Assembly (NCBI RefSeq): GCF_001577755.1
Contig: NZ_CP010776.1
Coordinates: 992,001-1,056,000, forward strand
Length of the DNA stretch: 64,000 nt
Reading direction: 5' to 3'
From: Rufibacter sp. DG15C
GTDB lineage: Bacteria > Bacteroidota > Bacteroidia > Cytophagales > Hymenobacteraceae
In this document: positions 1 through 64,000 of the stretch, piece after piece
Layout of the letters: each line of letters starts with the position of its first letter
Position numbering within the stretch: the first letter of the stretch is position 1
The notes under the pieces: model-generated
The model's input: only the letters and a program-made list of their open reading frames with translations
What the model was told of the DNA's origin: nothing
Databases searched by the model: none
Position numbers and translations under genes: made by a program

Positions 1-57
1 TTTTTGATGAGGATGCTGTTCATGTTGCTAAGATAACCGCCCCTTTTATAACTAACG

Positions 58-95
58 CGTTTTTGGGGTCTTTTCTGGAAATCAAGCCAAAAACG
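58..95. repeat. 38-bp palindromic element, copy 1
   Basis: First copy of the dispersed intergenic dyad. The consensus left arm is CGTTTTTGGCCTGTTTTC and the right arm is close to its reverse complement. Here the left arm is imperfect (GGGGTC for GGCCTG). It lies upstream of the helicase promoter. Confidence 0.8.
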
Positions 96-233
96 ATGCA
101 TAGACACTCGTAGGACCTCCGGACATTACGAGGTCTTGGGAGAACAATCTTTGCTTTCCTTCAATCAATCCATCATTCAATTGCCCAAAAGCGTATGCAA
201 TGGCAAGAGGAAAGACATCAAAATTCAAATCCG

Positions 234-241
234 TACCTTTG
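234..241 (+). promoter_or_regulatory. -7 promoter box of the DEAD-box helicase
   Basis: TACCTTTG is a perfect match to the Bacteroidota primary-sigma -7 box TAnnTTTG. Only 5 nt separate it from the ATG at 247, so transcription would begin at about the start codon. That predicts a leaderless mRNA, unless the helicase really starts further upstream. Confidence 0.6.
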
Positions 242-246
242 CAGTG

Positions 247-1743
247 ATGATAGAAGAAGAGAACAAGAATTCTGCCCCTGAGCAGGACGAGAATATAGAC
301 GCCCAGCAGGAGAATGCGCCGTCAGAAGGACTTTCCTTGGAGGGAGAAGAAACAGAAGAAACCTCAGAGCAAGAGGTAGAAGAGGAAGTACCCAGCTTCG
401 AGGATTTCAAGCTGAACAAGCAGTTGCTAAACGCCGTGGCCGAGCAGGGCTTCAACAAGCCTACCCCCGTGCAGGTACAGACCATTCCATTGGCCTTGGC
501 TGGTCATGATGTGATGGGCATCGCGCAGACGGGTACCGGTAAAACGGCCGCCTACACGTTGCCTTTGCTCATGAAAGTGAAATATGCGCAAGGCAAACAC
601 CCACGCGCGTTGATTCTAGCGCCTACCCGCGAGCTGGTCATACAGATAGAGGAGCACATCAAAAACCTGAGCGTGTACACAGACATCAGGACGGTGGGCA
701 TTTACGGCGGCGTAGGTCCTAAGCAACAGATTGAGCGCATTCAGGCCGGCGTAGATTTACTGGTTGCCACCCCAGGCCGCCTTATGGACATTTACCGCAA
801 AGGCGAATTGGTGCTCAAAGAACTCAAGACGCTGGTACTGGACGAAGCCGACAAGATGATGGACATGGGCTTTATGCCCCAGATTCGTCAGATTCTGGAG
901 ATTATTCCACGCAAGCGCCAGAACTTGCTGTTCTCGGCTACCATGCATGAGCGCGTGCACATTCTGTCTGAGGAGTTCCTGGAATTCCCGATGATAGTAG
1001 CTGTAACGCCGCAGGCCACGCCGGTAGAGACCGTGACGCAGGTCTTGTACCAAGTGCCTAACCTGCGCACCAAGATTGCTTTGCTGGAGCATCTGTTCCA
1101 GGACCGCGAGACATTCAACCGTGTCATGATTTTCACGCGCAGTAAAGCTAATGCAGACAACATTACCTCGTTCCTGGACCGCAAAGGCGATGGCGGCGTA
1201 CGCGTGGTGCACGGCAACAAAGGCCAGAACACCCGCATCAATGCCGTAGAAACCTTCAGGGCCGGCGAAGTTCGTTACCTGGTAGCCACAGACGTAGCCG
1301 CCCGCGGTATTGACATCAATGACGTGAGCCACGTGATTAATTTTGACGTGCCCATTATCTATGAAGACTACGTGCACCGCATTGGCCGCACCGGTAGAGC
1401 AGAACAGAAAGGCGCGTCTATCACCTTCGCGAATGAGGCCGAGATGCACCACATCCAGCGCATTGAGAAGCTGATTAAGATGCAGATTCCTATGGAGCCC
1501 ATGCCCGAGGAAGTGCACATATATGAAACGCCGTTTGAGGAGAAACAGGAAATTGACCGCGAGCTAGATCACCATAAACGTCAAGCCGACCCAGAATTCA
1601 AAGGCGCGTTCCATGAGAAGAAAGCCTTTACCCACGGTGAGAACATAGGCAAAGGCGCCAAAGTGAGAGACCTCAAGAAAGCCGGCTGGAAGAAAACCAA
1701 GTCAGGCGGAGCCAGCAAGCGCAAAAGCAGTAAGAGACGGTAA
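247..1743 (+). CDS. DEAD-box ATP-dependent RNA helicase
   Basis: ATP-dependent RNA helicase of the DEAD-box family (RhlE/DeaD-like), expected to remodel structured RNA in the cytoplasm, for example in ribosome assembly or mRNA decay. From the ATG at 247 the protein has 498 residues. It shows an acidic N-terminal extension, a Q-motif, Walker A AQTGTGKT at residues 93-100, DEAD at 199-202, SAT, and HRIGRTGRA from about residue 377. A Lys/Arg-rich tail follows, typical of Bacteroidota members. The open frame extends up to position 136, but that stretch lacks family similarity and contains the -7 box, so I prefer 247. Monocistronic, followed by a terminator at 1812-1850. Confidence 0.93.
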   Translation: MIEEENKNSAPEQDENIDAQQENAPSEGLSLEGEETEETSEQEVEEEVPSFEDFKLNKQLLNAVAEQGFNKPTPVQVQTIPLALAGHDVMGIAQTGTGKTAAYTLPLLMKVKYAQGKHPRALILAPTRELVIQIEEHIKNLSVYTDIRTVGIYGGVGPKQQIERIQAGVDLLVATPGRLMDIYRKGELVLKELKTLVLDEADKMMDMGFMPQIRQILEIIPRKRQNLLFSATMHERVHILSEEFLEFPMIVAVTPQATPVETVTQVLYQVPNLRTKIALLEHLFQDRETFNRVMIFTRSKANADNITSFLDRKGDGGVRVVHGNKGQNTRINAVETFRAGEVRYLVATDVAARGIDINDVSHVINFDVPIIYEDYVHRIGRTGRAEQKGASITFANEAEMHHIQRIEKLIKMQIPMEPMPEEVHIYETPFEEKQEIDRELDHHKRQADPEFKGAFHEKKAFTHGENIGKGAKVRDLKKAGWKKTKSGGASKRKSSKRR

Positions 1744-1768
1744 TTGATTGTTGATTGTCAATTGCTGA
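1742..1768 (+). repeat. ATTG-rich intergenic repeat, left flank
   Basis: The degenerate repeat contains TTGATTGTCAATTGCTGA. A related sequence lies in inverted orientation at 1868-1891, so the two bracket palindromic copy 2 and the helicase terminator. A similar stretch occurs at 7913-7975. Confidence 0.55.
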
Positions 1769-1774
1769 CACAAT

Positions 1775-1812
1775 CGTTTTTGGCCTATTTTGGTCAAAAC
1801 AGCCCAAAAATA
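1775..1812. repeat. 38-bp palindromic element, copy 2
   Basis: Copy with arms CGTTTTTGGCCTATTTT and AAAACAGCCCAAAAATAG, directly upstream of a separate terminator hairpin. Confidence 0.75.
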
Positions 1813-1850
1813 GAAAAGCCGCTTAAAGAAATCTAGGCGGCTTTTCTATT
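1812..1850. terminator. Intrinsic terminator between convergent genes
   Basis: Perfect 11-bp stem AGAAAAGCCGC / GCGGCTTTTCT with a short loop. A-tract and T-tract on opposite sides make it usable from both strands, serving the helicase gene and the membrane-protein gene at 1894-2355. Confidence 0.85.
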
Positions 1851-1867
1851 TATATTACTTTTCTGAA

Positions 1868-1891
1868 AACAATCAGCAATTGACGATTAAC
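1868..1891 (-). repeat. ATTG-rich intergenic repeat, right flank (inverted)
   Basis: The sequence AATCAGCAATTGACGATTAAC is the approximate reverse complement of the repeat at 1742-1768. With it, it encloses the palindromic element and the terminator. Confidence 0.5.
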
Positions 1892-1893
1892 AA

Positions 1894-2355
1894 CTACTTA
1901 TGCAAAAACTGCAGGAACGGTAAATGGCTCAGTTCAAACATGGTGAGCGTAATAGCGAAGCCCCAGAAAACGGCGCTCCAGAGCATATGCAACAGGATTC
2001 GGCCTTGGGAGACACCTAAAACAGTAGCTAAGACGGTGCCTACAATGGGGCTGAGTAAGATGGGGGTTAAGAACGCAATGCCCCACATGCCGGTGCGTTT
2101 CCAGACAGTGACAATGCGGCGGTTCTTTTTACTGAACATGGGTTTGTTCTTGAGACGCTGGCGGGCCACGTAGCGGTTATGCACGGCGTTGCCAATCACA
2201 GAGAAAAGAAAAACACTGGTCATCATGCCGGCCACTGTCAAAGCAAGAGTTGCCCCGAAAGACAAGCCCATAGTAACGCCAGCCACCGGTCCGCCCAAGA
2301 ATTTGACGGAGCTTAATAAAAAGACAGAGATATATTTTACAAATGCGGCAATCAT
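1894..2355 (-). CDS. Small multi-pass membrane protein of unknown function
   Basis: I do not recognise a named family with confidence. The ATG at 2355 gives 153 residues with about four hydrophobic segments: an N-terminal one, one near residues 20-50 (GGPVAGVTMGLSFGATLALT), and two in the second half. A basic loop (QRLKNKPMFSKKNRR) separates the halves, which gives a predicted inner-membrane topology. It has some resemblance to small exporter-like proteins, but no diagnostic motif is visible. A TTG two codons upstream (2361) is an alternative start. It is convergent with the helicase gene and shares its bidirectional terminator. Confidence 0.7.
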   Translation of the reverse strand: MIAAFVKYISVFLLSSVKFLGGPVAGVTMGLSFGATLALTVAGMMTSVFLFSVIGNAVHNRYVARQRLKNKPMFSKKNRRIVTVWKRTGMWGIAFLTPILLSPIVGTVLATVLGVSQGRILLHMLWSAVFWGFAITLTMFELSHLPFLQFLHK

Positions 2356-2515
2356 AAACAACTACCCCCCAGTAGTACTAAAGAAACAACTCATTCAGGT
2401 ATACGAACACCAGACGAGAAGATTAAGTGCATTACCAATTCAAAGCGGTCAAATATAAATTAAACCTCTCTAAACAAGCAAATTAACCCCTAAAATATTT
2501 TTGTATTGTATTATT

Positions 2516-3169
2516 CTACTTTTTAGCGCCAAAAGCCAAATCACCGGCATCGCCTAGGCCCGGCACAATGTAAGAATGCTCGTTTAGCTTTTCGTCCAAG
2601 GCACCTACCCAGATTTCTACGTTGGGCAGTTCTTGATGGAGGAATTCTACGCCTTCTGGACTGGCTATGGCCGCGGCAATGATAAAGCGTTTGGGCACGC
2701 CAAAGCGCAGCAACGCATTATACGTTTGCACCAGAGACTTGCCAGTGGCCAGCATGGGGTCAACCAAAACCAAGACCTGGTCCTCTAAATGAGGTGAGGC
2801 CAGGTAGTCCACGTGCACCGTCAACTCTCGCCCGCCTTCTACTCTATAAGCCGCCACAAACGCGCAGTTAGAGCGGTCGAAGTAGTTCAAAAAGCCCTGA
2901 TGGAAAGGCAAGCCCGCGCGCAAGACCGTAGCTAGTACTGGGAACTCCTGCAAAAGCGTCTGTTGGGTTTGAGCCAAGGGCGTTTGAACGGTTTGCGGCG
3001 CAAAAGCCAACGTTTCAGAAATACGGTAGGCCATCACCTCTGCCAGGCGCTCCAGATTTTTCCTAAACCGCATGGTGTCCGTCTGAATGGTCACATCACG
3101 CAACTCAGAGATAAAATGGTTGGCTATGGAAGGCGTTTGGCTAAGGATGTGAAGACGGTTCTGGTCCAT
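2516..3169 (-). CDS. upp: Uracil phosphoribosyltransferase
   Basis: Converts uracil and PRPP to UMP in pyrimidine salvage. The 217-residue length is normal. The sequence shows the family N-terminus (SIANHFISELRD), the TVLRAGLPFHQGF segment and the PRPP-binding loop LVDPMLATGKS near residue 140. It ends with the usual uracil-binding region PGLGDAGDLAFG. The ATG at 3169 lies 46 bp inside the 3' end of the upstream gene in another frame, so the two genes are probably translationally coupled. Confidence 0.96.
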   Translation of the reverse strand: MDQNRLHILSQTPSIANHFISELRDVTIQTDTMRFRKNLERLAEVMAYRISETLAFAPQTVQTPLAQTQQTLLQEFPVLATVLRAGLPFHQGFLNYFDRSNCAFVAAYRVEGGRELTVHVDYLASPHLEDQVLVLVDPMLATGKSLVQTYNALLRFGVPKRFIIAAAIASPEGVEFLHQELPNVEIWVGALDEKLNEHSYIVPGLGDAGDLAFGAKK

Positions 3170-4086
3170 GACGGGCTTGTGTTTGAACGTTGGAAGCTTA
3201 AAGATAGGTAAGAGACCGGCTCTGCACCAAAACCCGCGTAGAAATTAGCCACTCCAGGCACTTCGCTGCCCTCAAAATCAAAAATCATATCCTGCCCGGC
3301 CGCCTGCTCAATTAAGTAGTTTAACAGAAAGCCCATGGCGCCTAATTTCCTTCCCAGCGCAGAACTCGCCCCAAACAGAAAAGTAATTCTACGGGTATCA
3401 CGCAAAATAATGGCACCAGTCAGCAGTTCGCCGGCCTGTCGTATTTCCCAGACTTCGCCTGCTTCTTGTTTTTGTGCCACTTTGGTAAGTTTCTGCAGAA
3501 TGGCATAATGCCGAGGTTGTAGCCTAGGCAGCTCTCTGCCTTTGGTTTGGGTGAACAAGCGAATGACTGAATCAGGCGAAGAAACTTGCGTAGGTTGTAA
3601 GCCCGCTTGAGCCGCTTTTTTCAAACTTCTTTTCAGGTTTTGGGAATAGCCTTGGCAGATGGCCTCATAAGGAGCGGCCAAAGACAATTCATAGTTAGGC
3701 CGAGGGCGCATCTGCCAACCTGCTTGAGCGGGCAGTAAAAAGCTTTCTGATGCTGGCAATTGGTATTGAACTGTCGGATAGTGTTGCCCTAGCAAAGAAA
3801 GATATTCTTCTACCGCCGGGTGGGCACTGTCTGTAGTGGTGAATAACCCTAATTGTTGCGTGAACAGAGGTTGGTACACCTGCTTCTGCCCTATCCACTT
3901 TTTCACGGGCAAGGGGAAGACAGACACGTACTTACCATCTTTCATTTCTACCAGCGCCTGCCAAGATTTTTTGGTCACTATGTTCAAGTACCAGGCATGC
4001 GCGTACACCATGGCCTGCGGACAGGAAGCCAGGCAGGCCTCCCATTTAGCAACGTCAATTTCTTGGTGTGACAGTAGTTGAATCAT
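3124..4086 (-). CDS. GNAT/FemAB-fold acyltransferase-like protein
   Basis: Protein of 320 residues from the ATG at 4086 (MIQLLSHQEIDVAKW). The open frame continues upstream to 4134, but the extra residues are a translation of the palindromic element at 4101-4139. The central segment around YSQNLKRSLKKAAQAGL and the C-terminal FDFEGSEVPGVANFYAGFGAEPV resemble the paired GNAT domains of FemAB/BioF2-type aminoacyl- or acyltransferases. Those proteins act in cell-wall or exopolysaccharide modification. The substrate cannot be read from sequence. It overlaps upp by 46 bp and is probably co-transcribed with it. Divergent from the Wzi/RemB-like gene. Confidence 0.7.
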   Translation of the reverse strand: MIQLLSHQEIDVAKWEACLASCPQAMVYAHAWYLNIVTKKSWQALVEMKDGKYVSVFPLPVKKWIGQKQVYQPLFTQQLGLFTTTDSAHPAVEEYLSLLGQHYPTVQYQLPASESFLLPAQAGWQMRPRPNYELSLAAPYEAICQGYSQNLKRSLKKAAQAGLQPTQVSSPDSVIRLFTQTKGRELPRLQPRHYAILQKLTKVAQKQEAGEVWEIRQAGELLTGAIILRDTRRITFLFGASSALGRKLGAMGFLLNYLIEQAAGQDMIFDFEGSEVPGVANFYAGFGAEPVSYLSLSFQRSNTSPSWTRTVFTSLAKRLP

Positions 4087-4100
4087 GCAGGAGCAAGATA

Positions 4101-4139
4101 CGGTTTTTGGCCTGTTTTCCGGAAAAGAGGCCAAAAACG
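4101..4139. repeat. Palindromic element, copy 3 (39 bp)
   Basis: Near-perfect dyad, one base longer than usual (CGGTTTTTGGCC left, GGCCAAAAACG right), just upstream of the acyltransferase start. Confidence 0.85.
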
Positions 4140-4211
4140 ACTATCCCTGCTATTGCCTCTTACAAGCGCACAACCTATGGGGCGGTTTAAGAGTACACGC
4201 ACAAAATTTAG

Positions 4212-4219
4212 TACCTTCG
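4212..4219 (+). promoter_or_regulatory. -7 promoter box of the Wzi/RemB-like gene
   Basis: TACCTTCG, one mismatch from TAnnTTTG, 20 nt before the ATG at 4240. Confidence 0.45.
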
Positions 4220-4239
4220 CCTGTCTATATATTCAATAA

Positions 4240-5931
4240 ATGAGATATTTATACTTCCTCCTACTTTTCGCGGTAACAGCCACTGTATCCAGCCCAGCTT
4301 GGGCACAGGACGCCGAGGTGCCTTTGAACGCCGACGTTTACCGCCTCATTGACCGCTACCACATCAAGTACAACACCGAAGGACTACATACCTCTTTTAA
4401 GCCGTATGGAAGGCTAAAAGTGGCTGATTTAGCGGAGAAAGCCGACCAGGACATGAATCAGCAGTCGCCGGCAGATGAGTACAACGTCAACTACCTGCTC
4501 AACGACAACTGGAACTACACGCGCTACGACCGTGACAACGCCAGCAACAGAAGCATTCTTAACCACTTCTTCGAGAACAAAACCGATTTCTACCACTATG
4601 AAAGCCCTGAGTTCACGCTGAGAGTAAATCCCGTGATTGGCTTACAGGCCGGCACAGACAGTGAGACCGATGGCTTGCGCTACGTGAACACCCGCGGCAT
4701 ACAGGTAGAAGGTGCGCTGGATGAGAAGCTGGGTTTTTATACCTTCCTGACAGACAACCAGGTTAAATTCCCTGGCTACGTAAACAACCGCATTGTGCGT
4801 GACACCATTGTGCCGCACGAAGGCTACTGGAAAGACTTTAAAGGCGACGGCTATGACTTTTTCACCGCCCGCGGCTACATCCGGTACGCCGCCACCAAGC
4901 ACATCAGCGTGATGCTGGGCCATGATCGTAACTTCATCGGAAACGGGCATCGCTCCTTGATTCTGTCAGACTACTCGGCGCCGTACTTTTTCCTTAAGTT
5001 GCAGACCCAGGTCTGGAAACTGCAGTACACCAATCTCTACGCAGAACTCACCGCCGATCATGAGCGCTCTGATCAACTGTACCCTAAAAAGTACATGACC
5101 CTGCACCATTTAAGCGTAAACCTGCTGCCCAACCTGAACATTGGCGTGTTTGAGTCTACCATCTTCGGGCGGGACAAAGGTCGGTTTGAGTTGCAATACC
5201 TGAACCCGCTTATCTTCTACCGCGCCGTGGAGCAGGGCCTGGGTTCTTCTGACAATGCCTTGCTGGGCATGGACGCCAAATGGAACATTTTCAACCGCGT
5301 ACAACTTTATGGCCAATTAGTTTTAGACGAATTCCTGCTAAGCGAAATCAAAGCGGGTAACGGCTGGTGGGCCAACAAATACGCTTTGCAAGGGGGCGCT
5401 AAATACATTGATGCCTTCGGGATTTCTAACCTTGATTTGCAGGGCGAGCTGAATTACGTGCGCCCGTTTACCTACCAGCACGAGGCAGCCTACACCAACT
5501 ACCAGCACTATCAACAACCGTTGGCCCACCCTATGGGCGCCAACTTAGCAGAGGCCATTGGGATTATCCGTTACCAGCCCATTCCTAGACTAACCATGGT
5601 GGCCAAAGCAATCGCTACGCAATACGGCCAAGACCCGCCTAACACCACAGATGAACTTGGTAACAGAGTAGAGCCCAACTACGGCGGCAACGTCCTTAAG
5701 CCTTATACTACGCGTCCCGGAAACTACGGCTTTGAGGTAGGAAGCGGCGTGAAGACCAACCAGTTTTATGGCGAGTTTAACCTGTCCTACCAGATCCTCT
5801 ACAACATGTTTGTGGACGTGACGCAAGTGGTTAGACGCGCCAATGCAGATGACCCAGCGTATGATCAGAAAACTTCTTTCTCCTCAATATCGTTTAGATG
5901 GAATATTCCACAACGCACATATGAGTTTTAA
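4240..5931 (+). CDS. Wzi/RemB-like outer-membrane beta-barrel protein
   Basis: Predicted outer-membrane protein of 563 residues with a signal peptide (MRYLYFLLLFAVTATVSSPAWA). The body alternates aromatic and polar residues as in a large beta-barrel. Segments such as HISVMLGHDRNFIGNGHRSL and FELQYLNPLIFYRAVEQG are characteristic of the capsule-assembly Wzi family. Gliding-motility protein RemB of Flavobacterium belongs to the same group. The likely role is in surface polysaccharide attachment or motility-related envelope structure. Monocistronic, with a terminator at 5958-5989. The family assignment is from memory of conserved segments. The exact role is inference. Confidence 0.75.
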   Translation: MRYLYFLLLFAVTATVSSPAWAQDAEVPLNADVYRLIDRYHIKYNTEGLHTSFKPYGRLKVADLAEKADQDMNQQSPADEYNVNYLLNDNWNYTRYDRDNASNRSILNHFFENKTDFYHYESPEFTLRVNPVIGLQAGTDSETDGLRYVNTRGIQVEGALDEKLGFYTFLTDNQVKFPGYVNNRIVRDTIVPHEGYWKDFKGDGYDFFTARGYIRYAATKHISVMLGHDRNFIGNGHRSLILSDYSAPYFFLKLQTQVWKLQYTNLYAELTADHERSDQLYPKKYMTLHHLSVNLLPNLNIGVFESTIFGRDKGRFELQYLNPLIFYRAVEQGLGSSDNALLGMDAKWNIFNRVQLYGQLVLDEFLLSEIKAGNGWWANKYALQGGAKYIDAFGISNLDLQGELNYVRPFTYQHEAAYTNYQHYQQPLAHPMGANLAEAIGIIRYQPIPRLTMVAKAIATQYGQDPPNTTDELGNRVEPNYGGNVLKPYTTRPGNYGFEVGSGVKTNQFYGEFNLSYQILYNMFVDVTQVVRRANADDPAYDQKTSFSSISFRWNIPQRTYEF

Positions 5932-5957
5932 ATAATTAGCTTTCAATTTTCACGCCG

Positions 5958-5989
5958 AGGCCTTCTGTACCTAGTATGGAAGGCCTTTT
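5958..5989 (+). terminator. Intrinsic terminator of the Wzi/RemB-like gene
   Basis: Stem AGGCCTTC / GAAGGCCT followed by TTTTCGTTTTT. Its T-tract runs straight into palindromic copy 4. Confidence 0.75.
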
Positions 5990-6027
5990 CGTTTTTAGCC
6001 TGTTTTGCTGGAAACAGCCTAAAAACG
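5990..6027. repeat. 38-bp palindromic element, copy 4
   Basis: Arms CGTTTTTAGCCTGTTTT and AAACAGCCTAAAAACG, between the preceding terminator and the msbA-like promoter. Confidence 0.85.
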
Positions 6028-6066
6028 GCAGGTCTGGGATATGCGCTATCTTTCAAGGCTATAGCG

Positions 6067-6074
6067 TACCTTTG
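6067..6074 (+). promoter_or_regulatory. -7 promoter box of the ABC exporter
   Basis: TACCTTTG followed by exactly 5 nt and then the ATG at 6080. This is the same arrangement as at 234-247 and again predicts a leaderless transcript. Confidence 0.65.
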
Positions 6075-6079
6075 CGGCA

Positions 6080-7912
6080 ATGAAAACGTATTTCCGCATC
6101 CTCAATTTTGCGAGGCCCTTTAATCAATATGTTCCCTGGTACGCACTTGCCACTTTGCTGGCCACGGTGTTCGGGATTATGAACTTCAGCTTGTTGATGC
6201 CGCTTTTGTCGGTGCTGTTTGACCAGGTGACGCCCGCTGAGGCCGCGCAAATGACCCGCAAGCCTGAGTTTTCCTTCACACTGGGGTTCATCAAACAATT
6301 CTTCTACTACAACTTCGGGAGTATCATTCAGGAGCAGGGCAAATTAGGAGCCTTGAAGTTCATCTGCTTGATTTTGATCGGGTCTGTCTTTCTGGCCAAC
6401 GTGTTCAGGTATCTGGGGCTTAGGATTGAAGGCGTGGTGCGGGCCAAAGTGATTAAGCGCCTGCGCATGGCCGTATATGAGCGACTGACGCAGTTGCAAC
6501 TGGGTTTCTTCTCTAACCAGCGCAAAGGCCACGTCATGTCTATTCTTACCAATGACGTGCAGGAAGTTGAGAATTCCGTGGTGAGCACTTTGAATGTGTT
6601 GTTCAGGGAGCCGTTTCTACTGATTGGTTACTTTGTGGTGCTGTTCTACCTGTCACCGAGCATGACGTTTTTCAGTTTGCTGGTCTTGCCTATCTCGGGG
6701 GGCATCATTGCCTTGATTTCTAAGAAACTACGCAAGCAGTCTAGTAGCGGCCAAGACGCCTTGGGTTCCATCTTGAGCATCATTGACGAGACCTTAGGCG
6801 GCATGCGGGTCATCAAAGGATTCAACGCCCAGCCGTACGTCATTCAGAAATTTGAGCAGAGCAATAATTGGTACGCGCGCGTAGCCACGGCCATCTTTAA
6901 CAGACGCGGCATGGCCTCGCCGGTATCTGAATTTCTAGGAGTCACAGTAGTGGCAGGCATTTTATATTATGGCGGCTCTTTGGTGTTAGGCGGAAACTCA
7001 GACTTAGAGGCCTCTGAATTGATTGGCTACCTCATCATCTTCTCACAGGTATTGTCGCCGGTGAAGGCCATGTCTAATGCGTTCAGCAACATTCAGCGCG
7101 GATTGGTGGCCGGGGAGCGCGTGTTGGAATTGATAGATACTGAGCCGCTCATCAGAGACAAGTCAGATTCTAAGACATTACCGGCTTTCACGCAGTCCAT
7201 AGAATTCAAAAACGTAGGCTTTAAATACGGTGCCGAGCCCATCTTGCAGGACATCAACTTGACCATTGAGAAAGGAAAGACCATCGCTTTAGTAGGTCCG
7301 TCGGGTGGTGGAAAATCTACGCTAGCTGACTTGCTACCGCGCTTTTATGACCCCACCGAAGGCACCATCTCTATTGACGGCGTAGACCTGCGCGACTGTA
7401 GTCTGCATTCTATCAGAGAGCAGATGGGTATTGTGACGCAGGAGTCCATCCTGTTCAATGACACCATCTTCAATAACATTGCTTTTAACAAGACAGACGC
7501 CACTGAGGCCGAAGTAATAGCCGCTGCCAAGATTGCCAACGCGCATGAGTTCATCATGCAGAGCCCAGACGGCTACCAGACCATTATTGGCGACCGTGGC
7601 GGAAAACTATCCGGTGGTCAGCGTCAGCGCTTGAGCATTGCCCGCGCCATTTTAAAGAACCCACCCATCTTGATTATGGATGAGGCCACCTCGGCGCTGG
7701 ACACCGAATCTGAGAAACTGGTGCAGGAAGCCTTAACCAACCTCATGAAGAACCGCACTTCCCTGGTCATCGCTCACCGTCTAAGCACCATTCAGCACGC
7801 AGATGAAATCATTGTTTTACAGGCCGGCCGCATTGTAGAACGCGGCAACCATGCCACGCTGGTTCAGCAAGGCGGTCTTTACTTCAAACTCACCCAGATG
7901 CAGCATAACTAA
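6080..7912 (+). CDS. MsbA-type ABC exporter (fused membrane and ATPase domains)
   Basis: Half-size ABC exporter of 610 residues, predicted to flip lipid A-core or another lipid across the inner membrane as a homodimer. The N-terminal half has six hydrophobic segments with the ABC exporter loop (TNDVQEVENSV). The ATPase domain has Walker A GPSGGGKST at about residues 404-412, the signature LSGGQRQRLSIARA near 508, and Walker B ILIMDEATSALD near 530. The H-loop is IAHRLSTI. The start is fixed by the adjacent -7 box and the absence of an earlier in-frame start. Substrate is inferred from family only. Confidence 0.9.
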   Translation: MKTYFRILNFARPFNQYVPWYALATLLATVFGIMNFSLLMPLLSVLFDQVTPAEAAQMTRKPEFSFTLGFIKQFFYYNFGSIIQEQGKLGALKFICLILIGSVFLANVFRYLGLRIEGVVRAKVIKRLRMAVYERLTQLQLGFFSNQRKGHVMSILTNDVQEVENSVVSTLNVLFREPFLLIGYFVVLFYLSPSMTFFSLLVLPISGGIIALISKKLRKQSSSGQDALGSILSIIDETLGGMRVIKGFNAQPYVIQKFEQSNNWYARVATAIFNRRGMASPVSEFLGVTVVAGILYYGGSLVLGGNSDLEASELIGYLIIFSQVLSPVKAMSNAFSNIQRGLVAGERVLELIDTEPLIRDKSDSKTLPAFTQSIEFKNVGFKYGAEPILQDINLTIEKGKTIALVGPSGGGKSTLADLLPRFYDPTEGTISIDGVDLRDCSLHSIREQMGIVTQESILFNDTIFNNIAFNKTDATEAEVIAAAKIANAHEFIMQSPDGYQTIIGDRGGKLSGGQRQRLSIARAILKNPPILIMDEATSALDTESEKLVQEALTNLMKNRTSLVIAHRLSTIQHADEIIVLQAGRIVERGNHATLVQQGGLYFKLTQMQHN

Positions 7913-7975
7913 TTGATTGCTAATTGTTGATTACTAATTGCTGAACAACAATTGACAATCAGCAATCAGCAATTG
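7913..7975. repeat. ATTG-rich inverted intergenic repeat
   Basis: The sequence reads as imperfect runs of TGATTGCTAATTGT followed by AATCAGCAATCAGCAATTG, a self-complementary pair related to the flanking repeats at 1742 and 1868. It ends 10 bp before palindromic copy 5. Confidence 0.6.
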
Positions 7976-7985
7976 TGCAAAGAAC

Positions 7986-8023
7986 CGTTTTTAGCCTACT
8001 TTCCAGAAAAGAGGTCAAAAACA
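7986..8023. repeat. 38-bp palindromic element, copy 5
   Basis: Arms CGTTTTTAGCCTACTTTC and GAAAAGAGGTCAAAAACA, about 70 bp upstream of the next gene. Confidence 0.75.
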
Positions 8024-8095
8024 GTTCTTTGTTTTTACAGGATTTGCGTACAGGAGAATATTCAATGAATCTAATCTTTGTAAAGACTATATAGT

Positions 8096-8557
8096 ATGGA
8101 ACCTGTAAAGAAATTTCTCAATGTATTGGTGATGGTCTATCTGGTCATCACGTTTCTGTTTCTCTTACACATTTTAAGTGTGTCTAAGTTTGTGATGCTC
8201 TTTGATATGGCAGACAACGCCTCTTTCTATTACAGTCTGCTGTGGGTGGGTGCCCTGCTCCTCTTCACCTTACTCTTGGTAGAAAACGCGTATATTGCCA
8301 CCTTAAAACGAGGCTTGGAACGGGAACGTCGTCAACTGACAGATGCTAAGGCCCAACTGTTTGACCAACGGTTAAAAGCAGCATCAGAGGCGCCCATTGT
8401 GCCAAGAGGCGCAAAGCCTGAATCCGCTAGAGATATAGAAATAGAACAGAACCTGCGTCACGGCAGCAGCCAGCCCCATCAGCCAACCGTTCATCCGAAT
8501 GATCCGGCAGATGACACCTGGCGTCCGTTGCCTGACCATGAGAGACCCTTACCCTAA
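8096..8557 (+). CDS. Two-helix membrane protein of unknown function
   Basis: Protein of 153 residues with two strong hydrophobic segments, about residues 9-30 (FLNVLVMVYLVITFLFLLHI) and 42-66. A charged helical stretch with coiled-coil character (ATLKRGLERERRQLTDAKAQLFDQR) follows, then a polar Pro/His-rich tail that is probably disordered. I do not recognise the family. Its stop codon directly abuts the gmhA ATG, so the pair is one transcription unit and coupled translation is likely. That suggests, without proving, a link to LPS core or heptose metabolism. Confidence 0.75.
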   Translation: MEPVKKFLNVLVMVYLVITFLFLLHILSVSKFVMLFDMADNASFYYSLLWVGALLLFTLLLVENAYIATLKRGLERERRQLTDAKAQLFDQRLKAASEAPIVPRGAKPESARDIEIEQNLRHGSSQPHQPTVHPNDPADDTWRPLPDHERPLP

Positions 8558-9139
8558 ATGAATACACACGCATCCACCATCATAGCTGAACTTCAGGAAG
8601 CCCAACAGGTCTTAGCCAACTTCTTGGCCCAGCCAGAAACCATCACGTCTATTGAAGCAGCAGCGCAAGTCATGGCTCAAAGCCTGAAAAGCGGCGGCAA
8701 AATCCTGTCCTGCGGCAACGGTGGTTCCATGTGTGATGCCATGCATTTTGCAGAAGAGCTGACCGGACGCTACCGCGAGAACCGTCCACCCATGGCCGCC
8801 ATTTCCATCTCAGACCCTAGTCACTTAAGCTGCGTGTCCAATGACTACGGTTATGAACATGTCTTCTCAAGGTATGTAGAAGCACTGGCCCAATCCAATG
8901 ACGTGGTCTTGGCCATCAGCACCAGCGGCAATTCTGGCAATGCGCTTAAAGCCGCTCAGGCCGCTAAACAAAAAGGCGCCAAAGTGGTGAGTCTTACCGG
9001 CAAAGACGGCGGTCAGCTGGCGGCGGTTAGCGATGTAGAGATTAGAGTGCCCCACTTCGGCTACGCCGATAGAATCCAGGAAATCCATATCAAGGTGATT
9101 CATATCTTGATTTTGCTACTGGAAAAGGAGATGGCTTAA
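8558..9139 (+). CDS. gmhA: Phosphoheptose isomerase (SIS domain)
   Basis: Isomerises sedoheptulose 7-phosphate to D-glycero-heptose 7-phosphate, the first step of ADP-heptose synthesis for LPS core or heptose glycans. Length of 193 residues fits GmhA. The SIS fold is visible as [20 protein letters not shown] with the sugar-phosphate loop. [13 protein letters not shown] follows, with the C-terminal helix [18 protein letters not shown] that carries the family Glu/His. The start abuts the upstream stop (TAAATG). No other heptose gene is in the window. Confidence 0.9.
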
Positions 9140-9142
9140 AAC

Positions 9143-9180
9143 CATTTTTGGCCTCTTTTCACCAAAACAGGCCAAAAACA
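9143..9180. repeat. 38-bp palindromic element, copy 6
   Basis: Begins 3 bp after the gmhA stop codon. Arms CATTTTTGGCC and GGCCAAAAACA, with outermost bases CA/CA rather than CG/CG. Confidence 0.8.
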
Positions 9181-9225
9181 GAGTGGTACTGACCAAGCTT
9201 GATAACTTATACTATGCAAGACAGT

Positions 9226-9261
9226 AAAAGGAGACCATGAAAATACATGGTCTCCTTTTTT
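9226..9261 (+). promoter_or_regulatory. Terminator-like hairpin enclosing a start codon
   Basis: Perfect 14-bp stem AAAAGGAGACCATG (9226-9239) with CATGGTCTCCTTTT (9246-9259) around a 6-nt loop, followed by more T. The stem contains both the purine-rich AAGGAG and the ATG of the lipoprotein gene at 9237. It could end gmhA transcription, hide the start of the next gene, or both. Confidence 0.7.
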
Positions 9262-9905
9262 GCTTTCTGTTGTGGACAGGCTTATCTGCGTGTAGTTCTA
9301 ACCCGCAAGAGAAACCAGAAACCAACCTTTCTGAGACAACTTCTACAAAAGATTCAGCTTCTACAATCCAACCTAAAGGATCAGACAAGCAGGATTCTAG
9401 TTTTCAAATCATTCCGGGCCAGCGCATTGGGCAGATTTCTCTGGGACAATCGCCAGAGGATCTGGTCAAGGCCTTGGGGCCACCAGATTCTACAGATGCG
9501 GCCATGGGCAAGGCCTTACTGACCTGGTTTAGTAAATCAAGCAAAGCACCGCGGCAGGAAGTGACCGTGTACACCGTCCGGGAAAACACGGGAATGGCCA
9601 ATGAGCAGGTGGGCGTGCGGCAGGTACGCATTACCTCTCCAGAATTCACTATTCCAGATAATTATCTAAAGACCGGCAGCTCGCTTCCGCAGATCAGAAA
9701 AGTGTATCCTTCTGCCAAGGCAGTCGCTTATTATCTGGTTCCAGGAAATGATAGAGTGTACGTGTATGATGTGCAGCACCAAGGAATTGCTTTTGAAGTG
9801 AGTGGAGCAGATAGCGTGTGCGTGGCCATCACCATTCATCCCAAAGGCAAGGGCGTGCAGGAAGAATACTTGCCGCTACACCCAGATATAAAGTTGTTGC
9901 AATAA
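9237..9905 (+). CDS. Predicted lipoprotein of unknown function
   Basis: Protein of 222 residues with a lipoprotein signal (GLLFCFLLWTGLSAC, lipobox LSAC, Cys at residue 19). A Ser/Thr/Lys-rich spacer follows, then a soluble domain. The segment RIGQISLGQSPEDLVKALGPPDS resembles the repeated motif of small periplasmic beta/alpha domains that sense or bind at the envelope. No enzyme motif is visible and I do not name a family. The signal peptide requires the ATG at 9237. The first codons also form the 3' half of a terminator-like hairpin, which is unusual. Confidence 0.75.
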   Translation: MKIHGLLFCFLLWTGLSACSSNPQEKPETNLSETTSTKDSASTIQPKGSDKQDSSFQIIPGQRIGQISLGQSPEDLVKALGPPDSTDAAMGKALLTWFSKSSKAPRQEVTVYTVRENTGMANEQVGVRQVRITSPEFTIPDNYLKTGSSLPQIRKVYPSAKAVAYYLVPGNDRVYVYDVQHQGIAFEVSGADSVCVAITIHPKGKGVQEEYLPLHPDIKLLQ

Positions 9906-9913
9906 CAGATATG

Positions 9914-9951
9914 CGTTTTTAGCCTCCTTTCCAGAAAATAAGCCAAAAACG
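9914..9951. repeat. 38-bp palindromic element, copy 7
   Basis: Arms CGTTTTTAGCCTCCTTTC and GAAAATAAGCCAAAAACG, 9 bp after the lipoprotein stop. Confidence 0.8.
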
Positions 9952-10037
9952 GAATTGCCAGGGTACCTTCGGAATTTATTAGCCTTTGCGTATGTTGGGG
10001 CTCTCAATAAAAATCACTGAAAACTACCTGTTGCTCT

Positions 10038-11576
10038 ATGCTAGTCAAAACCTTTGGCAGTGCAGTACAAGGCGTGCATGCCTTCACCATTACCATTGAA
10101 GTAAACGTTACACCCGGCACCAAATACTTTCTGGTAGGCCTGCCCGACAATGCCATCAAAGAAAGCGAGCAACGCATAGAGTCTGCCCTTAAACACCATG
10201 GCTACCGCATGCCGCGCCAGAAAGTAGTCATCAACATGGCCCCGGCGGACGTGCGCAAAGAAGGCTCTGCCTATGACCTGCCCATTGCCTTGGGCATCCT
10301 GGCTGCCTCAGATCAATTGGCTTCTGAGCGTCTGAGTGACTATGTGATCATGGGCGAGTTGGCCTTGGGTGGCGAGCTGCGTCCCATCAAAGGCGTCTTG
10401 CCCATTGCCATCCAAGCTAGAAAGGAAGGATTTAAGGGTATCATTCTTCCCATCCAAAATGCACAAGAAGCCGCCATTGTCAATAATTTAGACGTCATTG
10501 GTGTCTCTACGTTAAAAGAGGCCATAGATTTCTTGAATGATGAATTGGAGATAAAGCCCGTCAAGATTGACACCCGAGACATCTTTCAGGCCACCGTCCA
10601 TCAATATACCGCCGACTTTGCCGATGTGCAAGGCCAAGAAAACATAAAGCGCGCTTTGGAGATTGCCGCGGCTGGTGGTCATAACGTGATCATGATCGGG
10701 CCACCGGGTGCTGGTAAGACCATGCTGGCCAAGCGGCTACCCTCCATCTTGCCACCGCTTACTTTACATGAGGCGCTAGAGACGACTAAAATACATTCGG
10801 TAGTAGGTAAATTAGGCAAGCAGGCATCACTATTGGCGCAACGGCCTTTCAGAGCGCCGCATCATACTATTTCAGACGTGGCCTTGGTGGGCGGCGGCGG
10901 CAATCCCCAGCCCGGCGAAATTTCCCTAGCCCACAACGGCGTCTTGTTCCTGGACGAGTTGCCCGAGTTTAAGCGCACCGTATTGGAAGTGATGCGCCAA
11001 CCCTTGGAAGAACGAAGAGTCACCATCTCTAGAGCCAAAGTAAGCATAGATTTCCCTGCGAATTTTATGTTGGTGGCCAGCATGAACCCCTGCCCCTGTG
11101 GCTACTACAACCACCCCGAGAAAGAATGCGTCTGCGGGCCGGGCATTGTGCAACGCTATTTAAACAAAGTAAGTGGTCCACTCCTTGACCGAATTGACTT
11201 GCACGTAGAGGTGACGCCCGTCTCTTTTGACCAGATGACCGAAGTTCGTAAAACAGAAAGCAGCGGTGACATTAGGGAGCGCGTGGAGAGGGCCAGAAAG
11301 TGGCAGGCAGTGCGCTTCGCGGATTTCCCAGAGATTCATTCCAACTCCATGATGCCGCCCCAGATGGTGAAAGACCTCTGCCCCATCAATGAGGCCGGCC
11401 GTCTGCTCTTAAAAGCCGCCATGGAAAAATTGGGCCTTTCTGCCCGCGCTTATGACCGTATTTTAAAAGTAAGCCGCACTATTGCAGATCTTTCTGGCTC
11501 TGATAACATTAAGATTGAGCACCTGGCAGAAGCCATCCAGTACCGCAGCTTAGACCGCGAAGGCTGGGCCGGGTAA
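10038..11576 (+). CDS. YifB/ComM family Mg-chelatase-like AAA+ ATPase
   Basis: AAA+ protein of 512 residues in the YifB/ComM family. ComM is a hexameric helicase that promotes branch migration during natural transformation in Vibrio. The role here is inferred from that family. The N-terminal ChlI-like domain is present. Walker A is GPPGAGKTMLAKRLP near residue 220 and Walker B is LFLDELPEF near 300. A cysteine cluster (CPCGYYNHPEKECVCGPG) and the C-terminal Mg-chelatase domain YRSLDR complete it. Monocistronic, followed by palindromic copy 8 and a strong hairpin. Confidence 0.92.
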   Translation: MLVKTFGSAVQGVHAFTITIEVNVTPGTKYFLVGLPDNAIKESEQRIESALKHHGYRMPRQKVVINMAPADVRKEGSAYDLPIALGILAASDQLASERLSDYVIMGELALGGELRPIKGVLPIAIQARKEGFKGIILPIQNAQEAAIVNNLDVIGVSTLKEAIDFLNDELEIKPVKIDTRDIFQATVHQYTADFADVQGQENIKRALEIAAAGGHNVIMIGPPGAGKTMLAKRLPSILPPLTLHEALETTKIHSVVGKLGKQASLLAQRPFRAPHHTISDVALVGGGGNPQPGEISLAHNGVLFLDELPEFKRTVLEVMRQPLEERRVTISRAKVSIDFPANFMLVASMNPCPCGYYNHPEKECVCGPGIVQRYLNKVSGPLLDRIDLHVEVTPVSFDQMTEVRKTESSGDIRERVERARKWQAVRFADFPEIHSNSMMPPQMVKDLCPINEAGRLLLKAAMEKLGLSARAYDRILKVSRTIADLSGSDNIKIEHLAEAIQYRSLDREGWAG

Positions 11577-11581
11577 CTTTC

Positions 11582-11618
11582 TGTTTTTAAGCTATTTTCT
11601 AGAAATCAAGCCAAAACG
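11582..11618. repeat. Palindromic element, copy 8 (37 bp)
   Basis: Arms TGTTTTTAAGCTATTTTC and AATCAAGCCAAAACG, one A shorter in the right arm. Its right end overlaps the following terminator stem. Confidence 0.7.
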
Positions 11619-11655
11619 GCCGGCCTCTTATATTGCATGAAGAGGCCGGCCGTTT
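11614..11655. terminator. Intrinsic terminator after the YifB gene
   Basis: Perfect 15-bp stem AACGGCCGGCCTCTT / AAGAGGCCGGCCGTT with a short A+T loop, followed by TT. Strong but with a short T-tract. Confidence 0.75.
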
Positions 11656-11820
11656 CCGTTTACGCAAAAATATATCATTTGTATATAGGGGTAAACCTAT
11701 GTTAATTTGTCTAAAAGAAAGTTAGCGCTGCCGCAGACTGTTTGTTTACTGACTTTGTAATCAGTAGCAGCTTGTACAAACGTGTAATTATTAACAATCT
11801 ATAACCTACCCTTTATTAAC

Positions 11821-12471
11821 ATGAAAAAAGTATTACTAGTGGTTGCAGCAGTTTGCAGCTCTTATTTTGCCCAGGCACAAGACGGCGGTATCAAATTAGG
11901 CTTGAAAGCTGGTATCAACTACGCCAACATTACAGGAGATGACGCCTCTAGCGCAGATCCGAGGATTGGATTACACTTTGGCGCGTTTGCAGACTACGGC
12001 ATCAACGAGATGGTTTCTATTCGTCCAGAGATTATGTTTTCTGGCAAAGGCTTTAAAATGGAAGAGTCTGAGTCTAATATTTTTGAGGCAGGGGATAGAT
12101 ATTCCATGGAGATGACTCAACAGATAAACTACATAGATGTACCAGTACTTGCGCACATCAAACAAGGTAACTTCTTCTTGGAAGTGGGTCCTCAGGTTTC
12201 TTTCTTAATGAGTGCCAAAGGTACTGTGAAAGGAACATACAAGGCAGCTGACGGAACTTCTGAAAGCGAAGAGGACAGCGACTCTTCTACTGACGGATTA
12301 AGATCTGTAGGTTTGGGTTATGCCTTAGGTGCTGGCTATGAGCTTTCTAACGGAGTAGCCCTGAGCCTACGCTACAACGGTGACTTTACTGGCATTGCAG
12401 AAGAGGATGATGATGCAAAAATTAAAAATTCAGTAATCCAGCTTTCTGTAAGCTACCGTATCAGCAAATAA
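11821..12471 (+). CDS. Outer-membrane beta-barrel protein (PorT-like), tandem paralog 1
   Basis: Secreted barrel of 216 residues. It has a signal peptide MKKVLLVVAAVCSSYFAQA, the family start IKLGLKAGINYANITGD, and strand pairs ending in an aromatic-poor YRISK. This is the small outer-membrane beta-barrel/PorT-like family common in Bacteroidota, with no known substrate. It is the first of four consecutive paralogs (to 14939). They share GLKAGxNYSNLSGD, SIRPE or SIQPE and the closing LGLRYNGxxT pattern but differ in the loops. The gene has its own terminator, so the four may be separate transcripts. Confidence 0.85.
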   Translation: MKKVLLVVAAVCSSYFAQAQDGGIKLGLKAGINYANITGDDASSADPRIGLHFGAFADYGINEMVSIRPEIMFSGKGFKMEESESNIFEAGDRYSMEMTQQINYIDVPVLAHIKQGNFFLEVGPQVSFLMSAKGTVKGTYKAADGTSESEEDSDSSTDGLRSVGLGYALGAGYELSNGVALSLRYNGDFTGIAEEDDDAKIKNSVIQLSVSYRISK

Positions 12472-12477
12472 ACAGTC

Positions 12478-12519
12478 AAGCCCGATTTAACTGGTTATCA
12501 AATAGTTAAATCGGGCTTA
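12478..12519 (+). terminator. Intrinsic terminator after barrel paralog 1
   Basis: Stem AAGCCCGATTTAACT / AGTTAAATCGGGCTT followed by AATTATTT. Confidence 0.8.
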
Positions 12520-12615
12520 ATTATTTAAAAAATATCACCTTTCTACTAATTTTATATATATAATTTATATATTTAGTCAAATTAGGACGTAACCCATCAC
12601 TTAATCTGTACAATT

Positions 12616-13179
12616 ATGAAAAAACTAGTATTCATTTTAGCAGCGTTGTTCACCTTCTCATTTGCCGCACAGGCCCAAGAAGGAATTAAATTAGGCCTTA
12701 AAGCCGGAGTAAATTACAGCAATCTGTCTGGCGACGGCACAGATGAGTTAGACTCTCAGTTTGGTTTCCACGTGGGTGGTTTCTTAGACTATGGCATTTC
12801 TGAGATGGTGTCTATCCGTCCAGAGTTGTTGTTTTCTAGCAAAGGATTTGCAGTGAGCGGTGACGATGATGATGACTTCAACCAAAGCCTACGCTACATT
12901 GATCTTCCTATCATGGTAAGAGTAAATGCTGGAGGCTTGTATTTTGAAGGCGGCCCTACCTTGGGTTACTTGGTATCTGTTAGCGAAGGCGAGACAGACG
13001 ACTACAAGAAATTTGAATTCGGCTATGCCGCTGGCTTGGGTTACCAAATGGCTAGCGGATTAGGCATTGGTCTGCGTTACCAAGGTGGCTTGACCAGCAT
13101 CATTGACAATGATGACGCTGATAAAATCACCAACTCTGTTTTCCAGTTGGGACTTAGCTATACATTGGGTACCAGATAA
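12616..13179 (+). CDS. Outer-membrane beta-barrel protein (PorT-like), tandem paralog 2
   Basis: Shortest of the four tandem barrels, 187 residues, with signal peptide MKKLVFILAALFTFSFAAQA. It keeps GIKLGLKAGVNYSNLSGD and the SIRPELLFSSKGF strand, but the extracellular loops between middle strands are reduced. Acidic DDDDD in one loop and ten or more Asp residues overall suggest surface exposure or cation binding. That is inference. Ends at a strong terminator. Confidence 0.85.
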   Translation: MKKLVFILAALFTFSFAAQAQEGIKLGLKAGVNYSNLSGDGTDELDSQFGFHVGGFLDYGISEMVSIRPELLFSSKGFAVSGDDDDDFNQSLRYIDLPIMVRVNAGGLYFEGGPTLGYLVSVSEGETDDYKKFEFGYAAGLGYQMASGLGIGLRYQGGLTSIIDNDDADKITNSVFQLGLSYTLGTR

Positions 13180-13201
13180 TATTCTAAGTACCATTCCATC
13201 T

Positions 13202-13234
13202 AAAGAGGCCTGTCTACCACAGGCCTCTTTTTTT
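13202..13234 (+). terminator. Intrinsic terminator after barrel paralog 2
   Basis: Stem AAAGAGGCCTGT / ACAGGCCTCTTT followed by a T-run. Confidence 0.85.
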
Positions 13235-13476
13235 ATGCCTTTTTGTGCGCTCATGAATCACAATCTGAGACTCAATCACTTACCCACGTAACTTTATAAT
13301 CACTTTTGAGGTCCCTCTTAGATTATGTTAAGTATTATACTTTTTCCAGAGTGACGTTTTAAGAAAGGCGCTGAATACTTAAACAATATATACAACCTTT
13401 TCCGTTATAGTCGTATAACACCCACAATTACGGGTAGGCTAAACAGTCTACTTACTTTTTACAAACCAACAAGATT

Positions 13477-14127
13477 ATGAAAAAGATTGTATTATTTGTA
13501 GCTGCCGCACTTTCCTTCTCTTTCGCGAACGCTCAATCTGGACCACGCATTGGCTTAAAAGCTGGTATGACGTACTCTAACCTTTCTGGTGACTTAGAAA
13601 ACGAAGACATTTATGATAACAAGTTTGGGTTTGTAGGCGGCTTGACGGCCAACTTTGACCTTTCCGGTGATGGGTTCCTATCACTTCAGCCAGAATTGCT
13701 GTATTCGCAAAAAGGCTACCAATACAATGATGAGAAGTTCACGGTAGGTGGCACAGATTACAAAATCAAAGGCGACGTGAACTACAACTACTTGGATTTG
13801 CCGGTGCTTTTGAGAGTAAACGCAGGTGGATTGTTCTTTGAGGCCGGCCCACAGGTGTCTTACCTACTTTCTGTAAAAGACAACAGTGAGTTTAAGGTAA
13901 ATGATGAAAGCTATGAGTCAACTGAGAGATATGACAAAGATGATTTCTCTGAGATTGAGATTGGCTATGCTGCCGGCGTTGGATATCAGTTAGACAACGG
14001 CTTAAGCTTAGGCGTAAGATACAACGGTGGTATCAATGCCTTGGCCAAAGAAGACAATGACGAATTGACCAACGCGCGTCATTCAGTCGTGATGGCTACC
14101 ATTGGCTTTACCTTGCCACGTAAATAA
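13477..14127 (+). CDS. Outer-membrane beta-barrel protein (PorT-like), tandem paralog 3
   Basis: Barrel of 216 residues, signal peptide MKKIVLFVAAALSFSFANA. Closest by eye to paralog 4: both carry SNLSGDL, a DNKFGF- or NNKLGF-type strand, a FNYLDLPVL- or FNYLDVPVL-like strand, FEAGPQ followed by SYL, and a terminal DARHS- or NARHSV-like segment. This suggests that paralogs 3 and 4 arose by the more recent duplication. Preceded by a 240-bp gap without another gene. Confidence 0.85.
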   Translation: MKKIVLFVAAALSFSFANAQSGPRIGLKAGMTYSNLSGDLENEDIYDNKFGFVGGLTANFDLSGDGFLSLQPELLYSQKGYQYNDEKFTVGGTDYKIKGDVNYNYLDLPVLLRVNAGGLFFEAGPQVSYLLSVKDNSEFKVNDESYESTERYDKDDFSEIEIGYAAGVGYQLDNGLSLGVRYNGGINALAKEDNDELTNARHSVVMATIGFTLPRK

Positions 14128-14153
14128 GACATATTAGAAAAACTGTAATTTTT

Positions 14154-14190
14154 CACACAGAAAGCCTTGCTATGCGGGGCTTTCTGTGTG
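14154..14190 (+). terminator. Intrinsic terminator after barrel paralog 3
   Basis: Stem CACACAGAAAGCC / GGCTTTCTGTGTG with a loop of about 11 nt. Confidence 0.75.
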
Positions 14191-14288
14191 TCATAGCCTT
14201 TGCATTGCAGCGTTCCTTTAAATCTGGCATAAGATTTGAAACGTACGTTGACAAGTAAATGGAACTAATTCCCCAAAAACTGACACCC

Positions 14289-14939
14289 ATGAAAAAAGCA
14301 TTTATCCTTTTAGTTGCAGTAGTAGGATCTTTTGCAGCTCAAGCCCAAACAACTATTGGTATCAAAGCAGGCGCTAATTATTCTAACCTTTCTGGTGACC
14401 TGAAAGACGAAAGTCGCTTCAATAACAAACTAGGCTTTCATGGCGGCTTATACGCCAACATCCCGGTGATTAGTGACTTGTTGTCTATCCAGCCAGAGTT
14501 TCTGTACTCTAATAAAGGCTTCAAGTATGATGACAAAGTGACCACCTCATTGTTTGGCACTGAGACTCGCCAGGAAGGCTCTGCCAATTTCAACTACTTA
14601 GACGTGCCAGTATTGGCCAGAGTAAAGGCCGCTGGCTTCTTCTTTGAGGCGGGCCCACAGTTGTCTTACCTGATCAACGTGAATGACAAGACCAAAACCT
14701 ATGTGGACGGCGAATTGCAGGACAGATCTACCAGCGAGAAAAGCAAAGAAGGCTACTCAGACTTTGAGATAGGCTACGCCGCCGGTTTAGGATTCGCCAC
14801 TTCGGGTGGGGTGAGCCTGGGCTTGCGCTACAACGGCGCCTTCACAGACTTATCTGATGACTCTCCTGCCCGCGGCGATTTCAAAGATGCCCGTCACTCT
14901 GTCTTCCAACTGTCTGTAGGCTTCCCGCTGAGCAAGTAA
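14289..14939 (+). CDS. Outer-membrane beta-barrel protein (PorT-like), tandem paralog 4
   Basis: Barrel of 216 residues. The frame is open from 14259, but a normal signal peptide (MKKAFILLVAVVGSFAAQA) begins at the ATG at 14289, as in the other three paralogs. It shares SNLSGDLKDESRFNNKLGFHGG, FNYLDVPVLARV and FEAGPQLSYL with paralog 3. It is followed by a terminator and palindromic copy 9. The function of the whole array is unknown. Candidates are nutrient uptake, adhesion or phage-variable surface proteins. Confidence 0.85.
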   Translation: MKKAFILLVAVVGSFAAQAQTTIGIKAGANYSNLSGDLKDESRFNNKLGFHGGLYANIPVISDLLSIQPEFLYSNKGFKYDDKVTTSLFGTETRQEGSANFNYLDVPVLARVKAAGFFFEAGPQLSYLINVNDKTKTYVDGELQDRSTSEKSKEGYSDFEIGYAAGLGFATSGGVSLGLRYNGAFTDLSDDSPARGDFKDARHSVFQLSVGFPLSK

Positions 14940-14945
14940 GACACA

Positions 14946-14970
14946 CGATGTAAGACGCAAGGCACAGGAC
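14946..14970 (-). repeat. GTCTT-rich intergenic repeat, left flank
   Basis: Read on the minus strand it contains CTTGCGTCTTAC. The related sequence at 15091-15108 lies in opposite orientation, so the pair brackets a terminator and palindromic copy 9. A longer relative is at 62430-62460. Confidence 0.45.
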
Positions 14971-14980
14971 TTGTGCTCAT

Positions 14981-15017
14981 AAAAAATCCCCACCTTCTTC
15001 TTGAGGGTGGGGATTTT
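14981..15017. terminator. Intrinsic terminator between convergent genes
   Basis: Stem AAAAATCCCCACC / GGTGGGGATTTTT with a short loop. It can serve barrel paralog 4 and the minus-strand dipeptidase gene. Confidence 0.85.
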
Positions 15018-15055
15018 TATTTTTGGCCTGTTTTCTGTAAAACAGGCCAAAAACG
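15018..15055. repeat. 38-bp palindromic element, copy 9
   Basis: Near-perfect arms TATTTTTGGCCTGTTTTC and AAAACAGGCCAAAAACG, directly abutting the terminator T-run. Confidence 0.85.
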
Positions 15056-15090
15056 GTATTCGCAATAATCAAGTCACACCTCTGCTGAAA

Positions 15091-15108
15091 CAGTCTTATG
15101 TCTTGCGT
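15091..15108 (+). repeat. GTCTT-rich intergenic repeat, right flank
   Basis: Contains GTCTTATGTCTTGCGTCT, inverted relative to 14946-14970. It touches the 3' end of the dipeptidase gene. Confidence 0.45.
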
Positions 15109-16470
15109 CTATTTCTGAAGCTCAGCAAAATGCTGGTAAAACACTGGAATGGTTTCAATGCCTTTCATGAAGTTGAAAATCCCGAAGTGCTCATTAGGCG
15201 AGTGAATAGCGTCTGAATCTAGCCCGAAGCCCATCAACACGGTGTCTACGTCCAGCACTGACTTGAACATGGCCACAATTGGGATGCTTCCGCCGCTGCG
15301 TACCGGCACTGGCTTCTTCCCAAAAGTATCTTCCATGGCCTTGGCAGCCGCCTGGTAGCCCGCCGAGGTGGTAGGCGTCACCACCGGCTCACCGCCGTGA
15401 TGCGGTTTCACTACCACTTTTACGCTGGGCGGCGCAATGGACTCAAAATGCTTCTGGAAAAGCTCAGAGATTTCTTCTGACGATTGGTGCGGCACCAGAC
15501 GCATGGAGATCTTAGCAAAGGCTTTGGAAGGAATCACGGTCTTGGCACCTTCGCCGGTGTAGCCGCCCCAAATGCCGTTCACATCCAGTGTAGGCCTGAT
15601 GGAGTTGCGCTCCATGGTGCTATAGCCGGCTTCGCCGTGTACGTCAGAGAGGTCCAGAGCTTTCTTGTAGTTGTCCAGGCTGAAAGGAGCGCGGGCCATT
15701 TCGGCACGTTCTTCTTGGCTCAGCTCTTCTACCTTGTCATAGAAGCCCGGAATGGTGATGTGGTTGTTCTCATCATGCAGCGACGCAATCATCTTGCACA
15801 GCACATTAATGGGGTTGGCCACCGCGCCACCATATAGACCTGAGTGCAGGTCACGGTTAGGACCGGTCACTTCTACCTCATGGTAGCTTAGACCGCGCAG
15901 ACCAGTCGTTACAGACGGCACGTCATTGGCCAGCATGCCCGTGTCAGAAATCACAATCACGTCTGACTTCAATAACTCTGTGTTGGCTTTCACGAAGGTG
16001 GCCAGGTTCACAGAGCCTACTTCTTCTTCGCCTTCAATCATGAACTTGACGTTGCACGGCATCTGGTTGTGGTGCATCATGGTCTCAAAGGCCTTCACGT
16101 GCATATAGGTCTGGCCTTTGTCATCACAGGCGCCGCGGGCGTATATCTTCTCGTCTTTGATGACCGGCTCAAACGGCGGCGAGTCCCAAAGCTCATATGG
16201 GTCGGCGGGCTGCACGTCATAGTGGCCGTACACCAGCACCGTGGGCAGGCTGGGGTCAATGATTTTCTCGGCGTAGACAATGGGGTTACCGGCGGTCTCA
16301 AACAACTGGGCGTTGTCGGCGCCGGCTTCCTGTAGCTTCTGCTTCAGAAACTCGGCGGCCTTGAGCACATCGCCTTTAAAGGCGGGGTCAGCGCTCACCG
16401 ACGGGATGCGCAACAAGTCCAGCAACTCATTGATGAAGCGGTCTTTATTCTCTTGGATATAGTCTTTCAT
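15109..16470 (-). CDS. M20 family dipeptidase
   Basis: Zinc peptidase of 453 residues resembling cytosolic non-specific dipeptidases/carnosinase-like M20 enzymes. It presumably cleaves dipeptides in the cytoplasm since no signal peptide is present. Metal-site motifs are VYGHYDVQPADP (near residue 78), GACDDKGQ (near 112) and EGEEEVGS (near 146, catalytic Glu). The lid domain lies in the middle and the last ligand region is LDSDAIHSPNEHF near the C-terminus. The ATG at 16470 is the only reasonable start. It lies downstream of plsY on the same strand, separated by a weak hairpin. Confidence 0.92.
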   Translation of the reverse strand: MKDYIQENKDRFINELLDLLRIPSVSADPAFKGDVLKAAEFLKQKLQEAGADNAQLFETAGNPIVYAEKIIDPSLPTVLVYGHYDVQPADPYELWDSPPFEPVIKDEKIYARGACDDKGQTYMHVKAFETMMHHNQMPCNVKFMIEGEEEVGSVNLATFVKANTELLKSDVIVISDTGMLANDVPSVTTGLRGLSYHEVEVTGPNRDLHSGLYGGAVANPINVLCKMIASLHDENNHITIPGFYDKVEELSQEERAEMARAPFSLDNYKKALDLSDVHGEAGYSTMERNSIRPTLDVNGIWGGYTGEGAKTVIPSKAFAKISMRLVPHQSSEEISELFQKHFESIAPPSVKVVVKPHHGGEPVVTPTTSAGYQAAAKAMEDTFGKKPVPVRSGGSIPIVAMFKSVLDVDTVLMGFGLDSDAIHSPNEHFGIFNFMKGIETIPVFYQHFAELQK

Positions 16471-16504
16471 AGAAGGTGGGTTACGAAGGTTTTAAATTAA
16501 AAAG

Positions 16505-16536
16505 AAAAGCCACTCTCTCCTAAAGAATGGCTTTGT
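16505..16536 (-). terminator. Possible weak terminator after plsY
   Basis: Short stem AAGCCA / TGGCTT (about 7 bp) with a 14-nt loop. The minus-strand copy is followed by TTTTCTTTTT. Confidence 0.4.
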
Positions 16537-16560
16537 TGTCTTATCTGGAAATGGCATAGG

Positions 16561-17202
16561 TCAGGATTTTTTTCCGCCGAAGCTGATTTTGCTTTCCACG
16601 CCCTGCAGCAGCCGGCCGATGTTCTTGCGGTGCGTAAAAATAACCAGCAGCGCAATCAACACACCAAAGACCATCATCAAAGGTTCTTCGGGGTGAAACT
16701 TAGGCAAGAGCAAAAGCAAGGGAAACGCTATGGCCGCCAGCATAGAGCCCAATGACACATATTTAAACGCAAGCAGCACAATGATGAAAATGCCCAGGCA
16801 GATGAGCGCCACGTCTGTCTGCACGGCTAGCACCATGCCCATGAGCGTGGCCACGCCTTTGCCGCCCTTAAAGCCCACGTACACCGGGAACACGTGCCCA
16901 ATTACCGCCAAAGTGCCTAGCAAGATTTTATACAGCACCACCTGCTCAGCCGGAATAGCCTCAAAAATCAGCAGGAAGCCCGCCAGGGAAGTGGCCGTCC
17001 AGCCTTTAAAGATATCTACCAGCATCACCACTGCGCCGGGCTTTTTGCCCAGTACCCTAAAAGTGTTGGTAGCGCCGGCGTTGCCGCTGCCATGTTCACG
17101 CACGTCTATGCCATAGTACGCCTGCCCTACCCAAACCGCGGTAGGCAGAGCCCCAATGAGGTACGCGGCCAAAAACATCCCTCCAATAATCAATCCTTCC
17201 AT
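16561..17202 (-). CDS. plsY: Glycerol-3-phosphate acyltransferase PlsY
   Basis: Inner-membrane acyltransferase using acyl-phosphate to acylate glycerol 3-phosphate, the first step of phospholipid synthesis. From the ATG at 17202 the protein has 213 residues. Family motifs are GALPTAVWVGQAYYGIDVREHGSGNAGATNTFRVLG near the N-terminus and FKGGKGVAT near residue 115, with several transmembrane segments. A second ATG at 17220 adds six residues (MLRRRS) and is less likely. A -7 box lies at 17267-17274. Normal length, nothing missing. Confidence 0.94.
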   Translation of the reverse strand: MEGLIIGGMFLAAYLIGALPTAVWVGQAYYGIDVREHGSGNAGATNTFRVLGKKPGAVVMLVDIFKGWTATSLAGFLLIFEAIPAEQVVLYKILLGTLAVIGHVFPVYVGFKGGKGVATLMGMVLAVQTDVALICLGIFIIVLLAFKYVSLGSMLAAIAFPLLLLLPKFHPEEPLMMVFGVLIALLVIFTHRKNIGRLLQGVESKISFGGKKS

Positions 17203-17266
17203 GCTTCTTCTTCTCAACACAGGCCTTGCGGCCTATATCTTGTACGTGTGTGGTTATATTATTCTC

Positions 17267-17274
17267 CAAATATA
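17267..17274 (-). promoter_or_regulatory. -7 promoter box of plsY
   Basis: TATATTTG on the minus strand, an exact match to TAnnTTTG, about 65 nt upstream of the start at 17202. Confidence 0.55.
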
Positions 17275-17324
17275 GAGAAAGCCCTTTGTACTACCCAAGC
17301 CCCAAGGTGCCTTAGACCCGAAAT

Positions 17325-17380
17325 ACAGCATCCCGTTTTTAGGCTGTTTCTGAGAAATCAGGCCAAAAACGGGATGCTGT
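17325..17380. repeat. Palindromic element, copy 10, with extended arms
   Basis: The 38-bp core is 17334-17371. Here the dyad continues outward through ACAGCATCC and its complement GGATGCTGT, giving a 56-bp palindrome. It lies between the divergent plsY promoter and the 3' end of the 1722-residue gene. Confidence 0.85.
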
Positions 17381-17428
17381 ATAATACTGCCTGTGCGGCA
17401 GAAGGTTGTGAAGAAGCAGAGGCGGGAC

Positions 17429-20400
17429 TTAGTTGCCCGTCGGGTTGATGTCTGGCGGCGGGGTGCCTTCGTCCTTCTTCTTTTTCTTTTTGTCTTTCTT
17501 TGGGTCTTCAGTCACAGGGTCAGCCAACGGAATGTCTGGGGCTGGTTCTACCTCAGCGTCTTTCTTCTTTTTCTCTTTCTTAGACTTGGCCGGGGCTTCT
17601 TCCTGCGTTTTGGCCGGAGCTGGTTCAAATCCTGGAGGAACCGCATCGGTGGCCTCTTCTGACTTGCCTTTCTTTTTCTTGGCTTTCTTGCCGGTTTCTT
17701 CGGCCGGTGCCGTGTCAAAGGTGTTGTACACTGGTTGCGCTGGTGCCGCTTTCAAAGGCTCCTTGCCCAGGTAGTTCTTTCTAAAGTAGTTCACAAACTC
17801 CATCTTCTCTATCTGCTCTACCGGGTAGAAGTTGTAAGAACCAGCGCCCGGCCCACCGCCTTTGGCTTTGTCTGAGATGATGCCGTTGAATCCTTCATCT
17901 GAGGAGGCCAAGCCTAAGGCGCCTTCATAGAAATTCAGGAAGTACCAGGCATACGGCGTTGGCTCCAGGAAGATGGCTACTGCGTCTCCAGAGGCGCCGC
18001 GCTTTATTTCAATGTACCCATTGATCTTGGCATTGATGTCTTTTTTGCCCACTCCTGCCAAACTCAATGGACCCACGCTGTACCAGGCATTGGTTTTAGG
18101 CGACCATTTGAACTGCACTTGATTCAAGACCAGGCTGTGCAACAACTTAGGCGAAATCTTGGAGAAAGGCACATAGCCCGCTGCCGTCTGCTTCTTAAAC
18201 TCCTCTACGCCTTTGTCGCCTAAGAATGCGGCCAGTTTATAAGGCAAGGTAGCATCATTGAGGTCTATGGCTTCTGGCGCACCGTCCACGTTCTTAGCCA
18301 AAGTATTGCCCATGCTCTCCACCGCCTGCGCTGGAATGTCATAGTCAAAGGCCAGGAAGGTGTTCAGGTTATACGAGCTGCTATCTGTGCGGGCATTACC
18401 AGTTCCTGCGGCCTTTAACTCAAAGCCTTTGGTGGGCTCAATCAATTTGAACGTACCGTCATAGGTGAGTTGTTTGGTAGCGTCATTGTACTGGAGCATG
18501 TTGCCGGTATAGGACTTACCATAGGCTCTGCCTTCTTCGCCTAACTTAAAGCTCTTGGTTTCTTTGTCAAAGGACAAGAAGCCCTCCACTTCAAACACGT
18601 CCAAGTCTGTGAGGTCCTGCTTCTGCGACACAAAGGTGTTGTAAATCTTACCAGTACCGTTGTTGATATGGATACCTGTTTTCAACGGCGTGCCATCTGC
18701 CAATGCTGGTTTAGTAATCTCTAAGCGCACATCTTCAGGGTTCAGGCCTTCGCGTTTGTATGGGAACCAGTCAGACTTCTCCATGCCCGTGAAGCTCAGC
18801 TTGGCGTGTCCGTCAAAGTCCATGTGCTTTTTGTTGGAGTGAAGTTTTACGTCTCCATAATACCGTACTCTGGGCAGAATGTAGAGGGTGTCTTTCTCAT
18901 TCACCGTAGCTGAGGCCAGGAAGAAAGGTGTAGCCGTAGCCTCCTTCTTTCTCTCCTTTTTATCTTCAGAAACCTCATTCCAGGCGAAGTTGTTGAACTT
19001 GATGTTGTACTTGTCTGTGGCGGCGTTGGCAAACTGATAGATGGCATTACCGGTCAGCGCCTGGTTGTTGTCAATATGGATTTCGCCGCGCACCAGTTGG
19101 TGGTGTTTCTGAAGGGAGTCCATGGCCAAACCGGCATTCTTGAAGGTTTTAAGCTTGGCGTTCTCCAAGATGTGCACTCTATTGCTATCTGGTATCACGT
19201 AGCTGTCGCCTACCGGGATGTAGGGCACGCCAGAGGCCATCAAGGTAGATTTGCTCAGGTCATACACCGCGCCCGTCGCCTTGAATCTTAGCGAGTCTAC
19301 ACCCGGCTTCATGGAGTAGAAGTAGGACGTGTTGTCATCCTGACCCGAGGTAAGCGTCAGTTTCTTTTCTTTGAAATCCCAGCGGCCGCCGCCCAGAGAG
19401 GACTTGTACTGCGCAAACGGGAACACCGTACTGGCAAAGCCTTTGCGTTCTGGCGCATATTTGGAGTAGCCTTCGTCTAAGTAGAAGTCTAGGAAAATGT
19501 CATAGGTAGACAGGGCTGGCCGCTTGATGTCTGCCGAGCTGATCTCCATGGAAGCCCTGTTGCCATGAATAAGGCCTTTCTTGAACACAAACAACGGCGA
19601 CTTGATGGCTACATCCTTGCTCTCTGCCACCCCGTCCCCAAACAAGGCAGACGGTGTAAAGCCCAGCATGCCTTTATAGGTGAAGCGCTCATTAAACAAC
19701 TTCATGACGTCCTTGCCTTTGGTTCTTACCTCTAGCGTGTCTTTATACGGCCACCATTGCATGGTAAAGGCATTGAAGCTTCCGCTGGGGTAAGAGCCCT
19801 GGGCCACAGAACCCGCCACAAAACTGCCTTTCACGCCCTTGTCTGTATGCGCAGAGTCCACGAAGAAGGTGAAGTTAGGCGAGTACATGGTGGCTGTCTG
19901 ATACGACAACGTACCACGCCCGCGCAGGCCTTTGCCGTCCATGGTCAAGGTATCTGTGAACTTGCCTTTGTTGCCATAGGCGTTGAAACCACCCTTGGGG
20001 ATGATGTACCTAAAGCCCAAAGTCCCATCTGGCTGCACACTCAACTTGGTAGGGAAATCCGGGAAAATACCACCCGAGGTAAACGTACCGTTAAAGCTGA
20101 TGGCACTGGCCTTGGAACTGGTCATGCTGTCAATTTTAAACGGCGGTACCGTAAAGTACACGGTGGTGTCATACACGCCGCCCATGATCTCAGGCTTGTT
20201 GAAGTATACCGTAGCGCCAGAAACGGCATCTAGTGACGGATAACCGGGTACTTTCTTTCTACCAGACTTATTATCTGCCCGGTTCAGGTACAACTTGGCC
20301 GTCCCTTTGTCGCCACGGCTTACCATGGCAAAGTTAGACTGCTTGGGTTTACCGTCTTTATCGGTGGCTTTGGTGGTTACAATGGTAGAGTCAATCTTGG

Positions 20401-22597
20401 CCATGTTGATGAAGAAACCATCATAGTCAAACATGAACTCCTTGCCTTTAAAACTGAAGTTAGGCGACACCACCTTGCCGTTGAACGAGATGTTGCGGTT
20501 TTTCTGGATGCGCACTATCTGGCTATCTGGCTCGGCGTACACGGTAGAGTCTGCGTTGAACGGGAATTTCTTAACGCCGCGCAGAATCAAATCACCGGTG
20601 GCTAAGTCTAGCGTAGCGTTTTTACCCGCCGGTGACAAAGCGTTCAATTGAATGTAGTCAAAGTCTTTCTTGTTGCGGGACGCCTCAACGTAATGGAAGG
20701 CCTTGTCCAGCACCTGCACGTTACCAGACGGAACGTCATAGTCCACAAAGTTACCCTGCATCAAAGAATTGAGCGTAGTATGCGCCGTGGCTGGCTTCAT
20801 CTTAAACTCCTCTATCATCTCAGAGATATGGAACCCCTTGGCGCCTTTCTTCTGCGCAAAGCCCACCACTAAATACAGTGGGTGGAAATTGGAGATGTTC
20901 TGAATCTGCTGAAATGTAGTCTCTGTGAAGTATTCCTTAGAAGCGACTTGCGCCGGCACTTGGTTTTTAGCCGTCACAATCCCGAAGTCAATCTGCGGTT
21001 TCTGCAAATCCCAAACGGCCATCTCTGAGGTAAGCTCTACCTGGTGATAAGAATTAGAGTACGGCGTGGTTTTGTATAGCCCATCCGGGTTCATGAGCAA
21101 CAGGCGCTTGGAGTTCTTGTTGTATTTGAACTGAACCCCCGGGTGCGCAATGGAGTCTTTGCCCTGGTACATGGCAATTCCGGCCTCAGGCGCAGAGATT
21201 AAGCTGTCCGTGATGGTGTAGTTGCGCGCCCAGGACCTGAATTTCTTCTCGCCGTTCTGTGACACCCAGATAGTAGAAGGGCTTTCATCCAGAGAGGCAC
21301 TCATGAGTTTGTTACCCAGCAGGGACATGCCACCCACGTACTGCACATCTGCGCCAAAGCGTTTGATTTTGGCGTCATTGGTGTGCGAGATAAAGCGCGG
21401 GTAGGCTTTCTGGCCATTGGTCGGAGTGCGCACCAGTTTGTATTCCAGGTTACCCTGTATGTTGTTGTCCAACACCGCGGGGAAGTTCAAGGTCACATCC
21501 TCGGCTTTGAAACCGGCTTTGCTCACCTCTACGGCAATGCCTTTGAATGTAGCCGTGGCGTCGCCGCCCAGACTGTTCCACGTGAACGTGCCGCCGTTGC
21601 CCACAAACATGCCGCCGCCCAAAGACACCGCACCTGAGGTTTTCTTGATAGTCACCGAGTCAAACGGCGCCGTCAGCAATAGGTCAACGTCTTTCAATAC
21701 CACCACCGGACCTTTGATTTCTGGCAAAGGCGCGGCCGTGTAAGCAAAGCGCATAGGCTCTGGTTGCACCACTTCTTTTAATGGAGCAGGCTCTTCTTTC
21801 TTAGGAGTAGTGGTAGTTGTTTTAGGCTTGCTGGCTGTCTTCTTGGCCGGAGCCTTTTTCTTAGGCTTGTCCCAAGAGGCCCATGGATCGTCCTCGGCGG
21901 GTTTGGCTGCTTTGGGTGGATCCCAGCTGGCCCACGGGTCATCTTCTACTTTCTTAACTGGTTTCTTGGCGGCTGGAGCAGGTGTTTTGGGCTTGGCTGC
22001 GGCTACGGGGGCCGGAGTGGCTGGCTTAGCGACCGGTTTCTCTACAACGGGAGGCTCTTCTCCCCAACCGCTGTCTGTGCCGGCTGAGGCAGTGCCTTCA
22101 CGGTATTCAAAGCTGAAACTTCCATTTAATACTCTTAAACCATTGGTAGGCCCTTTGTAGAGTGTTTTGGTGCCTAGGAAGGCGTAAGCGGTGTTCAGGT
22201 ATTTCTCATACACTTTAAAATCCTGCTTCTGCAAGGTCTGTTCGGTCACAGTCAGGAACTGGTCCATATTGGCCCCGCTGTACTGGTGCACGTTCACGGC
22301 ACTGCCCACTGCGCCCCAGAAACTTTCAAAGTGCGGCCGTGACTTCATTTTCTTTTTGAGCATCTGCTGGGAGAGCTCCATGACCTTGGTTTTCTGGGCG
22401 GCGCTGAGCTTGCCACTGTTCCAGGCGGACTCCAAGCCGGTGGCCGCCTCCAGGGCGACGGCGTTCTTGGTCCCGGCCATTATGGTGCGGGCATCTACCA
22501 GAAACTGTTGTGGGTCTTCTGCTGACAGCTTATAACTCTGTCCATATCCCACAAACCCAACCAGAAACAAAAAGAGAGAGAGAGTAAAGTGCTTCAT
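17429..22597 (-). CDS. Giant secreted protein of unknown function, Lys-rich tail
   Basis: Protein of 1722 residues from the ATG at 22597. The open frame extends further but overlaps prmA, and a signal peptide (MKHFTLSLFLFLVGFVGYG) begins here. Order of parts: signal, helical region to about 150, a Pro/Ala/Lys linker at about 180-275 with EDDPWASWD twice (218-226, 235-243), then about 1350 residues rich in short beta-strands. These have motifs such as DGKGLRGRGTLSY and MDFDGHAKLSF, reminiscent of OstA/LptA- or AsmA-like beta structures. The last 100 residues are Lys/Glu/Pro runs. No enzyme motif, no obvious type IX sorting domain. Lies 25 bp downstream of prmA in a likely operon. Confidence 0.85.
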   Translation of the reverse strand: MKHFTLSLFLFLVGFVGYGQSYKLSAEDPQQFLVDARTIMAGTKNAVALEAATGLESAWNSGKLSAAQKTKVMELSQQMLKKKMKSRPHFESFWGAVGSAVNVHQYSGANMDQFLTVTEQTLQKQDFKVYEKYLNTAYAFLGTKTLYKGPTNGLRVLNGSFSFEYREGTASAGTDSGWGEEPPVVEKPVAKPATPAPVAAAKPKTPAPAAKKPVKKVEDDPWASWDPPKAAKPAEDDPWASWDKPKKKAPAKKTASKPKTTTTTPKKEEPAPLKEVVQPEPMRFAYTAAPLPEIKGPVVVLKDVDLLLTAPFDSVTIKKTSGAVSLGGGMFVGNGGTFTWNSLGGDATATFKGIAVEVSKAGFKAEDVTLNFPAVLDNNIQGNLEYKLVRTPTNGQKAYPRFISHTNDAKIKRFGADVQYVGGMSLLGNKLMSASLDESPSTIWVSQNGEKKFRSWARNYTITDSLISAPEAGIAMYQGKDSIAHPGVQFKYNKNSKRLLLMNPDGLYKTTPYSNSYHQVELTSEMAVWDLQKPQIDFGIVTAKNQVPAQVASKEYFTETTFQQIQNISNFHPLYLVVGFAQKKGAKGFHISEMIEEFKMKPATAHTTLNSLMQGNFVDYDVPSGNVQVLDKAFHYVEASRNKKDFDYIQLNALSPAGKNATLDLATGDLILRGVKKFPFNADSTVYAEPDSQIVRIQKNRNISFNGKVVSPNFSFKGKEFMFDYDGFFINMAKIDSTIVTTKATDKDGKPKQSNFAMVSRGDKGTAKLYLNRADNKSGRKKVPGYPSLDAVSGATVYFNKPEIMGGVYDTTVYFTVPPFKIDSMTSSKASAISFNGTFTSGGIFPDFPTKLSVQPDGTLGFRYIIPKGGFNAYGNKGKFTDTLTMDGKGLRGRGTLSYQTATMYSPNFTFFVDSAHTDKGVKGSFVAGSVAQGSYPSGSFNAFTMQWWPYKDTLEVRTKGKDVMKLFNERFTYKGMLGFTPSALFGDGVAESKDVAIKSPLFVFKKGLIHGNRASMEISSADIKRPALSTYDIFLDFYLDEGYSKYAPERKGFASTVFPFAQYKSSLGGGRWDFKEKKLTLTSGQDDNTSYFYSMKPGVDSLRFKATGAVYDLSKSTLMASGVPYIPVGDSYVIPDSNRVHILENAKLKTFKNAGLAMDSLQKHHQLVRGEIHIDNNQALTGNAIYQFANAATDKYNIKFNNFAWNEVSEDKKERKKEATATPFFLASATVNEKDTLYILPRVRYYGDVKLHSNKKHMDFDGHAKLSFTGMEKSDWFPYKREGLNPEDVRLEITKPALADGTPLKTGIHINNGTGKIYNTFVSQKQDLTDLDVFEVEGFLSFDKETKSFKLGEEGRAYGKSYTGNMLQYNDATKQLTYDGTFKLIEPTKGFELKAAGTGNARTDSSSYNLNTFLAFDYDIPAQAVESMGNTLAKNVDGAPEAIDLNDATLPYKLAAFLGDKGVEEFKKQTAAGYVPFSKISPKLLHSLVLNQVQFKWSPKTNAWYSVGPLSLAGVGKKDINAKINGYIEIKRGASGDAVAIFLEPTPYAWYFLNFYEGALGLASSDEGFNGIISDKAKGGGPGAGSYNFYPVEQIEKMEFVNYFRKNYLGKEPLKAAPAQPVYNTFDTAPAEETGKKAKKKKGKSEEATDAVPPGFEPAPAKTQEEAPAKSKKEKKKKDAEVEPAPDIPLADPVTEDPKKDKKKKKKDEGTPPPDINPTGN

Positions 22598-22622
22598 AAG
22601 AAGAAGAGAAAATAGGGGTTGA

Positions 22623-23456
22623 TTAATCGTTCTTCCGGAAAATGGCGGAAACCCAATTGTTCTTGGTGCGCGAGGTCTCAAACGAGAGATTGCATTCTGC
22701 TGCTTTCTCTTGCAACATAGGCAAATCCTCTGTGTAGAAGCCACTTAATACCAACGGTCCTTGCGCTTTCAATAGTTCACTGTATATAGGCATGTCCTCT
22801 AGCAGGACGTTGCGGTTGATATTAGCTAGGATGATGTCAAAAGGCGCCTCTCCCGCCAGAACAGATGCATCTCCCAGGCGTACTTCCAGGGTTTTACAGG
22901 CATTGCGCTCGGCGTTTTCCTTGGCGTTTTCTACGGTCCAGTCTTCAATGTCCACGGCCAGTACTTCGCGGGCGCCCAGCTGCTCGGCCATGATAGCCAG
23001 GATGCCGGTGCCGCAGCCCATGTCCAATACGCGCATGCCTACGTGATTGAGGGTCAGTTGGTTCTCAATCATTAACGTGGTGGTTTCATGGTGGCCCGTC
23101 CCGAACGACATCTTAGGCGTGATCACAATGTCATACTGCACGCCCTCTGGCTTGGGGTGGAAATCTGCCCGCACAGACACTTGGTTGCTGATGAGCAAAG
23201 GTTCAAAGTTCTTTTCCCATTCCTCGTTCCAGTTCTGCTTGGCAATGCGCTTCACCTCATAAGGAAAGCTGGCGGCAAAGCTGTAGCGCTCCACCACTTC
23301 CTGCAGGGCTTCTTCAGAGAATTGGTCCTCTGGGGCATAAGCCTGAAAGCCGGTCTCGGTTTCCTGGAAGGTGTCATAGCCCAGTTCGCCTAGTTCTGCG
23401 ATGAGGATGTCTGTGTAGTCTGGGGAGCTGGTAAACGTTACTTCAATATAATCCAT
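22623..23456 (-). CDS. prmA: Ribosomal protein L11 methyltransferase
   Basis: SAM-dependent methyltransferase that trimethylates ribosomal protein L11. From the ATG at 23456 (MDYIEVTFTS) it has 277 residues. An upstream ATG at 23492 would add 12 hydrophobic residues that are not typical of the family. The SAM motif VLDMGCGTGILAIMAEQLGA and the substrate motif DIILANINRNVLLEDMP are intact, and so is the preceding MSFGTGHHETT. A -7-like box TATCTTCG at 23505-23512 (minus) fits either start. Followed after 25 bp by the giant secreted gene. Confidence 0.93.
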   Translation of the reverse strand: MDYIEVTFTSSPDYTDILIAELGELGYDTFQETETGFQAYAPEDQFSEEALQEVVERYSFAASFPYEVKRIAKQNWNEEWEKNFEPLLISNQVSVRADFHPKPEGVQYDIVITPKMSFGTGHHETTTLMIENQLTLNHVGMRVLDMGCGTGILAIMAEQLGAREVLAVDIEDWTVENAKENAERNACKTLEVRLGDASVLAGEAPFDIILANINRNVLLEDMPIYSELLKAQGPLVLSGFYTEDLPMLQEKAAECNLSFETSRTKNNWVSAIFRKND

Positions 23457-23504
23457 GTAGAGTCCTGTAAAATAGACCACTAAGGTCTTCATTAGTAGAA
23501 TTAA

Positions 23505-23512
23505 CGAAGATA
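23505..23512 (-). promoter_or_regulatory. -7 promoter box of the prmA operon
   Basis: TATCTTCG on the minus strand, one mismatch to TAnnTTTG, about 48 nt from the preferred prmA start. Confidence 0.4.
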
Positions 23513-23527
23513 CGGCTTATCCTCGTC

Positions 23528-23565
23528 TGTTTTTGGCTTATTTTCTGAAAAATAAGCCAAAAACG
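23528..23565. repeat. 38-bp palindromic element, copy 11
   Basis: Arms TGTTTTTGGCTTATTTTC and AAAATAAGCCAAAAACG. The change CTG to TTA in the left arm is matched by TAA in the right arm. Just upstream of the prmA promoter. Confidence 0.85.
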
Positions 23566-23611
23566 ATTTGCAGCCCGCTTTCCTGTGAACAATTCAAAGA
23601 CACTGTAACAG

Positions 23612-23645
23612 AAGAGCCCGCCCCTTTTGCAGGGGGCGGGCTCTT
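23612..23645. terminator. Intrinsic terminator of the THX gene
   Basis: Stem AAGAGCCCGCCCC / GGGGCGGGCTCTT with a short loop, directly 3' of the THX stop on the minus strand. Confidence 0.8.
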
Positions 23646-23664
23646 TCTTGCTTAAAACAGGTGC

Positions 23665-23817
23665 TTACTCAGCGGTGGCAACTGGGGCTTTGGGCTCTTT
23701 CTTGCCGCCTAGCTTGGCTTCTTTGGTCAATTCGTTTTTGGCCTTTTTAGGACGGCTGTTGCCAAATGAGCCATTGCTGATCTTTCCTTTTTTGCTTTTG
23801 ATATCTCCTCTTCCCAT
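23665..23817 (-). CDS. 30S ribosomal protein THX
   Basis: Fifty-residue basic protein MGRGDIKSKKGKISNGSFGN... with a Lys/Ala/Pro tail (EPKAPVATAE). The N-terminal MGRGD-KxKKGKIxxGSxG block is the signature of the small Thx family of the 30S head, which is widespread in Bacteroidota. The ATG is at 23817 and the stop at 23665. The gene is monocistronic, has its own strong terminator, and is divergent from uvrA. A segment at about 23731-23750 resembles the left arm of the palindromic element, but it simply encodes RPKKAKN. Confidence 0.92.
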   Translation of the reverse strand: MGRGDIKSKKGKISNGSFGNSRPKKAKNELTKEAKLGGKKEPKAPVATAE

Positions 23818-23925
23818 GATGGTAGTGTTTAATTATAAGTGAAACATGATGTAACAAGTACTCTCTTATGAGAAACTGGTCTAGAAAGTTACAAAGTACG
23901 CAGAATAAGCACAAGTTTCTGGTTT

Positions 23926-23963
23926 CGTTTTTGGCTTGATTTCTAGAAAACAGACCAAAAACG
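23926..23963. repeat. 38-bp palindromic element, copy 12
   Basis: Arms CGTTTTTGGCTTGATTTC and GAAAACAGACCAAAAACG, 40 bp upstream of the uvrA -7 box. Confidence 0.85.
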
Positions 23964-24002
23964 CAGACAAGCGCGACTCTTCTAAATGCCAATGCGTATG
24001 TC

Positions 24003-24010
24003 TACCTTTG
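24003..24010 (+). promoter_or_regulatory. -7 promoter box of uvrA
   Basis: TACCTTTG, exact match, 82 nt before the ATG at 24093, giving a leader of about 75 nt. Confidence 0.6.
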
Positions 24011-24092
24011 CGGTTTAGTCTCAGGCTGTTTAATTGCCGGTAAACAGAATTATTCTGCCGCGGTTCATGTTCTAGAGAGGCTATAAATTCTT

Positions 24093-26915
24093 ATGACAGA
24101 AGATCTCATCCAAGACTCAGAAATAGACGCACTAGATGCCCGCGAGAACATCATCATCAAGCGGGCCCGCGTTCATAATTTAAAGAACCTGAGCGTGGCC
24201 CTGCCGCGCAACCAGTTCATTGTGGTGACCGGCCTTTCGGGGTCTGGCAAATCCTCCCTGGCGTTTGACACCCTCTACGCCGAAGGCCAGCGCATGTACG
24301 TGGAGAGCCTTAGCTCCTACGCCCGCCAGTTCCTAGGCCGCATGGACAAGCCCGACGTGGACTACATTAGGGGCATCAGCCCGGCCATTGCCATTGAGCA
24401 GAAGGTAAGCATTAGAAACAACCGCTCCACTGTGGGCACCAGCACCGAGATTTACGACTACCTCAAGCTGTTGTACGCCCGCATTGGCAAGACCATTTCG
24501 CCGGTGTCTGGCCAAGAGGTGAAGAAGGACACCGTGTCCAGCGTGGTGGATAATCTCATGACGCTGCCCAACGACACGCGCATCATGATTCTGGCCCCAT
24601 TGCAGCAGACCAAAGACCGCAAGCTCAGCAAAGAACTGGACCTGCTCCTACAGAAAGGCTATTCCAGGGTTTTATTGAACGGCGAGGCCTTCTTTATTGA
24701 GGAACTCATTGGCGATGACAAGCCAGAACCGAAGGGCGATGTCTTTGTACTTATTGACCGCACCGTCATCAAGCAAGACGAGGAGGACGAAAGCCTGCAG
24801 ATGCGCCTGGCGGACTCGGTGCAGACGGCGTTCTATGAAGGCCATGACGAATGCCACGTTCGCATAGGTGACGAGACCCGCGTTTTCTCCAACCGCTTTG
24901 AGCTGGACGGAATGGTGTTTGAGGAGCCCAACGTCAATTTCTTCAGCTTCAATAACCCCTACGGCGCCTGCCAGACCTGCGAAGGCTGGGGAAGCGTCCT
25001 CGGCATTGACCCAGACCTGGTCATCCCAGACAAAAGCCTCACGGTCTTTGAAGGAGCCATCGCGCCCTGGCGCACCGAAAAGCAGAACGAGTGGCTACAG
25101 CCCTTGGTCAAAAACGGCATCCGGTTTGATTTCCCTATTCATAGACCTTACAATGAGCTCACCGAGGAACAGCAGGAACTCCTATGGAAGGGGAACAAGT
25201 ACTTCGGGGGCCTGACAGATTTCTTCAAGCATATCTCGGGGCAGACGCACAAGATTCAGTACCGCGTATTGTTGTCCCGCTACCGCGGCCGCACGGTTTG
25301 TCCAGACTGTAAGGGCTCACGCCTGCGCAAAGACGCCGGCTACGTGAAGGTAGATGGCAAGAGCATCACAGACTTGGTCTTGATGCCCGTGACCAAAACG
25401 CTGGAGTTCTTCCAAACCCTGCAGCTAAGCGAACACGACCAAGCCATTGCCGATAGACTGGTGACCGAAGTCACCAACCGCTTAAGCTATTTGACGCGTG
25501 TAGGTTTGGGTTACCTAACCTTGAATAGACTATCTAATACCTTGTCGGGTGGCGAGAGCCAGCGCATCAACCTGGCCACGTCTTTGGGTAGTGCTTTGGT
25601 GGGTTCCATGTACATTCTGGATGAGCCCAGCATTGGCCTGCACCCTAAAGATGCCGACCAACTCATTGGCGTACTCCGCTCCCTGCAAGAAATGGGCAAT
25701 ACCGTGATTGTGGTGGAGCACGAAGAAGGCATGATGGAAGTAGCCGACCAGGTTTTGGACATTGGCCCGGAGGCCGGTTCTGGCGGCGGAAATCTCATGT
25801 TCCAAGGCACGTTCCAAGACTTGCTGAAGAGCGATACCTACACGGGTCGTTACTTGAGTGGACGCATGGAAGTACCGGTTCCGGCGCAACGTCGTCCTTG
25901 GCGCAACAGCGTGGAGGTGCACGGCGCACGGGAGAACAACCTCAAAAACGTAAGCGCGAAGTTCCCGCTGAACGTGATGACGGTGGTGACGGGCGTGAGC
26001 GGCTCGGGCAAGTCTACTTTAATAAAAAAGATTCTGGCGCCGGCGCTTATCAAATCCTTGGGCGGGCACGCAGATGCCACGGGTAAGTTTGACAAACTCT
26101 CTGGCGACATGAACCGCGTGGCCCACGTGGAGTTTGTGGACCAGAACCCCATTGGTAAGTCGTCGCGTTCCAACCCGGTGACCTACGTGAAGGCCTATGA
26201 CGCCATTCGGACCATGTACGCCGACCAAGCCTTGGCCAAAGCGCGCGGGTTCAAGCCATCGCACTTCTCCTTCAACATTGAAGGTGGCCGCTGCGAGGTC
26301 TGCCAAGGAGAAGGCCAGGTGAAGATTGAGATGCAATTCATGGCCGATATCTACCTGACCTGCGAGGCCTGCGAAGGCCAGAAGTTCAAGCAAGACATCC
26401 TGGATATCACCTACCGCGAGCGCAACATCTCTCAGGTCTTGGACATGACCATTGACGACAGCTTGATTTTCTTTGAAGACCAGCCTAAGATTTTGGAGAA
26501 ACTGAAGCCGTTGCAAGACGTGGGCTTAGGTTACATTCGTCTAGGTCAGTCCAGCAATACCTTGTCGGGTGGCGAGGCGCAACGGGTAAAACTGGCGTCT
26601 TTCCTGACCAAAGGCGCCACGCCGCATAACGGCAACATCCTGTTCATCTTTGATGAGCCCAGCACGGGTCTGCACTTCCATGACATCAGCAAGCTCTTAA
26701 CCGCCCTGAATGCTCTGGTAGAAAACGGCAACACCGTCCTCATCATTGAGCACAACATGGACATCATTAAATGCGCAGACTGGATTATTGACCTGGGCCC
26801 CGAAGGCGGTACCAACGGCGGTCACCTCCTCTTTGAAGGCATCCCAGAGGATTTGGCCAAATTGTCTGAGGAAAACCACACGGCTAAGTATTTGAAGCCG
26901 AAGTTGATTTCTTAA
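24093..26915 (+). CDS. uvrA: Excinuclease ABC subunit A
   Basis: DNA-damage recognition ATPase of nucleotide excision repair; works with UvrB and UvrC. Length of 940 residues is normal. Two ABC modules are intact: Walker A GLSGSGKSS near residue 47 and GVSGSGKST near 634, signatures LSGGESQRINLAT and LSGGEAQRVKLA. Zinc clusters are visible (CQTCEGWG, CPDCKGSRL, CEVCQGEGQ with CEACEGQKF). Monocistronic with a -7 box at 24003-24010, followed by palindromic copy 13 and a strong terminator. No LexA-type operator is recognisable. Confidence 0.97.
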   Translation: MTEDLIQDSEIDALDARENIIIKRARVHNLKNLSVALPRNQFIVVTGLSGSGKSSLAFDTLYAEGQRMYVESLSSYARQFLGRMDKPDVDYIRGISPAIAIEQKVSIRNNRSTVGTSTEIYDYLKLLYARIGKTISPVSGQEVKKDTVSSVVDNLMTLPNDTRIMILAPLQQTKDRKLSKELDLLLQKGYSRVLLNGEAFFIEELIGDDKPEPKGDVFVLIDRTVIKQDEEDESLQMRLADSVQTAFYEGHDECHVRIGDETRVFSNRFELDGMVFEEPNVNFFSFNNPYGACQTCEGWGSVLGIDPDLVIPDKSLTVFEGAIAPWRTEKQNEWLQPLVKNGIRFDFPIHRPYNELTEEQQELLWKGNKYFGGLTDFFKHISGQTHKIQYRVLLSRYRGRTVCPDCKGSRLRKDAGYVKVDGKSITDLVLMPVTKTLEFFQTLQLSEHDQAIADRLVTEVTNRLSYLTRVGLGYLTLNRLSNTLSGGESQRINLATSLGSALVGSMYILDEPSIGLHPKDADQLIGVLRSLQEMGNTVIVVEHEEGMMEVADQVLDIGPEAGSGGGNLMFQGTFQDLLKSDTYTGRYLSGRMEVPVPAQRRPWRNSVEVHGARENNLKNVSAKFPLNVMTVVTGVSGSGKSTLIKKILAPALIKSLGGHADATGKFDKLSGDMNRVAHVEFVDQNPIGKSSRSNPVTYVKAYDAIRTMYADQALAKARGFKPSHFSFNIEGGRCEVCQGEGQVKIEMQFMADIYLTCEACEGQKFKQDILDITYRERNISQVLDMTIDDSLIFFEDQPKILEKLKPLQDVGLGYIRLGQSSNTLSGGEAQRVKLASFLTKGATPHNGNILFIFDEPSTGLHFHDISKLLTALNALVENGNTVLIIEHNMDIIKCADWIIDLGPEGGTNGGHLLFEGIPEDLAKLSEENHTAKYLKPKLIS

Positions 26916-26917
26916 TT

Positions 26918-26955
26918 CGTTTTCGGGCTGATTTCTGGAAAACAGCCCGAAAACG
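26918..26955. repeat. 38-bp palindromic element, copy 13 (compensated variant)
   Basis: Perfectly paired variant: left arm CGTTTTCGGGCTG and right arm CAGCCCGAAAACG. Relative to the consensus both arms are changed so that pairing is kept. Starts 2 bp after the uvrA stop. Confidence 0.9.
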
Positions 26956-26964
26956 AAATTTCTT

Positions 26965-27010
26965 AAAAGGCCTGTGATGCTATAAAAGCGTCACAGGCCT
27001 TTTCTTTTTT
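26965..27010. terminator. Intrinsic terminator of uvrA
   Basis: Stem AAAAGGCCTGTGA / TCACAGGCCTTTT followed by CTTTTTT, 10 bp after palindromic copy 13. Confidence 0.9.
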
Positions 27011-27038
27011 AATGCAATTCAGATATTTATACCTAGAA

Positions 27039-27046
27039 TAGACTTG
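27039..27046 (+). promoter_or_regulatory. Possible -7 box of the HEPN-like gene
   Basis: TAGACTTG, one mismatch to TAnnTTTG, 17 nt upstream of the ATG at 27064. Confidence 0.35.
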
Positions 27047-27063
27047 CGCCTTAGCCTACTGTT

Positions 27064-27693
27064 ATGTTTGAAAAAACGATTATTGACATTGAACTAGAAA
27101 AGAGAATTGCACTCAATAGAAAAGAAATCGAAACTAAGTTTCAAATCAGCTTTGATAAACTAGATTTTGCTTTGAGCCAGATAGCCGAAGGTGTAGCTTA
27201 TTGTAATTTAACTAAATGGAAGGATGTAGAGGAGGTCTGGAACGTTGCTGGTTTTATAACCATGACTTATTATGATTTAAAAATTCTCCTAAAAGAATTG
27301 ACGATCTCTGATAATGAGTGGAGAAAGAGATACTTCGCAAGACAAGCATGTTTATTAATTTATGAAGCTATTGAAGATGTTCCCAAACTTATAGGTCGTA
27401 AGTTCACAACCCAAATTGTCGCTTTATTATCAAAATCGGAAATTCATATTGAACAGCTAAGGCAGATAAAGCAAGCAATATCAGAATACAACAACAAGCA
27501 TAAGCCCCTTCTGAGTAAGATAAGGCATTCATGTATTGCCCATAGGGAGCATAGAATGCTTGATCAAATTAAACTTATCAATCAGATTAGTTGGCAAACC
27601 ATATTGCCTTTAGTAAGTGAATTTGATACTATTCTTTTTGACCTAGTCCAAACTTTAATGAATAAGAGTCAGTTGGAATTCAAAAAACAATAG
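27064..27693 (+). CDS. AT-rich orphan protein with HEPN-like Rx5H motif
   Basis: Helical protein of 209 residues. Base composition is clearly more A+T-rich than the neighbouring uvrA and tpiA (roughly one third G+C by eye against about half), and many codons are AAA, ATT or TTA, which suggests recent acquisition. The segment SKIRHSCIAHREHRM has Arg154 and His160 in an R-x5-H spacing, in the place and context of the catalytic motif of HEPN RNases of the AbiU2/abortive-infection type. No nucleotidyltransferase or antitoxin partner is adjacent. The function as an RNase or defence protein is inference. The family was not confirmed by search. Confidence 0.7.
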   Translation: MFEKTIIDIELEKRIALNRKEIETKFQISFDKLDFALSQIAEGVAYCNLTKWKDVEEVWNVAGFITMTYYDLKILLKELTISDNEWRKRYFARQACLLIYEAIEDVPKLIGRKFTTQIVALLSKSEIHIEQLRQIKQAISEYNNKHKPLLSKIRHSCIAHREHRMLDQIKLINQISWQTILPLVSEFDTILFDLVQTLMNKSQLEFKKQ

Positions 27694-27804
27694 ATCCAAA
27701 TTTCCTTTCAAAAAAGGTTTGTCTTTATAGTGATTGTTGTAAAATCAAGTGTATAAAGGAGACTTCCTGCCAAATCACTAACTTAGCACTTGAAGAGAGC
27801 AGGC

Positions 27805-27842
27805 CGTTTTTGGCCTGATTTCCAGAAAAGAACCTAAAAACG
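27805..27842. repeat. 38-bp palindromic element, copy 14
   Basis: Arms CGTTTTTGGCCTGATTTC and GAAAAGAACCTAAAAACG. Its 3' edge overlaps a second inverted repeat, AACGCCTTTG / CAAAGAGGCGTT at about 27839-27863, just before tpiA. Confidence 0.8.
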
Positions 27843-27883
27843 CCTTTGCGCAAAGAGGCGTTTCCATTCACACATAAGAAACT

Positions 27884-28648
27884 ATGAGAAAGAACATTGT
27901 TGCCGGCAACTGGAAAATGAACAAGACTTACCAAGAGGCCTTGGCGCTGGTAAGTGAGATTGAGAACATGGTGCGCGACGAAGTCACTACAGACAACGTG
28001 GGTGTGATTGTCACGCCTCCGTTCCCGTTTTTGCAGTCTATTGGGAAGTTGATTCAAGGCAACAACCGCATTCATTTGGCCGCGCAGGATGTGAGCGCGC
28101 ATGAGAGCGGCGCCTACACCGGCGAGGTCTCTGCGGCCATGCTCCAGTCAGTGGGCGTGGAGTACGTGCTGGTAGGCCACTCTGAGCGCCGCCAGTACCA
28201 CCACGAGGATTCAGAGTTGCTGCTCAAGAAAATGAAAGCCGCTCTAGGCCAAGGCATCAAACCCATCTTCTGCTGCGGCGAGCCGTTGGAAGTGCGCGAG
28301 TCTGAAAAGCATTTTGAGTACGTAGGCCAGCAGCTGCGCGAGACCGTAGGGCATTTGAGTAACGAGGAGTTTGACCAGATTGTGATTGCCTATGAGCCCA
28401 TCTGGGCCATCGGGACGGGACGCACGGCCAGCAGCCAACAAGCGCAGGACATGCACGCCTACATCAGAGAAGAATTGTCCCGTCTGTTTGACGCCGAGGC
28501 AGCTTATAACAAAACCATCTTGTACGGCGGCAGCGCCAACCCAGGAAACGCCAAAGAACTGTTCGCGCAGCCAGACGTGGACGGCGGCCTGATTGGCGGC
28601 GCCTCGTTAAAATCAAGAGACTTCACAGACATTATCAAGGCCTTTTAG
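27884..28648 (+). CDS. tpiA: Triosephosphate isomerase
   Basis: Interconverts dihydroxyacetone phosphate and glyceraldehyde 3-phosphate in glycolysis and gluconeogenesis. The 254 residues begin with MRKNIVAGNWKMNKT (active-site Lys11). GHSERR carries the electrophilic His, IAYEPIWAIGTG carries the catalytic Glu, and ILYGGSANPGN with DGGLIGGASL forms the phosphate site. Monocistronic, ATG at 27884. Nothing unusual. Confidence 0.98.
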   Translation: MRKNIVAGNWKMNKTYQEALALVSEIENMVRDEVTTDNVGVIVTPPFPFLQSIGKLIQGNNRIHLAAQDVSAHESGAYTGEVSAAMLQSVGVEYVLVGHSERRQYHHEDSELLLKKMKAALGQGIKPIFCCGEPLEVRESEKHFEYVGQQLRETVGHLSNEEFDQIVIAYEPIWAIGTGRTASSQQAQDMHAYIREELSRLFDAEAAYNKTILYGGSANPGNAKELFAQPDVDGGLIGGASLKSRDFTDIIKAF

Positions 28649-28651
28649 GCC

Positions 28652-28685
28652 TCAGTCCTGAGTCGCGAGTTCTGAGTCTCGAGTC
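28652..28685. repeat. GAGTC-type degenerate intergenic repeat
   Basis: Imperfect tandem units of CAGTCCTGAGTCGCGAGT type repeated about every 8-10 bp, starting 3 bp after the tpiA stop. It resembles in style, not in sequence, the GTCTT- and ATTG-rich repeats elsewhere in the window. Confidence 0.5.
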
Positions 28686-28698
28686 AACTAGTAATAAA

Positions 28699-28729
28699 AT
28701 AGCCGCTTCTGTTCTGCAGAAGCGGCTGT
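28699..28729. terminator. Intrinsic terminator between convergent genes
   Basis: Stem AGCCGCTTCT / AGAAGCGGCT with flanking A and T, between tpiA and the minus-strand MFS gene. Confidence 0.8.
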
Positions 28730-28731
28730 TT

Positions 28732-28769
28732 CGTTTTTAGGCTGGTTCTTAGAAATCAGGACAAAAACG
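28732..28769. repeat. 38-bp palindromic element, copy 15
   Basis: Arms CGTTTTTAGGCTGGTTC and AATCAGGACAAAAACG, directly after the terminator. Confidence 0.75.
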
Positions 28770-28793
28770 AGTATCGCTGTTTTTAAAGTAGTC

Positions 28794-30065
28794 TTATTTG
28801 AAACTAAGCTTTCGGAGTTGGTCCGCTTTCCAGGCGGTGAAGCTTACAATGAGAATCGTCATGGTTCCACCAAATACTACCGACGGCACCACGCCCATTA
28901 GTTTGGCGGCCAGACCAGACTCAAAAGAGCCTATCTCATTGCTGGAACCTACAAAGATGTTGTTCACTGAGGAGACGCGGCCTTTCATGTACTCCGGCGT
29001 GAACGTATGAATGAGTGTAGACCTGATAATCATAGAGACGCTGTCTAGTAAACCACTCAGCAGCAAAAGAATAAACGAAAGCCAGAACCAGTCAGACAGG
29101 CCAAACCCTATAATACACGCCCCGAAACCCGCCACACACCAGAGCATTTTCTTGCCCGCGCCTTTGGTGATGGGATGATGCGCCAGGTACACGGCCATCC
29201 CCACAGAGCCAATGGCTGGCGCTGAGCGCAAGGCACCCAGCCCCTGTGGGCCAATCTCCAGAATATCTGAGGCAAAAACTGGCAAGAGAATGACCGCGCC
29301 GCCAAACAAGACCGCAAACATATCCAGCGCCAGCGCACTTAAGATAATCTGGTTCCCGAACACAAACTTGAGGCCCGTCTGCAGGCTTTCCTTGATGTTG
29401 AGTTTAGGCCCTTGGCTTTCAGGAAGAGGCCTTCCGGCAATAAGGCCATAGAAAACAAGGGCTAACAATACCAGCGCCGCGTCCACGGAGAAGGCCAGGG
29501 TCACCCCGCCAAACGCATAGAGCAAACCTCCCAGCGCCGGACCCGCCACCGAGGCCGCCTGCCACGTAGTGCTGCTCCAAGAAATGGCATTAGAGTACAG
29601 GCTTTTGTCTTTGACCAACTGCGGCATGAAGGAGAACACCGCCGGCCCCATGAAACCACGCGCAATGCCGCTCAGGAAAATGATGCTGTAAATGGGCAGC
29701 GTGCCCCACATGCGCAAAAACTCGCCAATGCCCATTGTATACACCAGCAAGGCCAGAGAACAGAAAAGCAGCACGCTCAACACCGTAATGATGATGCGCT
29801 TACGGGGCACGATGTCCGCTACGTGCCCGGCGTACAAGGCCACGGTAATGGAAGGAACGGCCTCAGCTAAGCCAATCAAGCCCAGCGAGAAAGGGTCCTT
29901 GGTAATGTCATAGATTTGCCAACCCACTACCACTGCCTGTATTTGCATGGCCAGCGTGATGCAGAAACGAGCAGAGATGAACCGCCTGAACTCAGGCAAA
30001 CGCAGCACCGCGTACGGGTCGTGCCGTTCAGGTATGGGGGAAGTAGAAGAAGTAGCCACAGTCAA
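28794..30065 (-). CDS. MFS transporter, DHA3/EntS-like
   Basis: Twelve-helix transporter of about 423 residues in the major facilitator superfamily, closest in style to the DHA3/enterobactin-exporter-like group. The loop motifs are GLIGLAEAVPSITVALYAGHVADIVPRKR (motif A region) and GIARGFMGPAVFSFMPQLVKDKSLYSNAISW. The substrate is unknown, but drug or siderophore export is typical. No ATG exists at the 5' end. The start is a TTG at 30065 or a GTG at 30059, and the -7 box TAGCTTTG lies at 30080-30087. Divergent from the gene at 30241. Confidence 0.88.
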   Translation of the reverse strand: MTVATSSTSPIPERHDPYAVLRLPEFRRFISARFCITLAMQIQAVVVGWQIYDITKDPFSLGLIGLAEAVPSITVALYAGHVADIVPRKRIIITVLSVLLFCSLALLVYTMGIGEFLRMWGTLPIYSIIFLSGIARGFMGPAVFSFMPQLVKDKSLYSNAISWSSTTWQAASVAGPALGGLLYAFGGVTLAFSVDAALVLLALVFYGLIAGRPLPESQGPKLNIKESLQTGLKFVFGNQIILSALALDMFAVLFGGAVILLPVFASDILEIGPQGLGALRSAPAIGSVGMAVYLAHHPITKGAGKKMLWCVAGFGACIIGFGLSDWFWLSFILLLLSGLLDSVSMIIRSTLIHTFTPEYMKGRVSSVNNIFVGSSNEIGSFESGLAAKLMGVVPSVVFGGTMTILIVSFTAWKADQLRKLSFK

Positions 30066-30079
30066 AAAGTATTAGGCCG

Positions 30080-30087
30080 CAAAGCTA
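30080..30087 (-). promoter_or_regulatory. -7 promoter box of the MFS gene
   Basis: TAGCTTTG on the minus strand, exact match to TAnnTTTG, 14 nt from the TTG at 30065. The leader would be under 15 nt. Confidence 0.55.
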
Positions 30088-30240
30088 CTGGTTTTTAAGG
30101 GTGTTGGAGTTATTTGCAGGACTGACTGAACCATTTTTAAACATAGGTGTTCCCTATATACCACTTGCTAATATTTTAAGGGGTGCCCGACCAAGTTTGC
30201 GTGTTTTGTTAGTAAGTTTACCCCCCATTACCAAAAGCCT

Positions 30241-30675
30241 ATGTCTCCAGCATTTTTAGATGCCATTGCCCTCACCCATCGTCCAGACCTGGACGTGCTG
30301 TTCCTTCGTTGGCCACAGCCCGTTTATGCCATGACGCCGCGTGAGGTCTATATGCAAGTGTTGGAACTGGCCCAACAGACCAATGCCCGCTACTGGCTTT
30401 TTGACATTAGAAGCCGCGGCCCTTTATCAGAAACTGACATGGAATGGGTGAAACAGGTGTTCTATCCCGCCTTGCATGGGCAGATAGACCGCATTATTTA
30501 TGTGGCTTACCTCATGACACCCGGCCACGCCGAAGACGCCGCTACCATTGCCCATGCCTCAGAATTAAGACAAAAGGAATGGTATGGCCAATCTGTAGAT
30601 TTTGAAGGCTTCACCTCTGAGGTAGACGCTTTGCTCTGGCTGAAAAGATGCCAACTGGCTGAAGTGGTTGGCTAG
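30241..30675 (+). CDS. Conserved cytosolic protein of unknown function
   Basis: Soluble protein of 144 residues without signal peptide or membrane helix. The pattern (VLFLRWPQPVYAMTPREVY, then ARYWLFDIRSRGPLSETDMEWVKQVFYPAL) suggests a small alpha/beta fold. It resembles STAS/SpoIIAA-like domains that report on or bind other proteins, but I see no phospho-acceptor motif that would settle it. Divergent from the MFS gene. Ends at a very strong bidirectional terminator. Confidence 0.75.
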   Translation: MSPAFLDAIALTHRPDLDVLFLRWPQPVYAMTPREVYMQVLELAQQTNARYWLFDIRSRGPLSETDMEWVKQVFYPALHGQIDRIIYVAYLMTPGHAEDAATIAHASELRQKEWYGQSVDFEGFTSEVDALLWLKRCQLAEVVG

Positions 30676-30699
30676 AATTTCAAGAAATATTTTCCCGCT

Positions 30700-30747
30700 A
30701 TAAAATAGAAGAGGCGCCTTACGTGTAAGGCGCCTCTTCTATTTTAT
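30700..30747. terminator. Very long perfect hairpin terminator
   Basis: A 22-bp perfect stem, from ATAAAATAGAAGAGGCGCC to its full complement, around the loop CGTG, with A- and T-tracts on both sides. It separates the convergent genes ending at 30675 and 30814. Confidence 0.92.
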
Positions 30748-30764
30748 ACTACGTGTTGAACTTC

Positions 30765-30802
30765 CGTTTTTGGCCTGAATTCTAGAAAACAGCCCAAAAA
30801 CG
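30765..30802. repeat. 38-bp palindromic element, copy 16
   Basis: Arms CGTTTTTGGCCTGAATTC and GAAAACAGCCCAAAAACG. Pairing extends outward by CTTC/GAAG (30761-30806). Confidence 0.85.
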
Positions 30803-30813
30803 GAAGATTTACT

Positions 30814-32469
30814 TTACGCTTTATCGCCTGACGGATTCTCCATGATTTCCCTGAGCCACTTCAGCATGAGAACAAGTACAGCCGCCGCAGTGACCGTCAC
30901 GGCAAAGTTCACCCAGAAGAAGTACTGCTTGTCATCATAGGTATCCCAGAGGCTGGCCAGAATCCCTGACAGCTTGTTGCCAATAGAAGTGGCCATAAAC
31001 CAACCGCCCATCAACAAAGCCGTCAAGCGTGGCGGACTCACCTTTGACACCAGTGATAAGCCCATTGGGCTGAGGCAGAGTTCGCCAATGGTCACCACAA
31101 AATAGGTCCCTACCAGCCACAAACTGGAGACTTTGTCCTGGCCGTTGTTGCCTGCCCAAACGGCGCCTACCATCACCAATGTAGAGAGACCGGTGATGAA
31201 CAAGCCCCAAGCCATTTTAGCAGGGGTGCTGGGCTCTTTGCCCTTTCTTCGCATAAAGCCCCAGAAGGAAACCACCAGCGGCGTCAAAATCACCACAAAG
31301 AACGGGTTGATGGACTGGAACAGCTCCGTAGAAATCAATGCGAGTGAACGCTCCTCTGTCGGCCATTCCTCTTTTGGCAGGTTGTTCACGTACGGGTCCA
31401 GGCCTTCTTTGGTGATGACTTTCCCGTCCGCATCGGTGCGGGTCCTGAACGCATTGTCAAAGTCTGGAACGGTCTTCACAGAGGCGTCAATGCTCTGCAC
31501 CATGCCCAAGGAGGCAGCAGGTTTCTCTAAAGGCGCTGGCATGCTACGGTCCGTGTAATGTTCGGCCCAGATGGTGAGCGCGGTACCGTTCTGCTTGAAC
31601 ACCGCCCAGAACACAATCACCACCGCAAAGATGGACAGCAAGGCCGCAATAGGGCGCTTGTCTTCTTTAGAGGCCCTCGCCCACAAACTCACATAGAACA
31701 ACACAATAGGAATAGACCCGAAGATGAACGCATCCGTAGAATCTGACCCAAACACGTTGCCCGGAATCAAGACCCAGCTCAACACGCCCACAATGGCCGC
31801 CGGAAAAATAACCGTACCCACAATCTTGAGCAGGGACATGTCATGGGGCTGCGCCGGTTTTCTAATGTCGGCGTGCTGGTGGGTTTTGTTGCCCAGCCAG
31901 AAGATGATGAGGCCAATGAACATACCAATACCGGCCGCCACAAAGGCAAAGCCCCAGCCATAGGTATTGCGCAGGTAGGCCGCCACAAAGTTGCAGATGA
32001 ACGCGCCCACGTTAATGCCCATGTAGAAGATGTTGTATCCCGCGTCCTTCTGCGGAAGGTACTTTTCTTCTGTATACAAATTCCCCAGCAAGGTGGAGAT
32101 GTTGGCTTTAAAGAATCCGTTCCCAATGATGATAAGGGCCAGGGAAAGGTAAAAGAAAGAATCACCGGGAATGCCCAGTCCGCAATAGCCCAAACCCATG
32201 AGCAAGCCGCCCAAAGTAATGGACAGGCGGTAACCCAGTACCCTGTCAGCGAGCAGGCCGCCAATGAACGGCGTCAGGAACACAAGCGCAATGAAGGTTC
32301 CGTAGATATCTGAGGCTTGATCTTTGGGCAGTCCCATACCGCCACTTTGGGCGTCTGTCATGTACAGGAAGAAGATACCAATCATGAGGTAGTAGCCGAA
32401 GCGTTCCCACATTTCTGCCAGGAAAAGGATGTACAACCCCTTAGGGTGTTTGGCGGTTGGTTGAGACAT
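30814..32469 (-). CDS. POT-family proton-dependent oligopeptide transporter
   Basis: Inner-membrane transporter of 551 residues, proton-coupled di/tripeptide uptake. Family features are EMWERFGYYLMIGIFFLYM at the N-terminus (ExxERFxYY motif), GGLLADRVLGYRLSITLGG, and the PTR2 region GNGFFKANISTLLGNLY. The late segment VGTYFVVTIGELCLSPMGLSLVSKVSPPR is also typical. A long extracellular insertion between helices (AEHYTDRSMPAP...) is common in Bacteroidota members. The start is ATG 32469. It would supply peptides for enzymes such as the M20 dipeptidase. Confidence 0.93.
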   Translation of the reverse strand: MSQPTAKHPKGLYILFLAEMWERFGYYLMIGIFFLYMTDAQSGGMGLPKDQASDIYGTFIALVFLTPFIGGLLADRVLGYRLSITLGGLLMGLGYCGLGIPGDSFFYLSLALIIIGNGFFKANISTLLGNLYTEEKYLPQKDAGYNIFYMGINVGAFICNFVAAYLRNTYGWGFAFVAAGIGMFIGLIIFWLGNKTHQHADIRKPAQPHDMSLLKIVGTVIFPAAIVGVLSWVLIPGNVFGSDSTDAFIFGSIPIVLFYVSLWARASKEDKRPIAALLSIFAVVIVFWAVFKQNGTALTIWAEHYTDRSMPAPLEKPAASLGMVQSIDASVKTVPDFDNAFRTRTDADGKVITKEGLDPYVNNLPKEEWPTEERSLALISTELFQSINPFFVVILTPLVVSFWGFMRRKGKEPSTPAKMAWGLFITGLSTLVMVGAVWAGNNGQDKVSSLWLVGTYFVVTIGELCLSPMGLSLVSKVSPPRLTALLMGGWFMATSIGNKLSGILASLWDTYDDKQYFFWVNFAVTVTAAAVLVLMLKWLREIMENPSGDKA

Positions 32470-32548
32470 GTTGTTTGTTTGCTGTGGAATAAGCTTTGAA
32501 AATAGGTATTTCTACTGAGCTAGCCAACATTTCAAGCTGCACCATGGT

Positions 32549-32586
32549 CGTTTTTGACCTGTTTCCCAGAAAAGAAGCTAAAAACA
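32549..32586. repeat. 38-bp palindromic element, copy 17
   Basis: Arms CGTTTTTGACCTGTTTC and GAAAAGAAGCTAAAAACA, in the divergent gap between the POT and haemoglobin genes. Confidence 0.75.
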
Positions 32587-32671
32587 AGGAAGAGTGATGA
32601 ATGTCATTGGACGGCGTGGCACCATTCCCTAACCTTGCAGTGTTTTACAGACAGAACAGCCTTTGCTTACC

Positions 32672-33067
32672 ATGACAGCGCCCACCAAACCAGACATCAC
32701 CACCGAGGAAGACATTAAACGCTTGGTAGATACCTTCTATGACCATGTCAACCAGGACGAGCTGCTGGGGCCGGTGTTCAATGACTTCGCGAAAGTGGAT
32801 TGGGACCACCACCTACCCAACATGTACAAATTCTGGAGCACGGTGCTATTTGGGTCCATGGCCTACAAAGGACAGCCGTTCCCCAAGCACATGGGCCTGC
32901 CCGTGGAGCGCACGCACTTCACCCGCTGGATTCACCTGTTCACCCAAACCATTGATGAGCTGTTCTCCGGAGAAATGGCCGAACAAGCCAAGCAGAAAGC
33001 CGTCAGCATTGCCAATATCTTCCAGATGAAGATGGGCCTCTGGGCCACGCCGCTCACAAAATCCTAA
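32672..33067 (+). CDS. Truncated haemoglobin, group III
   Basis: Small haem protein of 131 residues from the ATG at 32672. An upstream in-frame TTG at 32663 would add three residues. The fold is recognisable from VDTFYDHVNQDELLGPVFNDFAK, then MYKFWSTVLFG and KHMGLPVERTHFTRWIHLF, whose His is the proximal haem ligand. The arrangement fits group III (Ctb-like) globins, implicated in oxygen or NO handling. A promoter-like TAACCTTG lies at about 32629-32636. Followed by a terminator at 33178. Confidence 0.9.
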   Translation: MTAPTKPDITTEEDIKRLVDTFYDHVNQDELLGPVFNDFAKVDWDHHLPNMYKFWSTVLFGSMAYKGQPFPKHMGLPVERTHFTRWIHLFTQTIDELFSGEMAEQAKQKAVSIANIFQMKMGLWATPLTKS

Positions 33068-33177
33068 GCGGCTCAATGATGAGCGTTGATCTTTAAGAAT
33101 CAAACAACTCGCATACCTTGAAAATACACTGAGCTAGCATTTAAAATGGCTCACCGTTATCAGCTTAATTTTCATGG

Positions 33178-33218
33178 AAGCGCCTGATGCAGTCTTTTGG
33201 TTGGGTCAGGCGTTTTTG
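33178..33218 (+). terminator. Intrinsic terminator after the haemoglobin gene
   Basis: Stem CGCCTGA / TCAGGCG with an 18-nt loop followed by TTTTTG. Confidence 0.7.
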
Positions 33219-33284
33219 TTTACACGGCAACTATAAGCTTTTTTATTAAAAGCGCGCTAAGCATAAAGTCTCATTGAAGGGAAG

Positions 33285-33322
33285 CGTTTTTGGCTTGAAT
33301 TTCAGAAAACAGCCCAAAAGCG
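33285..33322. repeat. 38-bp palindromic element, copy 18
   Basis: Arms CGTTTTTGGCTTGAATTTC and GAAAACAGCCCAAAAGCG. Confidence 0.8.
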
Positions 33323-33353
33323 ACAACACCCTTTAAAGGAAGGACCATAAAGC

Positions 33354-33384
33354 AAAAAGCGGACACCGTGGGGCATCCGCTTTC
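33354..33384 (+). terminator. Hairpin, possible terminator
   Basis: Stem AAAGCGGA / TCCGCTTT with a 12-nt loop and a short T-rich tail. Confidence 0.55.
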
Positions 33385-33552
33385 TGTTCAATTCTGTTTG
33401 GTCATTTGTAGAGAAAGTGCCCAAGGCTACTTTTCACGGGGGCAATCAAAAAAAAGAGAAATGGGCGGCTTGTCCTTTCAACATCACAATCTCCACAACA
33501 CCGCACCATTTCCTACTATCTGGAATATCTTTATAAGTGCCCTAATTAAGGG

Positions 33553-33969
33553 TTATAAGTTCATCTTGATTTTTTCTTCTGCCTCTGCCTGGGCCTTTTC
33601 GGCTTTCAAGAGAGCCAGCATCTGCTTGGCCGGCACATAGGCATCACGTTTACGTTTGATAAGAGCGCGCTTTTTCACAAATTTGAGGTATCCCTTGTAC
33701 CCAATGTACAGTCCCGCCGGGATTAAAATGCCGGCCAGCCACATGGAAATGTCTGACTTAAAAAACTGGTGCAGGGAGAACCCCGCTACAATGAGCGACA
33801 GCGCAGTGCGCATATAGGCTAAGAAGGTGCGCTCATTGGCGAAAGAGGTCCGCTCAATTGCTAGAGTATCCTTGATCTCTACATTGGCTTTCTCTTTAAT
33901 TTTGAGGTCCCTCTTTACCTCGTCTTTAAACTCAGGGCTCATGTAAATGTTATATTCCATAGTATTCAT
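33553..33969 (-). CDS. DUF202 (YidH-like) membrane protein
   Basis: Protein of 138 residues. It contains the DUF202 signature ERTFLAYMRTALSLIVAGFSL at about residues 46-66 and a second membrane helix (MWLAGILIPAGLYIGYKGYLKF). Before them is a charged N-terminal helix (FKDEVKRDLKIKEKANVEIKDTLAIERTSF), and after them a basic, Ala/Glu-rich C-terminal helix. Function of the family is not established. Start at ATG 33969. An ATG three codons later is equally possible. No operon partner. Confidence 0.85.
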   Translation of the reverse strand: MNTMEYNIYMSPEFKDEVKRDLKIKEKANVEIKDTLAIERTSFANERTFLAYMRTALSLIVAGFSLHQFFKSDISMWLAGILIPAGLYIGYKGYLKFVKKRALIKRKRDAYVPAKQMLALLKAEKAQAEAEEKIKMNL

Positions 33970-34127
33970 TGTATACGCCCTATTTTATGCTTTGATGCGA
34001 TGCACTATATAACTTTTTAAAGATATTTATAGACTATACATAACTTAATTTGGAATTATTGTAAATCCTTGCAAACCGTTCAAACTTTTTGACCAAAATG
34101 CAGGAAAATACGTCTAAACGTACGTCA

Positions 34128-34135
34128 TACCATTG
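34128..34135 (+). promoter_or_regulatory. Possible -7 box of the secreted protein at 34142
   Basis: TACCATTG, one mismatch to TAnnTTTG, 6 nt upstream of the ATG at 34142. If used, the transcript would be almost leaderless. Confidence 0.35.
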
Positions 34136-34141
34136 CTTACT

Positions 34142-34780
34142 ATGAAACCATATTTTTTACTTGCCCTGCTGTTTGCCTGTTCGTTTTTGGGTCTATCCAC
34201 TACTACCCAAGCCCAGACAACTCCCTCTAAGACAGACTCCTTGATTACGCGGGCCACCATCAAAGACAACACCATCTTCTGGAACCAGAACCGCCTGGTG
34301 CGTCATAGCCAAGGCAACCTGGAGGCCATAGATGAACCCGTAAAATACCCAAACGGCACGTCCATCTCACCAGAAGGAAAAGTGCGCCTGGCCAATGGCA
34401 AAACCTATACGTTGTCCATGAAACAGGCCATTAACCCGCAGGGCAACATTGTGCTGGTAGCCGATGACTTGTTCACCTACAATGCCATCCAAGAACAAGA
34501 GCGCCAGGTAGCCGGAGACACAGAGACCAAGATTGTGGTCATCAATGGGCAAATTTCTTCTATTAAGGAGTCTGGTAAAACCAACGCCACGCCTACGGGC
34601 ATGCAGAAAAAAGTAGAGTTGACCCGCCAGCTGGTAGACTTGCTGGAGCAGCGCTCTAAACTGCTGGAGGCCAAACTGGCCGCCACAGAAAAGGACAAGA
34701 CCGCTGCTCAGGTAAAAGGCCTGAACGCGCGCATTGCCTCCGTAGAGAGAGATCTGCAACGTTTAGGCGCTCAGCAATAA
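34142..34780 (+). CDS. Secreted DUF6799-like protein with coiled coil
   Basis: Protein of 212 residues with a signal peptide (MKPYFLLALLFACSFLGLS...AQA). The middle contains the short beta segment YPNGTSISPEGKVRLANGKTYTL, which resembles the DUF6799 repeat of Cytophagales. The C-terminal 70 residues are a charged helix (VDLLEQRSKLLEAKLAATEKD) predicted to form a coiled coil. The frame is open from a TTG at 34133, but the signal peptide begins at the ATG. Function unknown. The DUF name is from memory and unverified. Confidence 0.75.
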   Translation: MKPYFLLALLFACSFLGLSTTTQAQTTPSKTDSLITRATIKDNTIFWNQNRLVRHSQGNLEAIDEPVKYPNGTSISPEGKVRLANGKTYTLSMKQAINPQGNIVLVADDLFTYNAIQEQERQVAGDTETKIVVINGQISSIKESGKTNATPTGMQKKVELTRQLVDLLEQRSKLLEAKLAATEKDKTAAQVKGLNARIASVERDLQRLGAQQ

Positions 34781-34887
34781 ACCTATGATATTGAATATCA
34801 GGTTATTACCCTCATAAAAACATTTACATCAGTGGTATCCTTGAGGGAACCAGATTAAACTTTCAGGAAGAATTACCATCTTACTTC

Positions 34888-34925
34888 TGTTTTTCGGCTA
34901 TTTTTGAGGAATTAGCCGGAAAACA
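34888..34925. repeat. 38-bp palindromic element, copy 19 (compensated variant)
   Basis: Left arm TGTTTTTCGGCT and right arm AGCCGGAAAACA. Both the ends (TG/CA) and the core (CGG/CCG) differ from the consensus in complementary fashion. Confidence 0.85.
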
Positions 34926-35067
34926 GATTTTTTTTTGAATAAAAGAAAAGGACCCGTTGCTTTATCATAGCAGACTGTTTATATTTGATATATAAGTTAT
35001 TCCCATCAATTCACGCTAACCTCACAATATGGCCTAAACCTCTACGTTACCTTACATGTAGATTTAG

Positions 35068-35667
35068 ATGAATACAGTACAGCTCAACGATTCGGCGCTA
35101 GTGACGTCGTATATCGGTGGTAACGAGAGTGCGTTCGAGGAATTGGTGAACCGTCATAAAAGCAAGGTTTTCACCACCATTCTGCTTATTGTAAAAGACA
35201 CCTACACAGCCGAAGACCTGCTGCAGGAAACGTTTGTGAAGGCCATTAACACCATGAAAAGTGGTCGTTACAATGAGGAAGGCAAATTTTCATCCTGGAT
35301 CTGCCGTATCGCCCATAACATGGCCATTGACTATTTCCGGAAGGAGAAGCGAAGCCCTATGATCACCCTGGAAGACGGCAGCAATGTGTTTAACACGTTG
35401 AGCTTCTCTGAGGAGTCTGTAGAGACGGTTCGCATCAAAGAGGAAACCCATGCCCGCCTAAGAGAGCTGATTCAGCTCTTGCCGCCGGCCCAGAAAGAGG
35501 TGCTCATCATGCGCCACTACGCTGACATGAGTTTCCAGGAGATTGCAGAGGCTACCGGAGTTAGCATTAACACGGCATTGGGCAGAATGAGATACGCATT
35601 AATCAACTTGCGGAAAAAAATGTCCCTTGATAAATCAGCCTATGATCAAAACCTTTACTCAAAATGA
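35068..35667 (+). CDS. ECF-type RNA polymerase sigma factor
   Basis: Sigma-70 family protein of 199 residues. Region 2 is LVNRHKSKVFTTILLIVKDTYTAEDLLQETFVKA, with WICRIAHNMAIDYFRKEKR. Region 4 (LPPAQKEVLIMRHYADMSFQEIAEATGVSINTALGRMRYALINLRK) is complete. No region 3, so it is an ECF-type factor. The gene at 35642 overlaps its last 26 bp and is the obvious candidate for a co-expressed regulator. Target promoters are not evident from this window. Confidence 0.93.
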   Translation: MNTVQLNDSALVTSYIGGNESAFEELVNRHKSKVFTTILLIVKDTYTAEDLLQETFVKAINTMKSGRYNEEGKFSSWICRIAHNMAIDYFRKEKRSPMITLEDGSNVFNTLSFSEESVETVRIKEETHARLRELIQLLPPAQKEVLIMRHYADMSFQEIAEATGVSINTALGRMRYALINLRKKMSLDKSAYDQNLYSK

Positions 35668-35872
35668 TCTAGTACAGTATCTTTACAACGAGTTGCCCAC
35701 GCGGCAGCGCCTTTTACTGGAGGATGCCTTCATGGCAGACCAGGACCTGGCCGAAGACTGTGCAGATTTGCTTCTGGCCCACGCACGCCTACAAGAAGCC
35801 TACGCCCAGCCAAGTGACCGGGTCACCAACGCCATCCTGCAGTACTCCCAAAACCTGAGTTTGCATCCTTAA
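35642..35872 (+). CDS. Small putative anti-sigma or sigma-associated protein
   Basis: Protein of 76 residues from the ATG at 35642, overlapping the sigma-factor gene by 26 bp (translation-coupled). The sequence IKTFTQNDLVQYLYNELPTRQRLLLEDAFMADQDLAEDCADLL matches the N-terminal helical part typical of short anti-sigma proteins. It has no zinc-ligand cysteine pair and no membrane helix. It may therefore be a soluble anti-sigma or a degenerate one. The assignment rests mainly on position. Confidence 0.75.
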   Translation: MIKTFTQNDLVQYLYNELPTRQRLLLEDAFMADQDLAEDCADLLLAHARLQEAYAQPSDRVTNAILQYSQNLSLHP

Positions 35873-35886
35873 TTGTACCAAATTTT

Positions 35887-35930
35887 AACAGCGAGGCCCT
35901 GTCTACTAAAATAGACAGGGCCTCGCTGTT
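35887..35930 (+). terminator. Intrinsic terminator of the sigma-factor operon
   Basis: Perfect 19-bp stem starting AACAGCGAGGCCCTG around a 6-nt A-rich loop, followed by TT. Confidence 0.88.
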
Positions 35931-36037
35931 TTCATGCTGTTCCAGCGTTGTGTTTGGCCAGCAGCAGCGCTTAAGGAGCACGGTGTTTTTTCGGTTTAGA
36001 AATGAATTCTGCAAGAAGTATCAAACCACAATTTGCC

Positions 36038-36045
36038 TAAGTTTG
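36038..36045 (+). promoter_or_regulatory. -7 promoter box of nth
   Basis: TAAGTTTG, exact match to TAnnTTTG, 21 nt upstream of the nth ATG. Confidence 0.6.
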
Positions 36046-36066
36046 TATACAAGACATTTCAAACGT

Positions 36067-36744
36067 ATGCGCAAGCCAGAACGGTACCGTCACCTTATCT
36101 CCTACTTTACAGAGCATTTCCCAGAGCCTGAGACCGAATTGGCCTACCGCACGCCTTATGAATTGCTCATTGCCGTGGTCTTGAGCGCCCAGTGCACAGA
36201 CAAGCGCGTAAACCTAGTGACTCCTGCTTTGTTTGAGGTTTACCCTTCCGCTGAGGTATTGGCTACTGCCACTTCTGACGATATTTTCCCCTACATCAAA
36301 AGCATTTCTTACCCAAACAACAAAGCCAAGCACCTGGCAGGACTAGGCAAGATGCTGGTGGAACGTTTTGGTGGAGAGGTGCCTAGTACCATAGAAGAAC
36401 TGCAGCAATTGCCGGGCGTGGGCAGGAAGACGGCCAATGTGATCTCCTCTGTAATTTTCAACATGCCGGCCATGGCCGTAGACACCCACGTGTTCAGGGT
36501 TTCTAAGCGATTGGGCTTGGTAAGCGCCACAGCCAAAACACCTTTAGAGGTAGAAAGAGAACTGCTACAATACATCCCAGAAGAGCTAGTACCCAAAGCG
36601 CATCATTGGCTGATTTTGCACGGCCGCTACATCTGCCTGGCCAGAACGCCGCAGTGTGAGCGCTGCCCTCTCACGCACTTCTGCGCCTATTTCCAGAAGA
36701 ACTGGCCCAACAAACCAGATGATCCCCAAAACAAACTGGGATAG
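36067..36744 (+). CDS. nth: Endonuclease III
   Basis: DNA glycosylase/AP lyase for oxidised pyrimidines in base excision repair. From the ATG at 36067 (MRKPERYRHLI) it has 225 residues. The frame is open to 35950 but that part is not conserved and precedes the -7 box. Helix-hairpin-helix LPGVGRKTANVI with the catalytic Lys, VDTHVFRVSKRLG with the catalytic Asp, and a [4Fe-4S] cluster C-x6-C-x2-C-x5-C (CLARTPQCERCPLTHFC) are all present. Monocistronic. Confidence 0.96.
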   Translation: MRKPERYRHLISYFTEHFPEPETELAYRTPYELLIAVVLSAQCTDKRVNLVTPALFEVYPSAEVLATATSDDIFPYIKSISYPNNKAKHLAGLGKMLVERFGGEVPSTIEELQQLPGVGRKTANVISSVIFNMPAMAVDTHVFRVSKRLGLVSATAKTPLEVERELLQYIPEELVPKAHHWLILHGRYICLARTPQCERCPLTHFCAYFQKNWPNKPDDPQNKLG

Positions 36745-37092
36745 ACACTTCGTTTTTGGCCTGTTTTCATAAAAACAGGCCAAAAACGAAGACTCCTTAA
36801 CAGGCTTCCAAATTTTCATAAGTCTGCACTTTAAGCATTAGGGGATAAACCGTTAACCAACACTGCCTAATGCATTTTTATGCGTAGCCAGCCCTTTGTG
36901 AAAAATCCGTATTAATTACCAATTAATCGAGTTTTATACGTAGCAACATCCATTCTTATATTTTGTAAACTAGCAGTCACAAAACAAGCCTATTTTTCTT
37001 CTTCTCTACGTGCCTGCCTTCTCACTGAAAAAGCATGATTAGACGCTAGAAACGCAGGTAAAGCAAGCTATACCAAATTTAATTGAAAGGCA
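36745..37092. other. Gene-free stretch of 348 bp
   Basis: Holds palindromic copy 20 at its start and a spaced inverted repeat (GCATTAGG at 36835-36842, CCTAATGC at 36867-36874, then TTTTTA) that could be a weak nth terminator. Upstream of the sigma factor it is AT-rich, with TATATTTTG near 36958 as a possible promoter. No gene seen. Confidence 0.5.
36751..36788. repeat. 38-bp palindromic element, copy 20
   Basis: Near-perfect arms CGTTTTTGGCCTGTTTT and AAAACAGGCCAAAAACG, 6 bp after the nth stop. Confidence 0.9.
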
Positions 37093-37659
37093 TTGATACG
37101 AGGGGAAGAGAAAATTCTGAGCAGGCTTAGGTCTGGCGATGAAACATGTTTGCGCGACCTTTACCAGCAGCACCGTGATGATTTTGTAACCTGGGCTTGC
37201 CGACAGTACCAATTAGAGCAAGACGAAGCCAAGGATATCTTTCAGGTGACCATGATGGCATTTTATGAAAATGCCGCCTCTGGCAAACTCACCCACCTTT
37301 CTTGCGAGCTGAAGACCTATCTTTTTGCCATCGCCAAAAACCACATCCATAATTTTTTAAGAAATAAAGCGTCTGCCGCTAACTTTGTTGATGTTTCTGA
37401 CATTAAGATACAAGACAACACACTAGAAGAAGCAGAGGCGCAGGATCACCAGAAAACGCTGGTGCACCAAGCCATTGCCCTTCTACCGCCAGACAGCAGA
37501 AAAGTACTAGAGCTGTACTACTTCCATGACTATGACATGGCTTCTATTGCCCGCGAGATGGGTTATAAGAATGAGAATGTAGCCAAAGTGAAAAAACTGC
37601 AATGTCTGCGCAAGCTGTCCGTTATTTTAAAAGAGAAAGTTGAACTGTTAAACATCTAG
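37093..37659 (+). CDS. Sigma-70 family sigma factor of a CHAT-associated locus
   Basis: Sigma factor of 188 residues starting at TTG (37093). No ATG or GTG occurs in frame before residue 50, and the N-terminal block ILSRLRSGDETCLRDLYQQHRDDFVTWACRQY needs this start. Region 2 (DEAKDIFQVTMMAFYENAAS, LKTYLFAIAKNHIHNFLRNK) and region 4 (LPPDSRKVLELYYFHDYDMASIAREMGYKNENVAKVKKLQCLRKL) are complete. It is followed after 29 bp by a TPR membrane protein. Both face the CHAT-protease gene. Probable role: controlling expression of a nearby surface or cell-death function. Inference from context. Confidence 0.88.
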   Translation: MIRGEEKILSRLRSGDETCLRDLYQQHRDDFVTWACRQYQLEQDEAKDIFQVTMMAFYENAASGKLTHLSCELKTYLFAIAKNHIHNFLRNKASAANFVDVSDIKIQDNTLEEAEAQDHQKTLVHQAIALLPPDSRKVLELYYFHDYDMASIAREMGYKNENVAKVKKLQCLRKLSVILKEKVELLNI

Positions 37660-37688
37660 GCGCTGTGTGTTAGGCGCCTTTCCAGACA

Positions 37689-38402
37689 TTGATAGAAGAA
37701 GAGGCCCACTACACCACTTTTGAAGCGTACCGCAGACAGCAGTTGCCTGCTCAAGAAAGACTTGCCTTTGAGCAGGAACTTGCGCAAGACCCTGCGCTTC
37801 GGCTTTTGTACCAAGAATACCTGAACTGGGTAGAAGCCATAAAAGCAGCCAAGCGCCAAGACCTGAAGGCAAAGCTCCAAACCTGGGACGCCCAGATGCC
37901 GCCAGTTGCCCAGAAACGAAACCCCATCTGGAAAATTGCCGCCAGCATTGTCTTGCTTATCACCCTTTCTGGGAGCTTCTTTCTCTATAAAGCATCACAT
38001 ACCCCTGCTTTTACGGACCAGAACTACGTAGAGGAGCCAGGACTGCCCGTATTGATGGGCTCTAGCCAGTCTTGGAGCCCATCCATGAATGCCTACAGGG
38101 CAGGCAATTATGCATTGGCCCTCCAGCAAATGCCCACCCAAGCTGGTGCAGACACTACCGCTTTCTTTAAAGGGCTGTTCTCTTTAAGACAACAACAGCC
38201 CGCTGTTGCGCTCACTCATTTCCAAGATGCCGCCTTGGCCAAATCTGCCTACGCAGAAAAAGCCAGCTACTACCGCGCCTATGCCTTTTGGCAGGCAGAC
38301 AGAAAACAAGAGGCAAAAGCGGTATTTGAAGAAATAGCCCGAAATCCAAAACACACTTTCCAGAAAGAAGCGGCTCAGGTGCTAGCGTCTGGCTCTTTGT
38401 AA
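37689..38402 (+). CDS. TPR-containing single-pass membrane protein, putative anti-sigma
   Basis: Protein of 237 residues, also starting at TTG (37689), within the context CATTGATA seen at the sigma-factor start. The N-terminal 75 residues are helical and charged (YTTFEAYRRQQLPAQERLAFEQELAQDPALRLLYQEYLNW), similar to the opening of other anti-sigma proteins. A membrane helix follows (WKIAASIVLLITLSGSFFLY, about 78-97). The C-terminal part has TPR-like repeats (AYRAGNYALALQQMP, FQDAALAKSAYAEKASYYRAYAFW). The last 21 bp overlap the 3' end of the convergent CHAT gene. Anti-sigma role is inference. Confidence 0.8.
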   Translation: MIEEEAHYTTFEAYRRQQLPAQERLAFEQELAQDPALRLLYQEYLNWVEAIKAAKRQDLKAKLQTWDAQMPPVAQKRNPIWKIAASIVLLITLSGSFFLYKASHTPAFTDQNYVEEPGLPVLMGSSQSWSPSMNAYRAGNYALALQQMPTQAGADTTAFFKGLFSLRQQQPAVALTHFQDAALAKSAYAEKASYYRAYAFWQADRKQEAKAVFEEIARNPKHTFQKEAAQVLASGSL

Positions 38403-41276
38403 ATAGACTTGTCGGCCTCCGTACGCCAATAACAGCACCAGATAGCTGATCAAAGATAGCTTCAGCCATTTGCCAAACGGAACAGAGGTTTCAAAGGCCT
38501 GATCCTGACCGTTCAACACCAATCCCGCCCAGTAGAAGGGATGCGCCTCTTCTGAGGTCCGTGCCTGGGCCAGGTAGTTGCGTTTGGCCATGGACAAGGC
38601 CACTGATTTATCTTCGCCGGCCAATATGCCTTTGTAAAAATCTTTGAGAAGCGCGGCTGTACTGCGGTCATCTACTTTCCAGAGCGTGGCCACGGTGCTT
38701 TGGGCACCAATAAACTTAAAGCTCCAGCTAAGGCTTTGCAGCTCAGCGCGGTTACGGTGGGTAGACACCCCAATGCCCGTTTCACAGGCACTTAGAATGG
38801 CCAGCGCCGGACGCAGATTCAACTCCATCAATTCCTCCAGGTACAATACCCCATCCTCGCTGCCGCTCTTGGACAACTGAAACTTAGAAAGCCCAGGTTC
38901 ATCTGCGTTTGCTTCTGCGTGCGTGGCCAGGTGCAGGATTGAATACCGGTTGGCGTTCTGCTTAAAATACTCCTCCGTGGCCTTCTCATTAACCAAGAAC
39001 GTGCCGGGCAGCGTGCCATTTAAGTGATGCAGCAGCGAGGCGGTGAATGGAAGCTGCAATGCCCCGGTCACCTGCTCTTTATCTGGCAGACCAAACGGCG
39101 CCATTGCCAACACCTTGGGTTCTTGATTTAGCCTGTTACCAGCGCTTCCCTTCCGGAGCACATACCAATACGCTGATGAATGGGCGTAGCTTATGTGGTA
39201 TTGATGCAGCAGAAAAGGGTATTCCCTGAAATTTAGGTGTCGCACCGGTTTTGTCAAGAGTGTGGCAAATGGTATGCGCCAGTATTCGCTGTCTGGTAAG
39301 AAAATCAGTTTCTTGGTGTGAGGAGGAATATGACGCAGCAGCGGCTTGGCCAGGTCCTGGTAGACATGGTAGGCACTTTCTCTGTATTGCTCGCCTTGCC
39401 GTTGGGCCAAGGCTTGGTGCAAGGCGGGTATTCTGGCATGGAGCGTGGTGTCCATGTCATTCAATTTGATAAAGGCGACCTTCTCTTTGGTAATTATAAA
39501 CGCAAACAGCTTATTGCGCTGCGGAGTGATGCCCTGGTCAAAATGCACAAGTTCTAGAAGCGCTTCGTCTGGGGCCAGTTCTTTTTGCAGCTGTTGCACC
39601 GTGGGCACGGTTTGAACGGGTAGATGAGCTACGGCTACTTTGTTTTTGGCCTGCACCTCTATTTGTGTCTTGGTACGCTGATAATCCTCCGGCACATTCT
39701 TAAAAGTAACCGTTTTGCCTAATTTAGGATACAGCGCTAATAAAGCCTTCTTCTCTTCCAACTCCTTCCAGCGCTCCTCCAGCTTTTGCCGTGCTATTTC
39801 CTGTAGAGTTGTCTTTTTATCCGAGGTGGCTTGGTGCTTTACTTCATTGTGCAGCAAGCTGTAGCCTTTAAACCGGTTGGCAATATCTAAGGCCTGCTGC
39901 ATGTACCGGTCCTGGCCGGTGGTTTGGTAGAGTAGATAACTTGCGTTGATTCCCCACCCATATCCTTCAGACGCACCCTCATAGTCAATCCTGCCGGTAT
40001 TGCCGGCCAAAGAGGTAGCCTCGCGTTTGGCCGCCTCTAAAAAGGAAATATACTGGACCACGTGCTGGTGGTAGGCCTTTAAATAAGCGACTTCCTTCTT
40101 GGCCTCATAGATCTTCAACAATGACTTAATCTTACCGGTCAAAAGCAACAAATACTCGCGCTGCGGGACGCCAACCGGTACTGGCGGAAGTTGGAGAGCA
40201 TTGGTGATGTTTGCCTGTGGCATTAAGCGTTGCAATCCTTGGGAATAGAGTTGTAAACTGGTTTCCCAATCATCTTTTAGTTGCAAAAGAATGGCCTTGG
40301 TAGTTAAGGTGAGGGTGACACTGCCGGGGTGAACGCCTGTCTTTTCAAAAATACCAATCGCTTTGTCATAGTACCGATTAGCCGAAGCGAAGTATAGGTC
40401 TGCATCTTTCTGCAGGGCTGGCGCCAAGTCCTTTCTAAAGCCATACAGGTTGTTGTAGGAATTGCCCATGTTGTGGTACACCATGGCCGTAGCCGCTGTC
40501 TGATCACCTCTCCTATTTCTGTTGGCAATAAGGGCACTGTCATAGTAGGCCAAGGCTCCGTGCAGGTTACTGGGATAGTGTTTGCCTTCGCGGGTGTAAC
40601 CGGCCAGGTCATACTTTTCCTCATGGATGGCATAGCCCAGCACGTTGTAATACAAGAAAGCCTCTTTGTGTTGCAGGTACTTAGGCTGGCGTCTTAGAAT
40701 TTGTACCGCCTTCAGGGCATAGTCTACCGCAACATCTGCTTCGCCAATAAAGAATCTCCCCAATTGCCGGTAAGTTCTGGCGGTGTTGATATGCGTTGGA
40801 CCGTACAACTCCAAGGCTAACTTATTGGCTTTCTTCCAATAGACTAACGCGGGGTCTATGACCAAGCGTTTGTAGTACAGCTCCCCCATCAGGTCATACC
40901 ATTGCACCATCTGGCCACTTTTCTGACCAAAGCGGCGTTGAATCACTGGATGAGTCGTGTCTAAAATGGACTGGGCAGATTCAGGTGCGTTCAACCTAAT
41001 GAGGCAGGCCGCCATGCCATGCTGGATGGTGACCCATTGCAAGGAGTCAAGCGCCTTCTCATATTCTAATGCTTGGTTGTATTTAAGGTAAGCCAGTACA
41101 AATTGCTGCACCAATCGGTCCTCCTCGGCAGAAGTGAGCAGGTGCTGTATTTTTTCCTTGGAAATAGGCGCCGATGCCTGTGCGTTGAGATGGAAAAGAA
41201 AACTGAATAGCCCAAGCCATAGACTTGCAAAAAGCCTGACAGTAATAGACTTGCGGGTAAAGGGTAGAAGAATCAA
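38382..41276 (-). CDS. CHAT-domain caspase-like protease with TPR repeats
   Basis: Exported protein of 964 residues with TTG start at 41276. Its signal sequence (SITVRLFASLWLGLFSFLFHLNAQA) needs this start, and a stop lies seven codons upstream. A TPR-type helical array spans about residues 40-560. The C-terminal CHAT domain has both catalytic residues: His786 in HLATHAEA and Cys831 in LSACETG, with YWAGLVLNGQ near the end. A last membrane helix (LSLISYLVLLLAYGGRQVYL) and basic tail anchor it, so the protease would face the periplasm. CHAT proteases act in programmed cell death and defence. The role here is unknown. Confidence 0.92.
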   Translation of the reverse strand: MILLPFTRKSITVRLFASLWLGLFSFLFHLNAQASAPISKEKIQHLLTSAEEDRLVQQFVLAYLKYNQALEYEKALDSLQWVTIQHGMAACLIRLNAPESAQSILDTTHPVIQRRFGQKSGQMVQWYDLMGELYYKRLVIDPALVYWKKANKLALELYGPTHINTARTYRQLGRFFIGEADVAVDYALKAVQILRRQPKYLQHKEAFLYYNVLGYAIHEEKYDLAGYTREGKHYPSNLHGALAYYDSALIANRNRRGDQTAATAMVYHNMGNSYNNLYGFRKDLAPALQKDADLYFASANRYYDKAIGIFEKTGVHPGSVTLTLTTKAILLQLKDDWETSLQLYSQGLQRLMPQANITNALQLPPVPVGVPQREYLLLLTGKIKSLLKIYEAKKEVAYLKAYHQHVVQYISFLEAAKREATSLAGNTGRIDYEGASEGYGWGINASYLLYQTTGQDRYMQQALDIANRFKGYSLLHNEVKHQATSDKKTTLQEIARQKLEERWKELEEKKALLALYPKLGKTVTFKNVPEDYQRTKTQIEVQAKNKVAVAHLPVQTVPTVQQLQKELAPDEALLELVHFDQGITPQRNKLFAFIITKEKVAFIKLNDMDTTLHARIPALHQALAQRQGEQYRESAYHVYQDLAKPLLRHIPPHTKKLIFLPDSEYWRIPFATLLTKPVRHLNFREYPFLLHQYHISYAHSSAYWYVLRKGSAGNRLNQEPKVLAMAPFGLPDKEQVTGALQLPFTASLLHHLNGTLPGTFLVNEKATEEYFKQNANRYSILHLATHAEANADEPGLSKFQLSKSGSEDGVLYLEELMELNLRPALAILSACETGIGVSTHRNRAELQSLSWSFKFIGAQSTVATLWKVDDRSTAALLKDFYKGILAGEDKSVALSMAKRNYLAQARTSEEAHPFYWAGLVLNGQDQAFETSVPFGKWLKLSLISYLVLLLAYGGRQVYLQRARR

Positions 41277-41331
41277 GCGCCAAGTGTACGTGTTCTACCC
41301 CTAAGCTAGGAAAATTTACCTAAACGGCCAG

Positions 41332-42540
41332 TTACCGGCTTTTTCTGGTAGCCACTACCCGTTCAAAGATACTTTCTAAGGCAGGCACCATCTGCAGCCT
41401 GTCAAATTGGGTTTCAGCCACTTTTCTGGCGTTTACATTCATTCTTTGTAAGGCAGCTTTGTCGTGTAAGGTGTTTTCTAGGGTTTGCGCTAGTTGAGCG
41501 CTGTCTCCCGCGGGCACATACCAACCGCACTGGTGCCGTTCTACCAGTTCTTTGGTCCAACCAGGATTGGTGACGATGACCGGTGTGCCCGTAGCCAGAC
41601 TATCAAACAACTTACCCGGCGAGTTAGCCTGTAACACCGGCAAATCAATAAACGAAACCACCGACACCTCTGCCAGCGCAAACAAGGTAAAAACCTTATG
41701 CCGTGGCAGCGGCGGAAGCAAGAGCATGTTGGGCAACTCCTGGCTCGCTTTCTCTAACAGCGGTTCGTCAAAGCCCTGGCCCGTGAAGACAAAGACAATG
41801 TCTGTTCTGTGCTGCAGGCGTCTGGCGGTTTCAACTAAAAGCGGCATGTCATTGGCCCGCCCGTAGGTACCGGCATAAAGCACTACCTGCTTCCCCTCCA
41901 ATACCAAATCTTTACGCAGCTCATCTTGCTGTATTTGTGTTACGCGGCCCAGGTCTACTTCAGTCCCGTTTACAAAGGTGGTTACCATCTCAGGAGAGAT
42001 GTTTTGGGACAGGATGTACTCCTCCATGCCTTTAGACAACGGAATGATATGATCAGCGGAACGGTACAGGCTTTTTTCTAACCGATAGAGTTGGTTCTGC
42101 AGAAACTTGGAGGGCACTGCGCCCATCTCAATGGGGAAAGAGGGCCACAGGTCCTGCACCTCAAACACCCACGGCACCTTTCTCAAACCGGCTACTTTGC
42201 TGGCCGCCCAAGCAGTGGTCAAGGGTGTAGACACTCCCCAGATGACGTCGGGCTTGGGAATTTTGAGGCCTTTGGTAAGAGCATGCATGGCAAAGCTCCC
42301 GAAGGCTTGTAGCCGCCGCACCTTCCCCATTCTGTTATGATAGGGCACGTGCACCGAAACCAATTCTACCCCGTCTGGCACCCAAGGATAGTCACGCGTG
42401 AGGCGCTTGCTTTCCCAGGCATCTGAGGTAATTAAGGTCACTTGGTGCCGCTTCACCAACTCCTCCATAAACGTATAATGCCGGCACGTGGCAGGGCAGT
42501 CTGGGTTATGGTGGTATTGATGAAACAGTGCTATGTGCAT
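41332..42540 (-). CDS. GT4 family glycosyltransferase, WbuB-like
   Basis: Glycosyltransferase of 402 residues with the GT-B fold, likely adding a sugar from a nucleotide donor during surface polysaccharide synthesis. The N-terminal domain has HQYHHNPDCPATCRHYTFMEELVKRGH-like geometry. The C-terminal domain has VLYAGTYGRANDMPLLVETARRL, LLPPLPRHKVFTLFALAEVSVVSF and the donor-binding PGKLFDSLATGTPVIVTN. The ATG at 42540 is clear. No other polysaccharide gene is adjacent. The nearest is the Wzi/RemB-like gene far upstream. Confidence 0.9.
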   Translation of the reverse strand: MHIALFHQYHHNPDCPATCRHYTFMEELVKRHQVTLITSDAWESKRLTRDYPWVPDGVELVSVHVPYHNRMGKVRRLQAFGSFAMHALTKGLKIPKPDVIWGVSTPLTTAWAASKVAGLRKVPWVFEVQDLWPSFPIEMGAVPSKFLQNQLYRLEKSLYRSADHIIPLSKGMEEYILSQNISPEMVTTFVNGTEVDLGRVTQIQQDELRKDLVLEGKQVVLYAGTYGRANDMPLLVETARRLQHRTDIVFVFTGQGFDEPLLEKASQELPNMLLLPPLPRHKVFTLFALAEVSVVSFIDLPVLQANSPGKLFDSLATGTPVIVTNPGWTKELVERHQCGWYVPAGDSAQLAQTLENTLHDKAALQRMNVNARKVAETQFDRLQMVPALESIFERVVATRKSR

Positions 42541-42556
42541 GTATAAAGTGAGGAAT

Positions 42557-42594
42557 CGTTTTTGGCCTGTTTTCTAGAAATTAGGCCAAAAACG
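42557..42594. repeat. 38-bp palindromic element, copy 21
   Basis: Arms CGTTTTTGGCCTGTTTTC and AATTAGGCCAAAAACG, just upstream of the glycosyltransferase start. Confidence 0.85.
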
Positions 42595-42633
42595 GAGGGT
42601 TCTAAAGGAGGAGCTTCAGTGCTGGGCTAAAGA

Positions 42634-43626
42634 TTACTGTTTCTGAGGCTTGTACTTAGACTGGTCCAGAATCTTGCGGGCATCCTTCTCGTTCATCAAC
42701 TGCGGAAGTGTAATGTCTGGGTTGTTGGCCATGTACTTGCGCACAATCTGCCAGCCTACCCACGCACCCACGCGCCCCGGGCACCGTTGGCTAATCTCAG
42801 GTACGTTGGGCCGTTCGCCAATGTATTTTCTAATAGTGAACTGACTGGTCTCATAGAGCAGGCCTTTCTCAATGAAATGCGCCCAAACCTTGGCTTCGTT
42901 GTGCTGCACATCTGCTATGGACTGGCCGGTGTAGCCAATGATGAGGGAGTCTGGCGTGCAGGGCATCATGCGCTCTACAAAATAATAGGACTTGCCGTAG
43001 TCTATCATTTCTTCCAGCATGGTGCTGTTCACAAAGTCCGTCTTGTTGAATTTGTTAGACACTAGCAGCATGACAGACGGCGCCAGGTTCTCTTTCTCAT
43101 AGCGCTCCAAAATGTATTGCGGCGCCTGCGGGCGGTAGGCTGCCTTGCGGCCAATGAAGAAGTCCAGTCCCAGCACAATCAGGCTGTCAGACACCAGCAG
43201 GTCCCGGTTTAGGCCAGAGATGAAGGACTTGACCGGCGGCACATAGAAGGACGGGTAATAATGTTTCACGTGCTTGAAGCCGTTCTCCAGTTCCGTCTCC
43301 ACGGCAGACAAATCCCCGAACGCGGCGTCCGCCTGCTTCACTAACTTGGTAAGGCTGGTGTCTGTGGCTAGCTTCAACAGGCCTTGGGCCAGCATTTCTT
43401 CTGACGGGTAGCCTTTGCGTTGCAGGAACCGGTCGGCAAAAAGAGGCTCCTCTTGCAGGAATGTTTGCATCTCAGGCATGGTCTTGATGGAGAAGAAACG
43501 CTTTTCCAGTTGCTCCACTTCTACCTTTACCGGCAGTTTGGCAATCTCCTTGGGTATGTCACAACCCTTCTTCTGACAGCCAAACCATAGTACTGCACTA
43601 AAAAATAACAGCAAACGTCCTTTCAT
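42634..43626 (-). CDS. gldB: Gliding motility lipoprotein GldB
   Basis: Lipoprotein of 330 residues with signal MKGRLLLFFSAVLWFGC (Cys at residue 17). The C-terminal block CPGRVGAWVGWQIVRKYM with IGERPNVPEIS is characteristic of GldB. MLEEMIDYGKSYYFVERMMP and YTGQSIADVQHNEAKVW also match. GldB is required for gliding in Flavobacterium, but it is present in many non-gliding Bacteroidota and its mechanism is unsettled. A perfect -7 box TAAATTTG lies 24 nt upstream. Divergent from the PorT-like gene by 67 bp. Confidence 0.92.
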   Translation of the reverse strand: MKGRLLLFFSAVLWFGCQKKGCDIPKEIAKLPVKVEVEQLEKRFFSIKTMPEMQTFLQEEPLFADRFLQRKGYPSEEMLAQGLLKLATDTSLTKLVKQADAAFGDLSAVETELENGFKHVKHYYPSFYVPPVKSFISGLNRDLLVSDSLIVLGLDFFIGRKAAYRPQAPQYILERYEKENLAPSVMLLVSNKFNKTDFVNSTMLEEMIDYGKSYYFVERMMPCTPDSLIIGYTGQSIADVQHNEAKVWAHFIEKGLLYETSQFTIRKYIGERPNVPEISQRCPGRVGAWVGWQIVRKYMANNPDITLPQLMNEKDARKILDQSKYKPQKQ

Positions 43627-43650
43627 TGTATTCCTTCTTTATCTTTAAGC

Positions 43651-43658
43651 CAAATTTA
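43651..43658 (-). promoter_or_regulatory. -7 promoter box of gldB
   Basis: TAAATTTG on the minus strand, exact match to TAnnTTTG, 24 nt before the start at 43626. Confidence 0.6.
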
Positions 43659-43693
43659 CTTAACATTCACCAATACCTTCTTATTCTTATAAC

Positions 43694-44392
43694 ATGAAGA
43701 TGATTCGTTGCATCACAGCCACTGCGTTTGCCTTGGCTCTGTTTTTCAGTTCGTATAACGCAAGCGCCCAGGTAGAAATTGGCGTGAAGATTTCCCCTTC
43801 TTTGGCGTTCAGCCGCACCATTGCACAAGATAAGTATAAGTTTGAGGCCGAAGGCTCTAAACCGGGCTTTGGCGTGGGCGTGGTGGCAGACTACTTCTTT
43901 GGCACAAATTACGCGGTGTCTGGCGGTCTAACCTACAACATCAAAGGCGGAAACGTGTCTTATGACTATTCTTACCCAGACCCAGCTTCTACAGGTACTA
44001 TAAGAGTACAAGGCAAAGACGAATTGAGCCTACAGTACCTAGAGATTCCTATCGCCTTGAAATTGTTCACCAATGAGATTACCACAGACACGCGTTTCTA
44101 TTTCCAGGCAGGTACGTCTTTGAACACCATGCTCAATGCCAAGGTGAATGAGAAGAAAGTAGATGATGGTGGTGACAAATTCACCAAGCGTTTCAACACC
44201 TTTGAGATTGATGTCCTGATTGGCGTGGGCGCTGAGAAGAAGATCGGCGAAAGCACTAAGCTCTTTGCGGGCATTACCTACCACCGTGGCCTAACCGATG
44301 CAGATGATGCCTATTACGCAGACCTGTTTGGAGATGACAAAGTAGAATTAAAGAACAACTCCTTCTCCCTAGACCTAGGCGTTAAGTTCTAA
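43694..44392 (+). CDS. PorT-like outer-membrane beta-barrel protein
   Basis: Barrel protein of 232 residues with signal peptide MKMIRCITATAFALALFFSSYNASA and the family opening VEIGVKISPSLAFSR. It belongs to the same broad PorT/outer-membrane barrel family as the array at 11.8-14.9 kb but is more diverged. Segments YLEIPIALKLFTNE and FEIDVLIGVGAEKKI are typical. Whether it is the true type IX secretion PorT cannot be decided here. Divergent from gldB. Confidence 0.8.
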   Translation: MKMIRCITATAFALALFFSSYNASAQVEIGVKISPSLAFSRTIAQDKYKFEAEGSKPGFGVGVVADYFFGTNYAVSGGLTYNIKGGNVSYDYSYPDPASTGTIRVQGKDELSLQYLEIPIALKLFTNEITTDTRFYFQAGTSLNTMLNAKVNEKKVDDGGDKFTKRFNTFEIDVLIGVGAEKKIGESTKLFAGITYHRGLTDADDAYYADLFGDDKVELKNNSFSLDLGVKF

Positions 44393-44396
44393 ACAT

Positions 44397-44434
44397 CATT
44401 TTTGGCCTGTTTTCTGAAAAACAGGCCAAAAACG
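44397..44434. repeat. 38-bp palindromic element, copy 22
   Basis: Near-perfect arms CATTTTTGGCCTGTTTTC and AAAACAGGCCAAAAACG, 4 bp after the barrel stop. Confidence 0.9.
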
Positions 44435-44440
44435 GAAGAG

Positions 44441-44496
44441 TATATTAAAGAAGAAGCCCCTGTCTCTGTTGAGGCAGGGGCTTCTTCTTTAATATG
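44441..44496. terminator. Strong bidirectional terminator
   Basis: A 20-bp stem from TATTAAAGAAGAAGCCCCTG to its complement between the convergent barrel and RNase G genes. It is distinct from copy 22 next to it. Confidence 0.9.
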
Positions 44497-44511
44497 ATAA
44501 GAGGCAGTAGG

Positions 44512-46119
44512 TTATTCTTCTACCACCACGTCTCTGTCTTGCAGACTGTTCACTTCTGAGTAAGCCGATTTCAGCTCAATCTCATCACCGTGTTCGTCCA
44601 TCACTTTGAATTCTGTGAGGGCAAGCGCCGTATCCTTCATCACGTTCACCCACTTCATGTGTTTCAAGAACCATCTCCGTTGTTTGGAGAGAATGCCCTT
44701 GGTGTAGTAGGCGTGTATAAACGGATGCACGTACAGCGTAATGTTTTTCTGATTCTGGCGGGTCAACAGATCGTCAATGGTCTGATCTATGTCATCCGTC
44801 ACTAGAATGCTAGCCGAGATCTTACCGCTTCCCTGACAGGTAGGGCAGACTTCACCGGTTACAATATTTTGCTCAGGCCGTACGCGCTGGCGGGTAATCT
44901 GCATGAGTCCGAATTTGGAGATAGGCAGCACCGTGTATTTGGAACGGTCCTTCTTCATCTCTTCCTTCACTACATCCTGCACTTTTTGCCGGTTCTCGGC
45001 AGACTTCATGTCAATAAAGTCTACTACAATGATTCCCCCCAGGTCCCTAAGGCGCAGCTGACGCGCTACCTCTTTTGCCGCGGTAAGATTCACATTCAAA
45101 GCGGTGGCTTCCTGGTCTGTCTCAGAGTTGGATTTGTTGCCGCTGTTCACATCTATCACGTGTAGGGCCTCTGTGTGTTCAATCACCAGATAGCCACCCC
45201 CCGGAATGCTCACTGTCTTCCCGAAAAGGGATTTCAGCTGCTTTTCAATGTTAAAGTGTTCAAAGGTTTTCACCTTGCCCGAATAGTGCTTCAGAATCTT
45301 CAGCTTATCCGGGGCGATGGTCTCAATGTAAGTTTTGATCTCGTCGTACAACTTAGCGTCGTCTACCACGATGTTGTCAAAACTTTCATTCAAAATGTCT
45401 CTCAACATGGAGGAGGAGCGTCCTAGCTCCCCAATCACTTTGTCACGCTCTTTGGCGGTCTTCAAAGTGGTAATCCCTTCTTCCCAAGTGGCCAACATGC
45501 CACGCAGGTCCTTGTCCAGTTCCGCTACTTCCCGGCCTTCGGCCACGGTCCTGATGATGACGCCAAAGTTCTCCGGTTTAATGGAGGTGATGAGGCGTTT
45601 CAGGCGGGTGCGTTCCTCTTTGCTGACAATCTTCTTAGACACGCTTACCGTGTTAGAGAAGGGTACCAGCACCAAGTAACGCCCGGCTAGGGAAATCTCA
45701 CAAGAGAGACGCGGCCCTTTGGTGGAGATAGGCTCTTTGACAATCTGTACCAAGATCTGCTGTCCTTTTTTAAGGACGTCTGCCATCTTGCCCAGCTTTT
45801 CAATTTCAGGCTCAAACTTAACTTGGTTCAGCTTGGCGGTGGCGTTTCTCTGGTTCTGCACCACTTTCACAAATTTGTTGAGAGTCTTGATGTTCTCTCC
45901 CAAATCATGGTAGTGCAGGAAGGCGTCTTTGGAGTACCCAATGTCTACAAACGCTGCGTTCAGACCGGGCATTACTTTTTTGACGGTTCCCAGAAAAATA
46001 TCTCCAACAGAGTAGTTTGTGTCATTTCTATCAAAATGATACTCTACTAGTCGCTTATCCTGAAGAAGGGCTATTCGTTCTCCATCTTGAGTAGAATTAA
46101 TAATTAATTCGTTACTCAA
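44512..46119 (-). CDS. rng: Ribonuclease G/E family endoribonuclease
   Basis: Endoribonuclease of 535 residues acting in rRNA maturation or mRNA decay. The N-terminal MSNELIINSTQDGERIALL is family-conserved and begins at a TTG (46119), so this TTG start is well supported. The S1 domain is interrupted at VGDIFLGTVKKVMPGLNAAFVDIG. The catalytic DNase-I-like part has VIDVNSGNK and VVDFIDM. The zinc link is CPTCQGSGK. RNase G-like length without the long RNase E scaffold. Upstream is the AURKAIP1/COX24 gene on the same strand. Confidence 0.95.
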   Translation of the reverse strand: MSNELIINSTQDGERIALLQDKRLVEYHFDRNDTNYSVGDIFLGTVKKVMPGLNAAFVDIGYSKDAFLHYHDLGENIKTLNKFVKVVQNQRNATAKLNQVKFEPEIEKLGKMADVLKKGQQILVQIVKEPISTKGPRLSCEISLAGRYLVLVPFSNTVSVSKKIVSKEERTRLKRLITSIKPENFGVIIRTVAEGREVAELDKDLRGMLATWEEGITTLKTAKERDKVIGELGRSSSMLRDILNESFDNIVVDDAKLYDEIKTYIETIAPDKLKILKHYSGKVKTFEHFNIEKQLKSLFGKTVSIPGGGYLVIEHTEALHVIDVNSGNKSNSETDQEATALNVNLTAAKEVARQLRLRDLGGIIVVDFIDMKSAENRQKVQDVVKEEMKKDRSKYTVLPISKFGLMQITRQRVRPEQNIVTGEVCPTCQGSGKISASILVTDDIDQTIDDLLTRQNQKNITLYVHPFIHAYYTKGILSKQRRWFLKHMKWVNVMKDTALALTEFKVMDEHGDEIELKSAYSEVNSLQDRDVVVEE

Positions 46120-46150
46120 TGTGTCAGATGCTTAGATGAAAGAATATACC

Positions 46151-46190
46151 AAAAGCCCACCATTGCCTAAGACAGGCAATGTGGGCTTTT
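46151..46190. terminator. Intrinsic terminator after the AURKAIP1/COX24 gene
   Basis: Stem AAAAGCCCACATTGCCT-like arm (with one bulge) / AGGCAATGTGGGCTTTT, 20 bp 3' of the small gene on the minus strand. It could also attenuate the downstream RNase G gene. Confidence 0.7.
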
Positions 46191-46209
46191 AAGATCAAAG
46201 GGCTATGCC

Positions 46210-46299
46210 TTATTTTTTCTTATGTCTGTTTTTGCGCAGACGCTTCTTTCTCTTGTGGGTAGCAATCTTATGTCTTTTTCTTTTTTTACCGCAAGGCAT
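46210..46299 (-). CDS. AURKAIP1/COX24-domain small basic protein
   Basis: Protein of 29 residues, MPCGKKRKRHKIATHKRKKR followed by LRKNRHKKK, more than half Lys/Arg. It matches the very short AURKAIP1/COX24 (mS38-like) family common in Bacteroidota, which is related to a small ribosomal-subunit protein of mitochondria. The ATG at 46299 and TAA at 46210 are unambiguous, and no other frame overlaps. It sits upstream of RNase G, an rRNA-processing enzyme, consistent with a ribosome role. Role inferred from the family. Confidence 0.88.
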   Translation of the reverse strand: MPCGKKRKRHKIATHKRKKRLRKNRHKKK

Positions 46300-46342
46300 A
46301 GTCTTGATCTTTTTATAAGTGAAAAATATTTTAACTCTAGTG

Positions 46343-47242
46343 TTACTGGGCGCTGTTCATCTTCTGCAGATAACCGTCTACAGAAGCCAGCACCTCTGGG
46401 TCTTTGCTTAGCTGCTTTACCTTGGCAAATACCTTTTGGGCCTCTGCCTTCTGCTTGGTCTCTGCCAAAGACACACCTAGGTAGAAGTTACCGTCAATGT
46501 GGTTAGGGTTAACCAGCGTCAGCTCCCTGAAACGCTCTACCGCCTTGTCATACTGATTAGACTGCATAGACAGCACGCCCAGGTTAAAGAGCGCCTTTTC
46601 GTTTTTAGGGTCAGAGGCAATCACCTCTCTTAACAGCGTCACCCCTTTCATAGGGTTGTCACTGGCAATATAGGTCATGGCCGTGTTTGTCTTGGCATCC
46701 AGGTTAGAAGGGTTGTTTTTCAATACCTTCTCATAAAGCTCGCGTGCTTTCTGGCCCATGGCTTGGGACCTTTCTTGCGTGGCGGCAAAACTGAATGCCT
46801 CAAAATACTGGTCTGCCGCTTTCTGGAAGCTCTTCTCACCAGGTCTTACCAGCGCCGCCTGCTCATAAAAGTAACCGGCACTGTCATACTTGCTGATGTT
46901 GGCAAACTTCTCACCCAACTGCGTGGCTAGCTGGCCTTTTGCCTGGCTGTTGCTTTCCCGGTTGAACTTGGCGCGCAACTCTGTCAGCTCTTTTAACTGA
47001 GCGGGCGTAGCGGCAGCGTGGGCCTCTTTGGGATTGCCTGGCATGGCCGCTGGTGCCTCTTTTGCGTGGTCTTCATGGCCCTCATGGTTAGGATCATGGT
47101 CTGTCTGCGCAACAGGGGCAGCGGTGCCGTCAGCGGCAAATGTACCTTTCTTATCTTTGTTTATAATCACCTTTGGCAAAAGAGCCAGCACAACCACCAG
47201 CAAAACGGCAGAAACGATAAGCGCTAAGCGTCCTTTTGACAT
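46343..47242 (-). CDS. TPR protein with N-terminal membrane anchor
   Basis: Protein of 299 residues with one membrane helix at the N-terminus (MSKGRLALIVSAVLLVVVLALLPKVII). A His/Ala/Glu-rich spacer (DHDPNHEGHEDHAKEA) follows, possibly metal-binding. Then come several TPR units in the C-terminal two thirds (e.g. AKTNTAMTYIASDNPMKGVTLLREVIASDPKNEKALFNLGVLSMQSNQYDKAVERFRELTLVNPNHIDGNFYLGVSLAE). Likely a periplasm-facing scaffold. It is 100 bp downstream of HU, whose gene it may be co-regulated with. A -7 box lies at 47287-47294. Confidence 0.85.
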   Translation of the reverse strand: MSKGRLALIVSAVLLVVVLALLPKVIINKDKKGTFAADGTAAPVAQTDHDPNHEGHEDHAKEAPAAMPGNPKEAHAAATPAQLKELTELRAKFNRESNSQAKGQLATQLGEKFANISKYDSAGYFYEQAALVRPGEKSFQKAADQYFEAFSFAATQERSQAMGQKARELYEKVLKNNPSNLDAKTNTAMTYIASDNPMKGVTLLREVIASDPKNEKALFNLGVLSMQSNQYDKAVERFRELTLVNPNHIDGNFYLGVSLAETKQKAEAQKVFAKVKQLSKDPEVLASVDGYLQKMNSAQ

Positions 47243-47286
47243 AATTCTTTTAAAAAGAAAGGATTAAAACACAGATTTTAAGACTG

Positions 47287-47294
47287 CAAAGATA
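47287..47294 (-). promoter_or_regulatory. -7 promoter box of the TPR protein gene
   Basis: TATCTTTG on the minus strand, exact match, 44 nt from the start at 47242. Confidence 0.55.
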
Positions 47295-47302
47295 CTAAAA
47301 CC

Positions 47303-47608
47303 TTAGGAAACAACCGCTTCCTTGATTTTTTTGCTGTTTTTGATCTTAGCTACAAAGGTCTTAGACGGTTTGAAGCTAGGGATAAAGTGCTCATCAATGA
47401 TGATAGACGTGTTCTTAGAGATGTTACGTGCTACCTTCTTGGCGCGCTTCTTATTCACAAAGCTTCCAAAGCCACGCACATAAATGTTATTGCCATCGGC
47501 CATAGAGTCCTTAACCACTTTGAAGAACGCCTCTACGGTTGCCGTAACATCAGATTTCTCAATCCCTGTCTTGTCCGCAATTTCTGATATAACTTCTGCT
47601 TTAGTCAC
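47303..47608 (-). CDS. HU-family DNA-binding protein
   Basis: Nucleoid protein of 101 residues starting at GTG (47608). It is a dimeric HU/IHF fold with MTKAEVISEIADKTGIEKSDVTATVEAFFKVVKDSM, the FGSFVNKKRAKKVARNISKNTSI region, and a beta-arm that includes PSFKPSKTF. A Bacteroidota-type HU/IHF paralog with a C-terminal extension. Given the dispersed palindromes in this genome it is a plausible binder of bent DNA, but that is speculation. Promoter box at 47693-47700, leader of about 80 nt. Confidence 0.95.
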   Translation of the reverse strand: MTKAEVISEIADKTGIEKSDVTATVEAFFKVVKDSMADGNNIYVRGFGSFVNKKRAKKVARNISKNTSIIIDEHFIPSFKPSKTFVAKIKNSKKIKEAVVS

Positions 47609-47692
47609 TTGTTTAATCGGTTAATATTGAGTGAAGATGAATATGTTTGTTGCAACTTGGCCGCACTGCTGCAGCACTCCGAAATCGGGCTG

Positions 47693-47700
47693 CAAAGGTA
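47693..47700 (-). promoter_or_regulatory. -7 promoter box of the HU gene
   Basis: TACCTTTG on the minus strand, exact match, 84 nt from the GTG at 47608. Confidence 0.6.
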
Positions 47701-47793
47701 GGCGGCCTTTTTGGAAAGTAAAACATTTAATTAAAAAATAAACTGTGTTTTTATTTGCATACCAACAGCAAACCAACACGTTAAAGACCGCAC

Positions 47794-48870
47794 ATGCCCT
47801 CTCCTACCCCCGCTTTCTTTAGTTCTGCGCTTATCCAGTGGTACCACCGGCACCAGCGCGCCTTGCCTTGGCGCGAAACCCGCGACCCGTACGCTATCTG
47901 GTTGTCAGAGATTATTTTACAGCAGACGCGGGTAAAACAGGGCCTGCCGTATTACCTGCGGTTCATAGAGCGCTTCCCTACGGTCTCTGACTTAGCAAAC
48001 GCCCCGCAGGATGAAGTATTGCGCCTCTGGCAGGGGCTGGGCTATTATTCCAGGGCCCGCAACCTGCACTTCACGGCCAAGCAGGTAGTGGAGGAGTTTG
48101 GCGGCAAATTTCCGGGCACGTACCAAGAGTTATTGAAGCTCAAAGGCGTAGGAAGTTATACTGCCGCCGCTATTGCCTCCTTTGCCTACAAGGAACCGGT
48201 GGCCGTACTGGACGGCAACGTATACCGCGTGCTGTCCCGGGTCTTTGGCAAGCATGAGAACATTACCGCGCCCGCCAGCAAGAGAGTCTTTGAAGAACTG
48301 GCCAACACTTTGATTTCCGTAGACGAGCCAGACACGTTTAACCAAGCCATCATGGAGTTTGGCGCCATCCAGTGCACCCCCATCGCGCCCGACTGCCTGT
48401 TCTGTCCCTTACAGCAGACGTGTTTCGCGTTTTTGAACGGCTTGGTGAGCGCCCTGCCCGTCAAGGAGAAAGCCAAAAGCAGCCGGCAGCGCTTCTTCCA
48501 TTATGCCGCCCTAAAGGTGGGCGACCAAGTGTACATGAAAAAGCGCACCCAGAATGATATCTGGATGGGCCTGTATGACTTTTTCTTGGTAGAGTCTGAG
48601 GCACCCGGCCTGCCGCCGCAAGAAGTGCATGCCTTGCTAGAACAGGACCTAAACACCCCGCTCCCTAGCTTTAAAGTGATTGAGAAGACGTATAAACACG
48701 TCTTGAGTCATCAAAAAATTATGGCGCAGTTTTACCTTGTTTCGCTCTCTGTCCGTTTAAGGGATGAGGTAGAAGAATCTATTGGCCTAAGTCTATATAG
48801 CTTAGAGGAAATAGAGGAATTACCCAAAGCAGTCTTGATAAATTCGTTTTTGAAAGACCACTTATTTTAG
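47794..48870 (+). CDS. mutY: A/G-specific adenine glycosylase MutY
   Basis: Removes adenine mispaired with 8-oxoguanine. Protein of 358 residues with the catalytic region LSEIILQQTRV near residue 37, LKGVGSYTAAAIASFAY (helix-hairpin-helix) and VLDGNVYRVLSR with the catalytic Asp. The iron-sulphur cluster is C-x6-C-x2-C-x5-C (CTPIAPDCLFCPLQQTC) and the C-terminal NUDIX-like domain is present. First gene of the conserved mutY-ssb-gldE-gldD order of Bacteroidota. Confidence 0.96.
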   Translation: MPSPTPAFFSSALIQWYHRHQRALPWRETRDPYAIWLSEIILQQTRVKQGLPYYLRFIERFPTVSDLANAPQDEVLRLWQGLGYYSRARNLHFTAKQVVEEFGGKFPGTYQELLKLKGVGSYTAAAIASFAYKEPVAVLDGNVYRVLSRVFGKHENITAPASKRVFEELANTLISVDEPDTFNQAIMEFGAIQCTPIAPDCLFCPLQQTCFAFLNGLVSALPVKEKAKSSRQRFFHYAALKVGDQVYMKKRTQNDIWMGLYDFFLVESEAPGLPPQEVHALLEQDLNTPLPSFKVIEKTYKHVLSHQKIMAQFYLVSLSVRLRDEVEESIGLSLYSLEEIEELPKAVLINSFLKDHLF

Positions 48871-48892
48871 CTATATTTAATCTACAGTTATC

Positions 48893-48900
48893 TATTTTTG
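48893..48900 (+). promoter_or_regulatory. -7 promoter box of ssb
   Basis: TATTTTTG, exact match to TAnnTTTG, 18 nt before the ATG at 48919. Confidence 0.55.
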
Positions 48901-48918
48901 CACTTTTTGAACCAAGAT

Positions 48919-49395
48919 ATGGCAAGCATTAACAAAGTAATTTTAATAGGAAATTTGGGCAAAGACCCAGAGGTGCGTCACTTAGAAGGCGGCGTGGCCG
49001 TGGCCCGTTTCCCGTTGGCTACCTCTGAGACGTTCAAAGATAAAAACGGTGACAAGCAGGAGCGCACAGAGTGGCACAACATTGTGGTTTGGCGTGGTCT
49101 AGCCGAGGTCACTGAGAAGTACCTCAAAAAAGGGCAGTCTGTCTACATTGAGGGCAAGATCAGAACCAATAGCTACCAAGACAAGGAAGGCGTGCAACGC
49201 TACAGCACAGAGATTGTGGCAGACAACATGACCATGTTGGGTAGCCGCACCGAAGGTGGTTCTGGCAACGGCACCGGCGGCAGCTATGAGCAAAGCAACG
49301 CCGCAGCTAATGCATCTGCCAGCACCTCTTCTAAAGGAAACGCATCCTCTTCCTCTTTCTCTTCTGAGCAGGAGCCAGACGACCTTCCTTTCTAA
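48919..49395 (+). CDS. ssb: Single-stranded DNA-binding protein
   Basis: SSB of 158 residues. The ATG at 48919 ([21 protein letters not shown]) is preferred over a TTG at 48898 that would extend it by seven residues. The OB fold covers about residues 1-110. A Gly/Ser/Asn linker follows and the C-terminal tip is EPDDLPF, the acidic tail that recruits repair partners. Second in mutY-ssb-gldE-gldD. It has its own -7 box, so it may be transcribed separately from mutY. Confidence 0.96.
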
Positions 49396-49423
49396 ACCTT
49401 ATTGTTGAACCAATACCTTCATT

Positions 49424-50782
49424 TTGGAAAGTATACCTTCTTTAGGAGAGCCCTCCAGTTGGGGCTCTCTACTTCTTTTTTTGCCGGCCAATGCCTCTTG
49501 GGCGTTCTGGGCCGGGCCTGTTAGCCTCATCCTTTTTTGTCTGGCGGGCATAGTGCTTCTGACGGCCGCCATGGCCGGTTTCTTAAAGCTTCTTCCTTCT
49601 TTTTCATCTGTAGAAAAAAACCCGGCGGGCCTTAGTGCGGCGGCAGAAAGACTATTGCAACAGCCCAACCAGGTCTTAGCGGCTGGCACGTTCCTGTCTA
49701 CCTCCCTGCACCTGTTCCTGGCCATTGCCGCCTACCGCACCTTGGTGCGCGCCAGCCAACTGTCCACCCAACCGCAGGCGGTGGTGTGGGGCGGCCTATT
49801 CTTGATGGTGCTGCTCCTATTTGTCTTAAGGATAGCCTCGGTGAGTTGGGGCAAACGGACGAGCGCCGCAGAAGACGTTCCCTATCTTGGCTTGCTGCGC
49901 TTTGTCACGGCACTAGGCACCCCGTTTGCCAAGCTGCTACAGCCTTTGCAACAGTTTACCGGCCATACCAGAAATGTCTTGGGCACTCCCTCCGCCACCG
50001 AGGAGGCCCATATCTCTTTGGACAACAACCCGTCAGAGCCACAGTCGCCGCAGGAGAAAGGCCTCCTGAAAGCCATCATCAACTTCGGGTCTATTACAGT
50101 GCGGCAGATTATGCGCGCCCGGGTAGACGTGATGGGCATCCAACGCAAAATGCCGTACCCTGCCTTAATCAAGCAGATACACCAGTGGGGGTATTCGCGC
50201 CTTCCTGTGTACACAGACGGCCTAGACAAGATTGATGGCGTGCTCTACGTAAAAGATTTACTCCCTCATTTAGGCGCGCCCACTGACTTTGTCTGGCAAA
50301 ACCTGATCAGAACCCCTTACTTTGTACCGGAGACCAAGAAGATAGATGAGCTCCTGCGCGAGTTTCAGGAGCGGCACGTGCACATGGCCATTGTGGTGGA
50401 CGAGTACGGTGACACTACCGGCTTGCTTACCTTAGAGGACGTGATTGAGGAGATTGTAGGCGAAATCCATGATGAGCTGGATGACGAAGAAGACCGCTAC
50501 TATACGCAACTAGACGAGCATACGTTCCTGTTTGAGGGCCGCGCCTCTCTGCATGATTTCTGCAAGATCATGGACCCGCCTACAGACTTGTTCAAAGACG
50601 TACGCAACGAGGTGGAGTCCGTGGCTGGTTTAATGCTCAGGCTGTTCTCCAGAATTCCGCATACCGGCGAAGAGCTGCAACTAGGCCCCTACCAGTTTAC
50701 CATTGAGTCTGCTGACAGTAAGAAAATAAAGAAAGTACGCGTGCATGAAACAGTGGCGCACCCAGAGAATGAAGAAAAATAA
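49424..50782 (+). CDS. gldE: Gliding motility-associated CBS protein GldE
   Basis: Membrane protein of the HlyC/CorC (CNNM-CBS) family, 452 residues. Start is TTG at 49424. No ATG precedes the first membrane helices (LLLFLPA...ILFCLAGIVLLTAAM), and residue 50 is the next Met. It has three or four hydrophobic segments, a cytoplasmic CBS pair (VDVMGIQRKMPYPALIKQIHQWGYSRLPVY, with VVDEYGDTTGLLTLEDVIEEIVGEI), and a CorC_HlyC tail. GldE partners GldD in Flavobacterium gliding. A terminator-like hairpin at 49446-49487 covers its first codons. Overlaps gldD by 14 bp. Confidence 0.9.
   Translation: MESIPSLGEPSSWGSLLLFLPANASWAFWAGPVSLILFCLAGIVLLTAAMAGFLKLLPSFSSVEKNPAGLSAAAERLLQQPNQVLAAGTFLSTSLHLFLAIAAYRTLVRASQLSTQPQAVVWGGLFLMVLLLFVLRIASVSWGKRTSAAEDVPYLGLLRFVTALGTPFAKLLQPLQQFTGHTRNVLGTPSATEEAHISLDNNPSEPQSPQEKGLLKAIINFGSITVRQIMRARVDVMGIQRKMPYPALIKQIHQWGYSRLPVYTDGLDKIDGVLYVKDLLPHLGAPTDFVWQNLIRTPYFVPETKKIDELLREFQERHVHMAIVVDEYGDTTGLLTLEDVIEEIVGEIHDELDDEEDRYYTQLDEHTFLFEGRASLHDFCKIMDPPTDLFKDVRNEVESVAGLMLRLFSRIPHTGEELQLGPYQFTIESADSKKIKKVRVHETVAHPENEEK
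49446..49487 (+). promoter_or_regulatory. Terminator-like hairpin in the first codons of gldE
   Basis: Stem GAGAGCCC (49446-49453) / GGGCTCTC (49462-49469) followed by the T-rich TACTTCTTTTTTTG. It has intrinsic-terminator shape but lies within gldE, just after ssb. It may be an attenuator, or may mean that the gldE start is misplaced. Confidence 0.5.
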
Positions 50783-51371
50783 CCTCCTTTTAGCGGTAGT
50801 TGCCCTTTTGGCAGTAGTGGGCTTTTCTGCCTGTGAGCAAGAATACACGCCCAAACCCAAAGGCTATAACCGCATAGACCTGCCGGTGGCCAAGTATACT
50901 GTTTTAAATCAGCCGCACCCGTATGTATTTGAGCATTCTGTGTATGCCAAGATTTTGAAGGACTCCTCGCGCATAGCAGAGCCGCACTGGATTGACATCT
51001 ACTACCCACGGTTTGACGCCAACATCCAGCTTACCTACAAGGACTTCAACCAAGACCCCAAGAAGTTCAATGAGCTGGTAGAAGATGCCCGAAGACTCAC
51101 CAGCCGGCACCAGATCAAGGCCTACGCCATTGAAGAAAGCCAGGTAAAGACGCCCACCGGCATCACCGCCAGCGTGTTTGAGCTAGAAGGCGAAGTGCCC
51201 AGCCAGTTCCAGTTCTACCTCACAGATAGCACCAAGCACTTCTTCCGAGGTGCACTGTACTTCAGGACTGCCACCGCCAATGACTCTCTGGCGCCGGTGA
51301 TTGAATACATCAAAAAAGACGTGGTGCACTTGTTGAACACCTTGCACTGGTCTGACCAAGTGAAGAAGTAA
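50769..51371 (+). CDS. gldD: Gliding motility lipoprotein GldD
   Basis: Lipoprotein of 200 residues from the ATG at 50769 (MKKNNLLLAVVALLAVVGFSAC, Cys at residue 22). It overlaps the gldE stop by 14 bp. An ATG at 50745 would give a longer N-terminus without a clean signal peptide. Conserved blocks TPKPKGYNRIDLP and the YF/YRT region match GldD. It is essential for gliding in Flavobacterium johnsoniae and is always next to gldE. Operon end marked by palindromic copy 23 and a terminator. Confidence 0.92.
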   Translation: MKKNNLLLAVVALLAVVGFSACEQEYTPKPKGYNRIDLPVAKYTVLNQPHPYVFEHSVYAKILKDSSRIAEPHWIDIYYPRFDANIQLTYKDFNQDPKKFNELVEDARRLTSRHQIKAYAIEESQVKTPTGITASVFELEGEVPSQFQFYLTDSTKHFFRGALYFRTATANDSLAPVIEYIKKDVVHLLNTLHWSDQVKK

Positions 51372-51375
51372 AACC

Positions 51376-51413
51376 CGTTTTTGGCCTGTTTTTCAGAAAG
51401 TAGGCCAAAAACG
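51376..51413. repeat. 38-bp palindromic element, copy 23
   Basis: Arms CGTTTTTGGCCTGTTTTTC and GAAAGTAGGCCAAAAACG, 4 bp after the gldD stop. Confidence 0.85.
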
Positions 51414-51424
51414 ACATGAACCTC

Positions 51425-51461
51425 AAAAAGCCGAATGACATGACACCTCGTTCGGCTTTTT
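51425..51461 (+). terminator. Intrinsic terminator of gldE-gldD
   Basis: Stem AAAAAGCCGAA / TTCGGCTTTTT. Very similar in sequence to the terminator at 54217-54250. Confidence 0.85.
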
Positions 51462-51521
51462 GTTTGTTAACCCAATTGGTTTTGAACCTCATTTCTATCT
51501 AAGCCCCAGGCAAGTAAGGAC

Positions 51522-52436
51522 ATGAAGAAAAGCATAGTGACCGTATGTTTGTACCTCTGCCTGTTGAGCAGTTACGCCTCTCCCCAAGTAGACACGCTTA
51601 GAATAAAGCAGCACCTGACTGCCATTACCAAGACGCCCAAGCACCGCAATTATCAAAACGTAGACCAGCTTAACCAGACAGCCAATTATCTCATAAGTGT
51701 ATTGAATCAATACACAGACAGCGTCACGGTGCAAGAGTACAAGGTAGAGGGGCAGGTATACAAAAATGTCATCGCCTCGTTTGGGATGGAGCATCCAAAG
51801 CGCATCATTGTGGGTGCCCATTATGACGTCTGCGGAAACCAGGAAGGCGCCGATGACAACGCCAGCGGCGTAGTGGGTTTGCTAGAACTCGCCCGGCTCA
51901 TGAAAGGCCAAAAGTTGAACCATCGCGTTGATTTGGTCTCCTACACGCTAGAAGAGCCACCCTATTTCAGGACCGACTACATGGGCAGTTACGTGCATGC
52001 CAAATCCTTGGCAGACCAGAAAGTAGACGTCTATGGCATGATTTCTTTGGAGATGATTGGCTATTTCAAGGAAGAGAAAAAATCGCAGACCTATCCTGTG
52101 GGAATTCTGTCTTTGCTGTATGGCAACAGGGGCAACTACATTACGCTGGTAAACAAGTTTGGCGCCGGTGCCTTTGCGAAGGACTTCAGCAGGGCTTTTA
52201 AAAAAAGGGACGTCATCAACACCAAGAAATTCACCGGCCCGCCGGCCTTGCCCGGAATTGATTTCTCTGACCACCTCAACTATTGGAAGTTTGGCTACAG
52301 CGCCCTCATGCTCACAGACACATCTTTCTACAGAAACAAGAACTACCACGAGCCCACAGACACTTTAGAAACCCTAGACCTGACCAAAATGGCGAAGGTA
52401 ATTGACGGAGTCTACGGCACCTTTCTTCAATTATAA
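51522..52436 (+). CDS. Secreted M28 family zinc peptidase
   Basis: Exported aminopeptidase-like protein of 304 residues with signal peptide MKKSIVTVCLYLCLLSSYAS. Metal-binding motifs of the M28 family are seen: VGAHYDVC (His, near residue 97), GADDNASG (Asp, near 109), TLEEPPYF (Glu pair), MISLEMIGYF (Asp/Glu position) and DFSDHLNYW (His, near 248). Acts on peptides in the periplasm or outside the cell. Monocistronic or followed by the acetyltransferase at a 26-bp gap. Confidence 0.92.
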   Translation: MKKSIVTVCLYLCLLSSYASPQVDTLRIKQHLTAITKTPKHRNYQNVDQLNQTANYLISVLNQYTDSVTVQEYKVEGQVYKNVIASFGMEHPKRIIVGAHYDVCGNQEGADDNASGVVGLLELARLMKGQKLNHRVDLVSYTLEEPPYFRTDYMGSYVHAKSLADQKVDVYGMISLEMIGYFKEEKKSQTYPVGILSLLYGNRGNYITLVNKFGAGAFAKDFSRAFKKRDVINTKKFTGPPALPGIDFSDHLNYWKFGYSALMLTDTSFYRNKNYHEPTDTLETLDLTKMAKVIDGVYGTFLQL

Positions 52437-52462
52437 ATCCATTCCTTCCATATTCACCTTCA

Positions 52463-52990
52463 ATGCCTCAACCCAGCGTCACCATCAGACCCGCCCTTCC
52501 CTCAGAATTCAAGGCCTTGGGCCAGCTCATGGTGCAGGTGTATTCCCAACTAGACGGCTTCCCGAAGCCCGAGGAACAGCCTGCCTACTACCAATTGCTG
52601 GCCAACATTGGGGATTTTACGCAGAAGCCCGGCGTAGAGCTTTTAGTAGCCATTTCTGAACAAGGTGATTTGGCCGGCGGGGTGGTGTTCTTTCATGACA
52701 TGCAACACTACGGCTCTGGCGGGACGGCTACGCAAGAGAAAAACGCGGCGGGTTTTAGGTTGTTAGCCGTAGGACCAGACGCCAGAGGCAAAGGCGTGGG
52801 CAAGTTGTTGACGCAAGCCTGCATCCAGAAGACAAGAGACACCGGGCACCGGCAGTTGATCATCCACAGTACCAAAGCCATGCAGACCGCCTGGGACATG
52901 TATGAGAAACTGGGCTTTAAGCGAGCAGAGGAGCTTGACTTTATGCAAGGCGCGTTGCCCGTCTTCGGGTTTAGGCTGTCCTTGAACTAA
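52463..52990 (+). CDS. GNAT family N-acetyltransferase
   Basis: Single-domain acetyltransferase of 175 residues. The acetyl-CoA pocket is LLAVGPDARGKGVGKLLTQACIQKTRDTGHRQLIIHSTKAMQTAWDMYEKLGFKRAEEL, a classical GNAT motif A/B. The substrate is not predictable. It begins 26 bp after the M28 gene with the same orientation, so the two are probably one transcript. Confidence 0.9.
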   Translation: MPQPSVTIRPALPSEFKALGQLMVQVYSQLDGFPKPEEQPAYYQLLANIGDFTQKPGVELLVAISEQGDLAGGVVFFHDMQHYGSGGTATQEKNAAGFRLLAVGPDARGKGVGKLLTQACIQKTRDTGHRQLIIHSTKAMQTAWDMYEKLGFKRAEELDFMQGALPVFGFRLSLN

Positions 52991-53042
52991 TCTACTAAGG
53001 TGTCCAAGCAATTGTGGTTTACGTTAATAAAAAACCACCCAC

Positions 53043-53081
53043 CGATTTTGGCCTGTTTTCTAAGAAATACGCCAAAATGCG
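53043..53081. repeat. Palindromic element, copy 24 (39 bp, degenerate)
   Basis: CGATTTTGGCCTGTTTTC left and GAAATACGCCAAAATGCG right. The most degenerate full copy; both outer arms are altered. Confidence 0.65.
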
Positions 53082-53234
53082 GGTGTCACAAATATTTACC
53101 CCTTATGCCCTTCTCAGATAATACTATCAGAATAAGCGGCTGCAATAACATCAAGTCCTATCTTTGAGGTAAACACCTTTTCTAACCGCAAAAGGTTTGA
53201 GGACTAATCATTCCTTTTTGCCTGTATCTTTCGC

Positions 53235-54083
53235 ATGAAATTATTACTACCGCTTTTACTCTTTGTTTCCTCTTCTCTAGCTTTCGCCCAGAAAAAGGAA
53301 GTAATTTTAAAAGTCAAATTCTCTCCAAACACAGAATACACTACCACTATGAAGACATCTTCAAAGTCTGTGGTAAATTTTGAAGGCTCTAAGGAACAGA
53401 TTGCCAAAATCAAGGCAAACGGCGTCACTCTTCCTCTTGTGGTTGAAGGACACAGTAACATGTTGTCTACCACCACTACTGGCGCTCTTCAAGCAGACCA
53501 GAGCTTTCCTGCTATTATTCAATATCAAAAGGTAGATGCCCAGCAAATTAATAATGGCAAGGAGACCGTCACAGAAAGTCCTATAACAGGACTGATTGCT
53601 AAGGGAAAGTATACCGCCGAAAGCAAGTTTCAGGTAGACACCTTAATCAGTGGCAAGATTAATGACGCTTTTAAAAAAGCCTTTAAGGCCACGCTTGAGA
53701 GCGCTCAACAAAGTCCTTACCCATCCAAACCCTTGCAAATTGGAGAAAAGTTTGAGCACAAAGTGCCTATGAGCATTCCAGTAACTGGTTCACAGCCAGT
53801 GAAACTTCTAATCACTACCATCTATACCCTAAAAGAGATGAGAGCCGCCACCGCCATTTTTGACATTGCCCAAACGGTTCAATTAGACATGTCAATTGAT
53901 CAAACCAATTTAAAAGCTTCTGGGTCTGGGAAAGGGGTTTCTGAGTTTGATACCAAAAACAACTTTACCACCAAATACATTGTAAACTTGGATATGAACC
54001 TTACAATGCACGCAAATGGATTGACCATCACAACGCAGGTTAATTCCATCTCTGACCAACAAGTAGCCATCAAATCATTATAA
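53235..54083 (+). CDS. Secreted beta-rich protein of unknown function
   Basis: Protein of 282 residues with signal peptide MKLLLPLLLFVSSSLAFA. The body is built of short alternating strands (KYTAESKFQVDTLISGKIND, FEHKVPMSIPVTGSQPVKLLITTIYTL), without Cys or catalytic motifs. It resembles DUF-type periplasmic proteins of Bacteroidota (possibly DUF6263), unverified. A -7-like TATCTTTC ends only 2 nt before the ATG, which would not allow a normal start, so the promoter is unclear. Confidence 0.75.
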   Translation: MKLLLPLLLFVSSSLAFAQKKEVILKVKFSPNTEYTTTMKTSSKSVVNFEGSKEQIAKIKANGVTLPLVVEGHSNMLSTTTTGALQADQSFPAIIQYQKVDAQQINNGKETVTESPITGLIAKGKYTAESKFQVDTLISGKINDAFKKAFKATLESAQQSPYPSKPLQIGEKFEHKVPMSIPVTGSQPVKLLITTIYTLKEMRAATAIFDIAQTVQLDMSIDQTNLKASGSGKGVSEFDTKNNFTTKYIVNLDMNLTMHANGLTITTQVNSISDQQVAIKSL

Positions 54084-54156
54084 CCTCGTTTTTACATACA
54101 GACCCTTTGTCAAGCTTAGGCGTAAAACAATGACCTAACCGTTATATTCTATTAGT

Positions 54157-54194
54157 CGTTTTTGGCCTGTTTTCTGAGAAACAAGTTAAAAACG
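54157..54194. repeat. 38-bp palindromic element, copy 25
   Basis: Arms CGTTTTTGGCCTGTTTTC and GAAACAAGTTAAAAACG, the right arm decayed. Confidence 0.75.
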
Positions 54195-54216
54195 ACTTTC
54201 CACTTTGCTCTCCTTT

Positions 54217-54250
54217 AAAGCCGAATGCTTGCACGCCATTCGGCTTTTTT
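54217..54250 (+). terminator. Intrinsic terminator
   Basis: Stem AAAGCCGAATG / CATTCGGCTTT followed by TTTT, sharing sequence with the terminator at 51425-51461. Confidence 0.85.
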
Positions 54251-54293
54251 ATGAAAATTGTCTATTGAAAAAAGAAACGCCCAACCATTGCCT

Positions 54294-55592
54294 ATGTCAC
54301 CCAGAAAAACCAACCGCAGACCCGCACAAACCTTTAGAATTTTTCTCAAGTGGTCTCTCTATGCCGTGCTGGGCTATGGGGTCATTACAACCGTGGTATT
54401 TGGGCACAGCAGCATTGACGAAACCAAAGGCGTGTACCGCTTCCACTGGTCTGGGTTGGATGCGCTGGCCAATGACGAGGACTTCGGGTTTTCTACAGCC
54501 ACTCCCGTGGCCACCAAGTTGGACGGGTCAGACGGGCCTTATATTTTCGGGGATCAACAGTTCATTGTTACCTCAGACAACAAACTGGTCAAGTCAAGGG
54601 TAGACTCCCGCCTGCCCATCAAAGTAAAAGCAGACAACCAAGACCAAGACTCGTTCTACGTCACCTTAAAGACTGCCTATCAGCCGCAGCAAGAGCAGTA
54701 CGCCCTGCCGGCCAAGTTGATAGCCATTTCAGACATTGAAGGGAATTTTGACGCCTTCTCCAGTTTTCTCATCAAAAACGGCGTCATGGACAGGCAGTAC
54801 AACTGGACGTTTGGCCAAGGACATTTGGTCTTGAACGGTGATTTTGTGGACCGCGGCGAGAACGAACCTCAGGTGCTCTGGCTCATCTACATGCTAGAAG
54901 ACAAAGCCGCGGCGGCTGGCGGCAGAGTGCACTACATCTTGGGCAATCATGAAATCATGAAACTCTACGGCGACTATTCTTACACCGAGTACAAGTACCG
55001 TGAGGTGGCCAAACAAATCAGTGGCCATTCTGACTGGGACACCTCGGCCAGGGTTTTATATGGCCCTAACTCAGAGCTGGGCAAGTGGCTGAAGACCAAG
55101 AACGTGGCCGCCAAGATTGGCCCATATTTGTTTGTGCACGCCGGCATCAACCCCAACCTGTACCAGCACAAGCTGTCACTGGCAGAGATAAACCAGATTG
55201 CCCGCAAGTATTACGGCCAGGACGCCCGCGAGAAAGTAACCTCCCCCAAAGAGAAAACCGTTTTAAGCAAGTATGACAGTCCCTACTGGGACCGAAGCCT
55301 CTCCATGCACACCCTATACAGAGCCATGTACCTGCTCCGGGACCCGCTTACTGCCAACTACCATAAAACCACCCAAGCCGAGTTAGACCAGATCCTTGAT
55401 TTCTATGACGCCTCCAAGCTGGTCGTAGGTCATTCCATTGTCTTTAATGTGACCACAGACTACCAAGGCAAACTGGTGAAGATTGACGTGAAACACGGCC
55501 AGGAGAAGAACAGCCCCAAAACCCAAGGCCTGCTCATAGAAAGCAACCAACTCTACCGGATTGACGGTCTGGGTAAGAAAGTGAAGCTTTAA
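54294..55592 (+). CDS. Membrane-anchored calcineurin-like metallophosphoesterase
   Basis: Protein of 432 residues from the ATG at 54294 (MSPRKTNRRPAQTF); a TTG at 54258 would extend it by 12. One N-terminal membrane helix (FLKWSLYAVLGYGVITTVVFG), then a metallophosphoesterase domain. All metal motifs are present: ISDIEGNFDAF, NGDFVDRGENE, LGNHEIM, FVHAGIN and VVGHSI. The GDxVDRG spacing is that of PPP-type and Shewanella-like phosphatases. Substrate unknown. Active site expected in the periplasm. Confidence 0.9.
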   Translation: MSPRKTNRRPAQTFRIFLKWSLYAVLGYGVITTVVFGHSSIDETKGVYRFHWSGLDALANDEDFGFSTATPVATKLDGSDGPYIFGDQQFIVTSDNKLVKSRVDSRLPIKVKADNQDQDSFYVTLKTAYQPQQEQYALPAKLIAISDIEGNFDAFSSFLIKNGVMDRQYNWTFGQGHLVLNGDFVDRGENEPQVLWLIYMLEDKAAAAGGRVHYILGNHEIMKLYGDYSYTEYKYREVAKQISGHSDWDTSARVLYGPNSELGKWLKTKNVAAKIGPYLFVHAGINPNLYQHKLSLAEINQIARKYYGQDAREKVTSPKEKTVLSKYDSPYWDRSLSMHTLYRAMYLLRDPLTANYHKTTQAELDQILDFYDASKLVVGHSIVFNVTTDYQGKLVKIDVKHGQEKNSPKTQGLLIESNQLYRIDGLGKKVKL

Positions 55593-55641
55593 CTATAGAT
55601 TGCGGGGTTTGTAAGGGTACTACAATGCTAGAGCCCTCAGT

Positions 55642-55679
55642 CGTTTTCGGTCTCTTTTTCAGGAAATAGGCCAAAAACG
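55642..55679. repeat. 38-bp palindromic element, copy 26
   Basis: Arms CGTTTTCGGTCTCTTTTTC and GGAAATAGGCCAAAAACG, between the phosphoesterase gene and the small-RNA candidate. Confidence 0.75.
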
Positions 55680-55696
55680 ACAATTCAAAACGAGAC

Positions 55697-55820
55697 AAAA
55701 AGAAAAGCCCCGGCGTAACCGAGGCTTCCCAACTGCCACTCAATGGCTTAACGCTCGCCCAGCGTGAAAGGTGCTTACCGTTAGCCCGTAACAGCGTAGC
55801 ACAGATAGTATCTCCTTTCT
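55697..55820 (-). ncRNA. Candidate small structured RNA, novel
   Basis: Minus-strand sequence with four consecutive hairpins and no open frame. Reading along the RNA: GTGCT/AGCAC (55771-55802) with an inner GTTA/TAAC, ACGCT/AGCGT (55751-55765), GCCA/TGGC (55735-55747), and a terminator stem AGCCTCGG/CCGGGGCT (55706-55726) followed by TTTTCTTTTTG. About 120 nt. I do not recognise a known class: no SRP, RNase P or tmRNA core is present, and no clear 5' promoter box was found. A riboswitch is unlikely since no minus-strand gene follows. Confidence 0.45.
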
Positions 55821-55992
55821 TTAGTGAGTAGATATGGATATATACGAAACGCCAAATATTTTGGTATGCTTTCTAATGCCAATTTCTAACGGAAGACCCA
55901 ACTATTTTCGCCTTTCTGCCTAGGCATGGCAAAGAGGAAAACTAGCTTGGCAAACTAGCCTGATCCCATTAGCCTCCCTCGTGTCTTTTCTG

Positions 55993-56055
55993 TAATTTTA
56001 CAGAGCGGCAGAGCGGGCGTTTTTATGGTGTCTTCCAGAAAACAGGCCAAAAACG
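55993..56055 (+). repeat. Duplicated leader unit, copy A, with palindromic element copy 27
   Basis: Unit of GTAATTTTACAGAGCGG..GGCG followed by the palindromic element (core 56018-56055, arms CGTTTTTATGGTGTCTTC and AAACAGGCCAAAAACG). A near copy is at 56493-56558. TAATTTTA could be a -7 box, which would place this element inside the transcribed leader of the PhnA-like gene. Confidence 0.65.
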
Positions 56056-56089
56056 CAAAGACGCCAGCACGCCATAAAGTATACCCACC

Positions 56090-56431
56090 ATGTCTGAAGA
56101 ATTGAAACCTTGCCCTTCTTGCAGTTCCCCGTATGGCTACGCCACAGATTCCAATAGTTATGCCTGCCCTGAATGCGGGCACGAGTGGACCTTAGCCGAA
56201 GGAACTGAGGAAACAGGCCTCCAAATAAAAGACGCCAACGGAAACGTGTTGCAAAACGGCGACTCGGTGGTGGTCATCAAAGACTTACCCGTGAAAGGCG
56301 CCCCTAAACCGGTAAAGGCCGGCACAAAAGTGAAAAACATACGGCTCACAGACGGTGACCATAACATTGACTGCAAGATTGAAGGCTTCGGGTCTATGGC
56401 GCTCAAGTCAGAGTTTGTTAGAAAAGCGTAA
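56090..56431 (+). CDS. PhnA/YjdM-like zinc-ribbon protein
   Basis: Protein of 113 residues. The N-terminal zinc ribbon is [26 protein letters not shown], and the C-terminal SH3-like part is [25 protein letters not shown]...[20 protein letters not shown]. This is the PhnA/YjdM family, named for alkylphosphonate utilisation but present in many genomes without that pathway, so the true role is uncertain. No phosphonate genes are nearby. Confidence 0.9.
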
Positions 56432-56492
56432 GTTCTGGACCTTGCAGCTTTGTTATTCTTCAGGGCCTGCGGTAGCCCCACTCACCACTTTT

Positions 56493-56558
56493 TAGTAACT
56501 TTACAGAGCGGCTTGGCTGGCGTTTTTGGGCTATTTTCCAGAAAACAGGCTAAAAACG
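56493..56558 (+). repeat. Duplicated leader unit, copy B, with palindromic element copy 28
   Basis: GTAACTTTACAGAGCGGC.. then the palindrome at 56521-56558 (arms CGTTTTTGGGCTATTTTC and AAAACAGGCTAAAAACG). It shares 17 of 18 bases before the element with copy A at 55993, and lies upstream of recG. Confidence 0.7.
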
Positions 56559-56576
56559 AGGCTGTATCTTATATAG

Positions 56577-58673
56577 GTGTCTTCTGGCTTTTTCCATACC
56601 AAAATTGAGTTCCTGAAGGGCGTGGGCCCGCAACGTGCCAACCTGCTGCAGCTGGAGCTGGGCATCTTCACGTACGGCGACCTCATCCAGCACTATCCCT
56701 TCCGGTACATGGACCGCACGCAGTTCCATGCCATTGCAGACCTCACCGAGGACATGCAGTACGTGCAAATCAAAGGACGCGTGCTGGAGAAAAACCTTTT
56801 GGGCGAAGGTCGCAAGCAGCGCCTGAGCGCCATCATCCGGGACGCGTCTGGAGAGATTGAGCTGGTCTGGTTCAAGGGGGTGAAGTGGATGAACGTGCAG
56901 CTGAAGGTGAACCAGGAGTACATCGTCTTCGGGAAGCCCAGCTTGTTTAATGGCAAGTTTAACATGGCGCACCCAGACCTGGAAGAGGCCGCCGAGATGA
57001 AGCAGGAACAGACCTACCTGCAACCCGTTTACAACACCACCGACAAACTCAAAAACCACCGCGTAGACAGCAAAGTCATCTCTAAGATGATGATGGAACT
57101 GCTCAAGCAGGCACCCACGCATTTGCCAGAGACGCTTACACCTGAGTTGGTAGACAACTACCGGCTGGTGTCCAAGCGCGAGGCCATGATTCAGATTCAC
57201 TTCCCCAAGAACTGGGACACCCTACAGGCCGCGCGGTTCAGGCTCAAGTTTGAGGAATTGTTCTATACCCAGCTTAAGCTGCTCCGCACCCGCACCAAGC
57301 GCAAGGCAGAACTGGCCGGGCAGATTTTCAGCAAAACCCCTACGCTCACCGAGTTCTACAAAAACCACCTGCCCTTTGACCTCACCGGCGCCCAGAAACG
57401 GGTAGTCCGTGAGATTTACCAGGACGTGATTGCGGGCAAGCAGATGAACCGCCTGCTACAGGGCGATGTAGGCAGCGGCAAGACCATTGTGGCCTTCGTG
57501 ACCATGCTCCTGGCCACCGACAACGGCGCGCAGGCTTGCATCATGGCCCCCACTGAAATCCTCGCTGACCAGCATTACCAAGGCTTGAAGCAGTTCGCGG
57601 ATAAACTGGGGATTGTCTTGGGCAAGCTCACCGGCTCCACCAAAAAGGCAGACCGCAGAGTCTTGCATGAGCAGTTGCGCTCTGGGGAGATGAAAATGAT
57701 TGTGGGCACCCACGCGCTGCTAGAAGACGAAGTGCAGTTCCAGAACCTGGGCCTTTGCATTGTGGATGAACAGCACCGTTTTGGCGTGGCTCAGCGCTCT
57801 AAGCTCTGGCAGAAGAACCCACGGGTCATTCCGCATGTGCTGGTCATGACGGCCACGCCCATCCCCCGCACGCTGGCCATGACCCTGTACGGCGACTTGG
57901 AAGTGTCTGTGATTGACGAGATGCCGGCCGGCCGTAAAGAGATTATCACCGTGCACCGCTATGACAGCAACCGCCTAAAGGTGTTTGGGTTCATACGGGA
58001 GCAGATTAAGCTGGGCCGGCAGATCTATATTGTCTACCCGCTTATTGAAGAGTCTGAAGGCCTGGAGTACAAAGACCTCATGGACGGCTACGAAAGCATT
58101 ACGCGTGCGTTCCCCGAGTACCAGGTGAGCATGGTGCACGGCCGTTTAAAACCTGCAGACAAAGACTATGAGATGCAGCGCTTTGTAAAGCATGAGACGC
58201 AAATCATGGTAGCCACCACCGTGATTGAGGTAGGCGTGAACGTACCTAACGCCAGCGTGATGGTGATTGAGAACGCAGAGCGGTTTGGCCTGGCGCAGTT
58301 GCACCAGTTGCGCGGACGCGTGGGTAGGGGCGCCGACCAGAGTTACTGTATCTTGATGACGGGCTACAAACTCAGCAAGGAAGGCAAGACGCGCATTGAG
58401 ACCATGGTGCGCACCAACAACGGCTTTGAGATTGCAGACATTGACTTGAAACTACGCGGACCGGGAGACTTGATGGGTACCCAGCAAAGCGGGGTTCTGG
58501 ATTTATTGATTGCGGATCTGTCCAAAGATGCCACCATCTTGAAAGAGAGCCGGGCGGCGGCGCTGGAGATCATAGAAAAAGACCCTGACTTAAGTCTTCC
58601 GGAGCATGCCAACCTGTTGCGGCACATTCGGTCACTGAGTGCCAACGCCGTTAATTGGAGCAGGATCAGCTAG
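56577..58673 (+). CDS. recG: ATP-dependent DNA helicase RecG
   Basis: Fork-reversal helicase of 698 residues, starting at GTG (56577) 18 bp after palindromic copy 28. The N-terminal helix-hairpin (FLKGVGPQRANLL) and OB wedge domain (IKGRVLEKNLLGEGRKQRLSAIIRDASG) precede the helicase core. Its motifs are GDVGSGKT, DEQHRFG, TATPIPRT, VHGRLKPADKDYEM, VEVGVNVPNA and QLRGRVGRG. Full length and intact. It processes stalled replication forks and R-loops. Confidence 0.96.
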   Translation: MSSGFFHTKIEFLKGVGPQRANLLQLELGIFTYGDLIQHYPFRYMDRTQFHAIADLTEDMQYVQIKGRVLEKNLLGEGRKQRLSAIIRDASGEIELVWFKGVKWMNVQLKVNQEYIVFGKPSLFNGKFNMAHPDLEEAAEMKQEQTYLQPVYNTTDKLKNHRVDSKVISKMMMELLKQAPTHLPETLTPELVDNYRLVSKREAMIQIHFPKNWDTLQAARFRLKFEELFYTQLKLLRTRTKRKAELAGQIFSKTPTLTEFYKNHLPFDLTGAQKRVVREIYQDVIAGKQMNRLLQGDVGSGKTIVAFVTMLLATDNGAQACIMAPTEILADQHYQGLKQFADKLGIVLGKLTGSTKKADRRVLHEQLRSGEMKMIVGTHALLEDEVQFQNLGLCIVDEQHRFGVAQRSKLWQKNPRVIPHVLVMTATPIPRTLAMTLYGDLEVSVIDEMPAGRKEIITVHRYDSNRLKVFGFIREQIKLGRQIYIVYPLIEESEGLEYKDLMDGYESITRAFPEYQVSMVHGRLKPADKDYEMQRFVKHETQIMVATTVIEVGVNVPNASVMVIENAERFGLAQLHQLRGRVGRGADQSYCILMTGYKLSKEGKTRIETMVRTNNGFEIADIDLKLRGPGDLMGTQQSGVLDLLIADLSKDATILKESRAAALEIIEKDPDLSLPEHANLLRHIRSLSANAVNWSRIS

Positions 58674-58758
58674 ACTAAAGTCAAGGTCTCTTTTGGGGGA
58701 GAGTGGGGGAAAAATTAGGTTGATTTGAAAGTAAAGTTTCTGTCAGTTTTGTCCTTTT

Positions 58759-58950
58759 CTAGTTACTTGGGTTAAACATGTAAGAGGTCTGCTGGGTGGT
58801 TACGTTTTGAGGAGCTGTCTCCTTCATTGAATAAACATCTGCAGCCTTGGGGGATTTTTCAGTCACTACGGCATTACTTGTATCTTCTTTCAAAAACTTG
58901 CCAATGATTATAATCCCTACCAGCACAAAAATCTTAAAAATAAATTTCAT
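58759..58950 (-). CDS. Small membrane protein of unknown function
   Basis: Possible protein of 63 residues from the ATG at 58950. It has an N-terminal hydrophobic helix (FIFKIFVLVGIIIIGKFL) and a polar Thr/Gln-rich tail. No family recognised. Upstream at 59230-59237 is a perfect minus-strand -7 box. If that is its promoter the leader would be about 270 nt. Coding status is moderate: the hydrophobic start looks real, but the tail is low complexity. Confidence 0.5.
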   Translation of the reverse strand: MKFIFKIFVLVGIIIIGKFLKEDTSNAVVTEKSPKAADVYSMKETAPQNVTTQQTSYMFNPSN

Positions 58951-59229
58951 AGGCGACTTGTTAACGTTGATCATTCACTCCAATAAAGTACGGGTCCAGA
59001 AGGCGTTTAAATAGATTCTGCCGGTTATCCTTTTGTTAAGGATTCATCACTTTCTTTTTCTCTATCTACCTTCCCGCTTCCCCCGCCAGAGAAGCCTAAC
59101 TAGTTACGGCTTGCTTCCATTTGGGTTCTTCGTTTTAAGGAAAATTTTTTCAAAAAATGACGATTATTGAATTAATGCTCTGCTTGCTTTGTTTAATGCC
59201 AATCCCGTCTGAACTGCCTTAAACGTGGG

Positions 59230-59237
59230 CAAAGATA
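59230..59237 (-). promoter_or_regulatory. -7 promoter box, minus strand
   Basis: TATCTTTG, exact match to TAnnTTTG. The first minus-strand gene is about 280 nt away (58950), so it may drive a long leader or a small RNA. Confidence 0.4.
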
Positions 59238-59346
59238 CGCATTTGATTTCATAATTATTTAGCTACTAATTATTTAGACTGCAAAAAGCATTCCAACCAT
59301 GCGGTTTACAGAGGGCAATTAATAGGTGAGAAGGGTAGAATCCTGC

Positions 59347-59354
59347 TATATTTG
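59347..59354 (+). promoter_or_regulatory. -7 promoter box of the gene at 59374
   Basis: TATATTTG, exact match to TAnnTTTG, 19 nt upstream of the ATG. Confidence 0.6.
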
Positions 59355-59373
59355 TAGTTAAACCTCCTTTGCC

Positions 59374-60825
59374 ATGCTTAAAAAAATTATAATCGTTTTT
59401 TTCGCCGCGCTTTCTTTCGTTTCTGGCAATGCCCGGGCACAGCGTATAAAATCCTCTAATTTTTCATTTTTCTCTGAATCCCAGCAAGACCAGTACAACC
59501 AGCAGCTTCCGCAGAAATCTTTTGCCGTCAACAGTACAGATTTTGTAATCCTGAGCAGGAAGGCGAAAGACGCTTACGCCTTAGAACGCTATGGTAAAAA
59601 CATGAAGCCACAGTGGTCCACGCCTATTGGGTTGGCCTCACAAGAAACCGTAGAAGCCTTTACCAAACAGGGCCAAACGGCCTTGGTCATTACGCACCGC
59701 ATCCATCTAGAACCAGGCACCCAGGCGCTCTATGCCATTATCATTGATTTGGCCACCGGCAAAGAGCTCCAGAAGCAGAAATTGATGGAGGCACCCAGCA
59801 CTGCCAGAAAACTGGTTGTCTCCCTGTCAAAGGACGGTTCCAAGCTGGTGACGCAGCAGTATTTACAGAAGGGCGATCAGTTGCAGGGCATCCAGGCCAT
59901 TGTCTATGACGGCACACTTACCAAGCTCAAGGAAAGACGCTATGAGTTTCCGGTGCACACCGGTAGTTTAACAGCCCAGGTACAGATTGACAACCACGGC
60001 AGCCAATACCTGACCCTGCTCACCGAAAACTCCATGCGCTTAAGCGTGCGCCGCTACAACAACAAAGACAATGAGATCAAGGTGATGGAGGTGATGCTGG
60101 GTGGTGCCTTCAACAATGAGAAAGTGTACGTGCTGGACACCAGGTTCCAATTGGAGCAGGACAGCACCCTGTACGCCGCAGCTCTGGTGGCCGAAGAGAA
60201 AACCGGCGCCTACCGTAGCCTGAAACTGGTGCGCTTTGACTACCGCACCAACAACATGCGCTTTGCCGAGGAATTTATGTTCACCCCGGCTTTCTTGGAG
60301 CGCGTCTCTAAGGCCAACAATCTGTCCACTACCGCCCAACTGGAAGACATCTACCTGTCAGATATTTTGGTGAGCAAAGACGGCCAGCTAGTGGTGATGA
60401 CAGAGAAGAAGTTCTTGGAAGCAGGGCCCGAAGGCAAGTACCGCGCCCAGGACCTGATGCTCTTCGGGTACAGCGAATACCTGCAACCCACCTGGAACTC
60501 CATGATCAAGAAAGACCAGCAAGCGCCCGCCGCAGAAGGCTTCTCCGGCATCTCGTACCGCTCACAACTCTTCGGGAACCGACTACAATTGCTGACCCTA
60601 GAAACCCTTAACGGCAAAACCGACCTGTACACCCGCTCTATCCATTTGCTGACCGGCGTTTCTGACGCTCCCAAAGCAACCGGCTTGAAACTGGCCTATG
60701 ACCAGCAAGTGGCTTTCGCCAAGGACTTTACCACCTGGTTAGACGAACGCTCCATTACCGCAGTGAACAGAACGTCCAAGTCTTCTAAAGGCCTACGCTT
60801 GAGCCGCATCACTTATAAATTGTAA
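59374..60825 (+). CDS. Secreted beta-propeller-like protein of unknown function
   Basis: Exported protein of 483 residues with signal peptide MLKKIIIVFFAALSFVSGNARA. The remainder consists of repeated beta-strand blocks with Asp/Gly turns (e.g. SLSKDGSKLVTQQYLQKGD, ILVSKDGQLVVMTEKKFLE) of about 45-50 residues. This pattern fits a beta-propeller or similar repeat. No catalytic residues or sorting domain identified. Family not recognised. Has its own -7 box and is followed by the half-copy of the palindromic element. Confidence 0.8.
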   Translation: MLKKIIIVFFAALSFVSGNARAQRIKSSNFSFFSESQQDQYNQQLPQKSFAVNSTDFVILSRKAKDAYALERYGKNMKPQWSTPIGLASQETVEAFTKQGQTALVITHRIHLEPGTQALYAIIIDLATGKELQKQKLMEAPSTARKLVVSLSKDGSKLVTQQYLQKGDQLQGIQAIVYDGTLTKLKERRYEFPVHTGSLTAQVQIDNHGSQYLTLLTENSMRLSVRRYNNKDNEIKVMEVMLGGAFNNEKVYVLDTRFQLEQDSTLYAAALVAEEKTGAYRSLKLVRFDYRTNNMRFAEEFMFTPAFLERVSKANNLSTTAQLEDIYLSDILVSKDGQLVVMTEKKFLEAGPEGKYRAQDLMLFGYSEYLQPTWNSMIKKDQQAPAAEGFSGISYRSQLFGNRLQLLTLETLNGKTDLYTRSIHLLTGVSDAPKATGLKLAYDQQVAFAKDFTTWLDERSITAVNRTSKSSKGLRLSRITYKL

Positions 60826-60830
60826 TCAGT

Positions 60831-60840
60831 CGTTTTTGGC
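60831..60840 (+). repeat. Half copy of the palindromic element
   Basis: CGTTTTTGGC, the left arm only, 5 bp after the stop codon of the previous gene. The other arm is missing. Confidence 0.5.
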
Positions 60841-60885
60841 AAACCTTTTCCATTTATTCGCCTAGAGTTCATCGTTTCTCTTGTC

Positions 60886-61519
60886 ATGCAGGACCTCACC
60901 TTCCCTTTAGAATTCACCTATAAAGCACCTGCGTTGTCCAATCAAATCACGGTGAAAGATGCACACGGGCAGATAGTCTTTTTTGTGAAGCAGGTGCATT
61001 CAGATGTTTTCTCAGAATCTTCTTTGCTCAGCATAGATCCTTTTCTAGACGAGGCCCTTGTATACAAAGATGCCTCAGAAAAGGAAATTCTTTATTCTAT
61101 TAGAGCCCGCTCCTCAAAGGAATTTTATGCGGCCTTTATGTTTACAGACCATAACAACCTGCTGTTTGGGCACATTGGGAGGGTGCACTGGGATTACTTA
61201 TTAAGAGCGCATTATGACGTTCTTGACCAGTATATACGGCCAGTGTTTACCATCAAAGAAGCCGAGTTCATGGTTAAGGTTACAGGACACCATCTTAGGC
61301 AAGATTCCTTTTATAAGTCTTTTAACGGGCTATTTCTTCAACCCAAGCTACTACGTCACCAAAGCAAACGGTAGTCATCTGGCCACCCTCACTAAGGAGA
61401 AGTCTTTTTGGAGTAGTAAGTTCACCTTAACCAAAGAAGGAACGTGCACGCCCCATGAGCAAGAATGACTCTTGCTGAGTATCATACTCTTGGTACTTCA
61501 AGAAAGACTCCGAGGATAA
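60886..61519 (+). pseudogene. Decayed LURP-one-like gene (frameshift and nonsense)
   Basis: Broken paralog of the intact gene at 61717. The frame from the ATG at 60886 aligns with it up to about residue 132, then fails. The +1 frame continues the similarity (DTILGKIPFISLLTGYFFNPSY). A single extra base at about 61282 explains the shift. A TGA at 61466-61468 stands where the paralog has CGA (Arg), and reading through it the match goes on to a final TAA at 61517. Two independent lesions make inactivation likely, but a sequencing error cannot be excluded for the first. Confidence 0.85.
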
Positions 61520-61571
61520 ACCTTCTTAGTAGCAACTATCAGGTGGCTTGCATGTCACAAAACAGGTTGGG

Positions 61572-61609
61572 CGTTTTTTGCCTGTTTTACTCAAAACGAG
61601 TCAAAAACG
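61572..61609. repeat. 38-bp palindromic element, copy 29
   Basis: Arms CGTTTTTTGCCTGTTTT and AAAACGAGTCAAAAACG. Confidence 0.7.
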
Positions 61610-61716
61610 ACATCGTCTGTAAATGAGCGGGAAGTGTTATTTTCTTGGTCTGGAATTATTTGCCATCTTACTTCTTCGCAAACAATTCTATACCCGCACT
61701 ACACCCACTACCCTAC

Positions 61717-62313
61717 ATGCAAGACCTCAATTTCCCCCTAGACTTTCAATTCAAAATCTCTACGCTGGCCAATGACTTCACGGTGAAAGACGCCAACGGC
61801 CAGACGGTCAGCTACGTCAAACAGAAGCTCTTCAAGTTTGTAGAGGAGGTCACCGTTTTTAAAGACGAATCACAGGCAGAGACGCTGTACAACATCAAGG
61901 CCAACCAGTGGATTGATTTTTCGGCAGCTTACATTTTCACTGACACCTATGGACAAGAGATAGGCCGCGTGGCCCGCAAAGGTTGGGCCTCCATGTGGAA
62001 AGCCCATTACGAGGTATTTGACCAATACCAGCAGCAAGATTTTACCATAAGAGAAGGCAATGCCTGGATACGCGTAGGCGATGCGTTGATGGGCCAGATT
62101 CCGCTGTTGGGTATTTTCACGGGTTACTTCTTCAACCCAAGCTACACGGTCACCCGACCAGACGGTACGCTCATAGCCACGCTTAAAAAGCAGAAAAGCT
62201 TCTTTGGCAGAAGATTCACGGTCACCAAAGAAGCTGAATTAGAAGCCGGCGAACAGGAGCGCATCATGCTAAGCTTGGTTATGATGATTCTTCTGGAAAG
62301 ACGCAGAGGATAA
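61717..62313 (+). CDS. LURP-one-related (tubby-like) protein
   Basis: Protein of 198 residues from the ATG at 61717, where the conserved MQDLNFPLDF begins. An upstream TTG at 61645 is unlikely. Pattern DFTVKDANGQTVSYVKQ, TLYNIKANQ, YIFTDTYGQEIGRVARK and YFFNPSYTVTRPDG is that of LURP-one/scramblase-like beta-barrels (phospholipid-binding or scramblase related). Ends with a short hydrophobic tail (IMLSLVMMILLERRR). Role in bacteria unknown. A decayed tandem copy precedes it. Confidence 0.8.
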   Translation: MQDLNFPLDFQFKISTLANDFTVKDANGQTVSYVKQKLFKFVEEVTVFKDESQAETLYNIKANQWIDFSAAYIFTDTYGQEIGRVARKGWASMWKAHYEVFDQYQQQDFTIREGNAWIRVGDALMGQIPLLGIFTGYFFNPSYTVTRPDGTLIATLKKQKSFFGRRFTVTKEAELEAGEQERIMLSLVMMILLERRRG

Positions 62314-62339
62314 TCTGTATACCAGAGGATTTATAAAAC

Positions 62340-62369
62340 AGAAAGCCCCGCTACTTGGCGGGGCTTTCT
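62340..62369. terminator. Intrinsic terminator between convergent genes
   Basis: Stem AGAAAGCCCCGC / GCGGGGCTTTCT (one mismatch inside) with a small loop. It joins directly to palindromic copy 30. Confidence 0.85.
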
Positions 62370-62406
62370 GTTTTTAGGCTGTTTTAGCCAAAACAGGCCA
62401 AAAACG
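62369..62406. repeat. 38-bp palindromic element, copy 30
   Basis: Arms TGTTTTTAGGCTGTTTT and AAAACAGGCCAAAAACG, with a TAGCC centre. Last full copy in the window. Confidence 0.8.
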
Positions 62407-62429
62407 CTTGTATTTAAATTCAAGAGAAG

Positions 62430-62460
62430 TCTTGCGTCTTATGTCTTGAATCCTGTGTCT
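62430..62460 (+). repeat. GTCTT-rich intergenic repeat
   Basis: GTCTTGCGTCTTATGTC with a related second half, akin to 14946-14970 and 15091-15108, again next to a terminator and palindromic element and touching the 3' end of a gene. Confidence 0.5.
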
Positions 62461-64000
62461 TAGTACACGTACTCGTTGGCTTTGATCATTTCCGCGGCAA
62501 TGCGTCTGCGGGCTTCTTTGGTGTTGTATGGATCCAACTTGGTGAAGCGCTTCAAGCCAATCAGCAACAGCTTCTGTTCATCACCCGGTTCGGTCATGGC
62601 GGCCAAGGCTTCTTTCCCGGCCTTGTTGATGCGGTCTGCGGCGTCATTGATCACCACGCGGGCCATGTCCAGCTGACGCGAAGTCGCTTCTTCGCCGTTC
62701 AGGCTTACCAGTTTCTCTACGCGTAGCAAAGTAGACTCGGCTATGTAAGTTTGAATGGCCATATCGGCTATGTACATCAAGACTTCCTGCTCTTTGTCCA
62801 GGGTCATCATGAACTTCTGCACAGCGGTACCAGCGGTTAAAAGAACAGCCTTTTTGAATTTCTCCACGGCTTTCTTCTCTGCGGCAAACAGCGTAGTGTC
62901 CTCTTCCCCGAAGTCTGGAATCTCCATCAACTCTTGCTGTACGGCAGCGGCGGGTCCCATCAAATCCAGTTCGCCTTTCATGGCCTTTTTCAAGACCATG
63001 TCCACAATGAGCATGCGGTTGATTTCATTGGTACCTTCAAAGATGCGGTTGATGCGGGCATCACGGTACGCGCGGTCCATTGGATAATCTGCAGAGAAGC
63101 CGTAACCACCGTAAATCTGCACGCCTTCGTCCACCACGTAATCCAGCACCTCAGAACCGTCCACTTTCAAGATGGCGGCTTCTACGGCAAACTCGCGGGC
63201 AGCTTCTAACACGGCCTCGTTGTAGTTTTTACCAGCAGCCAGCAGCTCTTGCTCTTTGTTGTAGATGTCGTTTCCGCAACGGTATATGGCAGACTCTACG
63301 GCAAAGATTCTAATGGCCTGCTCTGCTAGTTTATGACGGATGGCGCCAAACTTAGAAATCGGAATCTTGAACTGGATGCGCTCGTTGGCATACTTCACAG
63401 ACAGTTCGGCTACGCTCTTACATGCGCCCAAACAGGCCGCCGCCAGTTTAATACGCCCAATGTTCAAGATGTTGAAAGCGATTAAGTGGCCTTTGCCAAT
63501 TTCGCCTAGCACGTTCTCTTTCGGTACTTTGCAGTCCGTTAGGAAGACCTGACGGGTAGATGAGCCCTTGATGCCCATCTTGTGCTCTTCGTTGCCCAGG
63601 CTCAGGCCTTCATAGCCTTTCTCCACAATAAAGCCCGTGAACTTGTCGCCATCTACTTGCGCGAACACAATGAATACATCTGCAAAACCGGCGTTAGTAA
63701 TCCACATTTTCTGACCGTTCAGGATGAAGTTATCACCTTCCACGTCCAGAATGGCTTTGGTTTTGGCGGCCAAGGCATCTGATCCAGAACCAGGCTCCGT
63801 CAAACAGTAAGAGGCCGTCCATTCCCCTGACGTCAGTTTGGGGATGTATTTGGCCTTCTGCTCTTCGGTCCCGAAATACAGGATAGGCAGCGTCCCAATA
63901 CCCGTGTGCGCCGCAAAAGCTACCGGGAACGAGTGCCCCGCTCCTACGGATTCTGTCACCAACAGCGACGAGTTGAAGTCCATGTCCAGCCCACCGTACT
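62460..64000 (-). CDS. Acyl-CoA dehydrogenase family protein (partial, 5' end outside window)
   Basis: C-terminal 512 or so residues of an acyl-CoA dehydrogenase. The reading frame runs past the end of the window (EYGGLDMDFNSSLL-like start), so the true start is outside. Family motifs include YCLTEPGSGSDALAAKTKA (substrate/FAD region), WITNAGFADVF, QIYGGYGFSADYPMDRAYRDARINRIFEGTNEINR and the catalytic Glu-containing YGGYGF segment. An extended C-terminal domain makes it the ~600-residue Bacteroidota type. It probably oxidises acyl-CoA in fatty-acid degradation. Confidence 0.93.
   Translation of the reverse strand, partial: YGGLDMDFNSSLLVTESVGAGHSFPVAFAAHTGIGTLPILYFGTEEQKAKYIPKLTSGEWTASYCLTEPGSGSDALAAKTKAILDVEGDNFILNGQKMWITNAGFADVFIVFAQVDGDKFTGFIVEKGYEGLSLGNEEHKMGIKGSSTRQVFLTDCKVPKENVLGEIGKGHLIAFNILNIGRIKLAAACLGACKSVAELSVKYANERIQFKIPISKFGAIRHKLAEQAIRIFAVESAIYRCGNDIYNKEQELLAAGKNYNEAVLEAAREFAVEAAILKVDGSEVLDYVVDEGVQIYGGYGFSADYPMDRAYRDARINRIFEGTNEINRMLIVDMVLKKAMKGELDLMGPAAAVQQELMEIPDFGEEDTTLFAAEKKAVEKFKKAVLLTAGTAVQKFMMTLDKEQEVLMYIADMAIQTYIAESTLLRVEKLVSLNGEEATSRQLDMARVVINDAADRINKAGKEALAAMTEPGDEQKLLLIGLKRFTKLDPYNTKEARRRIAAEMIKANEYVY

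Follow-up and report, generated by a model that had tools for sequence, protein, structure and literature searches.

In the bacterium Rufibacter sp. DG15C, a palindromic DNA element of 38 bp keeps about the same intergenic places as in the other sampled Rufibacter species while its spelling drifts, and this lineage-specific consensus at conserved positions is the main point of the analysis reported here, one that goes beyond what the view of a single window offers. By the window we mean the whole stretch of 64,000 nucleotides that was analysed, in which a first-pass annotation had recognised the element. At even chances, we read it as the dyad site of a putative genus-specific dimeric DNA-binding protein, which would sit at the boundaries of transcription units, act there in an architectural or insulating manner, and co-evolve with its sites.

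A scan of the window with a symmetric position weight matrix (PWM) recovered the 30 full copies previously counted, each scoring 33.2–60.5 bits, against 5.4 bits for the next-best site and 3.4 bits for the top score in 20 order-1 Markov shuffles of the window. That next-best site, at 23733..23770, had been listed as a half copy; it scores near chance, lies inside a small called ORF, and has been dropped from the count. The nearly constant length of 38 bp also held, as 29 of the 30 copies align ungapped over 38 columns. The exception is a 37-bp variant lacking one A (11582..11618, 39.6 bits), which has an orthologue in the sister genome G017 and was omitted from the alignment of 29.

The copies occur in several settings. 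Convergent gaps hold those at 1775..1812 (46.1 bits; the gap also holds a copy in all 10 species that could be compared), 15018..15055 (53.8 bits), 33285..33322 (46.9 bits), 62369..62406 (48.5 bits), and 44397..44434 (57.7 bits), the last located 4 bp past a stop codon and 2–6 bp past it in eight other species. Divergent gaps hold those at 32549..32586 (49.0 bits), 4102..4139 (56.4 bits), whose G017 copy is identical, and 23926..23963 (55.6 bits), for which the distances to the two starts are 104–111 and 129–132 bp in the six other species compared. Others closely follow a stop, such as 9143..9180 (3 bp past it, 49.0 bits), 9914..9951 (8 bp, 51.7 bits), 26918..26955 (2 bp past the uvrA stop, 51.2 bits), 36751..36788 (6 bp, 57.5 bits), and 51376..51413 (4 bp, 56.2 bits). 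The copy at 5990..6027 (51.3 bits) precedes the called downstream start at 6155 by 127 bp, and by 125–129 bp in 11 further species, while that at 34888..34925 (33.2 bits) precedes its start by 142 bp, and by 140–149 bp in nine of ten other species, with 248 bp in the remaining one. Two copies are enclosed in longer inverted repeats, with outer arms of 8 bp (7986..8023, 48.2 bits) or 11 bp (17334..17371, 52.5 bits), and two belong to a duplicated stretch, the repeat D11 (56018..56055, 46.4 bits, and 56521..56558, 58.4 bits). Further copies are found at 58..95 (52.1 bits, with an orthologue in G017), 27805..27842 (53.8 bits), 30765..30802 (55.8 bits), 42557..42594 (60.5 bits, the top score of the window), 53043..53080 (36.3 bits, with degenerate ends), 54157..54194 (51.8 bits), 55642..55679 (47.5 bits), and 61572..61609 (39.4 bits).

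The element is not confined to the window. The 261 copies detected in 644 kb extrapolate to about 1,680 in the genome of DG15C, and relatives of the element are present in 16 of 16 Rufibacter genomes, whereas a relaxed pattern did not find it in 193 genomes from elsewhere in the order. Some of the counts given below come from a set of 270 copies in which nine are counted twice, because sample L038 overlaps a 264-kb block; the set of 261 repeats the key counts without this overlap. Among the 20-kb samples, the two with the lowest G+C content have the fewest copies (2 and 4), and viral contigs gave no match to one exact pattern of the element. The open-access papers listed by our literature searches gave no account of this element, and no bacterium is known to us in which the majority of transcription-unit borders bear one specific site.

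Regarding its anatomy, the element is fully symmetric, with ends YCG..CGR, and may be viewed as a site on double-stranded DNA whose dyad consists of two 19-bp half-sites in inverted orientation (CGTTTTTGGCCTGTTTTCY in DG15C). The spacing is rigid: when each half is required to reach at least 13 bits, 234 pairs span 38 bp, three span 39 bp, and no other span between 17 and 77 bp occurs. The central dinucleotide is TG or CA in 157 of the 261 copies, a flexible step that suits bending. In the 270 copies of DG15C (nine counted twice), the pairing between symmetric columns does not exceed what independence would give, apart from a weak covariation at pair 7–32, and the palindrome is therefore mainly two half-sites; in the 29 aligned copies of the window, two pair measures slightly exceed shuffles (26 and 13 of 500). 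In 11 other species, covariation is seen at pairs 6–33 (z 2.9), 7–32 (z 6.2), and 8–31 (z 2.2), and six of these species also show it weakly at pair 10–29 (z 2.1), so the half-sites are largely, not fully, independent. Symmetric half-sites at a fixed spacing, each near the consensus independently of the other apart from positions 6–8 in the other species, are features of a site for a dimeric protein. Strong single half-sites, of at least 20 bits, number eight, against none in the reversed sequence, and seven of them are intergenic. Two 39-bp elements that the scan had missed supply four of these eight.

The placement of the element follows the gaps between genes. Among gaps of 100–399 bp, 124 hold no copy, 160 hold one, and two hold two, where a Poisson distribution expects 32 with two or more; at most one copy is thus present in 284 of 286. 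Neighbouring gaps separated by genes shorter than 600 bp show no repulsion (15 pairs with both occupied, 20 with one, 11 with none), and for this reason the one-copy rule is a rule per gap. Longer gaps, of at least 400 bp, hold two or more copies in 11 of 61 cases, and some of them may hide missed genes. Convergent gaps of 100–399 bp are the type most often occupied (35 of 43), whereas just 29 of 63 divergent gaps of that size hold a copy. A terminator-like hairpin is also present in 11 of 23 element-holding convergent gaps. In 37 of 171 cases the stretch from element to start contains a promoter-like TAnnTTTG box, against 7.5 in shuffles, and the box is as frequent before element-free genes (49 of 174, within 250 bp). 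The distances proposed in the first-pass annotation are broadly confirmed, with a peak at 0–10 bp after stop codons and a wider one, at about 60–150 bp, before start codons. The absence of the element from genes fared less evenly: under improved gene calling it holds for the centres of all 30 window copies, the one at 4102 having fallen in the start of an ORF only under an earlier calling with a far TTG start, and it fails in the genome sample, where the centres of 8 of the 261 copies fall within called genes. Of these eight, three or more are coding copies, read in frame, that recur across the genus. One gene contains two copies at a distance of 384 bp, an arrangement for which a boundary role alone does not account.

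The comparison of orthologous gaps revealed that presence and position of the copies are common to G017 and 11 further species. For the gaps around uvrA, compared with 12 of the 15 other genomes of the genus, 118 are occupied both in DG15C and in the other species, 13 in DG15C only, 16 in the other species only, and 92 in neither. The distance to the downstream start changes by at most 10 bp in 46 of 72 comparisons (median 5 bp) and the distance to the stop by a median of 27 bp (n = 106), with the qualification that in gaps with several elements the copy nearest in spacing was chosen, which favours conservation. In G017, no empty site occurs among 62 aligned sites, the alignment leaving 43 of 105 DG15C elements unspanned. 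Leaving out nine of the 62, the 53 ungapped pairs are identical at 723 of 742 core positions, against 852 of 1060 inner positions outside the core (p = 1.6e-31), and the flanks of the elements at 79%; the T and A tracts are under constraint.

At these shared places the consensus differs between lineages, as seen in 13 genomes, with DG15C, G017, and G060 nearly agreeing. When pairs between DG15C and G017 are set aside, elements at different loci within one species resemble each other more (0.699) than do elements at the same locus in two species (0.644), and the similarity of elements that differ in both locus and species is 0.623. Six species have a fuzzy consensus, of 26–32 bits versus 46 in DG15C, and strong constraint is accordingly not shown in every species. 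Dialects also largely account for the strict-match counts, which vary from 2 to 1134 per genome among the 16 Rufibacter genomes. A recent expansion in two species, which these counts might evoke, was rejected, as PWMs re-estimated for each species give a similar density in the sampled regions, 0.37–0.66 per kb. The intragenic copies share their codon position across species, in a comparison that lacks a DG15C row at the first BatA-like element, owing to a later start of the locus. In genome G048, two substitutions within such copies, V to H and R to S, follow the local dialect and alter otherwise conserved residues; overall, conserved residues within intragenic elements of G048 change no more than elsewhere (2 of 23 versus 40 of 549).

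A mobile family of the REP or MITE kind, transposing still or until recently, was among the original suggestions, and dispersed, short, palindromic sequences in very many copies, with such different strict counts among the 16 genomes, do evoke one. ERIC, BIME, and RPE are likewise dispersed intergenic imperfect palindromes, occasionally found in genes, and as usually described they are set apart from the present element by size, symmetry, and positional conservation. REP elements carry an unpaired GTAG or CGTC tag at one end of a stem-loop, and those of Escherichia coli are targets of gyrase (PMC3733652). With these RAYT-associated repeats the element shares shortness, palindromy, numbers of up to thousands per genome, and a mostly intergenic location with some copies in genes, and it differs in being fully symmetric over 38 bp, with no GTAG/CGTC tag, no general covariation, and positions that are shared across the genus and not variable between relatives. 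A search for the transposase that accompanies REPs of the GTAG type (RAYT, Y1_Tnp, PF01797) found no match in the DG15C genome and matches in five of 14 control genomes. Together with the shared positions, the lack of empty sites in G017, the near absence of second copies from gaps of 100–399 bp, and strict counts that are largely a matter of dialect, this largely refutes mobility, which we regard as scarcely credible. An ancient mobile expansion in the ancestor of the genus, since frozen and domesticated as protein-binding sites, would be compatible with the dyad-site explanation and is a possibility to which we give rather less than even chances. A large set of sites would predate the diversification of the genus, since the element was not found in the other genera sampled and its positions are shared in the 12 species compared; however, neither an autonomous relative nor a target duplication was found, and two inverted half-sites in L052, considered as the ends of a transposon, turned out to be a match within topoisomerase-like coding sequence (as read from the translation) and a degenerate copy.

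The proposal of an RNA element, namely a hairpin in the transcript that would stabilise it or bring it to an end, agrees with the palindrome, with the frequent occupation of convergent gaps, and with the complementary outer arms, 4 bp or longer, of 34 of 270 copies (two counted twice), many leading into T-rich DNA. Yet the pairing in DG15C equals independence apart from the weak signal at 7–32, covariation elsewhere is limited to pairs 6–8 with 31–33 and weakly 10–29, and Rfam has no family at gathering score within the window. The element does not look selected as a hairpin, and this reading is very improbable. As had been argued from the start, it is not a terminator by itself: the T-run is 5′ and the A-run 3′, TTTTT occurs in 5.6% of the 25-base right flanks, and tandem gaps mostly have the order stop–terminator–element (22, versus 5 with stop–element–terminator). 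Moreover, divergent gaps are occupied too. A self-recognition signal spread by molecular drive, whose sites aid the uptake or recombination of kin DNA, is likewise unlikely, if less so. One account describes the DNA uptake sequences (DUS) of Neisseriaceae as present in thousands of copies, with dialects around a conserved core and a proposed co-evolution with the protein that binds them (PMC3630211). The element is reminiscent of this in its copy number, its dialects, its mostly non-coding location, and its scarcity in the samples of low G+C content, and the two residue changes in G048 point the same way. It differs from DUS, on the other hand, in being a 38-bp dyad and not a single 10–12-mer, and in following a per-gap rule without repulsion at the kb scale. 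Single half-sites of at least 8 bits are barely enriched (62 coding and 34 intergenic, versus 84 in the reversed whole sequence), so that the over-representation of a short motif also in genes is not observed, and a search of the 16 Rufibacter genomes gave no PilB/PilT-type ATPase (PF00437) above its curated threshold. For each of the REP/RAYT, uptake-signal, and terminator readings, a defining feature was tested and not found.

The dyad-site reading agrees with the earlier suggestion of a functional protein-binding element, which the fixed spacing, the largely independent half-sites, and the shared positions support, the binder being putative. We infer from these features that the protein is dimeric; its binding places would number about 1,680, usually a single one per transcription-unit boundary, each bound site being probably an architectural or insulating site of the nucleoid. 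There it may bend or pin the intervening DNA, which in tandem gaps would mostly be the stretch from the terminator of one unit to the start of the next, and could limit the spread of supercoiling or read-through. Weighing against this reading are the pairs that covary in other species, the divergent gaps left empty, the long gaps with two or more copies, the two copies within one gene, the fuzzy consensus of six species, the unremarkable rate of residue changes in G048, the terminator-like hairpins of convergent gaps, and a promoter box that is as frequent where no element is present. More broadly, and somewhat short of an even bet, Rufibacter may possess a sequence-specific boundary system of about 1,700 fixed dyad sites, with a dedicated architectural protein whose drifting specificity drags the sites along; that this drift would at times run against protein-coding constraint is a suggestion we hold just as tentatively. 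HU binds DNA with little sequence specificity. As candidate binders, HU (one strong match per genome of the genus, the same in relatives), HU-HIG (a strong match in G048 only, hence no genus-wide gene), and type IIA topoisomerase (two subunits in each of 29 genomes) were rejected, the searches giving no genus-specific gene. In E. coli, HU has been described as an insulator of neighbouring transcription units that constrains the supercoils generated by transcription (PMC4992867). The role proposed here would be alike, whereas the element is a specific sequence and the HU of Rufibacter is a single gene common to relatives. If a protein reads these sites, Rufibacter would offer a natural insulator-like system, and how a DNA-binding protein with many sites changes its specificity becomes testable, because very many sites have changed their consensus at shared places.

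Finally, the copies at 23528..23565 (51.8 bits) and 28732..28769 (45.1 bits) adjoin the breakpoints of an inversion relative to G017 (23566–28769). Recombination between the two elements was considered and rejected, as the break seems to lie beside the elements and not in them: in G017 both are found at one junction, about 69 bp apart, and the aligned ends at the other junction are 54 bp apart.

The 38-bp palindrome CGTTTTTGGCCTGTTTTCYRGAAAACAGGCCAAAAACG is indeed present in the 30 copies counted by the first-pass annotation, which score 33-60 bits, against 5.4 for the next-best site of the window and 3.4 for the best site in 20 shuffles of it; the half copy reported at 23733 scores near chance level and is not upheld. 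The strict form CGTTTTT-N23..25-AAAAACG has 687 matches in the DG15C genome (4.14 Mb, one contig) and none when the pattern is reversed, and a PWM scan gave 261 elements in 644 kb, which extrapolates to about 1,680 per genome. L042 and L051, the samples of lowest G+C (0.44) among 32 samples of 20 kb from this genome, also hold the fewest elements (2 and 4), as expected of acquired DNA.

The covariance-model search that had been proposed gave matches in all 16 Rufibacter genomes, with up to 150 candidates scored per genome, and the exact perfect-palindrome pattern matches two contigs of the named collection, both from this genus. Genomes from other genera in the family, 134 in all, contain 0-2 matches each to the strict form (reversed control, 0-9). 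A relaxed pattern, which recovers a fraction of the copies and not many where the species consensus is fuzzy, has 395 matches in the DG15C genome and none in 193 further, non-Rufibacter genomes of the order. Seven genomes from five other genera were scanned over 40-60 kb each; the DG15C PWM scores there at best 5.1 bits, and the palindromes listed from these genomes are, by eye, ordinary terminator-like ones with no common family. Searches of open-access literature showed no description of the element, which does not prove its absence in print.

Regarding placement, genes were called with a home-made hexamer method that misses some genes and misplaces some starts. The 286 gaps of 100-399 bp comprise 124 without an element, 160 with one and 2 with two, where a Poisson expectation would give about 32 with two or more; gaps of at least 400 bp hold two or more in 11 of 61 cases, and those under 50 bp hold an element in 2 of 72. 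Repulsion is not seen between gaps that adjoin the same gene of less than 600 bp (both occupied in 15 cases, one in 20, none in 11), and the limit therefore applies per gap rather than per kilobase. Occupancy at 100-399 bp is 35/43 for convergent, 98/180 for tandem and 29/63 for divergent gaps. When a terminator-like hairpin serves the upstream gene of a tandem gap, the order is stop-terminator-element in 22 cases and stop-element-terminator in 5, the corresponding convergent counts being 20 and 17. Of 171 segments running from an element to the start, 37 contain a promoter-like TAnnTTTG box (7.5 in shuffles); among genes without an element, 49 of 174 upstream stretches of 250 bp do. Given the order with respect to terminators and these boxes, the element is mostly located between transcription units.

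These places are shared across species. The sister species G017 has about 82% nucleotide identity to DG15C, and 62 of 105 elements could be judged against it: 61 have a counterpart in the same position, and the remaining one has a 37-bp form there. In 53 ungapped pairs the core positions are 97.4% identical, versus 80.4% for the other inner positions and 79% for the flanks. A comparison with 12 of the other 15 Rufibacter genomes, covering 35-80 kb around uvrA, shows gaps occupied in both genomes in 118 cases and in neither in 92, the discordant ones being DG15C only in 13 and the other only in 16; the p value calculated for this agreement disregards kinship among the species. The element-to-start distance is 125-129 bp in 11 species at one gap and 140-149 bp in 9 of 10 at another; overall, it changes by at most 10 bp in 46 of 72 comparisons, versus 35 of 106 for the distance to the stop. 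The segment 23566-28769 of the window, which contains uvrA, is inverted relative to its neighbours when compared with all 12 other Rufibacter regions examined, and its breakpoints adjoin elements at 23528 and 28732.

The claim that the element is strictly intergenic holds for most copies and fails for 8 of 261, which are centred in called genes. A BatA-like gene carries two elements 384 bp apart, a pair also found in the other 15 genus genomes at a spacing of 384-387 bp, and a DUF4175 gene carries one in 15 of 16, G042 having no match of at least 16 bits. These intragenic elements occupy matching positions across the genus (loci L131-L146), and the three are read in two frames as different peptides. 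Two residues are altered by the G048 dialect change G13T14 to C13A14: a V that all 15 other species have becomes H, and an R shared by 13 of the 14 other rows becomes S; the overall change rate at conserved residues within intragenic elements of G048 is not raised (2/23 vs 40/549), and the two replacements are therefore an illustration, not statistics.

The spacing of the halves is rigid: 234 half-site pairs span 38 bp, 3 span 39, and none occurs at the remaining spans of 17-77 bp. T4-6, T12, T16, A23-24 and A33-35 are invariant in 29 window copies, the two T-tracts of one half are about 10.5 bp apart with G/C in between, and 157 of 261 copies have TG or CA at their centre. A selected hairpin would be expected to have covarying arms, and such covariation is absent in 270 DG15C copies, save for a weak signal at pair 7-32. 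Among 355 copies of 11 other species it occurs at pairs 6-33 (z 2.9), 7-32 (z 6.2) and 8-31 (z 2.2), with a weak signal at 10-29 in six species (z 2.1) and none at the remaining stem pairs; we read the outer pairs as matched half-site types, not as a stem. About 12% of copies (34/270, two counted twice) are embedded in a longer inverted repeat with a run of at least 4 bp, and as these repeats often extend into T-rich DNA, some elements have apparently become part of terminators.

The consensus itself drifts, as seen from 20-46 copies in 35-80 kb per species, scored with species PWMs that were iterated from that of DG15C and may miss strongly divergent copies. It is nearly identical in DG15C, G017 and G060, reads CGTTTTCGGcCTCATTTC in G048, CGTTTAGGGGCTGTTTTT in G045 and TGTTTTGGGCCTGTTTTC in G012, and is fuzzy (26-32 bits) in six species. 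Similarity is higher between loci within a species (0.699) than between copies of the same locus in two species (0.644) or between different loci of different species (0.623). G045 has two half-site types, which can be combined in a single element: its hybrids join a TTTTTGGCC-type half to a half of the TTTAGGGGC or TTTAGCGGC type, a pattern that suggests either an ongoing dialect switch or two specificities.

That the places are shared, the dyad rigid, the half-sites mostly independent and the consensus common but drifting points to a putative sequence-specific dimeric DNA-binding protein, which would bind the elements and whose specificity would co-evolve with them. Their position between units suggests a role in architecture or insulation; the idea resembles the insulation of transcription units proposed for HU in E. 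coli (PMC4992867). The HU search gave one strong match per genus genome, the same as in relatives, and each of 29 genomes has two type IIA topoisomerase subunits; neither search gave a genus-specific gene. The conserved HU gene (PF00216) lies at 47303-47608 of the window, minus strand. A strong HU-HIG match occurs only in G048 among the 16 Rufibacter genomes (G048:C1:1936694-1937047, E 6.5e-25), the genome that also has a strongly different dialect.

Two known families invite comparison. DNA uptake sequences of Neisseriaceae also have dialects (PMC3630211), but single half-sites of the element are barely enriched, and no PilB/PilT-type ATPase exceeded the cut-off in the 16 genus genomes. REP families (PMC3733652) are similar in size and copy number; however, the element has neither their tag nor their mobility, and the DG15C genome has no match to their transposase (Y1_Tnp/RAYT), which speaks against the mobile REP-like family suggested earlier.

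Within the window, an 86-bp repeat, D11 (55970-56055 and 56473-56558, 78% identical), contains an element plus its upstream flank, and its two copies flank a small gene, as if a stretch had been duplicated. At 11821-14939, adjacent genes of about 190-230 aa with the common repeats D6-D10 are apparently tandem paralogues.
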